Positions 1-64,000 of a DNA stretch of 64,000 nt are shown here, piece after piece (positions within the stretch are counted from its first letter, which is position 1; every line of letters starts with the position of its first letter). The stretch is taken from assembly GCF_002160895.1 (NCBI RefSeq), contig NZ_NFLL01000001.1, positions 62,001-126,000 of the forward strand, in the 5' to 3' direction. Source of the stretch: Faecalibacterium sp. An122. Lineage in GTDB: Bacteria > Bacillota > Clostridia > Oscillospirales > Ruminococcaceae. The notes under the pieces were generated by a model that searched no databases, was not told the DNA's origin, and worked only from the letters and a program-made list of their open reading frames with translations. Both the position numbers and the translations under genes were made by a program.

Positions 1-2
1 AA

Positions 3-824
3 ACCCAGGTCTTTCTCTCGCCGGAGGGGGACCTGTACCGCACCCGCCTGACCCATACCCTGGAAGTTTCCCAGATTGCCCGTACCATTGCCCGGGCCCT
101 CCGCCTCAACGAGGACCTCACCGAGGCCATCGCACTGGCCCACGATCTGGGGCATACCCCCTTTGGCCATGCAGGGGAGCGGGCGCTGAACCGGCTTCAT
201 CCCGGGGGCTTCAAGCACTATGAGCAGAGCCTGCGGGTGGTGGACCGCCTGGAAAAGGACGGCAGCGGCCTGAACCTGACCTGGGAGGTCCGCAACGGCA
301 TCGTCACCCACACCAAGGGAACATGGGCGGCTACGCCGGAAGGACGGATTGTCCGGATGGCCGATCAGATCGCCTATGTCAACCACGACATCGAGGATGC
401 GGTGCGGGCCGGGGTCCTGGACCCCGCCGTCCTGCCCAGAGAAGCCACCGACGTGCTGGGTCAGACCAAGTCGGCGCGGATTACCGCCATGATCAACAGC
501 ATCCTGCTTCATACCGAGCCGGGGACCATCCAGGCCGGTCCGGTGGAGGATGAGGCATTCCGGGTGCTGAAGGCCTTCATGTACAGCACCGTCTACGTGG
601 ACAAGGTGGCCAAGCACGAGGAACAGAAGGTGGAAAAGGTCATCGAGTCGCTGTATGGGCACTATATGGCCCACACCGAACAGATGTCCACCCTCTATCA
701 GCAGATTGCAGAGGAGGAAGGGGACGACCGGGCGGTGGCTGACTATATCAGCGGGATGAGCGATGATTTTGCCATCCGCGCCTTTGAGGAGCTCTATGTG
801 CCCAAGCGCTGGCATGTGCTGTAA
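3..824 (+). CDS. dgt: dGTPase-like HD-domain triphosphohydrolase (5' truncated)
   Basis: The reading frame is open from base 3 to the TAA ending at 824; the start lies outside the window. About 273 residues of an HD-superfamily nucleotide hydrolase are visible. The metal-binding signature is seen as an early LTHTLEV helix, then AIALAHDLGHTPFGHAGE with the HD pair, and later a conserved RMADQIAYVNHDIEDA helix. These match deoxyguanosinetriphosphate triphosphohydrolase-like proteins, which hydrolyse dNTPs to nucleoside and triphosphate. It precedes dnaG and rpoD in the same orientation, an order common in Clostridia, so co-transcription is likely. Whether the true substrate is dGTP or several dNTPs cannot be read from the sequence. 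Confidence 0.88.
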   Translation, partial: TQVFLSPEGDLYRTRLTHTLEVSQIARTIARALRLNEDLTEAIALAHDLGHTPFGHAGERALNRLHPGGFKHYEQSLRVVDRLEKDGSGLNLTWEVRNGIVTHTKGTWAATPEGRIVRMADQIAYVNHDIEDAVRAGVLDPAVLPREATDVLGQTKSARITAMINSILLHTEPGTIQAGPVEDEAFRVLKAFMYSTVYVDKVAKHEEQKVEKVIESLYGHYMAHTEQMSTLYQQIAEEEGDDRAVADYISGMSDDFAIRAFEELYVPKRWHVL

Positions 825-881
825 GGGCCGACGGCAGAATGACCGGGAAAACAAAAATCAGATGTTAGGGAAGTTCATTGC

Positions 882-2657
882 ATGATATCGCACGAATACG
901 TTGAAGAGCTGATCCGCCGCAACGACGTTGTGGATGTGGTGGGCAGTTATGTTCAGCTCAAGCACAAAGGCCGGCTGTACAGCGGGCTGTGTCCCTTCCA
1001 CAACGAAAAGACGCCGTCCTTTTACGTCTACCCCGAAACCCAGAGCTTCTACTGCTTTGGCTGCGGGGCGGGCGGCGACGTCATTACCTTTGTAAAAAAG
1101 ATCAGCTCCCTCAGTTATCCCGAGGCGGTCAAGCTGCTGGCCGAGCGGTCCGGCATGCCCGAGCCGGAGGAGGACGACGGCACCGGCCGGATGCGCAGCC
1201 GGATTCTTTCCATGAACAAGGAGGCGGCCCGGTTCTTCCATGCCTGCCTGAATTCCAGTGTGGACGAGGCCGCTCAGGCCCGGGCCTACTGGCGGCGGCG
1301 TGGTCTGGATGACCGGACCATTGCCCGGTTCGGCCTGGGCTATGCCCCCAACGATGGACAGGCTTTGTACCACCATCTGCGGGACAAGGGCTATACCCAG
1401 GCGGAAATGGATGCCAGCGGCCTGTTCAAGCGGAGCCAGTCGGGGCGGATCTACTGCCTGTTCTGGCGGCGGGTCATCACCCCCATCTTTGATCTGCGTG
1501 GGAACGTGATCGCCTTTGGCGGCCGCGTTCTGGATGACTCCAAACCCAAGTACGTCAACAGCCCCGAGACGCTGGTGTATCACAAGTCGGAGACGGTGTT
1601 CGCCCTCCAGATCGCCAAAAAGAGCGCCTCCCGGCGGTATGTCCTCTGCGAGGGCTACATGGATGTCATCAGCATGCAGCAGGCGGGGGTGGACACGGCG
1701 GTCTGCGCCTGCGGCACCGCCCTGACCCAGGCCCAGGTCCGTCTGCTCAGCGAATACGCCGACGAGGTGATTCTGAGCTACGACTCGGACGAGGCGGGCC
1801 AGAAGGCCACCCTGCGCTCCCTGGAATTGTTCCGCAACAGTCCGGTTCAGGTGGGGGTGCTGAACATCCCCAACGCCAAGGACCCCGACGAGTACATCAA
1901 GAAGTTTGGCGCTGAGCGGTTCCGCCAGCTGCTGGACGGCGCCGGCAACGCGCTGGATTTCCGGCTGGCCCGCGCCCGGGCCAAGTATGACCTGTCCCAG
2001 GACAACCAGCGTCTGGGCTACATCCAGGAGGCGGTGGAGATCCTGGCCAATGGTTCCACCCCCACCGAAAAAGAACTGTACGCCGGTCGTCTGGCCGAAG
2101 AAACCAACATTGCCAAAAACGCCATCCTGACCCAGGTGGAGGACGTCGCCCGCAAGCTGGGGGCCAAGCGCCGCTCAGCCCGGCGGAAAGAAATCCTGCA
2201 CTCGGGGGAGATGGACACCATCAAAGTCCCCTATGATAAGAGCGGTCCCGGCGCTATCGGGGTGGCGTCCTCCCAGCGGCGGCTGGTGGCGGCCGCCCTG
2301 CGTCAGCCCGACTACCTGAAGAAGATCGCCCCGGCCCTGCGGCCCGAGAGCATCCTGAATCCCGAGCTGCGGGAGGGGTACGAGGCCATCCTCCGGTGCT
2401 ATCAGGAGGGGCACGAGGTGAGTTTGGGCGCGGTGGCAACGGTGATCAGCGAAAAGGCCATGAATGAACTGAGCGGCGCCGCGGCAGAATACAGTGATGT
2501 GAGCTGCACGCCGCAGGATATTGAAATGTATCTGGAACGGATCGCGCGGGGGGAGCCTCTCTCCGCCCGGGCAGCCGATAAGAGCGCCCAGGAGCTGAAA
2601 GACTACCTGGCGCAGATAAGCCGGCGCAAAGGGGGCGGCCAGCCGGAGGAAGAATAA
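882..2657 (+). CDS. dnaG: DNA primase DnaG
   Basis: 591 residues, the usual size for bacterial DnaG, which makes RNA primers for Okazaki fragments at the replication fork. The N-terminal CHC2 zinc finger is visible: C37 and H40 in [11 protein letters not shown]58 and C61 in CFGCGAGG. The catalytic core carries the TOPRIM motifs EGYMDVI (about residues 257-263) and LSYDSDEAG (about 297-305) with the acidic metal-binding residues. The C-terminal part (after about 430) is the variable helicase-interaction domain. It starts at ATG 882, 57 bp after the dGTPase-like gene, and rpoD follows closely, giving the classic macromolecular-synthesis arrangement. Confidence 0.97.
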
Positions 2658-2704
2658 TCCTGCCGCCCTGGACTTTGGTTCACCGAAAGGAGAGACGCCC
2701 GTTT

Positions 2705-3781
2705 ATGTCCCCAGAAATGCTTGCAGATTCTCTGGCCCGCAAGGCCCGCCGCCGCCCGCTGACGCCCGAGCAGCTGAGCCGCGCCATGGAGGCGGAGGAC
2801 TTTGACCTGTCGGGTCTGGATGCGCTGTATGAGGCCCTCAAGGCCAAAGGGGTGGATCTGGCGCCCGAGGACGAGGAAGAACCCGACCTGCCCGCGCTGG
2901 ACGAGGAGCAGATCGGCAGTTTGGAGAAAGAGCTGTCTCCCTCGGGGGTGACCCTGGACGACCCGGTCAAAGCCTATTTAAAGGAGATCGGCGCCGTTCC
3001 GCTGCTGGGGGCAGAGGAGGAGGCCGCCCTGGCCGCTGCCGCCCGGGCGGGGGATGCCCAGGCCCGCCGCCGCCTCTGCGAGGCCAACCTGCGTCTGGTG
3101 GTGTCGGTGGCCAAGCGGTACGCCGGCCGGGGCCTGCCCTTTCTGGACCTGATCCAGGAGGGAAACCTGGGCCTGATGAAGGCGGCCGAGAAGTTTGAGC
3201 CGGAACGTGGCTTCAAGTTCTCCACCTATGCCACCTGGTGGATTCGCCAGGCCATCACCCGGGCCATTGCCGACCAGGGCCGCACCATCCGGATTCCGGT
3301 CCATCTGGTGGAGAGCATCAACCGGGTGAAAAAGACTTCCTCCGAGCTGCTCCATCAGAATGGCCGGGAACCCACCCCCGCCGAGATCGCGGTCCGCCTC
3401 TCTCTGGAGCCGGACCGGGTCAGCCAGCTGCTGCAGCTGTCTCAGGAACCGGTGAGCCTGGAGGCGCCGGTGGGGGAGGAGGAAGACGCCCACATCGAGG
3501 ACTTTGTCCAGGACGACACTGCGGGCATCCCCGCCGATGAGGCGGGCCGCCAGATGCTTCACCGGGAACTGGTGTCGGTGCTGGCCAGCCTGACCCCCCG
3601 GGAACAGCGGGTGCTCTCGCTCCGGTTTGGCCTGGAGGACGGCCAGCCCCACACTCTGGAAGAGCTGGGCCAGGAATTCAACGTCACCCGGGAGCGGGTG
3701 CGGCAGATCGAGGCCAAAGCCCTCCGTAAACTGCGCCACCCCAGCCGCGCCAAGCGCCTGCGGGATTATCTGGAAGAATAA
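2705..3781 (+). CDS. rpoD: RNA polymerase primary sigma factor (RpoD/SigA)
   Basis: 358 residues from ATG 2705, which sits about 10 bases after an AAAGGAGAG site; an in-frame TTG at 2675 lies upstream of that site and is less likely. Region 1.2 ([17 protein letters not shown]), region 2 ([25 protein letters not shown] and [20 protein letters not shown]), region 3, and region 4 with the helix-turn-helix ([28 protein letters not shown]) are all present. These direct recognition of -10 and -35 elements at housekeeping promoters. The acidic N-terminus is short compared with proteobacterial RpoD, as is usual in Firmicutes. The gene closes the dgt-dnaG-rpoD cluster and is followed by a strong terminator. 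Confidence 0.96.
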
Positions 3782-3786
3782 AACAC

Positions 3787-3824
3787 CCCCTGCTTTTCCT
3801 TTTGGGAAGAGCAGGGGATTTTTG
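3787..3824 (+). terminator. Intrinsic terminator after rpoD
   Basis: CCCCTGCT (3787-3794) pairs with AGCAGGGG (3810-3817), followed by ATTTTTG. It lies 6 bases after the rpoD stop and ends the dgt-dnaG-rpoD transcript. Confidence 0.9.
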
Positions 3825-4011
3825 TTTGGCCCCCTAGCACGCGGGGCGCAAATTGCAAGAGACAAGATAGACAAAATCACCAAAGCCTTTTTTGGATGGA
3901 ACGTGAAAAACCGAAAATGCAAGCCCTAAAATCAACATTCGAAACACGCCTCCGTGTGTGCGAAGCAATTTGCGCGCAGAAAAAATTTTTGACTGAAAGC
4001 TGTAAAATGGC

Positions 4012-4040
4012 TTGACAACAGGGCTTTTTTGCGCTATACT
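4012..4040 (+). promoter_or_regulatory. rpoBC promoter
   Basis: TTGACA (4012-4017), a 17-bp spacer, then TATACT (4035-4040): a near-consensus housekeeping promoter about 195 bp upstream of rpoB. No rplJ/rplL genes precede rpoB here, so rpoBC is its own transcription unit. Confidence 0.88.
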
Positions 4041-4236
4041 GCAGTAGTATCACAAAATGGAATACTGCGCGAAAAATGGGGTTTCGCAGCTCGCTTGAAA
4101 CGAAAAGTTTGTGAAAAACGACGAACCCGTTCGGCCTGCGCAGGGGCTGTTTCTGTGAGTCTGCCAGAAATCGGGCGGTTTCGCACCGCCTTGTTATCAC
4201 GTCCGTGGAGTATAAAAGTAAGGAGTGGTCGATTTT
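4041..4236 (+). promoter_or_regulatory. rpoB 5' leader with hairpin
   Basis: A long untranslated leader of about 190 bases lies between the promoter and rpoB. It contains a compact hairpin, GGCGGT (4174-4179) with ACCGCC (4185-4190), followed only by a weak T-rich stretch. The hairpin ends about 30 bases before the AAGGAG ribosome site at 4220-4225. It may have a post-transcriptional role in beta-subunit expression, but I do not recognise a known leader family. Confidence 0.4.
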
Positions 4237-8064
<3,828 letters not shown>

Positions 8065-8119
8065 AAACAGCCGGTTTCGCATCGGAACTTGTTATAGAGA
8101 TTAAGGAAGGGTTCGATTC

Positions 8120-11692
<3,573 letters not shown>

Positions 11693-11709
11693 CCTTTTTC
11701 TGTAATCAA

Positions 11710-11747
11710 AGCCCCATCTGCGGCCCGCCTGCAGGTGGGGCTTTTTG
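11710..11747 (+). terminator. Intrinsic terminator of rpoBC
   Basis: A 12-bp stem pairs AGCCCCATCTGC (11710-11721) with GCAGGTGGGGCT (11731-11742, one G-T pair) and is followed by TTTTT. Confidence 0.93.
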
Positions 11748-11816
11748 GTTGCCGACAGCTCATGTCAGAAAAAAATTTTATTTGTGGTATAAAACAAAAA
11801 TTTTCTGGAAAAACTG

Positions 11817-11845
11817 TTGACATCGCAGAGGATTCTGTGTACAAT
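11817..11845 (+). promoter_or_regulatory. Promoter of the rpsL-rpsG-fusA operon
   Basis: TTGACA (11817-11822), 17 bp, TACAAT (11840-11845), located about 90 bp upstream of rpsL and just beyond the rpoC terminator. Confidence 0.87.
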
Positions 11846-11936
11846 AAACATGTTGCGCTCCACCTTAAGGGTGAAGTGCGGCATATTGTGCCGGACAAAC
11901 CTCCGGCGAAGAAAACTATAGGAAAGGAGAAACACA

Positions 11937-12365
11937 ATGCCTACTTTTAACCAGCTTGTACGCAAAGGCCGTGATGTCCTGGCTACCAAGAGCACTGCTC
12001 CCGCTCTGCTGAAGAGCTACAATTCTCAGAAGAAACAGTATTCTGATCTGAACAGCCCCCAGAAGCGCGGTGTCTGCACTGCCGTCCGTACCATGACCCC
12101 CAAGAAGCCCAACTCTGCACTGCGTAAGGTTGCTCGTGTCCGCCTGACGAATGGTATCGAGGTCACCTCTTACATTCCCGGCATCGGCCACAACCTGCAG
12201 GAGCACTCGGTCGTTCTGATTCGCGGCGGCCGTGTCAAGGACCTGCCCGGTGTGCGTTACCACATCATCCGCGGCACTCTGGATGCCCAGGGTGTTGCAG
12301 GCCGCAACCAGGCCCGCTCCAAGTACGGCGCAAAGCGTCCCAAGGCCGGTGCTGCTAAGAAGTAA
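11937..12365 (+). CDS. rpsL: 30S ribosomal protein S12
   Basis: 142 residues beginning [12 protein letters not shown], preceded by GGAAAGGAG. S12 sits at the decoding centre of the small subunit. The conserved [11 protein letters not shown] loop and the [13 protein letters not shown] loop carry lysines at the positions classically mutated in streptomycin resistance, so both are wild type. First gene of the str operon; rpsG follows after a 164-bp gap. Confidence 0.97.
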
Positions 12366-12529
12366 TAAAACCTTAAACCGCCATAAAAGGCTTTCCATAT
12401 ATAAATAACAAGTCTGCGCGATAACACGGTAGATGGCAACGGTTTATGTAAGGTCAGCTCTTTGTGACACAACGGGAGTTTTATACTTTCGAGTACCGAT
12501 GATATCATTCTGTGAAGGAGGGAAGAAAG
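12366..12529 (+). other. Spacer between rpsL and rpsG
   Basis: The 164-bp spacer is unusually long for the str operon. It contains an isolated TATACT at 12482-12487 but no -35 element at a suitable distance, and no clear terminator. It ends with the strong GAAGGAGGGAAG ribosome site of rpsG. Confidence 0.35.
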
Positions 12530-13000
12530 ATGCCTAGAAGAGGTAACATTGCTAAGCGCGATGTCTTAGCTGATCCTATTTACAATTCCAAGATGGTTAC
12601 TCGCCTTGTCAACAGCGTCATGCTGGACGGCAAGAAGGGCGTTGCTCAGAAGATCGTTTATGATGCTTTCACCATGATCCAGGAAAAAACAGGCAACGAT
12701 CCCCTGGAGGTCTTTGAGAAGGCCATGGAGAACATCATGCCCAGCCTCGAGTGCAAGACCCGCCGCGTTGGTGGCGCCAACTACCAGGTTCCTCTGGAAG
12801 TCAGCCCCGCCCGCCGCGAGACCCTGGGTCTGCGCTGGCTGACCGCCTACAGCCGCAGCCGTGGTGAGAAGACCATGAGCCAGCGTCTGGCTGCTGAGAT
12901 CATGGACGCCGCCAACAACACCGGCGCCGCCGTGAAGAAGCGTGAGGATACCCATAAGATGGCTGAGGCCAACAAGGCTTTTGCTCATTTCCGTTATTAA
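12530..13000 (+). CDS. rpsG: 30S ribosomal protein S7
   Basis: 156 residues from ATG 12530 ([16 protein letters not shown]), chosen because GAAGGAGGG lies just upstream; an in-frame ATG at 12512 overlaps that site. S7 organises the head of the 30S subunit and often acts as translational repressor of its operon. Conserved segments such as [21 protein letters not shown] and [15 protein letters not shown] are present. fusA begins 18 bases later. Confidence 0.97.
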
Positions 13001-13018
13001 TCTGCAGGAGGTACATTC

Positions 13019-15145
13019 ATGGCTACACCCAGAGAAGTTTCTCTTCAGATGACTCGTAACATCGGCATCATGGCTCACATCGATGCCGGTAAGACCACCA
13101 CCACCGAGCGCATCCTGTACTACACCGGTATTACTCACAAGATCGGTGAGGTGCACGAGGGTGCTGCTACGATGGACTGGATGGTCCAGGAGCAGGAGCG
13201 CGGCATCACCATCACTTCTGCTGCAACCACCTGCTACTGGAGCCACAGCGACCTGCAGAAGGACCCCGTTGCAGCTAAGAAGAATCGTCACCGCATCAAC
13301 ATCATCGATACCCCGGGCCACGTGGACTTCACCGTTGAGGTGCAGCGTTCTCTGCGCGTTCTGGACGGTTCGGTGACCGTTCTGGCCGCCAAGGGCGGTG
13401 TTGAGCCCCAGTCTGAGACCGTTTGGCGTCAGGCTGACGAGTACAAGGTCCCCCGCATGGTTTACGTCAACAAGATGGACACCATGGGCGCCGACTTCTT
13501 CAACTGCATCAAGATGCTGCACGATCGCCTGCACGCCAATGGCGTGGCGATCCAGCTGCCCATTGGCTCCGAGGACACCTTCAAGGGCATCATCGACCTG
13601 GTCGATATGACCGCTGAGGTTTACTACGACGATATGGGCAACGACATGCGCGTCGAGGAGATCCCCGACGACATGAAGGATCAGGCCGAGGAGTACCGCA
13701 ACATCCTGGTTGAGGCTGTTGCCGAGAACGACGAGGCTCTGATGGAGAAGTACCTCGAGGGCGAGGAGATCACCCGCGAGGAACTGAAGGCCGCTATCCG
13801 CAAGGAGACCATCGCCAACACCCTGGTCCCCGTTGTCTGCGGTTCTTCCTACAAGAACAAGGGCGTCCAGAAGCTGCTGGATGCTATCGTGGACTATATG
13901 CCCGCCCCCACCGATATCGAGGACATCAAGGGCGTGAACCCCGAGACTGAGGAGCCCGAGACTCGTCCCTCTTCCGACGACGCTCCCTTCGCAGCTCTGG
14001 CCTTCAAGATCGCTACCGACCCCTTCGTCGGCAAGCTGGCATACTTCCGCGTTTACTCGGGTAAGGTCGAGGCTGGCACCACCGTCTACAACTCGGTGAA
14101 GGACAGCCGTGAGCGCATGGGCCGTATTCTGCAGATGCACTCCAACCACCGCAAGGATATCGACTGCTGCTACGCCGGTGATATCGCGGCCGTTGTTGGT
14201 CTGAAGAACACCACCACCGGTGACACCCTGTGCGACGAGAACCACCCCATCATCCTCGAGTCGATGAAGTTCCCCGAGCCGGTCATCCGCGTGGCTATCG
14301 AGCCCAAGACCAAGGCCGGCAACGAGAAGATGGGCATCGCCCTGGCCAAGCTGGCTGAGGAAGACCCCACCTTCAAGACCTACACCGACGAGGAGACCGG
14401 TCAGACCATCATCGCCGGCATGGGCGAGCTGCACCTTGAGATTATCGTCGACCGTCTGCTGCGCGAGTTCAAGGTTGAGGCCAACGTTGGCGCTCCCCAG
14501 GTTGCTTACCGTGAGACCATCCGGAAGGCTGCCAACCAGGAGACCAAGTACGCCCGTCAGTCTGGTGGTAAGGGCCAGTACGGTCACGTCAAGATCAAGA
14601 TCGAGCCCAACGAGCCCGGCAAGGGTTACGAATTTGTCAACGCCATCGTGGGCGGCGCTATCCCGAAGGAATACATCCCGGCTGTCGACAACGGTATCCA
14701 GGGTGCTATGAAGGCGGGTGTTCTGGCCGGCTACCCGGTTGTTGACGTCAAGGTCACCCTGTGGGATGGTTCTTATCACGAGGTTGACTCCTCTGAAATG
14801 GCCTTCTCCATCGCCGGTTCCATGGCTTTCAAGGAAGCTATGCGCAAGGCTGATCCCATCATCACTGAGCCCATCATGAAGGTTGCAGTCATCGTTCCCG
14901 ACGAGTATCTGGGCGATGTCATCGGCGACCTGAATGCACGCCGTGGTCAGATCCAGGGCATGGAGGCTATGGCCGGCACCCAGCGTGTCAACGCTATGGT
15001 TCCTCTGGCTCAGATGTTCGGCTACGCCACCGACCTGCGTTCCAAGACCCAGGGCCGTGGCCAGTACGTCATGGAGCCGTCTCACTACGAGCCGGTGCCC
15101 AAGAACATTGCCGACACCATTATTGCAGGCCGTACCAAGGCGTAA
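13019..15145 (+). CDS. fusA: Elongation factor G
   Basis: 708 residues, preceded by CAGGAGG. EF-G is the GTPase that drives ribosomal translocation. The G1 P-loop AHIDAGKTT, switch region [15 protein letters not shown]3 DTPGHVDFT and G4 NKMD are intact, and the C-terminal domains IV and V (for example [18 protein letters not shown], and [16 protein letters not shown]) are complete. It follows rpsG by 18 bases in the str operon. It is the standard translocating EF-G: no truncation or domain loss is seen. Confidence 0.97.
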
Positions 15146-15201
15146 GGGCTGCATAAACTGCTGAAGTTTTGGCTTCTGCGGTAAAAAATCTGGAAAATCT
15201 C

Positions 15202-15230
15202 TTGATTTTGTAGGGATAATCTAGTAGAAT
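15202..15230 (+). promoter_or_regulatory. tuf promoter
   Basis: TTGATT (15202-15207), 17 bp, TAGAAT (15225-15230), 75 bp upstream of tuf. It shows that tuf has its own promoter apart from rpsL-rpsG-fusA. Confidence 0.78.
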
Positions 15231-15304
15231 AGCTTTGCAATGCAATTATGCAGGCGCGAGGCTGTTATAACCAAACGAAACCGATTTAAAGGGAGGATAT
15301 TCCA

Positions 15305-16510
15305 ATGGCTGAAAAGGCAAAATTTGACCGTTCTAAGCCGCATGTTAACATCGGCACCATCGGCCACGTTGACCATGGCAAGACCACTCTGACTGCCGCC
15401 ATCACCAAGGTTCTGGCCCTGAAGGGTGGCGCAGACTTCATGGACTACGCCAACATCGATAAGGCTCCCGAGGAGCGCGCTCGTGGTATCACGATCAACT
15501 CCGCTCACGTTGAGTACCAGACCGACAACCGTCACTACGCTCACGTTGACTGCCCGGGCCATGCTGACTACGTTAAGAACATGATCACTGGTGCTGCTCA
15601 GATGGACGGCGCTATCCTGGTCGTTGCTGCTACCGATGGTCCCATGCCCCAGACCCGTGAGCACATCCTGCTGGCTCGTCAGGTCGGCGTGCCCTATATC
15701 GTCGTGTTCATGAACAAGTGCGATATGGTCGACGACGAGGAGCTGCTGGATCTGGTCGAGATGGAGATCCGCGAGCTGCTGAACGAGTACGACTTCCCCG
15801 GTGATGACACCCCCATCATCCGTGGCTCTGCTCTGAAGGCTCTGGAGTGCACCTCCACCGATCCCAACGCTCCCGAGTACGCTTGCATCAACGAGCTGAT
15901 GGCTGCTGTCGACGAGTACATTCCTACTCCCGACCGTCTGGCTGACAAGGACTTCCTGATGCCCGTCGAGGACGTCATGACCATTTCTGGCCGTGGCACC
16001 GTCGCTACCGGCCGTGTCGAGCGTGGCACTGCTAAGGTTGGCGATCAGATGGAGATCGTTGGCATCCGTCCCGAGCGTCTGACCACCACCATCACCGGTC
16101 TGGAGATGTTCCGTAAGTCTCTGGACTTCGCTCAGGCTGGCGATAACATCGGCGCTCTGCTGCGTGGTGTTGATCGTACTCAGATCGAGCGTGGCCAGGT
16201 TCTGGCTAAGCCCGGCTCTGTCCATCCTCACACCAAGTTCGAGGCTCAGGTCTACGTCCTGACCAAGGAAGAAGGCGGCCGTCACACTCCCTTCTTCTCC
16301 AACTATCGTCCTCAGTTCTACTTCCGTACCACTGACGTGACCGGCATCATCAACCTGCCCGAGGGCACCGAGATGTGCATGCCTGGCGATAATGTCACCA
16401 TGAGCGTTGAGCTGCTGACTGCTGTCGCTATGGAAGAGGGCCTGCGTTTCGCTATCCGTGAGGGTGGCCGTACCGTTGGTTCCGGCGTTGTTGGCAAGAT
16501 CATTGAGTAA
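15305..16510 (+). CDS. tuf: Elongation factor Tu
   Basis: 401 residues. EF-Tu delivers aminoacyl-tRNA to the ribosomal A site. G1 [11 protein letters not shown], switch [16 protein letters not shown]3 [12 protein letters not shown] and G4 NKCD are present, followed by the two beta-barrel domains ending in [14 protein letters not shown]. The codons are strongly biased, as expected for a highly expressed gene. It follows GGGAGG, has its own promoter, and is closed by a strong terminator. Confidence 0.98.
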
Positions 16511-16550
16511 TTTTGCCCAACCCTTCTGAGGAAGTAAAGCCTTAGAATCC

Positions 16551-16588
16551 AGCCCCTTTTCGCTTTCAAAGCGGGAAGGGGCTTTTTT
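16551..16588 (+). terminator. Intrinsic terminator of tuf
   Basis: AGCCCCTT (16551-16558) pairs with AAGGGGCT (16576-16583). An inner CGCTT/AAGCG stem extends the helix through two T-G pairs. It is followed by TTTTTT. Confidence 0.92.
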
Positions 16589-16613
16589 GTATTGGAAAAC
16601 AGGAGGGGAGTCC

Positions 16614-17120
16614 ATGAAGAAACTGTATCTGATCGGCGGCCCCATGGGCGTCGGCAAAACCACTGTCTGTCAGATCCTGAAAAAGAAGCTGGACCGATGT
16701 GTCTTTCTGGACGGGGACTGGTGCTGGGATATGAACCCCTTTGTGGTGAATGAAGAGACAAAGGCTCTGGTCCTGGATAATATCTGCGGCATGCTGGGGC
16801 GGTTTCTGGGCTGTACTGCATTTGAGAATGTGGTGTTCTGCTGGGTGATGCATCAGCAGGAGATTATGGATACCATCCTCTCCCGGCTGGACACCAGGGG
16901 ATGGCAGGTGATTTGTGTGTCTCTCACTGCCTCGCCCCAGGTGCTGACCCAGCGGCTGGAAAAAGACATTGCGGCGGGCAGGAGACAGACGGATGTGATT
17001 CCGAGGAGCCTGGCGCGGCTGCCGCTTTATGAAGGACTGGCGACCGCCAAACTGGATACTTCCCGGTGGACCGAGGAGGAAACGGCAGAACAAATCGCAA
17101 AGCTGGGATCGGCTGTCTGA
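16614..17120 (+). CDS. P-loop nucleotide kinase-like ATPase
   Basis: 168 residues from ATG 16614 (AGGAGG 7-12 bases upstream; an upstream in-frame codon inside the tuf terminator is rejected). The N-terminus MKKLYLIGGPMGVGKTT is a Walker A loop of the shikimate/adenylate kinase-like fold, followed by FLDGDWCW, where the aspartates could bind substrate or magnesium. Length and layout fit small AAA/kinase proteins of unknown substrate that act in the cytoplasm. It lies between tuf and guaA with no obvious operon partner. A kinase function is inferred from the fold only. Confidence 0.65.
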   Translation: MKKLYLIGGPMGVGKTTVCQILKKKLDRCVFLDGDWCWDMNPFVVNEETKALVLDNICGMLGRFLGCTAFENVVFCWVMHQQEIMDTILSRLDTRGWQVICVSLTASPQVLTQRLEKDIAAGRRQTDVIPRSLARLPLYEGLATAKLDTSRWTEEETAEQIAKLGSAV

Positions 17121-17155
17121 AATCAAAGAAAACAGTCGCTTTTCTTCTGAAACTA

Positions 17156-17164
17156 TGGTATAAT
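17156..17164 (+). promoter_or_regulatory. Extended -10 promoter of guaA
   Basis: TGG followed by TATAAT (17159-17164) forms an extended -10 element; no good -35 hexamer lies 17 bp upstream. The following leader of about 115 bases contains GCCAC and GTGGC pairs that could fold, but it lacks the conserved core of a purine riboswitch. Confidence 0.55.
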
Positions 17165-17280
17165 AGCCAGAGAATATTGTTTTCTAATGGGCGCACAGCG
17201 CCTGTTCTATGCCACAAAAGCACTGCGACTGTGGTGGTGGCAAGACAACATGTTTGGAATATAATGCAGGAGGATACAGC

Positions 17281-18828
17281 ATGCAGCATGAAACGATGAT
17301 CGTACTGGACTTTGGTGGCCAGTATAATCAGCTGATCGCACGCCGGGTGCGTGAGAACAATGTTTACTGTGAGATCTATTCCTATAAGACCGACCTGTCG
17401 GTGATCCGCGCCAAGAATCCCAAGGGCATCATCTTCACCGGTGGTCCCAACAGCGTCTATCTGGAGGATTCGCCCAGCTGCGATCCCGAGATCTTTACCT
17501 GGGGCGTGCCCATTCTGGGCATCTGCTACGGCAGCCAGCTGATGACCCATCTGCTGGGCGGCAAGGTATCCCGCGCTCCCGAGCGGGAGTACGGCAAGAC
17601 CGAGGTCTTTGTGGACACCACCAGCAAGCTGTTTGAGGGTGTGCAGCCCTCGACCATCTGCTGGATGAGCCATAACGACTACATCGAGAAGGCCGCCACC
17701 GACTTCAAGATCACGGCTCACACGGCCAACTGCCCTGTGGCAGCCATGGAAAACGCCGAGAAGGGCCTGTACGCAGTCCAGTTCCATCCCGAGGTGCTCC
17801 ACACCGCCGAAGGCAAGAAGATGCTGCACAACTTTGTTTACAATGTCTGTGGCTGCTCCGGCGACTGGAAGATGGACTCCTTTGTGGAGAGCAATGTCCA
17901 GGCTCTGCGCGAAAAGATTGGCAGCGGCCGGGTCCTGTGCGCTCTGTCGGGCGGCGTGGATTCGTCGGTGCTGGCCGCTATGCTGGCCAAGGCCGTCGGC
18001 AAGCAGCTGACCTGCGTCTTTGTAGACCACGGCCTGCTGCGCAAGAACGAGAAGGAAGAGGTGTGCTCGGTGTTTGGTCCGGGCAACCCCAACTTTGACA
18101 TCAACTTTGTCTGCGTGGACGCCCGCGCCCGCTACTTCAGCAAGCTGGCCGGCGTCACCGAGCCCGAGCGCAAGCGCAAGATCATCGGTGAGGAGTTTAT
18201 CCGCGTCTTTGAGGAAGAGGCCAAGAAGATTGGCCAGGTGGATTTCCTGGCACAGGGCACCATTTACCCCGACGTGGTGGAGAGCGGTCTGGGCGGCGAG
18301 TCCACCGTCATCAAGAGCCATCACAACGTGGGCGGCCTGCCGGATCACGTTGACTTCAAGGACCTGGTGGAGCCCCTGCGCAACCTGTTCAAGGACGAAG
18401 TCCGCCAGGTTGGCCGCGAGCTGGGTCTGCCGGAGTATCTGGTCAACCGCCAGCCCTTCCCGGGCCCCGGTCTGGCCATCCGCATCATTGGTGAGGTGAC
18501 CCCCGAGAAGGTTGCCATCGTGCAGGATGCCGACGCAATTTGGCGCGAGGAAATCGCCAAGGCCGGCCTCGACAAGGAGATCAGCCAGTACTACGCTGCC
18601 CTGACCAACATGCACAGCGTGGGCGTCATGGGCGATGAGCGCACCTACGACTACGCCGTGGCGCTGCGCGCTGTGACCACCACAGACTTCATGACCGCTG
18701 AGAGCTACAATGTGCCCTGGGATGTGCTGGGCACCGTCACCAGCCGCATTGTCAATGAGGTCAAGCATGTGAACCGCGTCCTCTACGACTGCACCGGAAA
18801 ACCCCCCGCCACCATTGAGATGGAGTAA
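17281..18828 (+). CDS. guaA: GMP synthase (glutamine-hydrolysing)
   Basis: 515 residues from ATG 17281, seven bases after AGGAGG; an in-frame ATG at 17209 lacks such a site. It converts XMP to GMP using glutamine and ATP. The class I amidotransferase domain has GICYGSQLM (nucleophile Cys) and FHPEV (His-Glu). The ATP-pyrophosphatase domain has [14 protein letters not shown]. The C-terminal dimerisation domain ends ...PPATIEME. The last codons (GAG ATG GAG TAA) are part of a 13-bp repeat that recurs at 37427-37439: the gene is the integration site of the element that follows, and its coding sequence remains intact. Confidence 0.97.
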
Positions 18829-18829
18829 T
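18817..18829 (+). repeat. attL core at the guaA 3' end
   Basis: GAGATGGAGTAAT covers the last three codons and stop of guaA and is repeated exactly at 37427-37439. Flanking bases differ on both sides, so the identical core is 13 bp. Together with the adjacent integrase this marks the left junction of the element. Confidence 0.85.
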
Positions 18830-18885
18830 CAAACTTCTTTGAAAAACCTAGTATCTACGCGATATTTTGAAGGCGATGAGCCTCC

Positions 18886-18904
18886 TTGATACTGAATTGA
18901 TACT
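18886..18904 (+). repeat. Left integrase arm-type repeats
   Basis: TTGATACT occurs at 18886-18893 and 18897-18904, spaced 11 bp (one helical turn). An inverted AGTATC lies at 18850-18855. The same pair with the same spacing is found near the right end (37308-37325), which fits arm-type binding sites for the integrase. Confidence 0.6.
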
Positions 18905-18937
18905 AACGGGGATTACTCCAAACATAGGGACATGAGA

Positions 18938-18979
18938 ATGCCCTCTGAAAAACGGTAAGTTTTTCAGAGGGCATTTTTG
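18938..18979 (+). terminator. Intrinsic terminator just inside the left end
   Basis: A perfect 16-bp stem runs from 18938-18953 to 18959-18974, with a 5-base loop and TTTTTG on the + strand. It would end guaA transcription inside the element and shield the regulator that is encoded on the opposite strand. Confidence 0.9.
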
Positions 18980-18985
18980 TGTCCC

Positions 18986-19480
18986 TTATTCTTTTTTCCA
19001 CTTTTTCTTGGGCTGGAACTTCCCGCAGCCGTCAGAGGTCTGGGGCCAATTGAGTTTCCATTCTTGATACTCCTCTTTGGTGATCTGGCCGGCTTGAAGC
19101 TCTTTTTTACGCAGCTGCCACTCCCGCATGAACTCATCCAAAAGCCGATAGTTAAAGCTGACTGCCATGTGGGAACTGGAGGAATCAGGATCGCTTACTT
19201 CATACAGCTTGGTACTGGGGTAGTGCTCATCCAATTCGAACAGAGTATACATGATGTCTTCTGCAGCATACAAGGTGGGCTCATATAGGGAGCGGTAGTT
19301 GACATCCAAAGCCTCGGCCATTTTGCGGAGCAAATCTTCCTTGGGAGTACGTGTGTTGCTTTCATACTGTGCAATGCGGATGTCTGCACTTTTTTCATCA
19401 AAGCCTACGGCGATGCCCAATTCTTTCTGGGTCAAACCTCGAAAGTTGCGGGCACGTTTGATTCGATCTCCGACTGACAT
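18986..19480 (-). CDS. XRE-family helix-turn-helix repressor
   Basis: 164 residues from ATG 19480, with GGAGGC upstream on the minus strand. The N-terminal 60 residues form a cI/Cro-type helix-turn-helix (RIKRARNFRGLTQKELGIAVG, then IAQYESNTRTPKEDLLRKMAEAL). The C-terminal part is not recognised but has the length of a small oligomerisation or inducer domain. It is divergent from the xis-int genes across a 330-bp control region containing repeated TACTAAAC sites, so it most likely represses excision/integration and itself, as in other integrative elements. Confidence 0.8.
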   Translation of the reverse strand: MSVGDRIKRARNFRGLTQKELGIAVGFDEKSADIRIAQYESNTRTPKEDLLRKMAEALDVNYRSLYEPTLYAAEDIMYTLFELDEHYPSTKLYEVSDPDSSSSHMAVSFNYRLLDEFMREWQLRKKELQAGQITKEEYQEWKLNWPQTSDGCGKFQPKKKWKKE

Positions 19481-19516
19481 GGCGAAGCCTCCATACTAAA
19501 CATTTTTGTTGAATCT

Positions 19517-19545
19517 AGTATAACATATCAAAATAAGGATGGCAA
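19517..19545 (-). promoter_or_regulatory. Promoter of the element repressor
   Basis: On the minus strand TTGCCA (19545-19540), 17 bp, TATACT (19522-19517). A TACTAAAC site (19494-19501), the same as in the opposing promoter, lies just downstream, which suggests autoregulation. Confidence 0.72.
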
Positions 19546-19589
19546 GAGAAACTTAAACAAAAAAGTTCAATTAAATTTTGGCCAGGCTA

Positions 19590-19629
19590 TTGACTTAACA
19601 GAATTTGTTTAGTATAATGTGTACTAAAC
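19590..19629 (+). promoter_or_regulatory. xis-int promoter with overlapping operator
   Basis: TTGACT (19590-19595), 17 bp, TATAAT (19613-19618). A perfect inverted repeat, GTTTAGTA (19607-19614) and TACTAAAC (19622-19629), overlaps the -10 region, the classic position for a repressor operator. The probable ligand is the divergently encoded XRE protein. Confidence 0.78.
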
Positions 19630-19656
19630 AATAAAGCTTAGTAAATTGAATGACCG

Positions 19657-19760
19657 CCCACCCAGTCCAAACCGCCAAGACCCTCTGAAAAGAGGCGAGC
19701 GCCCCGCAAGGGGACGACACAGCACCGAAAAGGGGATTTGCCTGTCGGAGACTGGGTGGG
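19657..19760 (+). ncRNA. Structured leader RNA (cloverleaf-like) upstream of xis
   Basis: An outer stem CCCACCCAGTC (19657-19667) / GACTGGGTGGG (19750-19760) encloses three hairpins. These are CCTCT-GAAA-AGAGG (19682-19695), CCCC-GCAA-GGGG (19702-19713), and a weaker CCGA (19725-19728) / TCGG (19745-19748). Two of the loops are GNRA tetraloops, typical of folded RNA. It lies in the 5' leader of xis-int. I do not recognise a known family, and the structure was found by eye, so the call is a hypothesis. Confidence 0.45.
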
Positions 19761-19806
19761 GAGAACGGCACCGAAAAATCAAACCCATCAGAGAAAGGAA
19801 GAAGCG

Positions 19807-19995
19807 ATGGAAAACAGAATCTTTATGAGCGCAGCCGAAGTGGCAAATGAGCTGGGCATCTCCAAAGCCCTGGCATATAAGATGATCCGTCAGTGGAATG
19901 GGGAACTGCAGGCCCGGGGATTCACTACCATCGGGGGCCGTGTCAGCCGCCGGTATTTTCTGGAAAAGATCTATGGGGCAGAGGAGAGGGGGTGA
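19807..19995 (+). CDS. xis: Excisionase-like small DNA-binding protein
   Basis: 62 residues from ATG 19807, with GAAAGGAAG upstream; an in-frame ATG at 19738 lies within the folded leader. The helix-turn-helix segment FMSAAEVANELGISKALAYKMIRQWN, followed by a basic wing, resembles the winged-helix excisionase/MerR-like domain (HTH_17 type). It ends 4 bases before the integrase start. Size and position directly upstream of a tyrosine integrase make it the likely directionality factor. Confidence 0.72.
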   Translation: MENRIFMSAAEVANELGISKALAYKMIRQWNGELQARGFTTIGGRVSRRYFLEKIYGAEERG

Positions 19996-19999
19996 GAGG

Positions 20000-21094
20000 A
20001 TGCCAGCCTATAAAGATCCGATGAAGGAAACATGGTATACAGCCTTCTATTATGAGGACTGGAAGGGCGTCAAGAAAAAGAAATTGAAGCGAGGTTTTCC
20101 CACCAAGAAAGCTGCTCTGGCATGGGAACGGGAGTTCTTGGTGCAGAAGGCAGCAGATGTAAGCATGGAATTTGAGAAGTTTGTAGAACTTTATATCTCA
20201 GACAAAAGAGATCGGCTTCGGGAGAATACTTGGTCCACAAAAGAAAACATCATTGAAACAAAGATTCTGCCGTATTTTAAAAACAAAAGGCTGGAGGACA
20301 TCCAGCCTAGAGATGTGATTGCCTGGCAGAATGAGATGATCCAATACCGGGACCCGAGTGGAAAAGCCTACTCGCCAGCCTATTTGAAAACACTCCACAA
20401 TCAGCTGAGTGCCATTTTCAATCATGCGATCCGGTTTTATGGTTTGAAGTCGAACCCTGCAGCGATAGCTGGAAACATGGGAAAGGACAAACACAAAGAG
20501 ATGCTGTTCTGGACGAAGGAAGAGTATCTCAAGTTTGCAGATGCCATTATGGATAAGCCACAATCTTATTATGCCTTTGAGGTGTTGTATTGGTGTGGCA
20601 TCCGGGAAGGAGAGCTGCTGGCATTGACGGCAGCGGATTTTGATTTGGAAAAGGGACTCTTGTCCATCACGAAATCCTATCAACGGCTCAAGGGCCGGGA
20701 TGTCATTACCGATCCAAAGACGCCCAAAAGCGTTCGAGTTATTCAGATGCCTCGGTTTCTGACAGAAGAAATCCAGGACTATTTCAAATCCATTTATAAG
20801 CTTCAACCAAATGACCGGATTTTTCCGTTGACAAAAAGTTATCTGCACCATGAAATGGACCGAGGTTCAAAGAGCGCAGGTGTGAAACAGATTCGGATTC
20901 ATGACTTACGGCACTCCCATGTTTCTCTTTTGATTGAAATGGGTTTTTCTGCTCTGGCAATCGCGGACAGGGTAGGGCATGAGAGCATTGATATCACGTA
21001 TCGGTATGCCCATCTCTTCCCGACCCGGCAGAAGGAAATGGCAAATAAGTTGGACATGGAAAGGGGATTAGAAAATGTCACACAAAAATCGTGA
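20000..21094 (+). CDS. int: Tyrosine-type site-specific integrase
   Basis: 364 residues from ATG 20000 (GAGAGG upstream; the longer frame from 19898 overlaps xis and is rejected). The N-terminal arm-binding region (KETWYTAFYYEDWKG) is followed by a SAM-like core-binding domain (about 50-150) and the catalytic domain. Catalytic residues are visible as Arg in CGIREGELLAL, His-x-x-Arg in HDLRHSH, His in VGHESIDITYRYAH, and the tyrosine nucleophile in the same TYRYAHLFP block. This Tn916-type layout fits integration at the guaA core repeat and the paired arm sites seen at both ends. Confidence 0.93.
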   Translation: MPAYKDPMKETWYTAFYYEDWKGVKKKKLKRGFPTKKAALAWEREFLVQKAADVSMEFEKFVELYISDKRDRLRENTWSTKENIIETKILPYFKNKRLEDIQPRDVIAWQNEMIQYRDPSGKAYSPAYLKTLHNQLSAIFNHAIRFYGLKSNPAAIAGNMGKDKHKEMLFWTKEEYLKFADAIMDKPQSYYAFEVLYWCGIREGELLALTAADFDLEKGLLSITKSYQRLKGRDVITDPKTPKSVRVIQMPRFLTEEIQDYFKSIYKLQPNDRIFPLTKSYLHHEMDRGSKSAGVKQIRIHDLRHSHVSLLIEMGFSALAIADRVGHESIDITYRYAHLFPTRQKEMANKLDMERGLENVTQKS

Positions 21095-21410
21095 TGAACA
21101 CAACCGCTGGAGGAATAAAACTGTAGCATTCCGGATGTCACCGGAGGAGGACAAGCAGTTGGAAACCTATGTGAAATTGTCTGGACTGACCAAGCAGGAC
21201 TATATCATCCGCCGGCTGCTGGAAAGGGAGGTGATCGTCCAAGGAAATCCTCGGGTATTTAAGGCTTTGCGGGAGCAGCTGGTGGCTATTTTAGAAGAAC
21301 TCCGGCGGATTGAAGCCGGAGCAGAAATGGACCAGGAAATGCTGGAAGTGATCCAGATGATTGCTGTTATCTTGGATGGAATGAAGGAGGAAACTGCCTA
21401 TGGAAATTGA
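21075..21410 (+). CDS. MobC-like mobilization accessory protein
   Basis: 111 residues, starting inside the last codons of int (overlap 20 bp), so translationally coupled. The N-terminal segment NKTVAFRMSPEEDKQLETYVKLSG followed by KQDYIIRRLL has the form of a ribbon-helix-helix domain as in plasmid MobC/relaxosome proteins. The C-terminus is an acidic helix. In comparable Firmicute elements such a gene sits between int and the RepA-like ATPase. It probably binds near oriT, 2 kb downstream, but the identity is inferred from length, fold and context. Confidence 0.6.
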   Translation: MSHKNRDEHNRWRNKTVAFRMSPEEDKQLETYVKLSGLTKQDYIIRRLLEREVIVQGNPRVFKALREQLVAILEELRRIEAGAEMDQEMLEVIQMIAVILDGMKEETAYGN

Positions 21411-22602
21411 CGCAAAAGAAAAGACTGCCCTGGACTCATCTGTTGGCGCAGATGAAGGGCAGCCGATTCCAAAAGACAATAATAGTATATCCAATTCCGC
21501 TTCCAAAATCAATAATTCAAACCTAAAAACAAAAGAAGGTCTGCATGATAGACGCCGGAAAATGCAAGGTATGTTTGATCCGAACTACCTTTATACAGTT
21601 TCGATGACAGAGCTATACCAAAACACGTATAAAAGCAGGTCGGCGATCATCGAAGGGGTTCTCTATCCCGGGACGTATCTTTTGGCAGGAGCCCCTAAAA
21701 TTGGAAAGTCGTTCCTTGTAGCCCAGCTGGCTTACCATGTCAGCACTGGAAAAGAATTGTGGGGCTATCAAGTGAAACAGGGAACTGTTCTCTATCTGGC
21801 GCTGGAAGATGACCATCGCAGATTACAGGAACGAATGTATCGGATGTTTGGGACGGACAGCAGTGAAAAGTTGTTCTTTGCTACCTGTGCAAAACAGATT
21901 GGGAGTGGACTTGAGGAGCAACTGAAAAAGTTCATGCAGGAACATTCGGATACGAAACTGGTGATTCTGGATACCCTTCAAAAAATCCGGGAAGTAGGGA
22001 ATGAGAAGAACAGCTATGCAAAGGACTATGAAATCATCGGTAAATTAAAGCAGATTACCGATGAAAGCGGGTGCTGTTTTCTGCTGGTTCATCATACCAG
22101 AAAACAGCAGGCGGATGATAAATTCGATATGATTTCAGGAACAAATGGTTTACTTGGTTCAGCCGATGGAGCTTTTATGCTTGTCAAAGAAAGACGAACA
22201 GATCAGACTGCAACTCTGGATGTGTCGGGGCGTGACCAGAAGGACCAGAGAATCTATCTTACCAGAGATAACGAGCGTTTAATTTGGGAACTGGATCATG
22301 TCGAAGCGGAGCCTTGGGTGGAGCCGCCCGATGCGGTTCTGGAGGCAATTGCAGCGCTTGTAAACGAAACCTCTCCGGTATGGAATGGGACAGCTACAGA
22401 GCTTGTAACGGCTCTTGGCTTGGATCTTAAACCGAATGCCTTGGCGATGCGTTTGAATATTCGAGCTGGAAAACTAGAAGATCAGTATCATATATGCTAT
22501 ACTAGTAATCGCAACCATGCTGGAAGAAATATCCAGTTGGTTTTTACCCCTCCGCAATCCCCACCCGAACGTGACGGCCGTGACAGCCGTGACGACCTTT
22601 AA
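21400..22602 (+). CDS. RepA-like AAA/RecA-fold ATPase
   Basis: 400 residues, overlapping the previous gene by 11 bp. Walker A is AGAPKIGKSFL (about residues 91-101) and Walker B is LVILDTL. A LVHHTRKQ segment and GSADGAFML follow, the pattern of the RepA/RSF1010-type hexameric helicase family (DnaB-like AAA_25). A C-terminal winged-helix-like part extends from about residue 310. Such proteins act in replication of mobilizable elements after excision or transfer. The last 30 bases of the gene hold three GTGAC repeats that face a mirrored set downstream. Confidence 0.78.
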   Translation: MEIDAKEKTALDSSVGADEGQPIPKDNNSISNSASKINNSNLKTKEGLHDRRRKMQGMFDPNYLYTVSMTELYQNTYKSRSAIIEGVLYPGTYLLAGAPKIGKSFLVAQLAYHVSTGKELWGYQVKQGTVLYLALEDDHRRLQERMYRMFGTDSSEKLFFATCAKQIGSGLEEQLKKFMQEHSDTKLVILDTLQKIREVGNEKNSYAKDYEIIGKLKQITDESGCCFLLVHHTRKQQADDKFDMISGTNGLLGSADGAFMLVKERRTDQTATLDVSGRDQKDQRIYLTRDNERLIWELDHVEAEPWVEPPDAVLEAIAALVNETSPVWNGTATELVTALGLDLKPNALAMRLNIRAGKLEDQYHICYTSNRNHAGRNIQLVFTPPQSPPERDGRDSRDDL

Positions 22603-22653
22603 GGGGCGATGGCATCATGCAAAACTATCGTCACGGTCGTCACGGTTGTCACC
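22571..22653. repeat. Inverted 9-bp GTGAC iterons around the RepA-like stop codon
   Basis: Three tandem 9-bp units of the form GTGACNRCC occupy 22571-22597. Three mirrored units (YGTCACGGT type) occupy 22627-22652. Together they can form an imperfect 24-bp stem whose loop contains the stop codon of the ATPase gene. The position directly after a RepA-like gene suggests a replication origin or binding-site cluster; an mRNA structure is the alternative. Confidence 0.5.
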
Positions 22654-22683
22654 AACAGGAGAAATGCGAAAGGAGCAATGACC

Positions 22684-23250
22684 ATGGATTTTGAAATGAT
22701 GCAGGCGAGCATTCAGCAGGAAAAGGCAAAAAAGTTTGAACTTTTAATGCCTAAACTAATTGAGGCTGTAAAAAATCAGGATTGGGAAGAAGTGGAATCG
22801 CTTCTCACTCTCAGTCCGGACATTATGGCAGAGGGTCTGGAATATGCCTATCCGTATCTGCCGGATGAGTATAAATTTAGCATCCCGACCGATTGCTATA
22901 CCCAAAATGGAGACCATATGCCTATCGTCCGGAAATACGTCCGGCAAGCGAGAAAATATGCTCCCATAGAGAAACGAATTCCGGCAGAGATGATCTCTAT
23001 GAAAGAGATTACAATCTACCGGGCAGGTACTGAGCCTATGGACAAGGCAAGGTACCGTATCTCCTGGACAACTTCCATCGAAAAGGCACAGTGGTTTTAT
23101 GACAGGGCACTGCACTTCGGGAGCCCGGTATGCCATCTGTATCGTGGCGTCATTCGACCGGAGCAGATCATCTGGTATACCGATGATCGGAACGAAAAAG
23201 AAGTAATGCAGTATGGTTCGGTCAGGAACATTGAAGAAATAGCAAGGTAA
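22684..23250 (+). CDS. Conserved mobile-element protein of unknown function, possible ADP-ribosyltransferase-like fold
   Basis: 188 residues from ATG 22684, eight bases after GGAG; the in-frame ATGs at 22609 and 22678 lie in or against the repeat and ribosome site. The N-terminal 90 residues are helical and acidic. The C-terminal half reads IYRAGTEP, ISWTTSIEKAQWF, YRGVIRPEQIIWYTDDRNEKEV. The Arg / Ser-Thr / Glu-x-Glu order resembles the R-S-E layout of ADP-ribosyltransferase folds and of a family of phage and plasmid hypotheticals. This is a pattern judgement only. It sits between the RepA-like gene and oriT. Confidence 0.55.
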   Translation: MDFEMMQASIQQEKAKKFELLMPKLIEAVKNQDWEEVESLLTLSPDIMAEGLEYAYPYLPDEYKFSIPTDCYTQNGDHMPIVRKYVRQARKYAPIEKRIPAEMISMKEITIYRAGTEPMDKARYRISWTTSIEKAQWFYDRALHFGSPVCHLYRGVIRPEQIIWYTDDRNEKEVMQYGSVRNIEEIAR

Positions 23251-23270
23251 ACCGCAACCACATGAAGAAT

Positions 23271-23321
23271 ACGGGTGCTGGCCATAACAGTTTTTGTTAT
23301 GGCTGGCACCCGTAATTTTTT
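23271..23321 (+). terminator. Intrinsic terminator after the unknown gene
   Basis: A 19-bp imperfect stem (23271-23289 with 23295-23313) has a GTTTT-type loop and ends in a T-run at 23316-23321. It separates the int-rep transcript from the mobilization gene. Confidence 0.88.
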
Positions 23322-23377
23322 GGGCAAATGGGCCGTAACAGTCCTATTTGAAATGCGGTGGCGGACCCTGACCGAAA

Positions 23378-23495
23378 ACGGCTCCCGCAGGAGCCGTAGT
23401 CCCCCTCGGAGAGCCCCTCGGGAGAGCCCACGGCACTTTGCAGCCTCCGGCTGAAAGTGTCATAGTGGGTTATTACACTTCCGCAGAAGTGCATC
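23378..23495 (+). other. Origin of transfer (oriT) of MobV type
   Basis: Directly upstream of the relaxase lie a hairpin ACGGCTCC-CGCA-GGAGCCGT (23378-23397), a near-repeat CCCTCGGAGAG / CCCTCGGGAGAG, a hairpin CACTTT-g-CAGCC / GGCTG-AAAGTG (23434-23459), and CACTTC / GAAGTG (23476-23491). Between the last two sits TAGTGGGTTA (23463-23472), flanked by AAGTGT / ACACTT. The pMV158-type nick sequence is TAGTGTG/TTA, so nicking is predicted after 23469. The match is one base off the textbook site. Confidence 0.65.
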
Positions 23496-23543
23496 TCCCG
23501 GACCTCCCCGTATCTGCCGCCCAGTGGGCGAGAAAGGAGCGTT

Positions 23544-24803
23544 ATGGCAAGAGGCGACGGTATCGACCGTACCAGCGCGAGAAATATGAGATTGACCACA
23601 CAGAAATTGAAAAATGCCCAGCAGCATAACGAGCGCGAAAAGGACTCCTACGTCAACCCAGATATTGTCCCGGAACGCTCCCACCTGAACGTCCATTTCA
23701 AGAAGCCGGATGGCAGCTATCTGGAGCAGTTTGAGCGAATGGAGGCAGACGGCATCATCTCCACCCGCGGCCTCAAGGAGGACGCTTTCCGGTATGGAGA
23801 GCTGGTCTTTGATGTGAACTCCGCTTATTTCTTCAACCGAGGCGGGTATGAGTTTGCCAAAGAATTCTATGAAGCCGCCTATCAGGCTGCGGTTCAGATT
23901 GTAGGCGGTGAACAGTATATCCTGTCCGCAGTGATGCACGCCGATGAACGCAACCGGGCCATGTCAGATATCCTGGGTCAGGATGTCTACCACTACCACC
24001 TCCATGTGGTCTACGTCCCAGTGGTAGAAAAGCAAATCCTTTGGACCAAACGATGCAAAGATAAGTCCCTGGTGGGAAAGGTGAAGGAGACCATTATGCA
24101 GGTTAGTATGAGCAAGAAATGGGCCTCCAAACCCATCCTGGATGAAACCACCGGTGATCCGCTGCGGACCGAGAAGGGAAAACCAATCCTCAAGAAATCT
24201 TACAGCGTCCTCCAGGATGACTTCTTCCGGTATATGCAGGAAGCGGGGTATACCGATATTGAACGAGGAGAACGTGGCAGCTCGGAGGAGCATCTGACCG
24301 TAACTCAGTTTAAGGTTCAGAAGGAGCAGGAGAGACTGGCAACGCTGACCGAGCAGACCCAGCAGAAAGAGCAGCAGGCTGCCTCTCTGGAAAAGAAGCT
24401 GGAGAGAGTCCAGCGGCAGCAGGTGGAGGTACAGAAAGTGGAGCAGATTGAAGCCCGGCCTGTGCCGCTTTCCTCTAAGGTGCTTCTGGAGCGCTCAGAA
24501 TATGAAGCACTTTCAGCCGCTGCCAAGAAGTACTGTACCCAGGAGCATAAGGTGGTCAGTTTAAAGAAAGCTTTGGACGCCGCCAATGAGCTGATCGGAG
24601 AACTGAAGACCAAAGTGGCCGCTTTGAATGCAGAATTACAGGGATATAAATCGGTCCGGCGTCAGCTGAACACAGCAGGCCTGGAACAGGAAAATGCAGT
24701 CCTGAAAAAGAAGCTCCAGAGCTATGAGGCAGAAATTGAAAGGAACAAACTCTGGCATCTTTTTGACCAGTTCAACGGTAGGAAACAGAAAGAAAAGGTC
24801 TAA
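23544..24803 (+). CDS. MobV-family relaxase (plasmid mobilization protein)
   Basis: 419 residues from ATG 23544 (AAAGGAG). Motif I is HNEREKDSYVNPDIVPERSHLN (about 29-50). The metal-binding motif is VMHADERN...YHYHLHVVYVPV (about 131-160), with the His cluster of Pre/MobV relaxases. From about residue 250 the protein is a long Glu/Gln/Lys-rich coiled coil, as in other MobV C-termini. It nicks oriT and leads the strand into a recipient using a helper mating channel. The oriT-like region lies immediately upstream. Confidence 0.88.
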   Translation: MARGDGIDRTSARNMRLTTQKLKNAQQHNEREKDSYVNPDIVPERSHLNVHFKKPDGSYLEQFERMEADGIISTRGLKEDAFRYGELVFDVNSAYFFNRGGYEFAKEFYEAAYQAAVQIVGGEQYILSAVMHADERNRAMSDILGQDVYHYHLHVVYVPVVEKQILWTKRCKDKSLVGKVKETIMQVSMSKKWASKPILDETTGDPLRTEKGKPILKKSYSVLQDDFFRYMQEAGYTDIERGERGSSEEHLTVTQFKVQKEQERLATLTEQTQQKEQQAASLEKKLERVQRQQVEVQKVEQIEARPVPLSSKVLLERSEYEALSAAAKKYCTQEHKVVSLKKALDAANELIGELKTKVAALNAELQGYKSVRRQLNTAGLEQENAVLKKKLQSYEAEIERNKLWHLFDQFNGRKQKEKV

Positions 24804-24819
24804 GAAGCCAGCATAGAAT

Positions 24820-24867
24820 AATCGCCTGTATTTATACAAATAAAAGTACGAAGCGCAGGCGATTTTT
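24820..24867 (+). terminator. Intrinsic terminator after the relaxase gene
   Basis: AATCGCCTG (24820-24828) pairs with CAGGCGATT (24856-24864) and is followed by a T-run. The loop is 27 bases long. Confidence 0.75.
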
Positions 24868-24946
24868 AGTTTGAATTATAAAATGCAGAGAGAATAAATA
24901 AGCAATATAATATAAATATCGAAAATTGATATCGTGTAGTTTGCTA

Positions 24947-27442
24947 TTATTTGTTATCGTTATTTGGCAGAATCTTTTTTAAATCATTTAGATTTATTTT
25001 TCCGGCTGAATAACTTTCACGCACCTGCTGTTCAAACTGATCTGGGCCTTTGTCTTTTAATTGAGTTAAGCGATCGATTTCTGCCTGATTGATGGAGATA
25101 CTTGGCCCAAATTTTGTTTCAACTTTCAAATGTTCCTTTTCCATTGCATGGTCCTGCTTAAGCATAGTCTGATTTTTCTTTACAAACGCAATCAGAACAT
25201 CATAATCATTCTGCACGTAGGGTAAGGAATAAGGAGAAACTGTACTCTTCCGAAGCTGTGTAAGCTCTTGATACAAATGATCTAGGGAAGCGAGTGCCTG
25301 TTTGGCAATGCTTTCTGCATCCTTTTGGGAAAACCAGCCTGCATGAGTAAATGGGTCGAAGGTGGTTTCCGGCAGGGGAAGCTCAAACATCCAATATTCG
25401 TTGCGTTCACAATAGCCCAAAGCGCAGATAGCTCCCAAGTACCGTGCAAAAAATATTCTATAGGCTGGTGAAGAACTAGGATTACCTGTGACAGTGAGAG
25501 AATTAAAAAACTCAAAAATATGGATCAGATCATGCTTCTGGTATGGATCACAGCATACAAGACAGTCGAATAATCTAAATGTAATCGGGCGTCTCGGATA
25601 TTTCTCAACATAAAGCTTAAAAAACAATGGAAGCCATCGACTCTGAATTCGCTTTGCATGGTTGGTAAGTTGCATGGCACGGAAGGTGCCAATAAAGGGG
25701 CCGTCTCCAATCATTTCTACTGTACGGTTATCCTTACGAAAGTTGCCCTCATATCGGTCTTGACGAAATTGCAACCATGCATCTACTTGTTGATCCTGCG
25801 GCAAGTTCAGAACATGCGCTTCAAGTAATTGAATTTCATTTTCTGCATCGGTCCATTCAGAGCAGGCATTGGCTATTACATTCCAAATAATATGATCAAT
25901 TTTACTGTTTTGCTCCTCCATTTTTTGCCCAGGAGAGAGCGGGTTACTAGGTCGAGCAGGGTAAAAAGAAAAATCGTATCCAAGCAGTGTGAGGAATATA
26001 AAAGAAGCGTTATTGTCAGGATTTGAAAAAATGCGATTTAACGCCGCATGTCGTATCTGCTGATTTTCTTTCGTTTCCTGTCGTGGCTTATGATACTTTT
26101 TGAGAAGGCTGGGCAGTGTTTGCGGCAGATCGTCATCGGTAAACAAAAATGTTTCCAGAGGACTCTTTCTTGGCTTTAATTTTTGAAATTCATCGGGAAA
26201 AAAGTGCTTAATAAAAAGTACCCGCGCTAACGTTTTCGCGTTATTTACCGATTTGAACTCAGGGTTGGAAGAGGACAGTAGTTTGAATTCAAGTAAATAA
26301 TCCTTTACTTTTCGAATTGAAATCTGTTCGTGCAGTGAAAACGAAATGGAAATGTTGACGTCGCAAATCTGAGAGATAGGATTGGAAGAAATTTCGTTTG
26401 AATCAATAAAAGGGATTGCTTTAAAATCGAATGGCAAATCGTTCAAACCCAACAATACCCACAATGAGCGCACAAGGGATGAAAAAGAAATTTCGCTCAA
26501 ATTTACGGTAAAGGGAATATACTTCTCGAGATAATCCGAGTTGATTCCTTCCTTTGCACAGAGAGTATCAAGATGGTATTGAAACAGGAAATGTACTCGA
26601 TCAGAAGAAAGCTTTTCGGCAATGGCAAAAATTTTTTTGATTTGTTCAGGATCTGAGATGCGGTCAATATCCTCGAAGCAAAGAAGCACCCGTTTGGGAA
26701 GCCTTTCCAAATCTTTTTGCAGAGCATCGAAAGAGGCTGACAGCCCTTCCCGCTGCCCGGTCAGCAGCACAGATGCCCAGTGTAGCCAACCGTCCTGACC
26801 CAGTGCTGCTTTAAGTCGGTAGGAACTCTGCGGGTGAATGTGGTAGCGTTGGAGAAGCTGTTCGAGTTCATCAACCAGGATGCGCTCAATCGCGTCCAGA
26901 TTGACGGTAAGCAGATCTATTTGTAAAACTTCAAAATCTGCCTGAATGGTTGGGCTTTCTCGAAGGTGGGCCCAAAGAAAAGATTTTCCGTTGCCCCACT
27001 TTGCGTTTATTCCCAGCAGCGGAAAGTAACGTATATATTGCTGTAGTCGTTCAAGGTCGTGTTTCTGTTCCTTGAATGGTTCGTTTCCTATGGATTCTGG
27101 GGTATTTGCATGTAGAAAAGCAAAATGGGTAACTAAGCATGTGAGAAACAATGCCAGTGCTCCGAGAGGCCACTCTGCCCCTATCGGAAAACGTATTTGA
27201 TATCCCTGTAAAAGCCGGATAGTTACATAAGCAGCTACGCTGCTGCCAAGTATGGCAAGAACAGAGCAGAAAAGACTGCGCTGAGATTTGCCGTAAAATA
27301 GCAGAATCACCAGTATTACATCAAGGAAAAGTAAAATGAAAACAGGCTGGACTGAAAATAGATAAAAAAAGATAGCGAAGCCTAAATATCCGTATGAAAA
27401 CTGTTTAAAGTAAAAATTCTGGAAAGGATTTTTCATAAGCAC
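24947..27442 (-). CDS. KAP-family P-loop NTPase with N-terminal membrane helices
   Basis: 831 residues from GTG 27442; an ATG two codons later (27436) is an equally possible start. Four hydrophobic helices occupy about residues 17-50, 56-78 and 90-110. Walker A is GINAKWGNGKS (144-154) and Walker B is RVLLCFEDIDR (251-261), the arrangement of the KAP (Kidins220/ARMS-PifA) family. The rest is a long helical region with no recognised domain. KAP NTPases include phage-exclusion PifA and the QatA ATPase of the Qat defence system. Here it stands alone on the opposite strand between the mobilization genes and a restriction system, so a membrane-bound anti-phage role is likely but inferred. Confidence 0.75.
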   Translation of the reverse strand: MLMKNPFQNFYFKQFSYGYLGFAIFFYLFSVQPVFILLFLDVILVILLFYGKSQRSLFCSVLAILGSSVAAYVTIRLLQGYQIRFPIGAEWPLGALALFLTCLVTHFAFLHANTPESIGNEPFKEQKHDLERLQQYIRYFPLLGINAKWGNGKSFLWAHLRESPTIQADFEVLQIDLLTVNLDAIERILVDELEQLLQRYHIHPQSSYRLKAALGQDGWLHWASVLLTGQREGLSASFDALQKDLERLPKRVLLCFEDIDRISDPEQIKKIFAIAEKLSSDRVHFLFQYHLDTLCAKEGINSDYLEKYIPFTVNLSEISFSSLVRSLWVLLGLNDLPFDFKAIPFIDSNEISSNPISQICDVNISISFSLHEQISIRKVKDYLLEFKLLSSSNPEFKSVNNAKTLARVLFIKHFFPDEFQKLKPRKSPLETFLFTDDDLPQTLPSLLKKYHKPRQETKENQQIRHAALNRIFSNPDNNASFIFLTLLGYDFSFYPARPSNPLSPGQKMEEQNSKIDHIIWNVIANACSEWTDAENEIQLLEAHVLNLPQDQQVDAWLQFRQDRYEGNFRKDNRTVEMIGDGPFIGTFRAMQLTNHAKRIQSRWLPLFFKLYVEKYPRRPITFRLFDCLVCCDPYQKHDLIHIFEFFNSLTVTGNPSSSPAYRIFFARYLGAICALGYCERNEYWMFELPLPETTFDPFTHAGWFSQKDAESIAKQALASLDHLYQELTQLRKSTVSPYSLPYVQNDYDVLIAFVKKNQTMLKQDHAMEKEHLKVETKFGPSISINQAEIDRLTQLKDKGPDQFEQQVRESYSAGKINLNDLKKILPNNDNK

Positions 27443-27677
27443 CTCTGAACCTGTTGGTTATTGGATGATGGGTTCTTATAGGAAAATAATTATAAATTGT
27501 CTTTTCTGATTGTAACACAGTGTGAGTCAGAATAAAAGTGAAGCCGTTTTAGAATCAATACTTAATATAAAATCATCTGCCTATATGAATGAGAGAAAAT
27601 AGATGAATTCAGTATTTCTAGACTACAGAAGCGTACATTTACATTTCAATTAAATGATCTTTCTATACAAACGCAAA
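27443..27677. other. AT-rich intergenic region upstream of the KAP gene
   Basis: No coding potential on either strand. The minus strand must hold the KAP promoter, but several AT-rich -10 candidates occur and none has a convincing -35 partner. Confidence 0.35.
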
Positions 27678-27726
27678 CCCGCCTGTATCCGTACAGCTTA
27701 TGTGCGGGTGCAGGCGGGCTTTTTTA
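27678..27726 (-). terminator. Bidirectional terminator after the HTH gene
   Basis: Long imperfect hairpin: CCCGCCTG near 27686 pairs with CAGGCGGG near 27712. The + strand shows a TTTTTT run, and T-rich sequence follows on the minus strand. It ends 3 bases from the HTH stop and could insulate both directions. Confidence 0.75.
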
Positions 27727-27728
27727 TT

Positions 27729-27971
27729 TTACTGGAGTTCCTGATCCAGATCCCGGAACAGGTCGGAATCAAAGAACTGCTCGATGGTAATTCCCAGGCC
27801 ATCACAGAGCTTTTTAATGGTGGAAATGGTGGCACTTCGATTGCGGCCACTGACAATATTGTTCACGGTGGATTGGGTGACACCGCTCATAGTGCTCAGC
27901 TTGTTGATGGAAATATTTTTCTCCCGGCACAACTCCAGAATCCGCTCTTTAACAGCTTCACCGATACACAA
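27729..27971 (-). CDS. XRE-family transcriptional regulator
   Basis: About 80 residues from TTG 27971, chosen because GAGGTGG lies seven bases upstream on the minus strand; a TTG at 28019 would add 16 residues without a ribosome site. VKERILELCREKNISINKLSTMSGVTQSTVNNIVSGRNRSATISTIKKLCDGL is a Cro/CI helix-turn-helix. It faces the SLOG gene across a perfect 29-bp palindrome, probably its operator. The conserved acidic C-terminus (EQFFDSDLF) is usual in this small family. Confidence 0.78.
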   Translation of the reverse strand: MCIGEAVKERILELCREKNISINKLSTMSGVTQSTVNNIVSGRNRSATISTIKKLCDGLGITIEQFFDSDLFRDLDQELQ

Positions 27972-28026
27972 GGGGCACCACCTCACTTCTAAGAAGATGA
28001 TACCCGGTTTAGCTTGCAAGGATTAA

Positions 28027-28055
28027 CCCTTTTGAGTTAAAATAACTCAAAAGGG
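28027..28055. promoter_or_regulatory. Perfect operator palindrome between the HTH and SLOG genes
   Basis: CCCTTTTGAGTTA (28027-28039) and TAACTCAAAAGGG (28043-28055) form a perfect 13-bp inverted repeat around AAA. It sits between the divergent start regions, immediately before the ribosome site of the SLOG gene. It is the likely binding site of the adjacent XRE regulator. Confidence 0.75.
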
Positions 28056-28063
28056 GTGATTAT

Positions 28064-28564
28064 ATGAGTGCAACCAGTATGACCTGCTTTTTCATTGGTC
28101 ACAGAGATGCCCCGGATACTATTTAGCCAGCACTGTCGGCTGAAGTGGAGCGACATATAACAGAACTCGGGGTAGGGGAGTTCATCGTAGGGCACTGTGG
28201 CAGGTTTGACAGCCTTGCTGCTAGGGCAGTGAAAGAGTCGAAGACCCTGCACCCAGAAGTGGAACTGACACTGCTGCTTCCTTATCATCCAGCAAAGAAG
28301 CCTGTCCAGAAGCCGGAAGGCTTTGACAGCTTGTTCTATCCTCCTGGGATGGAGAAAGTACCTTATAGGGCAGCTATTGTGGCAGCAAACAGATACGTCG
28401 TAGACCACGTAGATTACCTGATTGCCTACGCTTGGCAGCCAGGGAGCAATTCTAGATCACTAATGGAGTATGCGCGTAAAAGAGGTAAAGTTCATTTAAC
28501 TGAGTTAGTGGGAGAAATTGTGCGATTTGAAATGTCACGTGTAGAAAATAACTTGACTATATAG
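28064..28564 (+). pseudogene. SLOG-family (YpsA/DUF1273-like) protein interrupted by an in-frame TAG
   Basis: From ATG 28064 (AAGGGG upstream) the frame reads MSATSMTCFFIGHRDAPDTI, then TAG at 28124-28126, then continues in the same frame as PALSAEVERHITELGVGEFIVG to 28564. Joined, the 166 codons make a Rossmann-like SLOG protein: FIGHR at the start, GHCGRFDSLAARAV, and a late DYLIAYAWQPGSNSRSLMEYA. A shorter product from GTG 28145 would lack the first strand of the fold. The single amber codon points to a recent nonsense mutation or a sequencing error. The family is thought to bind nucleotide-derived ligands. Confidence 0.72.
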
Positions 28565-28581
28565 GCAAATTGGTATATACT
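28553..28581 (+). promoter_or_regulatory. Promoter of the type I restriction-modification operon
   Basis: TTGACT (28553-28558), 17 bp, TATACT (28576-28581). The -35 overlaps the end of the SLOG frame and the start of the first hsd gene follows 70 bp later. Confidence 0.83.
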
Positions 28582-28650
28582 AGAGCACAGAAAGGGTATG
28601 ACGGAAAGAAAATGAGTTATTTTAAGCTCGTGACAGATTGAGGTGAAGGG

Positions 28651-29235
28651 ATGAAGCTACAGGATCTTGCAAGTGTGCGCAGTGGGCTTGTGCTGTCGAG
28701 AAAGCAGGCAAAGGAACCGATAGGGTATCCATATCGTTCGATTAACCTGCGGGCCATTCAGCCGGATGCATCGATTAATCTGAGTGAAGTCGACGTGTAC
28801 CAGGCAAAGGAGCCGCTGAAACCTGAGTATCTCTCCCAAATAGGAGACATTATCGTGCGCCTGACTGCCCCCTATACAGCAGTACTAGTTGATGAAACAA
28901 CGAAGGGAATGGTAATATCCTCCAATTTCGTTGTAATTCGAATAAAGAGTGAAAAGCTTTTTCCAGAATATCTTTTTTGGCTGTTGAACACCCAAAGTGT
29001 GAAGCGTGATATTTACGAAAATGCAACCAGCAATATGCTGGGGGCTGTCAATGCGAAATTTCTGGCCGAAATAGAGATGGCACTGCTTCCAATCGAGGAA
29101 CAGCATAAACTGGCGCAGCTCTATTTGACATCCAGACGTGAAATACGGCTCCTCAGAGAATTGGCCGAAGAAAAAGAAAGATATTATGCAAAATTCCTAG
29201 ATCAGACCTACAAGAAAGTAAAGAGAGGAAAATGA
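28651..29235 (+). CDS. Short HsdS-like specificity protein (single target-recognition domain)
   Basis: 194 residues, about half of a normal HsdS. It starts with the VRSGLVLSRKQ type of target-recognition domain opening and contains a GDIIVRLTAPYTAVLVDE strand pair and PEYLFWLLNTQSVKRDI. It ends in a helical spacer (EEQHKLAQLYLTSRREIRLLRELAEEKERYYAKFL) of the kind that dimerises in HsdS. It precedes hsdM by one base. It may work as a dimer giving a palindromic target, or modulate the full HsdS at 31815. Unlike the degenerate copies often seen, this frame is intact. Confidence 0.75.
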   Translation: MKLQDLASVRSGLVLSRKQAKEPIGYPYRSINLRAIQPDASINLSEVDVYQAKEPLKPEYLSQIGDIIVRLTAPYTAVLVDETTKGMVISSNFVVIRIKSEKLFPEYLFWLLNTQSVKRDIYENATSNMLGAVNAKFLAEIEMALLPIEEQHKLAQLYLTSRREIRLLRELAEEKERYYAKFLDQTYKKVKRGK

Positions 29236-29236
29236 T

Positions 29237-30766
29237 ATGACCACCAGAAAAGACATTGAACAGGTACTTTGGAAAGCTTGCGATAGTTTCCGTGGCAAGA
29301 TTGACAGCTCCCGGTATAAAGACTATATCCTTTCGATGCTGTTTGTAAAATACCTTAGTGACGTCTGCAAGGAAAAGCAGGAAGAGTATATTAAGCAGTA
29401 CGAAGGTGACATGCGCCGTGTAGAGCGGGCCATGAGCCGTGAGCGCTTTGCGATGGATGAGCAGTCTACCTTTGACTACCTCTACGCAAACCGAAACGAT
29501 GCAGAAATTGGACAAAAGATCAATGTAGCACTCAACCACATTGAGGAGCATAACAGCGGTAAGCTGCGGAATGTCTTCCGGGCGATCGACTTCAATTCGC
29601 AGGTGGACTTTGGTGAACCCAAGGAGAAAAACGCAACCTTACGCAATCTGCTGGAAGACTTTGGCGGTCTGGACCTTCGTCCGAGTCAGTTGGGGTCCGC
29701 TGATATTATCGGCGATGCCTATGAATATATGATCGCCATGTTTGCCTCGGATGCAGGCAAAAAAGGCGGCGAGTTCTTTACCCCCAGTCAGGTTTCGGAA
29801 CTGGTTGCCTCTCTGGTGCAGCCTAAGGAAAACGACCGGATCTATGACCCTACCTGCGGCAGCGGCGGCCTGCTGCTGAAAGCGTATAAGAAGGTGCCCA
29901 GCGGCAAGGTGGCTATCTATGGTCAGGAGCTGAACGCCCAGACCTGGGCGCTTTGCACCATGAATATGTTCCTGCATGGGGTGGATGACGCCCGGATCTG
30001 GCAGGGAGATACCCTCTCCAACCCCCAGAACCTTGAGCAGGATCAGCTGATGAAATTCCAGGTAGTGGTCGCAAATCCGCCGTTTAGTCTGGATAAATGG
30101 GATAGCGGTTTCCTCTCTGAAGCCGAAGCAGACAGCAAGGGCAAAAAGAAGATGTCTGCCGAGCTGGACCCCTACCACCGGTTTGACTGGGGCGTTCCTC
30201 CCACCTCCAAGGGCGACTACGCCTTTGTTCTTCACATGCTCTCCAGTCTGGATGCAGAAAATGGCCGGATGGCTGTGGTGCTGCCCCATGGCGTGCTGTT
30301 CCGTGGGGCCAGTGAGGGTAAAATCCGCCGCCAACTGGTTGAGATGAACTTGCTGGATGCGGTCATTGGGCTGCCGGCCAATCTGTTCTATGGTACGGGT
30401 ATCCCGGCCTGTATCCTGGTATTCAAAAAGAACCGCACCCGGCGGGATGTGTTATTTATTGATGCCTCGGGAGATGGCAACTTTGAAAAGGGCAAAAACC
30501 AGAACATTCTCCGGGACAGCGATATCGCACGTATTGTCGCGGCTTACCAGGCCCGGCAGAATGAGGACAAATACAGCTATGTGGCGTCCTTCGATGAAAT
30601 TAAGGAAAACGATTTCAACCTGAATATCCCTCGGTATGTGGATACCTTTGAGGAGGAGCAGCTGGTGGATATCGACGAGGTGCAACAGAACATTGCCAAC
30701 ATCGAGGCCGAGCTGGCACAGGTGCAGGCTCAGATGAAAAAGTATATGGAGGAGCTGGGTTTGTAA
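29237..30766 (+). CDS. hsdM: Type I restriction-modification DNA methyltransferase subunit M
   Basis: 509 residues, full length for HsdM. An N-terminal helical domain (VLWKACDSFRGKIDSSRYKDYILSMLFVKYLSD) is followed by the SAM-binding motif DPTCGSGGLLLKAY (about residue 203) and the catalytic NPPF motif in VVVANPPFSLDKW (about 278), marking an N6-adenine methylase. It methylates the target with HsdS and protects host DNA. The TAATG at its end couples it to the next gene. Codon use is nearer the host average than that of the neighbouring small genes. Confidence 0.95.
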   Translation: MTTRKDIEQVLWKACDSFRGKIDSSRYKDYILSMLFVKYLSDVCKEKQEEYIKQYEGDMRRVERAMSRERFAMDEQSTFDYLYANRNDAEIGQKINVALNHIEEHNSGKLRNVFRAIDFNSQVDFGEPKEKNATLRNLLEDFGGLDLRPSQLGSADIIGDAYEYMIAMFASDAGKKGGEFFTPSQVSELVASLVQPKENDRIYDPTCGSGGLLLKAYKKVPSGKVAIYGQELNAQTWALCTMNMFLHGVDDARIWQGDTLSNPQNLEQDQLMKFQVVVANPPFSLDKWDSGFLSEAEADSKGKKKMSAELDPYHRFDWGVPPTSKGDYAFVLHMLSSLDAENGRMAVVLPHGVLFRGASEGKIRRQLVEMNLLDAVIGLPANLFYGTGIPACILVFKKNRTRRDVLFIDASGDGNFEKGKNQNILRDSDIARIVAAYQARQNEDKYSYVASFDEIKENDFNLNIPRYVDTFEEEQLVDIDEVQQNIANIEAELAQVQAQMKKYMEELGL

Positions 30767-31128
30767 TGTGGCAGACTGAATCAATGGCGGCAAATTCAGC
30801 AAGAGCCGTCTTTGAAAATGCGAAGAATGAGGCGCAAAGAGAAAATGAAGAATCCAGGTACAAAAGTAAACTGGAAAAAGGTGCAGATGCCAGTATTGCG
30901 CAGAAGGAACTTGTAAAGAATCAGGTTGATTTGTTATACAAACAAAATCGATTACTTTCTGACAACTATGACAAGTTAAAAGAAATATACGATGCGCAGT
31001 GTCAATCCACTATAGAGGCAAAAGAAGATTTGCGCAGAAGTAGGCGATATAATGCGTGGATGATGGTTGTTTCTATCATTTCGATGCTGGCTGCGATAGC
31101 AAGTATCGTAATATCGATGGTTGTCTGA
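30766..31128 (+). CDS. Small coiled-coil protein with a C-terminal membrane anchor
   Basis: 120 residues whose start overlaps the hsdM stop by one base (TAATG). Residues 15-90 are charged, heptad-rich coiled coil (KLEKGADASIAQKELVKNQVDLL, YDKLKEIYDAQ). Residues about 97-119 are one hydrophobic helix (MMVVSIISMLAAIASIVISMVV). I recognise no family. Its tight placement inside the restriction operon suggests it works with it, perhaps as a membrane tether, or is a separate defence gene carried in the operon. Alone it gives no enzymatic clue. Confidence 0.7.
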   Translation: MWQTESMAANSARAVFENAKNEAQRENEESRYKSKLEKGADASIAQKELVKNQVDLLYKQNRLLSDNYDKLKEIYDAQCQSTIEAKEDLRRSRRYNAWMMVVSIISMLAAIASIVISMVV

Positions 31129-31143
31129 CTAGGAGGTTGCTTT

Positions 31144-31818
31144 ATGATTAACGTGGATTTAGAAAAAGGAACTTATATATGCCCATATTGCGGACATGCA
31201 CAGGCATTTACGATGCCAAGACACGATTTTGAAAGCTGTGGATTTGCTTTCAAATATTCAATGAGTGAAAAGTATAAGGAGTGTTCTTTTATTATTCACA
31301 GTTTACAATGTGCAAATAAAGGTTGCGAAAGAATTTGTGTCATAGCTTTAAATATTAAGACAAACAAACAGATTGATCTTTTACCTCAGGTAACCATCAA
31401 ACAGTATCCGGACTATATTCCGGAACAAATTCGCAAGGATTATGAAGAAGCAAATTTAATCCTAGATCGCAGTCCAAAAGCAGCAGCTACTTTACTGCGG
31501 CGTTGTTTGCAAGGAATGATACATGATTTTTGGGGCATCAAAGAGAAAAATCTAAATGCGGAGATCACACGATTAAAAGATAAAGTAACACCAATGCAGT
31601 GGAAAGCAATTGATGGATTACGTCAAATTGGAAACATTGGCGCTCATATGGAAAAAGATGTCAATTTAATGATTGACATTGAACCAGATGAAGCTCAGAA
31701 GCTATTGAAGCTAATTGAAATGCTTCTGGAAAAATGGTATATAGCACGTCATGATGAAGAAGCTTTGTTAACTGAAATTATAGGGATTGCCGAAAGCAAA
31801 GAGGAACAGCGGAAATGA
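31144..31818 (+). CDS. DUF4145-domain protein with N-terminal zinc ribbon
   Basis: 224 residues with AGGAGG seven bases upstream. An N-terminal zinc ribbon pairs CPYCGH (about 13-18) with C..KGC cysteines near residue 60. The C-terminal half (ANLILDRSPKAAATLLRRCLQGMIHDFWGI ... GLRQIGNIGAHMEKD) matches the DUF4145 helical domain often found beside restriction systems. DUF4145 is thought to be related to the HEPN superfamily, but no catalytic R-x4-H is obvious here. It overlaps hsdS by ATGA. Its role in the operon is unknown. Confidence 0.78.
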   Translation: MINVDLEKGTYICPYCGHAQAFTMPRHDFESCGFAFKYSMSEKYKECSFIIHSLQCANKGCERICVIALNIKTNKQIDLLPQVTIKQYPDYIPEQIRKDYEEANLILDRSPKAAATLLRRCLQGMIHDFWGIKEKNLNAEITRLKDKVTPMQWKAIDGLRQIGNIGAHMEKDVNLMIDIEPDEAQKLLKLIEMLLEKWYIARHDEEALLTEIIGIAESKEEQRK

Positions 31819-33065
31819 CACCAGAAATCAAACAGCGCATTGCGCAGATACAGCGAGGCGAGGTGCCGAAAGGGTATACAAAAAAGAAGCAGATTTTAAT
31901 TCCAAGCAGATGGGACTATATTCAGATTCAAGATGTTGCAAAGGTCTCATCTGGGAGTACGCCCAATCGAAAAAATCCAGCATACTGGAATGGGAGTATG
32001 GCATGGGTTACTACGGGAGAACTCAGTAACGGACATGTCCATCATACGTTGGAGTCTATTACAGAAAATGCTATTGCCGAAACAAATCTTCGGGTATATC
32101 CTAAGGGAACTCTTCTGATGGCAATGTATGGACAAGGAAAAACAAGAGGTACTGTTGCTATACTTGAAATTGATGCGACGATAAATCAGGCATGCGCAGC
32201 GATTTTAACAGAGACAAAAAATATCATGTTTTTGTTTTATCAGTTGCAAAGTTCGTACAATGATATTAGGAAGCTAAGCAATACAGGAAATCAAGAAAAT
32301 TTAAATGCAGATATAATTAAAACTTACCGAATTCTGTGGGCACCTAACGACGAGCAACAAAAAATCGCCGCCATCCTCACCACCCAGGATAAGGTGATTG
32401 AACTGAAAGAAAAGCTCCTGGCTGAAAAGCAGCAGCAGAAAAAGTATCTCATGCAGCAGCTTTTGACAGGCAAAAAGCGGTTGCCTGGGTTTAGCAATGA
32501 GTGGAGTTTCCCAAGAGCTAAAGAAATCTTCGCAAATATTTCAGACAAACAACATAACGGCGATTTAAGAGTCCTTTCATCAACACAGGATAGGGGAATT
32601 GTGCCAAGAGATGAAGTGGATATTGATATAAAATATGACCCTGCTTCTTTGGCGAATTATAAAAAAGTGCAGCAAGGTAACTTTGTCATTAGCCTACGCT
32701 CATTCCAAGGCGGTATTGAGTACTCCGCTTATACGGGACTCGTCAGTCCGGCCTATACGGTCTTGACTCCGAAGAAAGATATTTCGGATGAGTATTATAA
32801 GCACTTTTTCAAGAGTACGGATTATATTAACCGCCTAAATGTTGCAGTTTACGGAATTCGGGATGGAAAACAGATCAGTTATGAGGACTTTGGACGGATA
32901 CGAATTCCTTATCCACCTGTTGATGAACAAAATGCAATAGCAACTATTTTTGCTACGTCTGACCGTGAAATTGATCTATTACGGCAGGCTGTCGAACAGG
33001 AAAAACAAAAGAAAAAAGCGCTGATGCAGCTGCTGCTGACAGGAATTGTGAGGGTAAAAGCATGA
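31815..33065 (+). CDS. hsdS: Type I restriction enzyme specificity subunit S
   Basis: 416 residues with two target-recognition domains (about 30-180 and 225-375). Each is followed by a conserved helix of the form EQQKIAAILTTQDKVIELKEKLLAEKQQQKKYLMQQLLTGKKRLPGF, the spacer that sets the distance between the half-sites. The second domain ends EKQKKKALMQLLLTGIVRVK. It begins in an ATGA overlap with the DUF4145 gene. It dictates the DNA target for the HsdM and HsdR partners. The first domain's sequence is AT-rich and unlike the second, as usual for this recombining gene. Confidence 0.92.
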   Translation: MTPEIKQRIAQIQRGEVPKGYTKKKQILIPSRWDYIQIQDVAKVSSGSTPNRKNPAYWNGSMAWVTTGELSNGHVHHTLESITENAIAETNLRVYPKGTLLMAMYGQGKTRGTVAILEIDATINQACAAILTETKNIMFLFYQLQSSYNDIRKLSNTGNQENLNADIIKTYRILWAPNDEQQKIAAILTTQDKVIELKEKLLAEKQQQKKYLMQQLLTGKKRLPGFSNEWSFPRAKEIFANISDKQHNGDLRVLSSTQDRGIVPRDEVDIDIKYDPASLANYKKVQQGNFVISLRSFQGGIEYSAYTGLVSPAYTVLTPKKDISDEYYKHFFKSTDYINRLNVAVYGIRDGKQISYEDFGRIRIPYPPVDEQNAIATIFATSDREIDLLRQAVEQEKQKKKALMQLLLTGIVRVKA

Positions 33066-33274
33066 AAGAAAATATGAAAGATAAGATTTATAATTATATT
33101 GAAAAAATTCCCGAATGTACATCACATGAAATTGCGGAGAATCTCGCAATTAATGAAATAAAAGTTGTAGAAATACTGGAGGAGCTGAGTGAGGAGTATA
33201 GAATTACTCAGCACGTTTGCCCTTTAGGAAATGTCAAAGATCCGGATTGCAGCTGTTTTTATTGTGTAATTTAA
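33062..33274 (+). CDS. Small winged-helix-like protein in the restriction operon
   Basis: 70 residues overlapping hsdS by ATGA. KIYNYIEKIPECTSHEIAENLAINEIKVVEILEELSEEYRI is a compact winged-helix pattern. The C-terminus has three cysteines (CPLGNVKDPDCSCFYCVI) that could bind metal. It may regulate the operon or adapt HsdR; similar small genes are seen in other type I operons, but no function is established from the sequence. Confidence 0.6.
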   Translation: MKENMKDKIYNYIEKIPECTSHEIAENLAINEIKVVEILEELSEEYRITQHVCPLGNVKDPDCSCFYCVI

Positions 33275-33317
33275 GCGCACGGGAATGCATGGCAAATCGT
33301 TTTAAAGGAGGCAAGCC

Positions 33318-36300
33318 GTGGACAAATCCCTGTATTTAGAGAAAAACATCAGCCAGCAGCCGGTCATTGATTTGTTGCGGTCCATGGGATATACGTACAT
33401 TTCTCCGGCAGATTGCGAGGCTCAGCGGGGCAGTCGGTATCATGTGTTGCTGAAAGATATCCTCCGCGGCCAGCTGCGGCGGCTCAATCGGTATAGCTTT
33501 GCCGGGGCAGAAAATGAGTTCTCCGCCGCCAATATTGAACGGGCTATGGATGATCTGGACGTGCCTCTCACCGATGGCCTGGTGCGCACCAGCGAAAAAA
33601 TCTATGATGCGTTGATGCTGGGCAAGAGCTACCCGGAAACCGTGGGGGAGGGGAAAACCCTCAGTTTCAATCTGAAATATATTGACTGGGAGCACCCGGA
33701 GAATAACCTGTTTCACGTGACCGATGAATTTGCGGTGGACAGCCGGGACAAGCTCCATAATGCCCGCCCGGATATTGTGCTGTTCATCAATGGTATCCCT
33801 TTTGCGGTTATCGAGTGTAAGGCTCCACAGATCAGTGTTGACCAGGCAGTGGAACAGAACATCCGTAACCAGCAAAGCGAGTATATCCCGCAGCTCTATA
33901 AATTTGCTCAGATTGTCATGGCCACTAATAAGAATGCAGTGAAGTATGCCACCACCGCCACCCCTAAAAAATTCTGGAATGTGTGGAAAGAGCAGGACAC
34001 AGCTTTTCTGGAAGATGCACTGGCGCGTTATGTGTCGGACCGTGTGCCCACCGAGCAGGACCGGAATTTAATTTCGTTGTTCAGCAAAGAACGGGTCATG
34101 GAATTGATTCGGTACTTTGTGCTTTTTGATGCCAACGTGAAAAAAATCTGCCGGTATCAGCAGTACTTTGCTATCAAGGAGATCATCAAGACCATCCAGC
34201 AGCCCGACGAAAAGGGCAACCGGCAGAGCGGCGTGATCTGGCATACCCAGGGCAGCGGCAAGAGCCTGACCATGGTGATGCTGGCAAAGTATATCCTGAT
34301 GGAGTTGTCGGACTGCAACCCCCGTGTGGTGGTTGTCACAGACCGCAAAGAGTTGGACCGGCAGATTGCCGCCACCTTTGCCCATACCCGGCTGAACCCT
34401 GCCCGGGCTACCAGCGGGCAGAATTTGGTGGACCTTCTCAAAAACGGTAAGGCCGATGTGATAACCACCATCATCAATAAGTTCAATACGGCCGAAAAAA
34501 GAGAGCATAAGAATCTGTCCCGGGATGTCTTTCTCCTGGTGGACGAAAGCCACCGCTCCAATTACGGCTTGCTTGCCACCAAGATGAGGTCGGTGTTTCC
34601 CAATGCCTGCTATATCGGCTTTACCGGCACTCCTCTGATGAAAAAAGAGAAGAATACCATGACCAAGTTCGGCAAGCTCATCCACAAATACACCATCAAG
34701 GATGGTGTGGAGGATGGGGCGATTGTGCCGTTGATTTACGAAGGCCGTTTTGTAGAGCAGAACGTGGACGAGGAAAATATTGACCTCTGGTTTAAGCAGA
34801 CCACCAAGCGCCTTACTGAGGCGCAGCGGGATGACCTTTCCCGAAAATGGAGCAGTATCCGCCGCCTGACTTCGACCGATGCCCGCATCAAACGGATTGC
34901 GCTGGATATCAACGAGCACTTTGTCGAAGGCTTTAAGGATACCGGCTTCAAGGCTATGCTGGCCACAAACTACAAGCGGGATGCCATCCGATATCTGGAA
35001 TGCTTTGAACAGTTTGGGGATCTGACGTGTGCAGTGGTGATATCGCCCCCAGACCTCCGCGAAAGCGTGGACGACGTAGATGAAGGCGCTGACGATAAGG
35101 TAATCTCTTATTGGAATAAGATGATGAACCGTTACGGCGACGCAGATACCTACGAGGAGGCTATGAAGAACCAGTTCTGTGCAGGGGATATTGATATTCT
35201 GATTGTGTGCAGCAAGTTGCTCACAGGTTTTGATGCTCCCATTTGCCAGATCCTTTACATTGATAAGGAGCTGAAAGAACATGGGCTTTTGCAGGCGATT
35301 GCCCGCACCAACCGTCTTTATGAGGGCAAAGACTATGGCCTGATTGTGGACTATCGCGGCCTGATTGAAAAACTGGATACTGCCATGGATATGTACAGCG
35401 GTGCCGGCCTGGAAAATTTCGACAGCGAAGATCTCAAAGGCGTTGTAGTCGATGTAATGGCATCGGTGGGAGAACTGCGGGAAGCCTATACCCATTTGAC
35501 AGAATTGTTCTCGGGATTGAAAAAACCCCGCGATACAGAGGAAGTGGAAACTTTTCTTGCGGATGATAAGAAGCGAGAGAACTTCTATAACTTCCTCTGT
35601 GCGTTGGGAAAAGCTCTGCACGTGGTTCTGAATGCAGAACAGGCTTATTCAGCTATTCCCCGAGAAGAATTGAAACGCTATCAGGATACCTTTGTCTTTT
35701 TCTCCAAAGTACGCCGAAGCGTAAAGGTGCGTTACTGTGATGCCATTGACAACCAGGAATATGAACCGTTAATGCAGAATCTGCTGGACACCCATTTGTC
35801 TGTGGCAGGGCTAAAACAGATCACAAGTCCTATTGATATTCTGAACAAAGATGATTTTGAACGGGAGCTGGAACAGCTGGGATCAGCAAGGGCAAAAGCG
35901 GATGCGATTTCCAGCAAATTGACTCGGAGCATCAGCGAAAAATACCAGGAGAACCCGGCCTACTATGACAGCTTTTCCAAGCGGATCAAGAAAGCTCTGG
36001 AGCAATACAAAGAAAAAGTTATCTCTGAAGCAGAGTACTTGGCCAAGATGCGTACCATTATGGAAGACTACCATACAGGAAAGAGTACGGTGACTTATCC
36101 AGAGTCCATCAAAAACAACGTCCATGCACAGGCGTTCTATGGTGTACTATCGGCTGTTTTTGACTCAGAACAGGAAGTGGAAATTTCTTCTGACTTTGTG
36201 GCAGAAATCGCAGAAGAGATCACAAAGATTGTAGCAGATCACAGCCAGGTAGACTGGACCAATAATAAAACAATCCATGACCGAATCTCGCAGGATATTG

Positions 36301-36407
36301 ACGATTTGTTCTACCGCTATGAAAAGGAGCGAGGATTGAAACTTTCCTTTGAAACCATCGACAAGATAATTGAAAATGTTAAGACAGTAGCACTTCGGAG
36401 GTTTTAA
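33318..36407 (+). CDS. hsdR: Type I restriction enzyme endonuclease/translocase subunit R
   Basis: 1029 residues from GTG 33318, which follows AAAGGAGG. The N-terminal PD-(D/E)xK nuclease is visible as RPDIVLFINGIPFAVIECKAP (about 150-171). The SF2 motor has Walker A TQGSGKS (about 310), VVVTDRKELDRQI, DESHRS (about 409), GFTGTPL, and a C-terminal helicase lobe with LTGFDAP and QAIARTNRLYEGK. It cuts unmodified DNA after translocation. Length and motif order are complete, so the nuclease is expected to be active. Confidence 0.95.
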   Translation: MDKSLYLEKNISQQPVIDLLRSMGYTYISPADCEAQRGSRYHVLLKDILRGQLRRLNRYSFAGAENEFSAANIERAMDDLDVPLTDGLVRTSEKIYDALMLGKSYPETVGEGKTLSFNLKYIDWEHPENNLFHVTDEFAVDSRDKLHNARPDIVLFINGIPFAVIECKAPQISVDQAVEQNIRNQQSEYIPQLYKFAQIVMATNKNAVKYATTATPKKFWNVWKEQDTAFLEDALARYVSDRVPTEQDRNLISLFSKERVMELIRYFVLFDANVKKICRYQQYFAIKEIIKTIQQPDEKGNRQSGVIWHTQGSGKSLTMVMLAKYILMELSDCNPRVVVVTDRKELDRQIAATFAHTRLNPARATSGQNLVDLLKNGKADVITTIINKFNTAEKREHKNLSRDVFLLVDESHRSNYGLLATKMRSVFPNACYIGFTGTPLMKKEKNTMTKFGKLIHKYTIKDGVEDGAIVPLIYEGRFVEQNVDEENIDLWFKQTTKRLTEAQRDDLSRKWSSIRRLTSTDARIKRIALDINEHFVEGFKDTGFKAMLATNYKRDAIRYLECFEQFGDLTCAVVISPPDLRESVDDVDEGADDKVISYWNKMMNRYGDADTYEEAMKNQFCAGDIDILIVCSKLLTGFDAPICQILYIDKELKEHGLLQAIARTNRLYEGKDYGLIVDYRGLIEKLDTAMDMYSGAGLENFDSEDLKGVVVDVMASVGELREAYTHLTELFSGLKKPRDTEEVETFLADDKKRENFYNFLCALGKALHVVLNAEQAYSAIPREELKRYQDTFVFFSKVRRSVKVRYCDAIDNQEYEPLMQNLLDTHLSVAGLKQITSPIDILNKDDFERELEQLGSARAKADAISSKLTRSISEKYQENPAYYDSFSKRIKKALEQYKEKVISEAEYLAKMRTIMEDYHTGKSTVTYPESIKNNVHAQAFYGVLSAVFDSEQEVEISSDFVAEIAEEITKIVADHSQVDWTNNKTIHDRISQDIDDLFYRYEKERGLKLSFETIDKIIENVKTVALRRF

Positions 36408-36412
36408 TCGAT

Positions 36413-37138
36413 ATGCCGCAGCAGAGAACGGTATTTTATGAAGGAAGCGAAATCAGTTACCAGCTGGAACAAAAGCCGGTAAAGAACTTGAATCTCCGAA
36501 TTCATAAAGATTGCAAGGTGTATGTATCGGCCAACCCGGAAGTTCCTGTAAATAAAGTGGATGAGTTCGTGGTAAGCAAAGGGCAGTATATTTGCTCCGC
36601 ACAGAAAAAATTTGGCGAAATGGCGTTGTACTCTCCCAAACCAAAACAATATGTGAGTGGAGAAACTTTCTATATACTAGGCAAAGGCGTCCGCCTGAAG
36701 GTCGAGCAGGCCTCTCATAATACGATATCTTCGGATGGAGTATATCTGAATCTCTGCATAAAAGATCCGCAAGACTTTGAGAAAAAGAAAAGGATAGTAT
36801 CGCACTTCTTGGATTGCCAATGCGATACCACCTTTGGAGAGGTTATGTCAGAAATATATCCGGTATTTCAGAAGTATGGAGTTGCAGTGCCAGTATTACG
36901 CCTCCGAAACATGGAAACACGATGGGGCTCTTGCTTGCCTCGCAAGGGCATTATAACCCTGAATAAACGGCTGCTGGAAGCTCCACGTCACTGTATTGAA
37001 TATGTGGTCATGCATGAGTTTTGCCATTTCATTCACCCAGATCATTCTAAGCATTTCTATGCCTTTTTGACGATGCTGATGCCTGACTGGAAAGAACGAA
37101 AGAAGGTTTTGGACCAGAATGCAGTATTTTGGTTGTGA
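36413..37138 (+). CDS. YgjP-like zinc metallopeptidase
   Basis: 241 residues, starting 6 bases after hsdR. The zinc motif is HEFCHFIHPDHSKHF (HExxH), preceded by METRWGSCLPRKGIITLN, the WGSC signature of the YgjP/DUF45 family. Such genes commonly travel at the end of type I restriction operons. Targets are unknown. It is the last gene of the element; the right end lies 290 bp downstream. Confidence 0.85.
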   Translation: MPQQRTVFYEGSEISYQLEQKPVKNLNLRIHKDCKVYVSANPEVPVNKVDEFVVSKGQYICSAQKKFGEMALYSPKPKQYVSGETFYILGKGVRLKVEQASHNTISSDGVYLNLCIKDPQDFEKKKRIVSHFLDCQCDTTFGEVMSEIYPVFQKYGVAVPVLRLRNMETRWGSCLPRKGIITLNKRLLEAPRHCIEYVVMHEFCHFIHPDHSKHFYAFLTMLMPDWKERKKVLDQNAVFWL

Positions 37139-37426
37139 TTTTTAAAGTATTATATACTTGTTCGAGCGACCAAAACTAGGGATATTAAAAGTCTGGAGTA
37201 TCGAAGAAACATCATTCTATGGATTATATTACAAATATAATTTCTCTGGAAAAACGACCAAATCTATGATATAATCCTTATAAGGTTATGAGCTGGCCTA
37301 TTTTACTGATACTGCTTTGATACTAGAAATTCTGTGAAAGCTATAAAGGGTATCAAAATGGCAGAAAAACCAGCCGACAATAACCGAAACTTAAACAAAT
37401 GAGTTTAGTGACTGAAACCGCTTGCC
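37139..37426. other. Right-end non-coding region of the element
   Basis: AT-rich, no gene recognised. It holds the right arm-type repeats and a nearby inverted TATCAA (37352-37357) before the attR core. A short AAGTAT-TAT-ATACTT inverted repeat at about 37144-37158 follows the metallopeptidase gene but lacks a T-run. Confidence 0.4.
37308..37325 (+). repeat. Right integrase arm-type repeats
   Basis: TGATACT at 37308-37314 and TTGATACT at 37318-37325. The two copies are 11 bp apart, mirroring the left-end pair at 18886-18904. They lie about 100 bp inside the attR core. Confidence 0.58.
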
Positions 37427-37439
37427 GAGATGGAGTAAT
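37427..37439 (+). repeat. attR core
   Basis: GAGATGGAGTAAT, identical to the guaA terminus at 18817-18829. Here it is not in a gene, as expected for the displaced copy of the integration site. Confidence 0.83.
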
Positions 37440-37542
37440 TACACAAATTCGTTTTCAAACGCAAAATCGTCTGAATTTGTGAGAGAATCTCTATTGTGGA
37501 GCTGTTTTGGTGCTACAATTTTGATACGAATTTGATTCTAAA

Positions 37543-37576
37543 AAGAGCTACCTGATCTGTAGATCGGGTAGCTCTT
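37543..37576 (-). terminator. Intrinsic terminator of the alcohol dehydrogenase gene
   Basis: A 16-bp stem (37543-37558 with 37561-37576, one T-G pair) is followed on the minus strand by TTTTT. It lies 16 bp after the dehydrogenase stop. Confidence 0.9.
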
Positions 37577-37591
37577 CTAATTTGTTGTGTT

Positions 37592-38764
37592 TTATAGGCA
37601 CTCGGTCAAAATCTCGTATACTTCATCATGGGTAAGGATGCGGGGGCCGCCTGTCAGAAGGTTGACGCTGTCTGCCACCTGGCGCAGCAGAGCCGAGGTG
37701 ATGGGCGTCTTGCTGCGCAGTTGGGAGAGCTTGGTGGGCAGGCCGCACTCCGCAATGAACGCAGCGAGGGCATCCACGGCTTCTGCGGCAAGGTCGGCTT
37801 CACTGCGGTCTGCGGGGTCAATGTTCCAGACGGCCTGGGCCATTCGGGCCAGTTTTGGGGCGGCGTCCTTGCAGATATGGCGGTAATACGCCGGATGAAT
37901 GACTGCAAGGCCCTGGCCATGGTTGCAGTCGGTGTAGGCTCCCAGCTGGTGTTCGATCTGGTGACATTCGAAGTCGGTGGTGCGGCCCACCTTGAGGATG
38001 CCGTTTTCAGCCATGGCCGAGGTCCACATCAAGTTGCTGCGGGCGGTCAGATCGTTTATGTCGCGCAGCAGTGCACGCATATTCACTACTGTGCTGCGCA
38101 TAACGGCCAAAGCCACCTCGTCCGAGACGTTGTCCCGGTCGGAATGGCCAAAGTAGGTCTCCATGGCGTGGCTGAGGGTATCAAAGGCGCCGGACAGCAC
38201 CTGCATCCGCGGCAGAGATAGAGTATAGGCCGGGTCCAGAACGGCAAACTGGGGCGCGGAGGCAAACATTCCGCCCTTGATTTTGCTCTCCTCGTTGGTG
38301 ATGACAGCGCCGCCGTTCATCTTGGCCCCGGTGCCTGAGGCAGTGACCACTGCTCCCAGCGGGATGGGTTTGACAGCAGGTGCTTTGTGCTGGACCATTT
38401 CCAGATCCCACAAATCAACATCGGTGACGGCCTGGGCTGCGATGATTTTGCAGCAGTCGATGACACTTCCGCCGCCCACCGCTAAAATCAGATCTGCATG
38501 GCAGGTGCGGGCAAGCTGTGCACCCTCTTTCACCTTGGCCCAGGTGGGATTCGGCATGATCCCGGTGAACTCGGTGACAGTCTTGCCTGCCGCTTGCAAC
38601 AGACCCGTGATCTCATCATAGATGCCATTCTTTTGGATGGAGCCGCCCCCGTAGGCCAGCAGGACATGGGGACCATATTCTGTCAGGATGCCGGGCAGAT
38701 GAACTGCCGCCGCTCCCTGGCCAAAGTAAACTTTGGTTGGATAGGAATAGACAAAACTTTCCAT
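37592..38764 (-). CDS. Iron-containing alcohol dehydrogenase (YqhD/BDH-like)
   Basis: 390 residues starting MESFVYSYPTKVYFG. The nucleotide-binding GGGSVIDCCK and the metal-binding set DTLSHAMETYF, ECHQIEHQLGAYTDCNHGQGLAVIHP identify the group III iron-dependent dehydrogenases that reduce aldehydes such as butanal with NAD(P)H. It lies 38 bp after an aldo/keto reductase gene on the same strand, so both are probably one transcript for removing reactive carbonyls. The physiological substrate is not readable. Confidence 0.9.
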   Translation of the reverse strand: MESFVYSYPTKVYFGQGAAAVHLPGILTEYGPHVLLAYGGGSIQKNGIYDEITGLLQAAGKTVTEFTGIMPNPTWAKVKEGAQLARTCHADLILAVGGGSVIDCCKIIAAQAVTDVDLWDLEMVQHKAPAVKPIPLGAVVTASGTGAKMNGGAVITNEESKIKGGMFASAPQFAVLDPAYTLSLPRMQVLSGAFDTLSHAMETYFGHSDRDNVSDEVALAVMRSTVVNMRALLRDINDLTARSNLMWTSAMAENGILKVGRTTDFECHQIEHQLGAYTDCNHGQGLAVIHPAYYRHICKDAAPKLARMAQAVWNIDPADRSEADLAAEAVDALAAFIAECGLPTKLSQLRSKTPITSALLRQVADSVNLLTGGPRILTHDEVYEILTECL

Positions 38765-38802
38765 GGAAAAGCCTCCGTTTCACAGTTTCGCAGAAGCGCA
38801 GA

Positions 38803-39687
<885 letters not shown>

Positions 39688-39815
39688 TCAAACCTGAAAA
39701 TGCTTTCCCGTCTCCGGGGGCTGTTTTCGCGTTCGGCCGTACAGATGTTAGGGGCATAGCCGACAGCCGGACTAACCGCGTCAGCGGGATGATCCCGGCG
39801 GCTCGGTCTGTATAC

Positions 39816-39863
39816 AGTATAAAAGAAAGCGGGTTCCAGCAGAAGTCTCCATTGGTTATGCAG
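39816..39863 (-). promoter_or_regulatory. Promoter/operator module A (drives the leftward aldo/keto reductase)
   Basis: On the minus strand a 22-base block (39863-39842), 20 bp of variable spacer, then TATACT (39821-39816) continuing GTATACAGACC. An identical 22-base block with the same spacing occurs in module B (41255-41302), in the opposite direction. Such paired modules around a LysR gene suggest common activation. Confidence 0.6.
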
Positions 39864-39969
39864 CGTATACCTTTGGGTTATCAGTTCCCGGCAGATTTTT
39901 CGGGGTGTTTTCAACAGACGAGCCCCCGGCCCGCCCCAAAGGGACAGGACAGGGGTTTTTCCTACATAT

Positions 39970-40000
39970 AAAAAAATCGAGACTTCAGGAGAAGTCTCGA
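39970..40000 (-). terminator. Intrinsic terminator of the LysR gene
   Basis: TCGAGACTTC (39977-39986) pairs with GAAGTCTCGA (39991-40000) around AGGA, followed on the minus strand by a T-run (39976-39970). The adjoining bases to 40009 also form a third near-copy of the module A/B operator block. Confidence 0.87.
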
Positions 40001-40027
40001 TTGGTTATGTTGTTGTTACTGAAAGGT

Positions 40028-40933
40028 TTAAGCTCTGGGCGCGGCTTTCTGGACCGTTTCCAGAAAGGCGGCCACCAGGGGAGCGGGTTCGGGGGCGTGG
40101 AGCAGGCCGAAAGGTATGGTGTAGCCCCAGTCCACCGGCAGGATTTTGAGCAGCGGATGGACATAGTGCCAGCTCTCTACTGCCATCAGAACACAGCCCC
40201 GGTTCTCGCAGTCGTTGAAGACGCCGGTGTCGTAAAAGTCGAAGTCCACGATCTGGATTTGGGGATGGTTTTTCCAGATGTCATCCCGCAGAAGGTCCAC
40301 ATAATGGCTCCACCCGCGCCGGATCAGCATCAGCTTTTCGCCGTAGAGATCCTGTACCGTCAGGCTGTCTTTTTGGGCCAGCGGGTGGTAGGTCGATACA
40401 GCACAGCAGATGGGTTCCCGGGAAAGTTCCAGTCCGGCGCAGTGGCGGAGCTCCAGCATGGTATCGTCAAAGATGCCGGCCACCACATCGATGTTCTGGC
40501 CAAGGTTGGATAAAATCTCCCGGGCGTTTTGGGGCGTGTTGTCGAAGGGAACCAGTTGGAACTTGAGGTCGGGGCGGTACTGCTGCACCCGGGGCCAAAG
40601 ATCCACCAGGAACTGGGCCGGCGTCATGGGGGAGGTGCCGATGCGGATTACTTTCTCGCTCTCCTGCATGGCGTTGCGGGCCCGCGTGATGGAGTCGTTG
40701 CAGTACTGAATGATGTAGCGCGCATCCTGGTAGAGACTCTGGCCCGCCGGGGTAAGCTGCAGGCCCCGATGGGTGCGCACGAAGAGCTGCAGGCCCAGAC
40801 TCTCTTCCAGCAGGTTGATCTGTTTGATGACCGCAGGCGGCGAGATGTACAGCCGTTCGGCGGCTTTGTTGAAGCTGCCGGCGTCCGCCACACACAAAAA
40901 TGTATCGAGCTGCGGGTTATACACACAGATCAC
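40028..40933 (-). CDS. LysR-family transcriptional regulator
   Basis: 301 residues. The N-terminal winged helix (YNPQLDTFLCVADAGSFNKAAERLYISPPAVIKQINLLEESLG) is followed by the two-lobed effector domain (about 90-300). It lies between the two promoter modules and close to two aldo/keto reductases, an alcohol dehydrogenase and a flavin reductase-like gene, so it likely controls them in response to a carbonyl or redox-active compound. The effector cannot be read from the sequence. Confidence 0.9.
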   Translation of the reverse strand: MICVYNPQLDTFLCVADAGSFNKAAERLYISPPAVIKQINLLEESLGLQLFVRTHRGLQLTPAGQSLYQDARYIIQYCNDSITRARNAMQESEKVIRIGTSPMTPAQFLVDLWPRVQQYRPDLKFQLVPFDNTPQNAREILSNLGQNIDVVAGIFDDTMLELRHCAGLELSREPICCAVSTYHPLAQKDSLTVQDLYGEKLMLIRRGWSHYVDLLRDDIWKNHPQIQIVDFDFYDTGVFNDCENRGCVLMAVESWHYVHPLLKILPVDWGYTIPFGLLHAPEPAPLVAAFLETVQKAAPRA

Positions 40934-41012
40934 CGTCCTTTTGAATCACTGGTTTTATTGTATCGACAGGAAAAAGGCTTTGTCAAGGCTCAGCGCTCAA
41001 AAAGCAAAACAG

Positions 41013-41036
41013 GGGTGTGCCCATCCGGGCACACCC
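41013..41036 (-). terminator. Orphan intrinsic terminator
   Basis: GGGTGTGCCC (41013-41022) pairs with GGGCACACCC (41027-41036), and T-runs follow on the minus strand. No intact gene lies upstream of it on that strand; it appears to be the terminator of the decayed gene at 41050-41210. Confidence 0.82.
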
Positions 41037-41049
41037 TTGTGCGTGGAAA

Positions 41050-41210
41050 ATCAGAAATTCAGCGTTTGCCGGCTTCATCGGTATAAGTGAGGAAGGGGCA
41101 CTGCTTTGTTTTGGCGGATCTGCAAAAAAGTCATCTGCATCGTTGTCTTTAGGATATCTTCAAAGGTGCTAAAAGACAACGACCGGTCAGGAAAGTCTCT
41201 TTCATAAAAT
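41050..41210 (-). pseudogene. Remnant of a leftward protein-coding gene
   Basis: On the minus strand one frame gives SFSTFEDILKTTMQMTFL followed by QIRQN, then a second frame gives TKQCPFLTYTDEAGKR and a TGA at about 41059. A frameshift lies between them. The frames end 20 bp before a perfect terminator. I do not recognise the family; the coding texture and position suggest the C-terminal end of a deleted gene. Confidence 0.45.
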
Positions 41211-41254
41211 GAAAAGGTGCGCACGCCCCCTCGGTGTGAACCCCAACGTTACAA

Positions 41255-41302
41255 CTGCATAACCAATGGAGACTTCCGCTAAAATCGAATTCCTTTTATA
41301 CT
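41255..41302 (+). promoter_or_regulatory. Promoter/operator module B
   Basis: A 22-base block (41255-41276) identical to the one in module A, 20 bp of unrelated spacer, then TATACT (41297-41302) and GTATACAGACC. It drives the rightward remnants and possibly the aldo/keto reductase at 41790. Confidence 0.6.
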
Positions 41303-41372
41303 GTATACAGACCCGGCAGCAGGATCTTGTATCCGCCGCCGGGGTAAAGCAGAAATGAAAGGAGTTTTCCCT

Positions 41373-41456
41373 ATGAAGCGATTAACTGCCATTTTCTTCA
41401 GCCTGACCCTGTCCCTGGGCCTGGCAGCCAAGCTTTCGCCCACGATGCCGATGTAA
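41373..41456 (+). pseudogene. Remnant of a secreted-protein gene (signal peptide only)
   Basis: ATG 41373 after AAAGGAG gives 27 codons, a good signal peptide start (MKRLTAIFFSLTLSLGLAA), then stops at TAA 41454-41456. The bases beyond (WLFSHRND-like in the +1 frame) look like continuation of a longer ancestral product. A functional tiny peptide is possible but less likely. Confidence 0.45.
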
Positions 41457-41510
41457 TGAGCTGGCTGTTCAGCCACCGGAACGATTGACAAGCGGAAAGA
41501 GAAGATATCG

Positions 41511-41710
41511 ATGCAGATAGGAACACCCGGCCGCAGCTTGCAGGTGTCGTTGGTGGGGCTGTATGTTTTTTCCCCCGCCGATGCACAGGACGCAGGCACA
41601 CTGCTGCGGCAGGCTTATGATCTAGGTTACACCTTTTTGACACGGCTGAGGTGTACGGTACCCCGGCGGACCCGCATAGCAGCGAGCGGCTGGCAGGGGA
41701 AACCCTGACT
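41511..41710 (+). pseudogene. Remnant of an aldo/keto reductase gene
   Basis: The frame gives IGTPGRSLQVSLVGL, then ADAQDAGTLLRQAYDLGYTF, and after a frameshift AEVYGTPADPHSSERLAGE. That is the first third of an aldo/keto reductase of the tas/YghZ type, including the DTAEVYG region, with the aspartate position destroyed. It is frameshifted and truncated. Confidence 0.65.
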
Positions 41711-41789
41711 CCTGAACGGCATGGAGATGTCGGAGGTGTTCGGTGGAACGAAACTGACCGTACAATGAATATTTAAGGAGGTTTTCTTT

Positions 41790-42635
41790 ATGGAATACGC
41801 AACTTTAAATAACGGCGTCAAGATGCCCATGGCGGGCATTGGCACCTTCCTGCTGACCCCCGACGAGGCCGAAACTTCGGTCCTCAGCGCTCTGGAAGAT
41901 GGCTGCCGTCTCATCGACACGGCCAACGCCTATCTGAACGAGAAAGCTGTGGACCGCGCCATCCGCGAGAGCGGCCTGCCCCGGGAGGAGATTTTCCTGG
42001 AGACCAAGCTCTGGCCTTCCTTCTACGAACAGCCCGATGCAGTGGACAAGACCCTCGAACGGCTGGGCACCGACTGCATCGACCTGCTGCTCATCCATCA
42101 GCCTGCCGGCAACTATCTGGCCGGCTACCGCCAGATGGAGAAGGCCTGCCAGGAGGGAAAAGTCCGGGCCATCGGCCTGTCCAACTTCAATCGGACCCAG
42201 ATCGAGGAGATTCTCTCCCGGTGCAAGGTCCGGCCTGCGGTCCTTCAGACCGAGGTTCATCCCTACAACCAGGAGAAGGAGCTGAAGGCTTTTCTGGATG
42301 AGGGAGCTATGGTCATTCAGGCATGGTATCCCCTGGGCCATGGGGACAAGACCCTGATCCAGGAGAAGGTCTTTGCTGAGTTGGCGCAGAAATACGGCAA
42401 GAGCAATGCGCAGATCATCCTGCGCTGGCAGATTCAGAGCGGCAACATTGTCATTCCTGGTTCCAGGAACCTCGCCCATATCAGGGACAATTTCGATTTG
42501 TTCGACTTCACCCTCACCGACGAGGAGATGAGCCGCATCGCTGCCATGGACCAGCGCAAGCGCTACTATACCAGCACCCCCGAACTGCTGCGCCGCTACG
42601 CCGAGATCGTGCCCGACGTGGACGGTCAGAAGTGA
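41790..42635 (+). CDS. Aldo/keto reductase
   Basis: 281 residues with AAGGAGG nine bases upstream. Catalytic residues are DTANAYLNE (Asp and Tyr), LETKLWPSF (Lys) and LLIHQPAGN (His), and IPGSRNLAHIRDN is the NADPH site. It shares the MEYATLNNGVKMP opening with the leftward aldo/keto reductase at 38803, so the two are diverged duplicates. The flavin-reductase-like gene follows after 39 bp. Confidence 0.9.
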   Translation: MEYATLNNGVKMPMAGIGTFLLTPDEAETSVLSALEDGCRLIDTANAYLNEKAVDRAIRESGLPREEIFLETKLWPSFYEQPDAVDKTLERLGTDCIDLLLIHQPAGNYLAGYRQMEKACQEGKVRAIGLSNFNRTQIEEILSRCKVRPAVLQTEVHPYNQEKELKAFLDEGAMVIQAWYPLGHGDKTLIQEKVFAELAQKYGKSNAQIILRWQIQSGNIVIPGSRNLAHIRDNFDLFDFTLTDEEMSRIAAMDQRKRYYTSTPELLRRYAEIVPDVDGQK

Positions 42636-42674
42636 GCCCAGTTTGTCACATTTCAGAAGGGAGAGAAGCATGCT

Positions 42675-43232
42675 ATGCGCACAGATTTTGGCGTAAAATC
42701 CTGGTTTTATCCTCTGCCGGTTCTCATCATTGGGACATGGAATCCTGACGGCACAACCGACGCCATGAACGCCGCCTGGGGCGGCCTGTACGATGCCGAC
42801 AAAGTGGTCCTCTGCCTCAGTGAGGGTCACCGCACCACTCGGAACATTCGGACCAATGGAGCTTTCACCGTCAGCTTTGCCGATGCGGAACACGTCACAG
42901 CCGCCGACTACGTCGGACTGGTGTCGGGCAACAGCGAACCCCACAAGATGGAAAAAGCCCATTTCCACCCGATCAAGAGCGCGCATGTCAACGCCCCTCT
43001 GATTCAGGAACTGCCGGTGGCGCTGGAATGCAGGTTTTTGAAGGTAAATGAGGACGGCAATATCATCGGCCAGATCGTCAATGTCAGTGTAGACGAGAGG
43101 GTACTGGACAGCGATGGGAAACTGGACATGGAGAAATTCCGACCCATTGCCTTTGAGCCTGCAAACAACGGCTATCATGTGCTGGGCGGACGTGTGGGCA
43201 ATGCATTCCGCGATGGCAGCAAATGTAAGTAA
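42675..43232 (+). CDS. Flavin reductase-like protein (FMN-binding split barrel)
   Basis: 185 residues from ATG 42675. The opening WFYPLPVLIIGTWNPDGTTDAMNAAWGG and LCLSEGHRTTRNIRTNGAFTVSFA are typical of flavoredoxin-type FMN-binding split-barrel proteins. These bind FMN and often take electrons from NAD(P)H. It follows an aldo/keto reductase in the same direction and is likely co-transcribed. The electron partner is unknown. Confidence 0.85.
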   Translation: MRTDFGVKSWFYPLPVLIIGTWNPDGTTDAMNAAWGGLYDADKVVLCLSEGHRTTRNIRTNGAFTVSFADAEHVTAADYVGLVSGNSEPHKMEKAHFHPIKSAHVNAPLIQELPVALECRFLKVNEDGNIIGQIVNVSVDERVLDSDGKLDMEKFRPIAFEPANNGYHVLGGRVGNAFRDGSKCK

Positions 43233-43297
43233 GGGGGCAGCTGGATGTGTGGGCTGTGGTGGAGCTGACCGCCCATATCCATGTTGGTGTCCTCCTG

Positions 43298-43792
43298 CTA
43301 TGTTGGCTGGGTAAAGTCCCGCACCATCAGATACTCATTCCCTCGCGTCTCTACCATTTTGAATCCCGCTCTTTGGTACAAACGAAGGGCGGGATTTTCT
43401 GCCTGGACCGAAAGGGAAACTCGTTGATATCCCTGTTTTTGCAATAAGACCAGCAGACCGTCCAGCAGCTGGGTCCCGATGCCCTGCCCGCGGCAGTCCG
43501 GGAGCAGGGAAAGGGCCAGGGAAGGGGTATGGTTGTCGATATGGCCGTAGTCCTCCATAATATGGCTCCAGGCTACCCCTGCCGCTTTGCCGTCCACCTC
43601 AGCCACAAGGCAGAAATCGCCGGGCCGTATGCCGAAGTCCTCGATATAGACCCGCAGTTCCGGTAAATCCACCACCGTTCGGGGCGGCGGCTCTGTACCC
43701 GCTGGCAGATAAATAGCTTGATAGAGAAATTCCCGGAGCAGCCCTGTTTCATCCGGGCGCATCCTGCGGATGTGGACGGAACCATGTTTCAT
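43298..43792 (-). CDS. GNAT-family N-acetyltransferase
   Basis: 164 residues from ATG 43792, eight bases after AGGAGG on the minus strand; a longer in-frame ATG at 43849 lacks a site. The acetyl-CoA loop is LLPDCRGQGIGTQLLDGLL, followed by VQAENPALRLYQRAGFK, the GNAT motif A and B pattern. It starts in an ATGA overlap with the GyrI-like gene, the last gene of the leftward four-gene operon. The acceptor substrate is unknown. Confidence 0.88.
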   Translation of the reverse strand: MKHGSVHIRRMRPDETGLLREFLYQAIYLPAGTEPPPRTVVDLPELRVYIEDFGIRPGDFCLVAEVDGKAAGVAWSHIMEDYGHIDNHTPSLALSLLPDCRGQGIGTQLLDGLLVLLQKQGYQRVSLSVQAENPALRLYQRAGFKMVETRGNEYLMVRDFTQPT

Positions 43793-44427
43793 AGCCCAAG
43801 CCTCCTGATCGGCTGCCGTATCACTGTTTTCAGCCGCTCCGGGCTGCACCGGCGGGCATCACTGAGATAGATCTCGTGGTGAAAGCGGCCTTCCCCGAAG
43901 TCCGCCTCATAGCCCTGGGCCCTGGTATATTCGTTCATGACCGCCACGGTGGCGGGCTCGGCGTCGTAGGGGCCGATATGCATGCACTGGACACAGAGAC
44001 CTTCCTCCCAGGAGAAAAACTCCACCTTGGAGAAATCCTGCTGCTTCTTTTCGGTGGCCTCCCGGATGGCCCAGTCAAAGGCCTCACGGGTCACAAACTC
44101 GGGCAGCCGGATCATGGAAATCCACTGAAAATCCTGCTTGCGGGTGTAATCTACGCCCCGGGTGTTTTCCTGCCACCAGAGCCCCTCCAGAGGAGGCACT
44201 ACATAGTCGAAATAGCCCTCCAGCTGATGCTGGCCCTTCCTGCTCATTTTGATGGTGAAGGCCACGGCGTACAGCATCCCCAAAGCCTGTTTGTAGGCGC
44301 CGTCTTCCTGGTTGGGGTCGCCCTGGCCCCGCACTGCCAGGAAATTCATGGCGGGCACCGTGACAATACCGGGCGTTTTGGGCGGCAGATAAAATTCCTT
44401 GTACTCTTTCTTGTAATCAAAGGGCAT
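43789..44427 (-). CDS. GyrI-like small-molecule-binding protein
   Basis: 212 residues from ATG 44427 (AAAGGAG upstream on the minus strand; the longer frame overlaps the next gene). It begins MPFDYKKEYKEFYLPPKTPGIVTVP and contains FLAVRGQGDPN and CVQCMHIGPYDAEPATV, the repeated SHS2-type strand of the GyrI/AraC-effector-binding fold. It has no DNA-binding domain. It lies in an operon between a YjbR-DUF3795 protein and an acetyltransferase. Confidence 0.85.
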   Translation of the reverse strand: MPFDYKKEYKEFYLPPKTPGIVTVPAMNFLAVRGQGDPNQEDGAYKQALGMLYAVAFTIKMSRKGQHQLEGYFDYVVPPLEGLWWQENTRGVDYTRKQDFQWISMIRLPEFVTREAFDWAIREATEKKQQDFSKVEFFSWEEGLCVQCMHIGPYDAEPATVAVMNEYTRAQGYEADFGEGRFHHEIYLSDARRCSPERLKTVIRQPIRRLGL

Positions 44428-45061
44428 TGGATGGCACTCCTTTCCAATTTTCCAGCCGGGCGGATACCGAGGCCCGGAACGCTTCATCCGACAAAGCCGG
44501 GTCCCGCACCTGTTCCCACAGAGCGCAGGGAAGATGCGGGCAGCCTCCGCAGCCGGTGCGGTGGTTTTTGTGGACGGCACATGCATAGAGGGGACAGGCT
44601 TTCCCGGCGGGAGCGTGAAAAACACGTCCATTGCACTGGTTGCAGCCAGGGCATTCCTTGGAATGGAGGGGACAGGCGGCACATTCCAGCCCGCAGGCGG
44701 TCAGACCCAGCGCCGCCCGGCGGGCCTTTTTGCTTTGTCCCGCCAGCACCAGGCCATAGGACTGGTCCAGCATGTTGCGCAGCAGAGAGTCTGGCACTGC
44801 GCCGTCGGGTCGCACCGAAACCCAGCATCGCTTGTCGGAATAATAGCCGGGGAGGATGTCCGGATACTGCCCCCGGAGGAATTCCGACTCCATAGGGTCC
44901 AGCTTGAGGTTGATGTAATAGGGCTTGCCGGCGTCGTCCAGACAGAGGGCCGCAAACATTTTGCCGCCGATGTGGTAGCGAATCCAGTTCCATACCGGCT
45001 GAAAATCCTTGGTGACGCCCCGCTTGTTCATAAGGTATTCGTCCAGCCACAGATAACGCAT
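44417..45061 (-). CDS. YjbR/MmcQ-like protein fused to a DUF3795 cysteine-rich domain
   Basis: 214 residues. The first 110 resemble the YjbR/MmcQ fold (DEYLMNKRGVTKDFQPVWNWIRYHIGGKMFAAL ... YPDILPGYYSDKRCWVSV). From residue 118 the chain reads LTACGLECAACPLHSKECPGC, then CPLYACAVHKNHRTGCGGC and PHLPCALWE, the DUF3795 pattern with about a dozen cysteines, probably binding zinc or an Fe-S cluster. The fusion implies the two families act together. It follows the WYL regulator by 3 bases. Confidence 0.82.
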   Translation of the reverse strand: MRYLWLDEYLMNKRGVTKDFQPVWNWIRYHIGGKMFAALCLDDAGKPYYINLKLDPMESEFLRGQYPDILPGYYSDKRCWVSVRPDGAVPDSLLRNMLDQSYGLVLAGQSKKARRAALGLTACGLECAACPLHSKECPGCNQCNGRVFHAPAGKACPLYACAVHKNHRTGCGGCPHLPCALWEQVRDPALSDEAFRASVSARLENWKGVPSNAL

Positions 45062-45064
45062 CGG

Positions 45065-45967
45065 TCAAACCTCCTTTTGGTATCGCTGAGCCAGCCGCCG
45101 GGTCAACTGGCCTAGCCGGTCCCTCAGCTGGGCCGGTTCGGTCAGCTCGGCGCCCTCCCCAAAGGTCAAAACCCAGCTGAGAACGCTGTCCGCATCGGGG
45201 AAACTGTGATGGAACCGGAGCCGGCCGTCCGGCTCCACCGTGAAGCTGTCAGCTCCATATTCCTCCACCAGCCTCCAGCGGCAGGCCGGATCAAACAGGA
45301 CCGTAACCTGATAGTTGGCGGGGAAAACCCGGTCCGGCGTCAGGTCCGGCAGAGGGGCCGCCCGGGGCACAAAAGCCTGGCCAGCGGTCAGCCCGGTCAT
45401 ACGGTTGAGCTTGAACAGACGGAAGTCCTCCCGAGTCTGGCACCATCCCCAGACGTACCAGGCAGACCACTGAAACACCAGATCATAGGGCTCGATGACC
45501 CGCACCGATTCCCCCTTGGGCGAAAAATAAGTAAAGCGCAGGGTGTGGTGCTGCTGGATGGCGGACTGAATGGATTCGATTTTGGGGGCCAGGCTGGTCT
45601 TGTACCAGGAGGAAAGGTCAATCAGGATATGAGAACCCCGCCCGCCGGCGCCGGCCGAAAGTTTTTCCATCAGCTGGGCATAGCGGCGGGTACCGCTGAC
45701 GCTGTCCAGACTTTGCAGCCCCGCCAGAATGGCCTGCATCTCGGGGGTGGTGAGGACAGTTCGGTCCACCCGGTACCCCTCCAGAATCGAAATCCCGCCG
45801 CCGGTGCCCTGAGCGGTGGCGATGGGAATCCCGGCCTGGCACAGGGATTCAATGTCCCGCTGGATGGTCCGGCGGGACACCTCGAACTGTTCCGCCAGCT
45901 CGGGCGCGGTGACCTTTTCCCGCTGGAGCAGGATGGACAGGATGCCGATGAGACGCTCTGTTTTCAT
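45065..45967 (-). CDS. WYL-domain transcriptional regulator (YafY type)
   Basis: 300 residues. The N-terminal winged helix (RLIGILSILLQREKVTAPELAEQFEVSRRTIQRDIESL) is followed by the WYL domain, seen as LRFTYFSPKGESVRVIEPYDLVFQWSAWYVWGWC. It begins a leftward operon with three downstream genes and most likely controls it. WYL domains sense small ligands or nucleic acid; which one is not evident. Confidence 0.92.
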   Translation of the reverse strand: MKTERLIGILSILLQREKVTAPELAEQFEVSRRTIQRDIESLCQAGIPIATAQGTGGGISILEGYRVDRTVLTTPEMQAILAGLQSLDSVSGTRRYAQLMEKLSAGAGGRGSHILIDLSSWYKTSLAPKIESIQSAIQQHHTLRFTYFSPKGESVRVIEPYDLVFQWSAWYVWGWCQTREDFRLFKLNRMTGLTAGQAFVPRAAPLPDLTPDRVFPANYQVTVLFDPACRWRLVEEYGADSFTVEPDGRLRFHHSFPDADSVLSWVLTFGEGAELTEPAQLRDRLGQLTRRLAQRYQKEV

Positions 45968-46518
45968 GGGCTGCGCCGCCTTTCCGATTTTTCTGTGTTA
46001 TACCGTGTCCGCCAAAGCGGACAAAAACCAATCCGCGCAACGCGCGCACCTCCAGGTCAAATAGCTGCTTTTGCAGCTATTATACCGTGTCCGCCAAAGC
46101 GGACAAAAACCAATCCGCGCAACGCGCGTACCTCCAGGTCAAATAGCTGCTTTTGCAGCTATTATACCACAGGGGTGCGACAGCTGTCTGTCATGTTTCG
46201 CTTTTTATGGAAGACCTGAACCCCAAAATCCGGACCGGCTGCCCGGTAGAAAAAGCAGCCAGCCCGACATGCCAACTTTATTTTGTGCAGGAAAAGCGTC
46301 TGTTTGCCGCAATGCCCTTGAAAAATACATGATTTTAGGGTATTCTTAACAAAAAAGAATGGCGTTTTGGCGAATAAGTTTAAACAATTGTCACAGATGG
46401 CCGGAACGTGGAACGGACAGGGGAGGATAAAAGAGAGAAATGGGTGTGGATGGACAGGCCGGGTGAAACCGGCCTGTACGCTGTAGGCTTCCATGGCAAA
46501 TGAAAAGGAGCTGTCATC
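45968..46518. other. Intergenic region with tandem repeat
   Basis: Apart from the 82-bp repeat (45998-46161), the region 46170-46518 has no recognised gene. It should hold the promoters of both the WYL regulator and the rightward membrane protein. The AAAGGAG ribosome site of the latter lies at its end. Confidence 0.4.
45998..46168. repeat. 82-bp tandem repeat, two full copies and a stub
   Basis: Unit 1 (45998-46079) and unit 2 (46080-46161) differ by one base; a third copy stops after TTATACC (46162-46168). Each unit carries the palindrome GTCCGC-CAAA-GCGGAC and the hairpin ATAGCTGC-TTTT-GCAGCTAT. Confidence 0.88.
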
Positions 46519-48138
46519 ATGGAATCGAAGGAATCGAAAAGGCAATTTTACCTCAAATGGCCCTGGGACTGGGTGGTCTACGTCCTTTTGGTGATCCTTT
46601 TGAGGATTTTTGCCATTCCGTTCATCTACCTGATTATGCGGTGGAACAAAAAGCACCGGCCCGATGTGCCGGAGGAAGGCTTTTGTGTTCAGCAGACCCG
46701 AAGGCAAATTTCCAAACTGTGGATGTCGCTGGTATTTCTCCTGGTGGCTCTGTGCGGCGGAGCTGTGTTTGTCGCGGGCCTGCTGACTGATGAGCGCACC
46801 TGGGAAGAATATGCGATGATGGCCGGTGGAGCGGTGGTGGGGCTTGGCTCGCTGGCTCTGGCCATTTATGTGGGCTATACATCCCTGCGGGATGTCTTTT
46901 GCCCCGAGAAGAGCACGCTGGCCCAGTCCATCCGGTCCCAGATGCCTTACCCTGAGGAGGCGCCCAGCGCCCGGGAAATGTTCGCCATGGTGGACAAGGA
47001 TATCCAGGAAAACGGCGAATGGTTCGACAAAGTGGCTGTGGGCAAGGAATGGGTCTTGGGAGAGCAGGCTTCTTATATACCCCGCATCCGGGCGGTATTT
47101 CCGCGGGATGAGATTGTGCACCGCCATGCAGGCGGCCGCGTCCAGACCAGCCGAATTGTAGAGCTGTGGATTATGGATGACCGGCATCAGGTCCAGTCCA
47201 CTACATTGAAGGATTACCGGGAACTGCAGCCCCTGGTGGACTGCATCCAGCTGCGGGCGCCCGACGCTCTGATCCTGCCCTACAATGAGTTCGACAGGTA
47301 CAACTTCATGGAGGATGAGGAGTGGGAAAAGGTGCTGCAGGACTTCCGTCTGCGGGATGGCCGGCGGAAAGCCAGCCAGCCCCGCACGGAATCGCAGCCG
47401 CCCCAGAATATGGTCCTCACCCGGGCGGACGGTACGGTCACATCCCGGCTGTCGATGGATATTCTTTCCCAGACGCTGGAGGAGTGCCTGCAGTCCCCGG
47501 AAGAAACCTTTTTCCTAACGCCGTCCCGCCCCATCCAGGGAGAGAAGGGCGCGTACATGGAGCTTTTGTGCTCGGCGGGTACGGCGCTGGAAGGCAAAGT
47601 CCGGATGCTGTTGGTGGAAGCCCCGGCGCAGCAGGGCAGCCAGCCGGAAAATGGCCTGCATGGCATGGTGAGCCCGGAGGAAGCAGAAAAAGTTCTTGCG
47701 GCCTGGCTGGGCGGAAAGATGCCGAATACAACAGGCTGGACCCAGGTTCAGCTGAGGATGGAGCAGCAGGAAAACCCGCAGGAACTCCGGCCGCCCAAAC
47801 TGTCCCTGGTCTCCCGCCGCGGCGTCAGCCAGAACCACGAAAACTTCACTCTGGAGGACGTCCAGGTGGCGGCAGACGGCATGGTGGACGGCAGCTACCA
47901 GCAGGTGGATTTGACCCTGCCCGGCGGGTGGCTCTGGATGCGACTGGTGGCGGGGAATGCCGATGACGGGCGCTGCACCGTTCTGGTGACCCGCGCAGAC
48001 CCGGACACGCTGCGCATGTTCAAAATCAAGACCACCCCGCGGAAGGCGGCCGCCTGGCTGATGGACTTTGCCCGTGGGCAGTTCCGGCCGGATTGGAGCC
48101 AGTGGGAAGATATCACCAAAGAAGTAGAAAATCAGTAA
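46519..48138 (+). CDS. Membrane protein of unknown function
   Basis: 539 residues from ATG 46519 (AAAGGAG). Three hydrophobic helices lie in the first 125 residues (about 17-40, 68-88 and 98-118), followed by a large cytosolic region. That region contains SRIVELWIMDDRHQVQSTTLKDYRELQPLVDCI and, late, LWMRLVAGNADDGRCTVLVTR. I recognise no family. It is followed 14 bp later by a Sel1-repeat gene and then a MoxR operon, suggesting an envelope-associated unit. Confidence 0.75.
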   Translation: MESKESKRQFYLKWPWDWVVYVLLVILLRIFAIPFIYLIMRWNKKHRPDVPEEGFCVQQTRRQISKLWMSLVFLLVALCGGAVFVAGLLTDERTWEEYAMMAGGAVVGLGSLALAIYVGYTSLRDVFCPEKSTLAQSIRSQMPYPEEAPSAREMFAMVDKDIQENGEWFDKVAVGKEWVLGEQASYIPRIRAVFPRDEIVHRHAGGRVQTSRIVELWIMDDRHQVQSTTLKDYRELQPLVDCIQLRAPDALILPYNEFDRYNFMEDEEWEKVLQDFRLRDGRRKASQPRTESQPPQNMVLTRADGTVTSRLSMDILSQTLEECLQSPEETFFLTPSRPIQGEKGAYMELLCSAGTALEGKVRMLLVEAPAQQGSQPENGLHGMVSPEEAEKVLAAWLGGKMPNTTGWTQVQLRMEQQENPQELRPPKLSLVSRRGVSQNHENFTLEDVQVAADGMVDGSYQQVDLTLPGGWLWMRLVAGNADDGRCTVLVTRADPDTLRMFKIKTTPRKAAAWLMDFARGQFRPDWSQWEDITKEVENQ

Positions 48139-48152
48139 CGGAGGAATCAAAA

Positions 48153-49394
48153 ATGGGCAAGTTTTTCAGTGACGCAGTGGAGACGGCGCTCCAGTACATC
48201 TACTATCAGGAGCGGCAGGGAAAAGGCTGGGAGGGCCTGGAGCTTCTGCAGCAGGCTTCCGCCGCCGGAGATGGCGACGCCAGCTGCATTCTGGCCCGGT
48301 GCCTGTGCGGTCCCCAGTATGTGTGGCAGGGCCATGGTTTCCCGGAGGATGACGAAAAGGCCACTCTGCTGTACCACAAAGGCGTGGAAGAGGGCAGCGC
48401 CCTGGCGGCGCTGATCTGCCTGCGCACCGGAGATATGACCCCCTCGATGGAAAAGAAGATGCCCTTTGCCAGCCTGCAGGAGGCTTTCAATGTGGTTCTG
48501 GAAAAGGCCAAAGGGGGCGAGCCCTTCTGCCAGTTTGTGATCGGCAACGTGTATTTCTGGGGCGATTACATCCGGATCGAAAACAAGGGTCCCGACGCCT
48601 TCCCTGACATGGGTGCCTTCCGCGATTAAGTGGTCGAGAACATCCCCAAGTGCGAGGATTGGTTCATCAAGGCCTATAAGAACGGCGTCTATGCCGCGGG
48701 CGACAACCTGCATCATTTCTATGAGGCAGGCGAGGAGGGTCTGATCCCGCCGCAGCCCGAGAAGGCCAAGGGCCTCTATCGCATCGGCGCGGAAATGGGC
48801 CACCCCATCCACCAGTTCTATTGGGGCAACGAGCTGAACGATGCCGGCCAGAAGCAGGAGGCCCTCCACTGGTATCAGGAGGCGGTCGCCGGAGGCGAAA
48901 TGCGGGCACTGTACCAGATTGGCTGCCTCTATGAAGAGGGCGAGGCCGTACCCCAGGATTACGCCAAGGCAGCCCAGTGCTATGAGACCACACTGAACCT
49001 GGATGGGTATTCCATCGGCAGCCACAACCGCCTGGGCGCAATGTACTTCAACGGCAAAGGCGTCCCCCAGGACTATGCCAAGGCCTTCCAGCTGCTGAGT
49101 TGGGCCTACAATCAGGATAGCCGCTGGGGCGTGTTCTATCTGGGCAAGTGCTGCTTCTATGGCCTGGGCGCCCCGCAGGACTATGCCCGCGCCCGCACCT
49201 ATCTGGAAGAAATGACCTGGGAAAACAAAGAGGCCAATTATATGCTGGGCTATATCTACGCCCGGGGCCTGGGTGTTCCGGCGGACATCAAAAAGGGCGT
49301 GGCCCTGCTGCAGAAGGCCGGCGACCGCGCCGACGCGAAAGAGGAGCTGCTGCGCTACCGCAAGACCCTCTTTGGCAAGTGGGTGGTGCGCTGA
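48153..49394 (+). pseudogene. Sel1-repeat protein split by an in-frame TAA
   Basis: Starts at ATG 48153 after GGAGG. After 158 codons a TAA (48627-48629) interrupts it, but the same frame continues without a break for 254 more codons to 49394. The downstream part carries at least five Sel1/TPR-like repeats (MRALYQIGCLYEEGEAVPQDYAKAAQCYE, HNRLGAMYFNGKGVPQDYAKAFQLL and similar). The upstream part has weaker repeats (DASCILARCLCG). Restart at GTG 48630 has no ribosome site. Sel1 proteins are adaptor scaffolds. A nonsense mutation or base error is the simplest reading. Confidence 0.72.
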
Positions 49395-49451
49395 GATAAG
49401 CGGTACAAAGAAACAGTAAAAAGGCCCGGCCCGCCGCATCATAACAGACAC

Positions 49452-49490
49452 AAAGGGCTGCCGGGTGAATCATCGGGCAGCCCTTTGCGT
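49452..49490 (+). terminator. Intrinsic terminator before the MoxR operon
   Basis: AAAGGGCTGCC (49452-49462) pairs with GGCAGCCCTTT (49476-49486), followed by GCGTTTT. It separates the Sel1 gene from the moxR gene. Confidence 0.78.
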
Positions 49491-49537
49491 TTTGGGTTAT
49501 CTTGAGAGTCTGTTATGGAGGGAAAAGGAGGATGTCT

Positions 49538-50482
49538 GTGGAGACGTCGATGTGTAGGGAATACGCTCAAAAGGTTTTGTCCAACTGCTCCAAAGTAATT
49601 TTGGGCAAGGAAGATGTGATTGAGAAAATTCTGGTCTGTTTCCTGTGCTCCGGCCATGTGCTGCTGGAGGATAAGCCCGGCACCGGTAAGACCATGCTGC
49701 TGCGGGCTTTTGCCCGGACGGTGGGCGGGGACTGCAGACGGGTACAGTTCACGCCCGATCTGCTCCCTTCGGACCTGACCGGCATCAACTTTTATAACCA
49801 GAAAACCGGGGAGTTTGAGTTCCGGCCGGGGCCGCTGTTCAGCCATTTTGTCTTGGCGGATGAGCTGAACCGCGCCACGCCGCGAACCCAGTCGGCCCTG
49901 TTGGAGGCCATGGAGGAACGCCAGATCACGGTGGATGGCGTTACCACCAAACTGGAGGAGCCCTTTATGGTGCTTGCCACCCAGAACCCCCAGGAATCCT
50001 TTGGCACCTTTCCGCTGCCGGATGCCCAGATGGACCGGTTTTTCATGCGGCTGTCCCTGGGTTATATGCAGCGGGAACAGGAACTGGAAGTCATTGCCCG
50101 GCCTTCGACCCAGGCCATTCTGGAAAGCCTGGAAACTCTGGTGACGCCGGAACAGACCGCCCGGGTGCGGTCGGCCTGCGGCGAGGTGAAGGTGAGCGAC
50201 GATGTGAAAAACTACCTGATGGATATTGTGGAAGCCACCCGCACCCGCAGCAGCTTTGCCGGCGGCGTTTCCACCCGGGGCGCCATGGCTTTGTATAAGG
50301 CGTCCCAGGCGCTGGCGGCAGTGCGGGGCAGGGAGTATGTCATTCCGGAGGACGTCAAAGAACTGGCGCCGGCGGTGCTGTGCCACCGCCTGACCCTGGG
50401 CGGCGGAATGAACACGGAGGCGGCGGCCCACCGGATGCAGCAGCTGCTGCAGAGTATCCCGGTGCCGCTGGAAAAACTGTGA
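49538..50482 (+). CDS. MoxR-family AAA+ ATPase
   Basis: 314 residues from GTG 49538, seven bases after AAAGGAGG; the ATG at 49532 touches that site. Walker A is EDKPGTGKTMLLRA, Walker B ADELNRATPRTQSALLEAMEE, and sensor 1 LATQNPQE. MoxR proteins are chaperone-like ATPases that mature partner proteins, often DUF58 and VWA proteins. It overlaps the following DUF58 gene by GTGA, so the pair is translationally coupled. Confidence 0.95.
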   Translation: METSMCREYAQKVLSNCSKVILGKEDVIEKILVCFLCSGHVLLEDKPGTGKTMLLRAFARTVGGDCRRVQFTPDLLPSDLTGINFYNQKTGEFEFRPGPLFSHFVLADELNRATPRTQSALLEAMEERQITVDGVTTKLEEPFMVLATQNPQESFGTFPLPDAQMDRFFMRLSLGYMQREQELEVIARPSTQAILESLETLVTPEQTARVRSACGEVKVSDDVKNYLMDIVEATRTRSSFAGGVSTRGAMALYKASQALAAVRGREYVIPEDVKELAPAVLCHRLTLGGGMNTEAAAHRMQQLLQSIPVPLEKL

Positions 50483-51585
50483 CGTTCCTGGTGTTCGTGC
50501 TGCTCCTGGTGGTGCTGGCGCTGGCTCTCCAAACCTATGCCAGAAACCATGCTCTGGACGACCTGAAAGCCTCCATGATGCCGGAGGATCTGCTGGCCGA
50601 ACCGGGGCAGCCCGCCCGCTTGTGCCTGACTCTGCGCAACCAAAAGGGCTGGCCGCGGCCTTTGGCTGCGGTAAAGCTCCATCTGGGCCCCGAATTTGAA
50701 GGCGTCAACGGCGATTTCATCCAAAAAGACCTTTTGAGCAGCGGACATACCGTCCGGTATGTCACCTGGCTCAAACCGCATCAGGAAGTTTCCTTCCAGG
50801 TAGAGGTACAGCTCTCCCGGCGGGGCCGCTACCTGCTGGAGCCTCTGTACCTGAGCAGCGGGGACTTTCTGGGCATGACCGAAATCAGCCGCCGGGTGAC
50901 CGGCTTACAGGAACTGATTGTTCCGCCCCGGGAAGGGGATTCCCAGGCGCTGGATGAGACGCTGGGCGGCTTTTTGGGAGAGCTGTCAGTCAACCGGTTT
51001 TTGTATCAGGACCCCATCCTGACGGCAGGATACCGCCCCTATGTCAGCCAGGACCCTATGCGTGCCATTTCCTGGAAGCAGAGCGCCCGCGGCATGGGAC
51101 TCATCAGCAAACAATACGACTCCACCACCGAGCCGCGGGTGACGGTGCTGGTGCACGCCGACGCCCCGTCGGAAGATCAAATGCCCATGGTGGAGGAATG
51201 CTATTCCATGGCGCGGACGGTCTGCCGGACCCTGGAGGAAAAGGCGATCATCTACCGGATGGCGGTCAATTCCACCTTTGATGTCCTTGTCAGCGGGGCT
51301 CTTGTGGCAGGCAGCCAGTGGAACAAGCCTCTGGAAACCGGCTGCGGCTACGGGCCGGAACATTTCCGCCGGGCCCTGGAAATTCTGGGCCGGGCCATGG
51401 GCCAGCCTGCGGAATCCTGTGAGCGGTTCTGCGCGGAATATTTCGGCTCCGGCAGCCAGGACAGCTGTATCGTGATCACCACCGAGCCGGAAGAAACAGT
51501 GCGGCCCTGCCTGCGCCTGGCGCCAGGCCGCAGCCTTTTGATCCTCAGGCCGGAACAGACAGCTGGAAAGGAGGATGCAGAATGA
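50479..51585 (+). CDS. DUF58-domain membrane protein
   Basis: 368 residues from GTG 50479, coupled to moxR by GTGA. It has one N-terminal transmembrane helix (about 2-20) and a beta-rich middle region. The DUF58 signature, YRPYVSQDPMRAISWKQSAR, lies at about residues 188-207. It is the usual partner of MoxR. The AATGA at its end couples it to the next gene. Confidence 0.88.
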   Translation: MTFLVFVLLLVVLALALQTYARNHALDDLKASMMPEDLLAEPGQPARLCLTLRNQKGWPRPLAAVKLHLGPEFEGVNGDFIQKDLLSSGHTVRYVTWLKPHQEVSFQVEVQLSRRGRYLLEPLYLSSGDFLGMTEISRRVTGLQELIVPPREGDSQALDETLGGFLGELSVNRFLYQDPILTAGYRPYVSQDPMRAISWKQSARGMGLISKQYDSTTEPRVTVLVHADAPSEDQMPMVEECYSMARTVCRTLEEKAIIYRMAVNSTFDVLVSGALVAGSQWNKPLETGCGYGPEHFRRALEILGRAMGQPAESCERFCAEYFGSGSQDSCIVITTEPEETVRPCLRLAPGRSLLILRPEQTAGKEDAE

Positions 51586-52823
51586 TCACGGTATTTCTCT
51601 ATGGATTGCGGATGATGGCCGACCTGCTGACCTATGGCTCCTTTGCCTCCTTCTTTGCGGCCTGCCTCGGCGGTCAGCCTGCGCCGCTGCTTCTGCTCTT
51701 GCCGGCTGTCTGCTATGGAATATCCGCCTGCTTCTTGAGCCGTCCCATCCTGCGGACAGGCTGTATGGTGGTTGCCCTGCTGGGAGTGCTGCTGGTGCCG
51801 GATTGGGTGGACCGGGCAGCCTATCTGCCTGCGGTTTTCTATCCCTTATATCTTGTCTGGCGGGGTGAATACCTCCTTTCGGCGGACCGGCAGGCGGATG
51901 TTTTTCTCATGTTCTGCAAGGCTTACCCTGTCTTTGCCCTCCTCCTTGGTCTGGCCTGGAATGGCAGGGTGATGCTGGAGGTTTCGCTGCCTCTGGCTAT
52001 CTGGGCCGTTTCCCTGCAGATCTTTCTGATGCGGGTGCTGCGGCAAGCGCCTGCCGTGTATCGAAGCCCGGACTATCTGCTGGGAAATGCTGGCCTGCTG
52101 CTGGGTGTGGGCGCGTTGAGCTTTCTGCTCAGCCGTTCTGCAGTCATGAGCGCCATACAAACCGCTGTGGGTGCAGTGTATTTTGGACTGGTGGTTCCGG
52201 TTCTGACGGTCCCGCTTTCCATCGCGGCGTGGGCGGCAGAACATCTGCTTCTGCCGGCCATCACAGCACTTTTGTACTGGATTGCAGCCAGAAGCGGAAA
52301 TCAGGACCCGGCTGCGCTGGGAAGCGCCGCGGACAGCGCCCTTCACAGCAGTGATTTAAACCTGTCGGGGGAGTCGCTGCTGGACGGCACATGGCTGCTG
52401 ACGGTTGCGGGCCTGGTCCTGCTGGGAATCGGCTGTATCCTGCTGTTCCGCCGTTTGGTCCAAAAGAGCAAAGCCCCTCTGGTCGGGGCGGGCGAGGTCG
52501 AAACCCAGCAGGTTTCCCGCAGAACACGCCGGAGATGGCCCTCCTTTTTTCTCAGTCCCAATGCCCGGGTCCGCCGCGCCTACAGCCGGTATTTGGAGCA
52601 GCAGGCCCGCCATGGCGTTGCCCGGCGCCCGTCGGAAACCAGTTTGGAACGCTTGGGCCGAACGCCGTTCCTGCGCCCGGATGCCGAACAGCAGCTGCGC
52701 CAACTCTATCTCAAAGCCCGCTATGGAGAATGTGCCACGCTCCAGGATGCCTCGGCGGCAGAACGCCTCGAAAAGATGCTGGAAAAGCCGGATGAATCCG
52801 ACGGCGAAGACAGCTCCGTTTGA
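51582..52823 (+). CDS. Multi-pass membrane protein, DUF4129-like C-terminus
   Basis: 413 residues overlapping the DUF58 gene by ATGA. Nine or more hydrophobic helices fill residues 1-310. The C-terminal segment NARVRRAYSRYLEQQARHGV...RPSETSLERLGRTPFL resembles the DUF4129 domain that follows transglutaminase proteins in MoxR-DUF58 operons, though the transglutaminase core itself is absent here. The operon probably acts at the cell envelope. Confidence 0.75.
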   Translation: MITVFLYGLRMMADLLTYGSFASFFAACLGGQPAPLLLLLPAVCYGISACFLSRPILRTGCMVVALLGVLLVPDWVDRAAYLPAVFYPLYLVWRGEYLLSADRQADVFLMFCKAYPVFALLLGLAWNGRVMLEVSLPLAIWAVSLQIFLMRVLRQAPAVYRSPDYLLGNAGLLLGVGALSFLLSRSAVMSAIQTAVGAVYFGLVVPVLTVPLSIAAWAAEHLLLPAITALLYWIAARSGNQDPAALGSAADSALHSSDLNLSGESLLDGTWLLTVAGLVLLGIGCILLFRRLVQKSKAPLVGAGEVETQQVSRRTRRRWPSFFLSPNARVRRAYSRYLEQQARHGVARRPSETSLERLGRTPFLRPDAEQQLRQLYLKARYGECATLQDASAAERLEKMLEKPDESDGEDSSV

Positions 52824-52865
52824 AAGAGAACTGTTTCAATCGATCACAAAACAGGAGACCCCAAT

Positions 52866-53291
52866 ATGGACACAGCAAAGCGTGAAGAAAAGATCCGCCT
52901 TTGGTTTGCGATGTGGCTGCGGCAGCAGGACCTGGGCATCCGGGAACTGTTTGCCCCGGACGCAGTCTACACCGAGAGCTGGGGGCCGCAGTATCATGGC
53001 TGCGAAGCGATTCTGCATTGGTTTCAGGAATGGAACACCCGGGGCACGGTGCTGGAATGGGAGATCCGACAGTTCTTCCACAAAGACGGCCAGACGGTGG
53101 TGGAGTGGTATTTCCGGAACCAGATGCAGGACGGGCGGGTGGAAGCCTTTGACGGCGTCACTCTGGTGGTGTGGAACGCCGCCGGTCAGATTCAGTCTTT
53201 GAAGGAGTTCGGGTGCAACTGCGATACCTATGATCCCTACCAGAACGGGCCCGCGCCGCACTTCCGGGATGAAACAGCCCGGTGGTTTTGA
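52866..53291 (+). CDS. NTF2-like/SnoaL-like protein
   Basis: 141 residues with CAGGAG upstream of ATG 52866. The order KIRLWFAMWLRQQDLGIRELFAPDAVYTESWGPQYHG, then WEIRQFFHKDGQTVVEWYF, then FDGVTLVVWNAAGQIQSLKEF is that of a cone-shaped NTF2/SnoaL fold of the steroid isomerase kind. The substrate is unknown. It is 43 bp after the preceding membrane protein gene. Confidence 0.8.
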   Translation: MDTAKREEKIRLWFAMWLRQQDLGIRELFAPDAVYTESWGPQYHGCEAILHWFQEWNTRGTVLEWEIRQFFHKDGQTVVEWYFRNQMQDGRVEAFDGVTLVVWNAAGQIQSLKEFGCNCDTYDPYQNGPAPHFRDETARWF

Positions 53292-53340
53292 CGTGCTTGT
53301 ATGAGGCCGCAGCCGATTTCTGAAAGCAATCCCGCAAAAC

Positions 53341-53388
53341 AATCCGCTGATTCTTTGCCCTTGGGCGGAGAACGGCGGATTTCTTTTT
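53341..53388 (+). terminator. Probable terminator after the NTF2-like gene
   Basis: AATCCGC (53341-53347) pairs with GCGGATT (53375-53381), with an inner GCCC/GGGC hairpin (53357-53366), followed by TCTTTTTGG. Confidence 0.62.
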
Positions 53389-53499
53389 GGAAAGGGGCCA
53401 GATATACGTCCGGTGGAGGCTGCTCCCGGCATGGATGCCCTTATAAATGGAACCTTTCCGGCGGCAGGAAGCGGCCCGGTGCAGTGCACTCCATCGTCC

Positions 53500-53558
53500 T
53501 TGACAGGGGATGGGCTTTGTGCTATCCTATAATTAACGATTAAGTTAATTGTTAATCG
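53500..53558 (+). promoter_or_regulatory. sdpR-sdpI promoter and operator
   Basis: TTGACA (53500-53505), 17 bp, TATCCT (53523-53528). Just downstream an imperfect palindrome, CGATTAAG (53537-53544) and GTTAATCG (53551-53558), spans the early transcript. ArsR-type repressors bind such sites, so autoregulation by the first gene is likely. Confidence 0.7.
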
Positions 53559-53586
53559 TAATGAGACGGAAAGGGAGGAATGAGCT

Positions 53587-53880
53587 TTGAGCTTGCAGCA
53601 TACATTGAAGGCGCTGGCGGACCCGATCCGGCGGGAGATCCTGAACCTGCTGAAAGGCGGACGGCTTTCGGCCGGAGAGATAGCCGATCATTTCCCGGTG
53701 ACGGCGGCGTCCATTTCGCGGCACCTGTCGGTGCTCAAGGACGCGGACCTGATCCGCGACCAGCGGGAAGGAAAGTATATCTATTATGAGCTGAACGCCT
53801 CGGTGCTGGAGGAGGTCATGCTCTGGATTACGGATTTGAAAGGGGAGTCCGGCCATGAAAAAGATGATCGCGGAGAATAA
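53587..53880 (+). CDS. sdpR: ArsR-family autorepressor (SdpR-like)
   Basis: 97 residues from TTG 53587, seven bases after GGAGG. LKALADPIRREILNLLKGGRLSAGEIADHFPVTAASISRHLSVLKDADLI is the SdpR/ArsR winged helix, and no metal cysteines are present. It overlaps the SdpI-like gene by 26 bp. In Bacillus SdpR is titrated by SdpI at the membrane; the coupled layout here supports the same control. Confidence 0.87.
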   Translation: MSLQHTLKALADPIRREILNLLKGGRLSAGEIADHFPVTAASISRHLSVLKDADLIRDQREGKYIYYELNASVLEEVMLWITDLKGESGHEKDDRGE

Positions 53881-54874
53881 AGGAAAACTGGTTGTTTCGT
53901 CTCTGGTTATTCTTCTGCCCGGCCTGCTGGGCTGGCGGATGGCATGGGAGGCAGTGATTTTTCTGGCAGCCCATTGGCTGTGCCTGCTGCTGGTGTTTGC
54001 CGACCGGCGCAACCGGGAGGGCCAGAGCAAAAAAGCAATAGGGCTGGTTTTCTGGCTGCTGCCGGTGATTTCGCTGTTGTCGGGGGCGGTGGTGGCAGGC
54101 CTCCAGCGCGGGTATAATGGCGCAGATTTCATGATTATTGTGATGAACCTGGGGTTTGGCCTGCTGTTTTTGCTGATCGGCAACTATATGCCCAAGTTCC
54201 GCCAGAATGCCACCATCGGAATCCGGGTCAAGTGGACCCTGGAAAATGAAGAAAACTGGAACGTCACCCATCGCTTTGGCGGCAAGGTGTGGGTGGCGGC
54301 AGGCCTGGCCTGCATGATAGCGGCTCTGCTGCCCTCTGCGGCGATGGCGGTGGTGTTTACGGCCGCCATTGTGGCGGCAGCCATAGTGCCCTGCATCTAT
54401 TCCTATCTCTATTACCGGAAACAGCTCCAGGCAGGTACTGCCGTTCGGATCCAGTCCAGCCCCCGGCAAAAAGTCATCGGGCTGGTGATTCTGGTGGCAG
54501 TGGTGGCCTTTGTCGGCTGGGTTCTGTTTGCGGGCAGCCTGGAAGTGAACTTTGGGGACACCTCCTTTACCGTGGAGACCGGGTACTGGTCCGACCTCAC
54601 CGTGAATTATGACTCCATCGAGTCGGTGACCTATCAGCCGGGAGACACCGCCCCCAGCGCAGGGGTGCGCACCTACGGCTTTGGAAACTTCCGGATGCTG
54701 ATGGGCTCTTTCTCCAACGACGCCTATGGCAATTACACCCGCTACACCTACGCCTCCTGTAAGGACAGCGTGGTGCTCAGCGTCCATGGGGAGACCATCG
54801 TTTTGAATGGCCCCGACACCGCCTCCACCCAGGCCCTTTGTGAGGAACTGACGGCCCAGCTGGCGGCCCGGTGA
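53855..54874 (+). CDS. sdpI: SdpI-family membrane protein with C-terminal PH-like domain
   Basis: 339 residues from ATG 53855. It has helices near 15-50, 60-85, 90-115, 148-175 and 205-225, with the SdpI signature FLLIGNYMPKFRQNATIGIRVKWTLENEENWNVTHRFGGKVW (about 105-146). The C-terminal 110 residues (YWSDLTVNYDSIESVTYQ ... VLSVHGETIVLNG) look like a bacterial PH domain, an addition to plain SdpI. It may sense or protect against a membrane toxin; no toxin gene is seen nearby. Confidence 0.82.
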   Translation: MKKMIAENKGKLVVSSLVILLPGLLGWRMAWEAVIFLAAHWLCLLLVFADRRNREGQSKKAIGLVFWLLPVISLLSGAVVAGLQRGYNGADFMIIVMNLGFGLLFLLIGNYMPKFRQNATIGIRVKWTLENEENWNVTHRFGGKVWVAAGLACMIAALLPSAAMAVVFTAAIVAAAIVPCIYSYLYYRKQLQAGTAVRIQSSPRQKVIGLVILVAVVAFVGWVLFAGSLEVNFGDTSFTVETGYWSDLTVNYDSIESVTYQPGDTAPSAGVRTYGFGNFRMLMGSFSNDAYGNYTRYTYASCKDSVVLSVHGETIVLNGPDTASTQALCEELTAQLAAR

Positions 54875-54961
54875 CCGCGGCCTCATCCCTTGCGCGGCGC
54901 GGGAAAATCTGCTATCATAAAGCCAAAAGAAACGCCGAACAGGGGAATGGAGGACGTCCAT

Positions 54962-55132
54962 ATGGGATTCATCGCAACGTTGACACTGGTTTTTATTGTG
55001 CTGAAATGTCTGGACCTGATTGCCTGGTCCTGGGTGTGGGTGTTCTGCCCGGTGTGGCTGACGGTTCTGCTGGTGGCGGTGCTGTTCCTCCTGATTTTGG
55101 TGGGCGGCCGCATCAAGAACGGCAAGTGGTAA
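54962..55132 (+). CDS. Small two-helix membrane protein
   Basis: 56 residues from ATG 54962, eight bases after GGAGG. Two hydrophobic helices (about 3-22 and 27-48) are joined by a short turn and followed by a basic tail GRIKNGKW. It resembles transmembrane Fragile-X-F/DUF-type small proteins, but no certain family is recognised. A strong terminator follows at once, so it is a short transcript of its own or the last gene of the SdpI unit. Confidence 0.62.
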   Translation: MGFIATLTLVFIVLKCLDLIAWSWVWVFCPVWLTVLLVAVLFLLILVGGRIKNGKW

Positions 55133-55145
55133 CCATAAAAACTCC

Positions 55146-55174
55146 AGCAGGGGGCGAAAGCCCCCTGCTTTTTT
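55146..55174 (+). terminator. Intrinsic terminator
   Basis: AGCAGGGGGC (55146-55155) and GCCCCCTGCT (55160-55169) close on a GAAA loop and are followed by TTTTT. Confidence 0.95.
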
Positions 55175-55297
55175 GATGCCCCGGCGGGCCGGTCCTATGG
55201 CGAAGCCTGCCAAACTATGCTATACTGAATCTGTTGTATACAGCCCTCTGCAGTTGCTTCGGAGGGCGGACTGTAAAGTAAGGAAAGGAGCGCTTTT

Positions 55298-56773
55298 ATG
55301 GCGAATCTTTATGCCCTGACCGGGCCCGACCGCATGACCTTGTACTGGGACCTTCCGGCCCAGCCGTCCGAGCGGTATGAAATCTTGTTGGACGGCGTGC
55401 CCTGCGGCAGCACCGATAAAACTCATTTCACCTTCCAGGGCCTGACGCCCCGCACCCGCTATGCCGTCGAGGTGCGCCCGGTGGGGAGCATCCAGGTTGT
55501 GACAGAGGGAGAAAAGCAGCCTTTGGATGTGACGGCAGAGCCCTGGGGCGCAGTAGGGGACGGCAAAACCGACAACACCGCCGTCCTGCAGCGGGTTCTG
55601 GACGCCTGCGGCCCGGAGGAATATGTCTATTTCCCGGCGGGCGTCTATCGCACCGGCGCCCTGTTTGGCCACAGCCATCTGGAAATCTGGCTGGACAAGG
55701 ACGCCGTCCTGCAGGGTTCTTCCCGGCCGGAGGATTATGAACCCCGCATCCTGAGCCGCTTTGAGGGCACTGAGATGATGTGCTATGCCAGCCTGCTGAA
55801 CTTTGGCATGCTGGATCACACCGCCGGGCCCAACTGCGAGGATGTCCGCATCTGGGGCGAGGGCACCATCTGCGGCGGCGGATACGATCTGGCCTGGGGG
55901 ACCATTGCCTCGGAGCGGGAACGGATGAAAGAGGAGCTGGCCGCCATGCAGGACCTTGTCAAGACCTGCGAAAATGAGAACACCATCCCCGGCCGGGTCC
56001 GGGGCCGGCTCATCAACCTGAGCAACTGCGCCCATGTGCGGATTTCGGGCCTGACCCTTGCCGACGGCCCCAGCTGGAATGTCCACATGGTCTACAGCCG
56101 GGACATTGTCACCGATCACTGCACCTTCCGCTCCAAGGGCATCTGGAACGGCGACGGCTGGGACCCGGATTCCAGCGAGGACTGCACCCTCTTTGGCTGC
56201 ACCTTCTACACCCAGGACGATTCGGTGGCCATCAAGTCGGGCAAGAACCCCGAGGGAAACTGCATCAACCGTCCCACCCGGGGAATTCGGGTGTTTGACT
56301 GCCGCAGCAGCTTTGGCCATGGCATCTGCATTGGCAGCGAGATCAGCGGCGGGATTAAGGATGTCCGGATCTGGGACTGCGACCTGGAGGACTCCCAGTT
56401 CGGCGTCATGGTCAAGGGCACCAAAAAGCGGGGCGGCGGCGTGCAGGGCTTGTCGGTGCGGCGCTGCCGTCTGCCCCGGGTGCTGGTCTGCCAGGTGGGG
56501 TACAACGACGACGGCGTCCCCGGTCCTCATCCGCCGGTGTTCCGGGATTACCTCTTTGAGGACCTGACCCTTACCGGCCTCTATCGGGATGTGGACGGCG
56601 ACGGCAGCATGAAACCCTGCGCTCCGGTGGAGCTGGCAGGCTTTGACGTGCCGGGCTATGAGCTGGAACAGGTGACCCTCCGCAACCTTTGCCTTACGGG
56701 CTCGGAAACCCGCCAGCTGCTTTTGAAGGACTGCAGGGGCGTGTGCATGGAGAACCTGAATTGCGTTCCTTGA
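55298..56773 (+). CDS. GH28-family hydrolase with N-terminal fibronectin-III-like domain
   Basis: 491 residues from ATG 55298 with AGGAAAGG upstream. The first 80 residues form a fibronectin-III-like strand set (YWDLPAQPSERYEILLDGVPCG). A right-handed beta-helix follows, starting VTAEPWGAVGDGKTDNTAVLQ. GH28 active-site motifs are NGDGWDPDSS (about 284-293), TQDDSVAIKSG (305-315) and GHGICIGSE (340-348). No signal peptide is present, so it probably acts on imported pectin fragments in the cytoplasm. The fourth GH28 motif (RIK) is replaced by VKGTKK. Confidence 0.88.
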   Translation: MANLYALTGPDRMTLYWDLPAQPSERYEILLDGVPCGSTDKTHFTFQGLTPRTRYAVEVRPVGSIQVVTEGEKQPLDVTAEPWGAVGDGKTDNTAVLQRVLDACGPEEYVYFPAGVYRTGALFGHSHLEIWLDKDAVLQGSSRPEDYEPRILSRFEGTEMMCYASLLNFGMLDHTAGPNCEDVRIWGEGTICGGGYDLAWGTIASERERMKEELAAMQDLVKTCENENTIPGRVRGRLINLSNCAHVRISGLTLADGPSWNVHMVYSRDIVTDHCTFRSKGIWNGDGWDPDSSEDCTLFGCTFYTQDDSVAIKSGKNPEGNCINRPTRGIRVFDCRSSFGHGICIGSEISGGIKDVRIWDCDLEDSQFGVMVKGTKKRGGGVQGLSVRRCRLPRVLVCQVGYNDDGVPGPHPPVFRDYLFEDLTLTGLYRDVDGDGSMKPCAPVELAGFDVPGYELEQVTLRNLCLTGSETRQLLLKDCRGVCMENLNCVP

Positions 56774-57036
56774 GGGGTGGTCCGCCGGTTTACTTTTCCC
56801 GGGAAATCCTTGTATAAACACGGCTTGGCTTATGAATCGTAAAAAAATCCGTCCAAAAGCCGAAAAAACGGTAGCATTCTCACAATTTCAACTTTTTTGT
56901 GGTGTATAATCAGAGGACTGGCAGCATCTGCCAAGGCAGGAAATCATGAAATCTCAAGGTAAATTCAAGGTTGAATCAAGATTGCCTCAAGATGAACATG
57001 CTATGCTGTTGGTAAATGAAAAGGAGGAATAATACC

Positions 57037-58725
57037 GTGTTTAAAAAGAAAAAACAACAGGAGGACAAGGACGGCCAGAGCGTTTCGCTCAGCCCGGGGA
57101 CCGCAGGCGCAGCGCCGGCGGCAAAGGGCGCCAAGCCTTTTCTAAAGCGCAACTGGAAAAAGATCGCCGCAGGCGTCTGTGTGGTGGCTGTGGCGGGAGC
57201 CCTTTTCCTGCCCAGGAACAGCGCCAGCAAGACTGCAGCCAACATTTCTTACATCGAGGTGGCGCCGGAACAGCGCAGCATCACCAATGTGTTCAGCGAT
57301 TCCGGCACCATTACGGCGGCCAATACCTATGAGGTCAAGGCCCTGGTGCGGGGCAAAGTGCTGACCTCCGACTTTGAGGAAGGGGACGTGGTCCAGGCAG
57401 GGGATGTCCTGTACACCATCGACAGCTCCGATGCGGCCAACAGCGTGGAGCGGGCCCAGCTGTCCCTGAATCAGGCCCAGCGCAACTATGAGGACGCCGT
57501 CAACGCCCAGTATGTCCGCACCGATATCGGCGGCACCGTGGTGTCGGTGAAGGCTGCCCCCGGCGACGCCGTCTCGGCCGGGCAGGAAGTGGCGGTGATC
57601 CGCGACGACTCCACCGTCCTGCTGACCCTGAATTTCCCGGCTGCGGACGCCGCCGGGTTCAGCGTGGGCCAGACCGCCCAGGTCACCCTGGACGGCACTT
57701 ATGAGACGGTCACCGGCTCCATCCGCTCGGTGTCCGGATCGGATACCCTGAGCACCGGCAGCCTGCTGGTCCGCACTGTGGTGATTGCAGTGCCCAACAA
57801 CGGCAGTTTGACTTCTGCCCAGGCCGCCACCGCCTCGGTGAACGGCGTGGGCGCTCTGGGCTCCGCCCGGTTTGCCTACCAGAAGGAGCAGACCCTGACC
57901 GCTTCGGCTTCCGGCACCGTCGCAGCCCTCTGCGTCCAGGAGAATGCCCGGGTGAACAGCGGCGATGCCATTCTGCAGCTCACCAGCGACAGCCTGACCC
58001 GCCAGGTGGAGACCGCCTCCGACAACCTCCGCAGTGCGGAGCTGTCGCTGGATGACGCCCAGAACACCATGGACAACTACACCATCACCGCCCCCATCAG
58101 CGGCACCATCATCCAGAAGAACATCCAGGCCGGCGAGACGGTGGGCAGCGACAGCTCCACCACCACCAGCCCCATGTGCATCATCCATGACCTGAGCTAT
58201 CTGGAGCTGACCTTGAACGTGGACGAACTGCAGATCCTCTCCATCAAGGAAGGGCAGTCGGTGTCCATCACCGCCGACGCCGTCCAGAACAAGACCTTTG
58301 AAGGCGTAGTGACCAACGTTTCCTCGGCTGGCACCACCACCGCCGGCACCACGACTTATCCCGTCACCATCCGCATTGAGAACTTCGGCGAGCTGCTGCC
58401 CGGCATGAACGCCACCGCTGAAATTGTGGTGGCCAGCGTCCAGAACGCTCTGTCCATCCCCAATGCCGCCGTGGTGCGGGGCAATTACGTCCTGGTGACG
58501 GCAGACTCGCCCAGCGCGTCCAACGCCGTCAGCGAGATGACCGCCCCCGAGGGTTACGTCTACGTCAAGGTGGAAACCGGCGTCAGCGACAATGACTACA
58601 TTGCAGTGACCAGCGGCCTGCAGGCCGGCGACACCGTCGCCTATGACGCCTCGGCTGTAGCAGCGGGCGGCATGGGTGACGACATGGCGGTCATGGTTGC
58701 CGGCCCGGGAGGTGGTCCGGTATGA
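57037..58725 (+). CDS. Efflux adaptor protein (MacA/HlyD-like)
   Basis: 562 residues from GTG 57037, nine bases after GGAGG; an in-frame ATG at 57016 overlaps that site. A basic N-terminus is followed by one transmembrane helix (about 44-60), lipoyl/barrel-sandwich strands (VKALVRGKVLTSDFEEGDVVQAGDVLYTIDSSD, and a second copy near 285-310), a coiled hairpin, and C-terminal beta domains. The C-terminus ends in a glycine-rich tail. It overlaps the ATPase gene by ATGA and works as the extracytoplasmic adaptor of a MacB transporter. Confidence 0.87.
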   Translation: MFKKKKQQEDKDGQSVSLSPGTAGAAPAAKGAKPFLKRNWKKIAAGVCVVAVAGALFLPRNSASKTAANISYIEVAPEQRSITNVFSDSGTITAANTYEVKALVRGKVLTSDFEEGDVVQAGDVLYTIDSSDAANSVERAQLSLNQAQRNYEDAVNAQYVRTDIGGTVVSVKAAPGDAVSAGQEVAVIRDDSTVLLTLNFPAADAAGFSVGQTAQVTLDGTYETVTGSIRSVSGSDTLSTGSLLVRTVVIAVPNNGSLTSAQAATASVNGVGALGSARFAYQKEQTLTASASGTVAALCVQENARVNSGDAILQLTSDSLTRQVETASDNLRSAELSLDDAQNTMDNYTITAPISGTIIQKNIQAGETVGSDSSTTTSPMCIIHDLSYLELTLNVDELQILSIKEGQSVSITADAVQNKTFEGVVTNVSSAGTTTAGTTTYPVTIRIENFGELLPGMNATAEIVVASVQNALSIPNAAVVRGNYVLVTADSPSASNAVSEMTAPEGYVYVKVETGVSDNDYIAVTSGLQAGDTVAYDASAVAAGGMGDDMAVMVAGPGGGPV

Positions 58726-59480
58726 GTGCGCTGATTGAGTTTGACTCGGTCTGCAAGTACTACCAGATGGGCGATACGGTGGTTAAGGCCGCCGACCACA
58801 TCTCGATGAAAATTGAAAAGGGCGAATTTGTGGCCATCGTGGGCCAGTCCGGTTCGGGCAAGTCCACCTGTATGAACATTATCGGCTGCCTGGACGTCCC
58901 CACTTCCGGCACCTACAAGCTGAACGGCCGGGACGTGGGCAGCATGGACAAAAACGAGCTGGCCGAAATCCGCAACGAGCTGCTGGGCTTTATCTTCCAG
59001 CAGTACAACCTTCTTCCCAAGCTGAGCCTGCTGGAAAACGTGGAGCTCCCGCTGGTGTACGCGGGGCTTTCCCGCAGCGAACAGCACCAGCGGGCCAAAG
59101 AAGCGCTGGAACAGGTGGGTCTGGGCAACAAGCTGGACAATAAGCCCAGCCAGCTGTCCGGCGGCCAGCAGCAGCGTGCCTCCATTGCCCGGGCCCTGGT
59201 GGGCCGGCCGGCGGTGATTCTGGCCGACGAGCCCACCGGCGCTCTGGACAGCCACACCGGCCGGGAAGTGCTGGGCATCCTCCAGAAACTGCACAAGCAG
59301 GGGAACACCGTAGTCCTCATTACCCACGACAACTCCATTGCGGTGCAGGCCGAACGAATCATCCGCCTGGAGGACGGCCGGATCGTCTATGACGGCGATT
59401 CCCATGCACCGGAGGCAGTGGTCCAGCCCAACTATATCCCCCAGGAAGAGGAAGAAACGGAACAGGAGGGCAGCGTATGA
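58722..59480 (+). CDS. MacB-type ABC transporter ATP-binding protein
   Basis: 252 residues overlapping macA. Walker A is GQSGSGKST, the signature LSGGQQQRASIARAL, Walker B VILADEPTGALD, and the H-loop VLITHDNS. The C-terminal tail is acidic. It powers the MacB-like permease encoded immediately after (ATGA overlap). Substrates of such exporters include antimicrobial peptides, peptidoglycan precursors and heme; none is indicated here. Confidence 0.93.
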   Translation: MSALIEFDSVCKYYQMGDTVVKAADHISMKIEKGEFVAIVGQSGSGKSTCMNIIGCLDVPTSGTYKLNGRDVGSMDKNELAEIRNELLGFIFQQYNLLPKLSLLENVELPLVYAGLSRSEQHQRAKEALEQVGLGNKLDNKPSQLSGGQQQRASIARALVGRPAVILADEPTGALDSHTGREVLGILQKLHKQGNTVVLITHDNSIAVQAERIIRLEDGRIVYDGDSHAPEAVVQPNYIPQEEEETEQEGSV

Positions 59481-60670
59481 TCTATGAAACCTTCCGTCAG
59501 GCCCTGAAAAACATATGGAGCAATAAGTTTCGCACCTTCCTGACCATGCTGGGCATCATCATCGGCATTATGGCCGTCATGGTGATTGTGGGGCTGGGCA
59601 ACGGCCTGACCCTGAGCATGCGGGAGAGCGTGTCCTCCATGGGCATGAACCTGCTGCAGGTCAGCGTCATGGGCCGCGGCGCCCGCACTGTGGATGTGGA
59701 CGATGTCTACGCCATCGTGGAGAGCCGCCCCGACCTCTACTCGGGCATTTCGCCCATTGTCAGCATGACCGGCACCGTCAAGGTGGGCACCAAAACCTAT
59801 AGCCGGACCAGTGTCTCGGGCATCAGCGAAGTGTACTTTGGAATGACCGGCACCGCTATTGAAAAAGGGCGGCTGCTCCAGTATGTGGACTGCGCCGACT
59901 ACAAGAAAATCTGCGTGGTGGGCTCCTATGTGGATCGCGTGGCCTATGGCGGCAACGCCATCGGCCAGACCATCAAGGTGGGGGACGACCAGTTCACCAT
60001 TGTGGGCGTCCTGAAATCCCAGGTGGAGGACCCCAACCTGCAGGAGGGCAGCAACGACGACACCATTTATGTGCCCTACACCACAGCCCTGCGCCTCAAC
60101 CGCAACAGCGTGGTGTCGGCGTACGGCGTCACCACCGTCAACGAGAGCCAGGTGTCGGAGGGCAAAGCCGTCCTGGAAGCCGGCCTGAAAAAGCTGCTCA
60201 ACTCGGACAGCGGCTTTTACGTCACCAGTCTGAGCGAGATGCTGGCCACCCTGGGCTCCATGATCAATATGGTGGTCATGGTTCTGACGGCCATTGCCGC
60301 CATCTCTCTGCTGGTGGGCGGCATCGGCATCATGAACATCATGATGGTGTCGGTGGCGGAGCGCACCCGTGAAATCGGCATCCGCAAGGCTCTGGGCGCC
60401 AAAGAGCGCTCGATTCTGGGCCTGTTTGTCACCGAAGCCGCCACCACCTCGGCGCTGGGCGGCGTGGTGGGCATCCTGCTGGGATATCTCATCTCGGCGG
60501 GCGTCAACCAGGTGCTGACCATGACCAATGCAGGCATGACCATCCAGCCCTCCATGGGTTCGGTGATGGTGGCCTTTGGGATTTCTGTGGGCATCGGCGT
60601 TCTGTTCGGTTATCTGCCGGCCAAGCGCGCGGCGCGGCTCAACCCCATTGAGGCTCTGCGCTATGATTAA
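59477..60670 (+). CDS. MacB/FtsX-like ABC transporter permease
   Basis: 397 residues. One N-terminal helix (about 18-42) is followed by an extracellular MacB periplasmic core domain (about 50-255), then three C-terminal helices (about 265-300, 320-345 and 358-380) of the FtsX type with GGIGIMNIMMVSVAERTREIGIRKALGAKERSI. It is the membrane half of the exporter, in one operon with the adaptor and the ATPase. Confidence 0.93.
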   Translation: MIYETFRQALKNIWSNKFRTFLTMLGIIIGIMAVMVIVGLGNGLTLSMRESVSSMGMNLLQVSVMGRGARTVDVDDVYAIVESRPDLYSGISPIVSMTGTVKVGTKTYSRTSVSGISEVYFGMTGTAIEKGRLLQYVDCADYKKICVVGSYVDRVAYGGNAIGQTIKVGDDQFTIVGVLKSQVEDPNLQEGSNDDTIYVPYTTALRLNRNSVVSAYGVTTVNESQVSEGKAVLEAGLKKLLNSDSGFYVTSLSEMLATLGSMINMVVMVLTAIAAISLLVGGIGIMNIMMVSVAERTREIGIRKALGAKERSILGLFVTEAATTSALGGVVGILLGYLISAGVNQVLTMTNAGMTIQPSMGSVMVAFGISVGIGVLFGYLPAKRAARLNPIEALRYD

Positions 60671-60689
60671 AGAGGGAGGAATACACGAG

Positions 60690-62798
60690 ATGAAAAAACG
60701 GTTTCTTGCACTTTTGCTGGCCGTCTGCATCGCCTGCGCCATGCTGGTTATGCCTGCTTCGGCCACCAGTGCCAATACGGCGGTCCAGACGGCGGTGATG
60801 CTGGGAGGCCTGACCTCCGAGCAGACCGCCGGCCTGAATGCAGCCCTGACCCGCGGCCAGCTGGCCCGGCTGCTGGTGGCTTTCTCGCCCTATCGGGAGA
60901 GCGCCGCCTCCCAGGGGACGGCCGGAACCCTGTTCACCGATGTGAGCGGGGATGCACCCCTGGCCCCTTACATCCGCATCGCCGTCCAGCAGGGCTGGAT
61001 GAGCGGCTATACCGACGGCAGCTTCCGGCCCGACAACCAGATCACTCTGGAGGAGGCCTGTGCCGCTGCCCTCAACCTGCTGGGCTATGATGTCACCACC
61101 CTCAGCGGCACATTCCCCACCGCCCAGCTGAACAAGGCCAATGAGCTGGGCCTGCGTACCGATTTGAACTGCGCTCCCGGCCAGGTGATGAATCTGGAGG
61201 ACGGCTCCGTCCTTCTGTACAACGCCCTGACGGCCAAGAACGGCAGCGGTGAGGTCTACGGCTCCACCCTGGGCTTCTCGGTCACCGATGGCCAGGTATC
61301 GGTCTCCTCGGTGCTGCTGGGCAGCCTGGAAGGCCCCTTTGTAGCGGGGCAGGGCACCCAGCTGCCTTTCACCCCGTCGGCGGTCTACCGCAATGACACC
61401 GCCACTGCCTCGGCTGAGCTGAATCCGTACGACGTCTACTACTACAGCGCCAACGCCAAGACGGTCTGGATCTACTCCAAAAAGGCCGCGGGCCGCATCA
61501 CGGCCGTGGCCCCCTCGGCCAGTGCACCCACCTCGGTGACGGTGGCCGGCACCGAATACACCATCGGCTCCTCCTCGGCCGCCTCGGTTCTCTCCTCCCT
61601 GAATGGCGGCGGCGTGGGCCAGGTGGTCACCCTGCTGCTGGGCATGGATAACCAGGTGGTGCAGGTTCTGACCGGCACCCAGGCCGACGAGGTCTTTTAT
61701 GGCGTGGTGCAGAACTCCGCCCGCAGCCTGGTGGAAGGCAACGGTGCCGACGTGCTGCAGAGCGTGGCGGTGGCCTGCACCGACGGCGTGGTGCGGACGG
61801 TGAATGTGGACAAGAGCCTGAATTTCCCGGCTGGCATGCTGGTGGAAATCACGGTGGACGAAAACGGTGAGAATGTCCGCTCCATCGATACCAAGTCCAT
61901 CAGCGGCACCTTCAATGAGACGGGCACGGCCTTTTCCGGCACGGCCCTGGCAAACGGCGTTGAGATTCTGGACACAACGGCGGAGGGTGTGGCTGGGGCG
62001 ATAAGCCCCAGCCGACTATCGGGGGTAACCCTGAACGGCAGCGATGTCCGCTACTACACCACCAACGCCCAGGGCGAGATTGACCGCATGATCCTGAACA
62101 ACGCCACCGGCGATCTGTGGACCTACGGCGTCCTGGACGACGTCCGCAACCTGACCAGCGCGGTGGGCAGCACGGTGGACAGCTCCCTGGGCCGGCCCAG
62201 CACCACGGTGCCCGGCACCACCGGGAGCACCAGTACCGGCAATGTGGCGGCGGATGTGGCCGACCTGGTTCTGCCCAGCACCAGCGATATCCTGTACGGC
62301 ATCATTGACGGCAGCATCGCCAGCACGCTGTGGGACAGCCTCACCAGCAGCACCGGCAAGGTGGCCGCCTATGCGCTGCAGCTGGCCTCCAAAAACACCA
62401 GCGGCGCCCTGAGCAATATTCTGGGGTATCTGGGCACCGGCGCCAACTATGTCTGCTATATCAACGGGGAAAACACCACCCTGCAGACCTCGGTGAAATA
62501 CCCGGTGGTGGCCGGCGGCATTGCGGTCAGCAAGAGCCCCACCGGCACTGTCAAATCCATGATTCAGCTGATGCCCACCATGATTGATCAGATCGGCGCG
62601 GCGTCGGTCATGAGCGGGAACACCCGCTACGAGACCGCCGACAATATGCAGGTCTATCTGTGGTACAAGGGCCAGTATTTCACCACCAGCCTCTCCCAGG
62701 TCAACCCCCAGGACTATCACCTGATCGGTTGGTATGACAGCCTGGGCTGCGCGGCAGGCAATAAAATCCGTGTGCTGGTCGCCGTGAAGAAAGATTGA
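60690..62798 (+). CDS. Secreted S-layer-homology (SLH) domain protein
   Basis: 702 residues from ATG 60690 (AGGGAGG upstream). It has an N-terminal signal peptide (MKKRFLALLLAVCIACAMLVMPASA) and an SLH module (LFTDVSGDAPLAPYIRIAVQQGWMSGYTDGSFRPDNQITLEEACAAALNLLGYD). A long beta-rich Ser/Thr/Gly region follows. It is the fourth gene of the MacAB operon and may be a surface protein working with the exporter. The middle of the gene contains a perfect 9-bp hairpin in its coding strand (61991-62013). Confidence 0.85.
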   Translation: MKKRFLALLLAVCIACAMLVMPASATSANTAVQTAVMLGGLTSEQTAGLNAALTRGQLARLLVAFSPYRESAASQGTAGTLFTDVSGDAPLAPYIRIAVQQGWMSGYTDGSFRPDNQITLEEACAAALNLLGYDVTTLSGTFPTAQLNKANELGLRTDLNCAPGQVMNLEDGSVLLYNALTAKNGSGEVYGSTLGFSVTDGQVSVSSVLLGSLEGPFVAGQGTQLPFTPSAVYRNDTATASAELNPYDVYYYSANAKTVWIYSKKAAGRITAVAPSASAPTSVTVAGTEYTIGSSSAASVLSSLNGGGVGQVVTLLLGMDNQVVQVLTGTQADEVFYGVVQNSARSLVEGNGADVLQSVAVACTDGVVRTVNVDKSLNFPAGMLVEITVDENGENVRSIDTKSISGTFNETGTAFSGTALANGVEILDTTAEGVAGAISPSRLSGVTLNGSDVRYYTTNAQGEIDRMILNNATGDLWTYGVLDDVRNLTSAVGSTVDSSLGRPSTTVPGTTGSTSTGNVAADVADLVLPSTSDILYGIIDGSIASTLWDSLTSSTGKVAAYALQLASKNTSGALSNILGYLGTGANYVCYINGENTTLQTSVKYPVVAGGIAVSKSPTGTVKSMIQLMPTMIDQIGAASVMSGNTRYETADNMQVYLWYKGQYFTTSLSQVNPQDYHLIGWYDSLGCAAGNKIRVLVAVKKD

Positions 62799-62819
62799 TT
62801 CATTATCCCCCTGTTTATA

Positions 62820-62866
62820 ACAATGCGCCCCGCAGTGGTTCTCAAGCCGCTGCGGGGCGCGTTGTT
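62820..62866. terminator. Bidirectional intrinsic terminator
   Basis: GCGCCCCGCAG (62825-62835) pairs with CTGCGGGGCGC (62850-62860), the stem extending through AACAA/TTGTT. It serves the SLH gene on + and the convergent gene on the minus strand. Confidence 0.88.
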
Positions 62867-62881
62867 GTTTGATGAAAAGAA

Positions 62882-63724
62882 TCAGCCGGCCATTTCAGCC
62901 ACCAGGGCGGCCAGAGAGCGGACGGCCTGGATGAGTTCGGCCAGGGCGTTGATGTCCTCGTCCTTCATGACCGAGGCGGGCAGCTGGATATCGTATTCAC
63001 CGGGCAGAGCCTTGCCGGTCAGTTCCAGATGCAGGCCCTGGCTGGGAATGTCCACCAGCACATGGCAGCGGAAAAATTCAGCCCAGATGCTCTGGATCGG
63101 GAAACCGATGGTGATGACCGCGCCCCCCTGGGACTCCTTGGGGGTGAAATAGAGGTATCCCTCCATGGCGTTGTCGGGATGAACCCGCTGCATGGAAAAC
63201 AGGGAGAAAGCGCTGACCGAGTAGTCTTCCATTTCTGAGACGGTGGGCTCGGTGCCCAGCAGCAGGGCCAGCTGGTCCTGGGAGATGTAGTCACCCAGAG
63301 TCCAGTCGGGGATCAGGGAACCAATCAGCGGATACTTTGCGGCCAGACCGGACAGGAACGTCCGGTAAATCTGGCGGATGTTCAGAAGGACCTTGCCGTT
63401 CTGTACATAGAGATCGGTGAAGGCTTCTTCTTTGCCGGCGGCGTACCAGGCTAGATAGAGGTCGCTGCCGTGGCTCTGGCCCGAGAGGGTGCCGGTGAGG
63501 CCGCCCAGAGATTCCAGGGTGGAGTAGGTGAGGGAGGGCTCGGCCGCCGTCAAAGTCACCTGATAGTCAAAGGAAAAGGCAGCCCCCTTGGCCAGTGCGG
63601 CGGACCGGCTGCGGATCAGAAGGCCAAAGGCCAGCAGAACCGCCGCTGCAATGACGAACAGAACCAGGAGTACCCGGAAGGCCAAACGCCCCGGGCGCCG
63701 GGAGTTGGATTTGGATGCGCTCAT
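62882..63724 (-). CDS. Membrane-anchored protein of unknown function
   Basis: 280 residues from ATG 63724, eight bases after AAAGGAGG on the minus strand; the longer frame from 63937 is not supported. It has a basic N-terminus and one transmembrane helix (about 17-40). The extracellular part has no recognised domain (SFDYQVTLTAAEPSLTYSTLESLGGLTGTL ... YISQDQLALLLGTEPTVSEMEDYSV). It is convergent with the SLH gene and shares its terminator. Confidence 0.72.
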   Translation of the reverse strand: MSASKSNSRRPGRLAFRVLLVLFVIAAAVLLAFGLLIRSRSAALAKGAAFSFDYQVTLTAAEPSLTYSTLESLGGLTGTLSGQSHGSDLYLAWYAAGKEEAFTDLYVQNGKVLLNIRQIYRTFLSGLAAKYPLIGSLIPDWTLGDYISQDQLALLLGTEPTVSEMEDYSVSAFSLFSMQRVHPDNAMEGYLYFTPKESQGGAVITIGFPIQSIWAEFFRCHVLVDIPSQGLHLELTGKALPGEYDIQLPASVMKDEDINALAELIQAVRSLAALVAEMAG

Positions 63725-63845
63725 AGAAACAACCTCCTTTTTGAGATGGATGGAAGGATGGGTGCAAAGGGTCTCTGAGCCGGTGTCGGCCGGAAGGGAA
63801 AAGACGTAAGAACGTGCCGATTCTGTGCAGGATGCCGCTGTTCTC

Positions 63846-63874
63846 TTGTTTGTCGGGGAAAGATATGGTAAAAT
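63846..63874 (+). promoter_or_regulatory. Promoter of the lipoprotein gene
   Basis: TTGTTT (63846-63851), 17 bp, then TAAAAT (63869-63874) with an extended TGG just before it. It is 62 bp upstream of the last start codon. Confidence 0.7.
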
Positions 63875-63935
63875 ATACCCGTCCGCTGCAAAAAGAAGCT
63901 TTTTGCCACTCACACGAACAGAAGGAGCGCTCCCC

Positions 63936-64000
63936 ATGAAACAACGAATGGTATCTCTGGCCCTGTGCGGGCTTGTGCTGCTGACCGGCTGTCAGCGTTC
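63936..64000 (+). CDS. Lipoprotein (3' truncated)
   Basis: From ATG 63936, with AAGGAG upstream, to the window edge: 21 codons giving MKQRMVSLALCGLVLLTGCQ. The LLTGC lipobox marks a membrane lipoprotein signal peptide. The mature protein is outside the window, so its function is unknown. Confidence 0.75.
   Translation, partial: MKQRMVSLALCGLVLLTGCQR

What the first reader, a model, noticed from the sequence alone, without database searches (positions are those of the whole stretch)
18817..37439. An 18.6-kb integrative mobilizable element precisely replaces the end of guaA
The 13-bp direct repeat at the last codons of guaA and again at 37427, the flanking integrase and Xis, and the drop in GC define the element to the base. 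It carries the parts for integration, replication, mobilization and defence but no secretion machinery. That it keeps guaA intact explains its stable carriage.
Basis: partly seen in the sequence, partly recalled or inferred. Interest (0 to 1): 0.75.

Follow-up and report, generated by a model that had tools for sequence, protein, structure and literature searches.

The report
Defence-carrying mobile island in guaA
[quoted passage not shown] it is a new example of a known kind, and it lies next to what is probably the remnant of an earlier occupant.

Summary
The 13-bp repeat GAGATGGAGTAAT ends guaA (18817-18829) and recurs exactly once, at 37427-37439; the DNA between is low in GC and encodes integrase, an Xis-like protein, a NikA-like protein, an AAA_25 ATPase, MobV, a type I restriction system, and no secretion domain in the 18 ORFs scanned. 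It reads as an integrative mobilizable element (IME) of Faecalibacterium. I add: (1) a candidate oriT upstream of mobV, with TAGTGGG/TTA, one base from two mapped MobV nick sites; (2) paired arm-type repeats at both ends, the left pair at a near-fixed distance from guaA in relatives (14 of 26 guaA ends against 7 of 509 control ORF ends); (3) an integrase of this family beside guaA in 7 of 18 same-genus relatives readable past guaA, several with other defence-like cargo. That flank is probably the fossil left end of an older guaA element; this rests mainly on genome G021, since the diagnostic repeat pair has decayed in the window. guaA 3'-end IMEs, one with MobV (ATE-1), are known. Mobility and defence are inferred.

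The parts
17284..18828 (+). guaA (GMP synthase), target gene, reading frame intact
   Evidence: GATase and GMP_synt_C; 85-95% identical to 20 full-length same-genus copies
18817..18829 (+). attL core GAGATGGAGTAAT, last codons and stop of guaA
   Evidence: exact repeat
18885..18904 (+). left pair of arm-type repeats, CTTGATACT and ATTGATACT, 11 bp apart
   Evidence: 8 of 9, p=0.02 against shuffles, at +55
18926..18986 (.). hairpin, likely terminator brought by the element between guaA and the first element gene
   Evidence: 28-nt arms 89% complementary; a similar hairpin at the same place in G005, G006, G007, G010, G015, G029 (by eye)
18986..19480 (-). HTH repressor-like gene
   Evidence: HTH_19/HTH_3
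19807..19995 (+). excisionase-like protein
   Evidence: HTH_17 and ICEBs1 Xis, both below curated cut-offs; phrog_989 E=3e-17
20000..21094 (+). tyrosine integrase (start chosen by comparison with relatives; searches used 19979-21094)
   Evidence: Phage_integrase, Phage_int_SAM_3, Arm-DNA-bind_4; 80-82% aa identity over most of its length in G005, G006, G007, G010, G015
21075..21410 (+). NikA-like mobilization accessory protein
   Evidence: PF21983 E=4e-13
21400..22602 (+). AAA_25 RepA/DnaB-like ATPase, possible replication function
   Evidence: PF13481 E=1e-32; replicative helicase/primase phrogs
22609..23250 (+). unknown ORF
   Evidence: no Pfam, PADLOC or NCBIfam match; phrog_4776 of unknown function
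23418..23507 (+). candidate oriT; TAGTGGG/TTA, nick predicted between 23469 and 23470
   Evidence: non-coding block conserved upstream of mobV in five elements; 23410-23510 folds at z=-4.7; exact 27-mer in 6 viral-collection contigs, all 6 just upstream of a MobV relative; mapped MobV nicks TAGTGTG/TTA and TAGTGCG/TTA
23544..24803 (+). MobV relaxase
   Evidence: Mob_Pre E=5e-32; NCBIfam MobV E=1e-11, below cut-off
24947..27442 (-). KAP-type NTPase, cargo
   Evidence: PF07693 20.4 bits against cut-off 20; lies in a 2.9-kb stretch that is about 60 bp in G021
27729..28019 (-). small Cro/C1-type HTH gene
   Evidence: HTH_26
28145..28564 (+). short ORF, truncated relative of a G021 element gene (in-frame stop near its beginning)
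   Evidence: 88% identical to G021; translation
28651..29235 (+). half-size HsdS
   Evidence: PF01420, one stretch; PADLOC Specificity_I
29237..30766 (+). HsdM
   Evidence: N6_Mtase, HsdM_N
30766..31128 (+). small unknown ORF within the R-M operon
   Evidence: no match
31144..31818 (+). DUF4145 protein
   Evidence: PF13643; PADLOC PD-T7-4 E=2e-19
31815..33065 (+). full-size HsdS
   Evidence: PF01420, two stretches
33062..33274 (+). small unknown ORF
   Evidence: no Pfam match
33318..36407 (+). HsdR
   Evidence: HSDR_N, SWI2_SNF2, T1RH-like_C
36413..37138 (+). YgjP-like metallopeptidase
   Evidence: PF01863
37307..37326 (+). right pair of arm-type repeats, TGATACTGC and TGATACTAG, 11 bp apart
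   Evidence: 7 of 9, 120 bp before attR; six relatives and G020 have an 8 of 9 pair 121 bp before theirs
37427..37439 (+). attR core GAGATGGAGTAAT
37440..37590 (.). right flank; probably the decayed left end of an older guaA element (arm-pair remnant 37495-37516, hairpin 37543-37576)
   Evidence: 70% identical to G019 behind guaA (105 of 151) and 64% to the flank right of the G021 element (90 of 140), above 40 shuffles each; arm pair intact in G021 and identical over 20 bases behind guaA of G044

Best explanation
An integrative mobilizable element of the guaA-targeting tyrosine-integrase kind, in Faecalibacterium. Integrase, with the Xis-like protein for excision, recombines a 13-bp core on the element's circle with the last codons of guaA; the element's own core copy rebuilds the end of guaA, and a hairpin about 100 bp on probably ends transcription. 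After excision, MobV with the NikA-like protein would nick oriT upstream of mobV, and the strand would leave through the secretion system of a co-resident conjugative element. The variable part, between mobV and attR, carries a type I restriction-modification operon plus a KAP NTPase. The element inserted next to guaA, probably in front of the remnant of an earlier guaA element. Shown: boundaries, gene content, conserved att and oriT-like sequences, a local empty site, related elements at the same site. Inferred: excision, nicking, transfer, helper, defence activity.
For: Exact 13-bp repeats. G019 has guaA, no integrase by profile in the 20 kb read, and guaA joined to sequence homologous to 37440 onward (97 bp at 79%, E=8e-13; 105 of 151 bases; no integrase). 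An integrase of this family beside guaA in 7 of 18 same-genus relatives readable past guaA. In the genome collection 20 loci matched the integrase: guaA adjacent in 13, guaA-like core without guaA nearby in 4, cut by the contig start in 2, neither in 1; at least four of the 13 are the same genomes as in the 7 of 18. Filled and empty pair with the same flank: G006 and G026. Arm pairs. oriT. VirD4-type coupling proteins (PF02534) match at 8 places in the same genome, all on other contigs.
Against: No read data: no circular junction or empty site seen within the strain. None of the 18 relatives read has the gene at 37592 behind guaA. MobV and Xis matches lie below NCBIfam cut-offs. The oriT block was aligned in five elements only, two of them (L072, L074) nearly identical. 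One small element gene is truncated. In several relatives the two cores are not identical (one difference in G010, G015, G029 and L066; three in G021). One locus of 20 (L078) shows no guaA.
Confidence: 0.9

Rival explanations
1. A formerly mobile island, now fixed: ends and genes remain but excision or transfer is lost.
For: One small ORF is truncated. Relatives show that such elements decay in place: G029 has a shortened integrase and no NikA-like match; G012 and G023 have left ends without integrase.
Against: Integrase, Xis-like, NikA-like, AAA_25 and MobV frames and both att cores are uninterrupted here.
Confidence: 0.2
2. The stretch right of attR (37440-37590) is simply the native 3' flank of guaA, not a fossil left end.
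For: It is shared by three sister genomes. In the window the arm pair is not significant (7 of 9, p=0.10). In G019 the best pair is another one, TTTGATACA/TTTGATTCA at +80 (8 of 9, p=0.007), outside the usual place; the window has its counterpart, G021 does not.
Against: In G021 the same flank has a pair (8 of 9, p=0.007) at +54, where integrase-bearing elements have theirs, identical over 20 bases to the sequence behind guaA of G044, another family, which is followed by a repressor, an Xis-like gene and a 69-residue integrase match (no full integrase by profile there). G025, G026 and G028 have a hairpin soon after guaA (by eye) and no pair at that place.
Confidence: 0.25
3. A phage satellite or prophage remnant rather than an IME.
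For: Integrase, Xis and repressor occur in both; several backbone genes match PHROGs families of integration, regulation, replication or unknown function; MobV relatives turn up in a viral-contig collection.
Against: No structural, packaging or lysis family among 10 ORFs scanned with PHROGs nor among 18 with Pfam; MobV itself has no PHROGs match; relaxase and oriT present.
Confidence: 0.03

Closest known systems
ATE-1 of Trueperella pyogenes (IME; tables in Guedon et al. 2017, PMC5704250, passages seen)
   Same: Tyrosine integrase, 3' end of guaA, MobV relaxase; listed as an IME
   Different: Actinobacterial host; different accessory genes; sequences not compared here
Streptococcal IMEs/ICEs in guaA (PMC5357655, PMC4701971, PMC12479173; passages seen)
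   Same: 3' end of guaA, tyrosine integrase, direct repeats holding only the exact 3' end of guaA
   Different: In the 144 IMEs of PMC5357655 tyrosine integrases go with MobT or Rep-like relaxases; MobV alone went with one serine integrase
GIsul2 (PMC9376610; passages seen)
   Same: Integrates in the 3' end of guaA; excision and integration shown by experiment
   Different: Found in gammaproteobacteria, about 15 kb, drug-resistance cargo
Listeria guaA-lmo1096 hotspot (PMC10059834; one passage seen)
   Same: Variable elements behind guaA, R-M systems among them
   Different: Different genus; no element compared here
IMESag-rpsI (PMC5090054; passages seen)
   Same: MobV relaxase with nick TAGTGCG/TTA in an oriT just upstream of the gene
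   Different: Integrates in rpsI; MobV sequences not compared here

Membership tests
Integrative mobilizable element (own relaxase, no T4SS) | Integrase and att direct repeats in the chromosome | tested here: met
Integrative mobilizable element (own relaxase, no T4SS) | Relaxase and oriT | tested here: met
   Mob_Pre and conserved oriT-like block; nicking itself not tested
Integrative mobilizable element (own relaxase, no T4SS) | No secretion (mating pore) genes of its own | tested here: met
   none among 18 ORFs in Pfam; PF02534 only on other contigs
Integrative mobilizable element (own relaxase, no T4SS) | Excision and transfer by a helper | not testable with these tools
   needs reads, PCR or mating
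guaA 3'-end element | Direct repeat limited to the 3' end of guaA | tested here: met
   repeat = last three codons, stop and one base
guaA 3'-end element | Empty site continuous across the repeat in a relative | tested here: met
   about 150 bp in G019; longer synteny not met
MOBV mobilization module (pMV158 type) | Nick sequence like TAGTGTG/TTA upstream of mob | tested here: met
   TAGTGGG/TTA at 23463-23472, 74 bp upstream of the mobV start
MOBV mobilization module (pMV158 type) | Relaxase passes curated family cut-offs | tested here: inconclusive
   Pfam Mob_Pre passes; NCBIfam MobV 44.8 bits against 100
Type I restriction-modification system | HsdR, HsdM and HsdS genes together | tested here: met
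   activity not tested

The most novel reading that the evidence does not exclude
The guaA 3' end in Faecalibacterium and other Clostridia is a rotating dock for defence cargo: one integrase-Xis-MobV chassis family keeps arriving with different anti-phage systems, newcomers insert next to guaA in front of their predecessors, and failed occupants leave recognisable left-end fossils, so the DNA behind guaA is a layered record of past occupants. The window shows a current layer upon a fossil one.
Probability: 0.5. Interest if true: 0.5.

Novelty: new member of a known kind. Interest (0 to 1): 0.38.

Why it matters
Faecalibacterium is an abundant gut commensal whose genomes are said to hold considerable numbers of ICE/IME-type elements (PMC6295017, abstract start and passages seen). 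A delimited element with predicted att arms and oriT gives a concrete candidate for mobilization tests, and the guaA site shows how defence genes may be swapped between strains. The arm-pair signature may offer a way to recognise dead occupants of an integration site that have no genes left.

Tried and rejected
Considered and rejected: a prophage (no structural, packaging or lysis family in 18 ORFs with Pfam and 10 with PHROGs); a chance repeat (about 0.002 expected); the KAP gene as a common defence gene (the viral-contig scan found no relative; the window's genome was the only match at 1e-20 in 295 genomes of the order, and one other, 28% identical, matched at 1e-10 among 398 of the phylum, own included). 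The roughly 64 kb between guaA and the second element in G022 and G003 was suspected to be a VirD4-type ICE; no PF02534 match lies there, so it is left unnamed. MobV against the plasmid collection: 54 records, none covering 80% of the query, best 82% over 63% in a Subdoligranulum record. Papers: five searches were answered; I saw only the listings of the best matches and passages of ten papers, and noticed none on guaA elements in Faecalibacterium; the one search aimed at that pairing failed. That is no proof of absence. Structure prediction and fold searches were not used. An earlier count said 'all attL' and '7 of 8 elements'; the recount gives 19 of 20 and 6 of 8 scanned, as in the report.
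Full report
Observation. The repeat GAGATGGAGTAAT lies at 18817-18829, where it spells the last three codons, the stop and one further base of guaA, and again at 37427-37439. No other exact copy is in the window; about 0.002 copies would be expected from base composition. guaA is open over 514 codons (Pfam) and 85-95% identical to the 20 full-length same-genus copies found. GC is 0.454 between the repeats, 0.60 to the left and 0.594 to the right of 37600. One copy of the repeat plus the element is 18,610 bp.

Host. The window's genome is of the same genus by the tool's kinship column; its species is not known to me.

Gene content. From the left: repressor-like HTH, Xis-like, tyrosine integrase with an arm-binding domain, NikA-like, AAA_25 ATPase, an unknown ORF, oriT-like block, MobV, KAP NTPase (opposite strand), small HTH, a truncated ORF, then half HsdS, HsdM, unknown, DUF4145, HsdS, unknown, HsdR and YgjP. 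The 18 element ORFs scanned with Pfam held no secretion or phage-structure domain, and 10 of them scanned with PHROGs matched families of regulation, integration, replication or unknown function only, MobV, KAP and the truncated ORF none. VirD4-type coupling proteins (PF02534) match at 8 places in the same genome, all on other contigs; whether any can serve as a helper is not known.

Boundaries and relatives. Thirty same-genus relatives were searched with guaA. In 18 I could read past guaA (about 2.7 to 40 kb); in G001 and G013 the contig ends at or within about 100 bp of its end, in G024 inside it; nine have no full-length match. Of the 18: seven have an integrase of this family beside guaA (G005, G006, G007, G010, G015, G021, and G029 with a shortened one); two (G003, G022) have a more distant integrase (41%) on the other strand; G009 has repressor and Xis homologues before its contig ends; eight show no integrase by my profile in the stretch read (G012, G019, G020, G023, G025, G026, G028, G030). 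G019 is the local empty site: guaA ends in the same 13 bp and runs straight on into sequence aligning to 37440 onward, 79% over 97 bp in BLAST and 105 of 151 bases to the hairpin. Beyond that the two genomes differ; the Fe-type alcohol dehydrogenase at 37592 has its best same-genus relative at 59% identity elsewhere and no match within the stretches read behind guaA. G006 and G026 form a clearer filled and empty pair with the variant core GAGCTCGAGTAAT. In the genome collection the integrase gave 20 loci: guaA is adjacent in 13 (in L082 facing the other way); a guaA-like core stands at the left end, without guaA in the upstream DNA held, in 4 (L066, L069, L072, L083; presumably tandem); two contigs start too close (L074, L081); L078 shows neither. 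At least four of the 13 (L067, L068, L070, L071) are genomes already counted among the 18.

att anatomy. A 9-mer repeat pair 11 bp apart is the best pair at +52 to +57 behind the core in 19 of 20 left ends examined (10 same-genus ones with the window, 10 loci from the genome collection); in G021 it is at +67. Scores are 7 to 9 of 9, p against shuffles 0.000 to 0.19; two of the 20 (G003, G022) belong to the distant integrase. With a threshold of 8 of 9 at +45 to +62, 14 of 26 guaA ends (window included; L001-L028 without L002 and L004) pass against 7 of 509 ends of long stop-to-stop frames on both strands (Fisher p=6e-16, too small because the guaA sequences are related). The repeat letters change with the integrase: TGATACT, TGATAGCA, TGACAACA, TGGCAAC, TGACATCA. 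A second pair lies inside the right end, 120 bp before attR in the window (7 of 9) and 121 bp before it in G006, G007, G010, G015, G029, L066 and G020 (8 of 9); G021 gave no such pair there. These are the expected places for integrase arm sites; that the integrase binds them is inferred.

Fossil flank. The sequence right of attR is related to that behind guaA in G019 and to that right of the G021 element (90 of 140 bases). In G021 it contains TGTGGCAACGGTTTGGCAAC at +54, 8 of 9, p=0.007. The same 20 bases stand at +56 behind guaA of G044, a genome of another family, followed there by homologues of the repressor (36%), the Xis-like protein (53%) and the first 69 residues of the integrase (46%), but no full integrase by profile. 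Against: in the window the pair has decayed (7 of 9, p=0.10), and in G019 the best pair is a different one at +80, with a counterpart in the window but not in G021. So the inference rests on G021 and G044. Other scars: G012 has a left end like that of G005 and G007 without integrase; G023 has that of G021 (arm pair only 6 of 9); G029 has a G003-type left end behind its element; G020 has a right end of the window's group 2.1 kb from guaA. G030 has a weak pair at +107 and is left open. Such remnants and insertions beside them are known in principle as CIMEs and accretion (PMC5704250, passages).

oriT. The 90 bp at 23418-23507 are strongly conserved upstream of mobV in G021, L072, L074 and L075 while much of the non-coding sequence before it is not (L072 and L074 are nearly identical). 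The stretch 23410-23510 folds at -24.6 kcal/mol, z=-4.7. TAGTGGG/TTA differs by one base from the nick sequences TAGTGTG/TTA (pMV158 MobM) and TAGTGCG/TTA (MobSag) given in PMC5090054 (passages). An exact 27-mer found 6 contigs of the viral collection; in 6 of 6 it sits 61-76 bp before a MobV relative of 57-80% identity (L110 and L112 look alike).

Mosaic and cargo. Against G021 the window shares mobV at 92% and NikA-like at 87% but integrase at 67%; against G006 integrase is 81%, NikA-like 60%, and mobV gave no match, though G006 has another Mob_Pre protein. Eight elements have both ends (window, G006, G007, G010, G015, G021, G029, and the second element in G022, L066), 7.0 to 18.6 kb; their two cores are identical in the window, G006 and G007, differ by one base in G010, G015, G029 and L066, and by three in G021. 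Only selected cargo ORFs were scanned. PADLOC matches were found in six: window (type I R-M, DUF4145), G006 (GmrSD type), G010 (type II R-M, caspase-like, TIR), G015 (type I R-M and CD-NTase), G021 (cytosine methylase, NgoMIV-type nuclease, Vsr, GmrSD_N) and G007 (type I R-M). G029 carries an ORF of the same length and visible sequence as that of G006 but was not scanned. L066 carries a nitroreductase and an HxlR regulator, no PADLOC match. Defence function is by homology throughout.

Verdict. The finding is real and largely read correctly. It belongs to a known kind: elements in the 3' end of guaA, among them a MobV IME (ATE-1), streptococcal IMEs and ICEs, GIsul2 and the Listeria guaA hotspot (passages). 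What I add is the oriT, the arm sites, the family picture and the likely fossil flank.

Noticed in passing
window 24947-27442: KAP NTPase of 831 aa with very few relatives: no other genome among 295 of the order at 1e-20 and one other (28% identity) among 398 of the phylum at 1e-10. Possibly an undescribed defence gene.
   Followed up: partly
window 28651-33065: Type I R-M genes with a half-size HsdS ahead of HsdM and a full-size HsdS behind it, with DUF4145 and small unknown ORFs between; two specificity genes could allow alternative specificities.
   Followed up: no
L066 and L069 (about 64 kb behind guaA in G022 and G003), L072, L083: Elements of this family with a guaA-like core at their left end but no guaA in the upstream DNA held; presumably tandem accretion at guaA.
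   Followed up: partly
G001 (L004), G013 (L002), G005 (L037), G009 (L053): Several draft contigs end close behind guaA or inside the element there, as repeated att-bearing DNA could cause; element counts from drafts are lower bounds.
   Followed up: no
window 37392-37408 and right ends of relatives: A palindrome-like stretch (TAAACAAATGAGTTTAG in the window) lies shortly inside attR in the related elements, seen by eye; role unknown.
   Followed up: no
plasmid hits H2-H6 (Salmonella, Klebsiella, Enterobacter, Citrobacter): A MobV relative at 43% identity, annotated plasmid recombination protein, occurs in five large enterobacterial plasmids.
   Followed up: no
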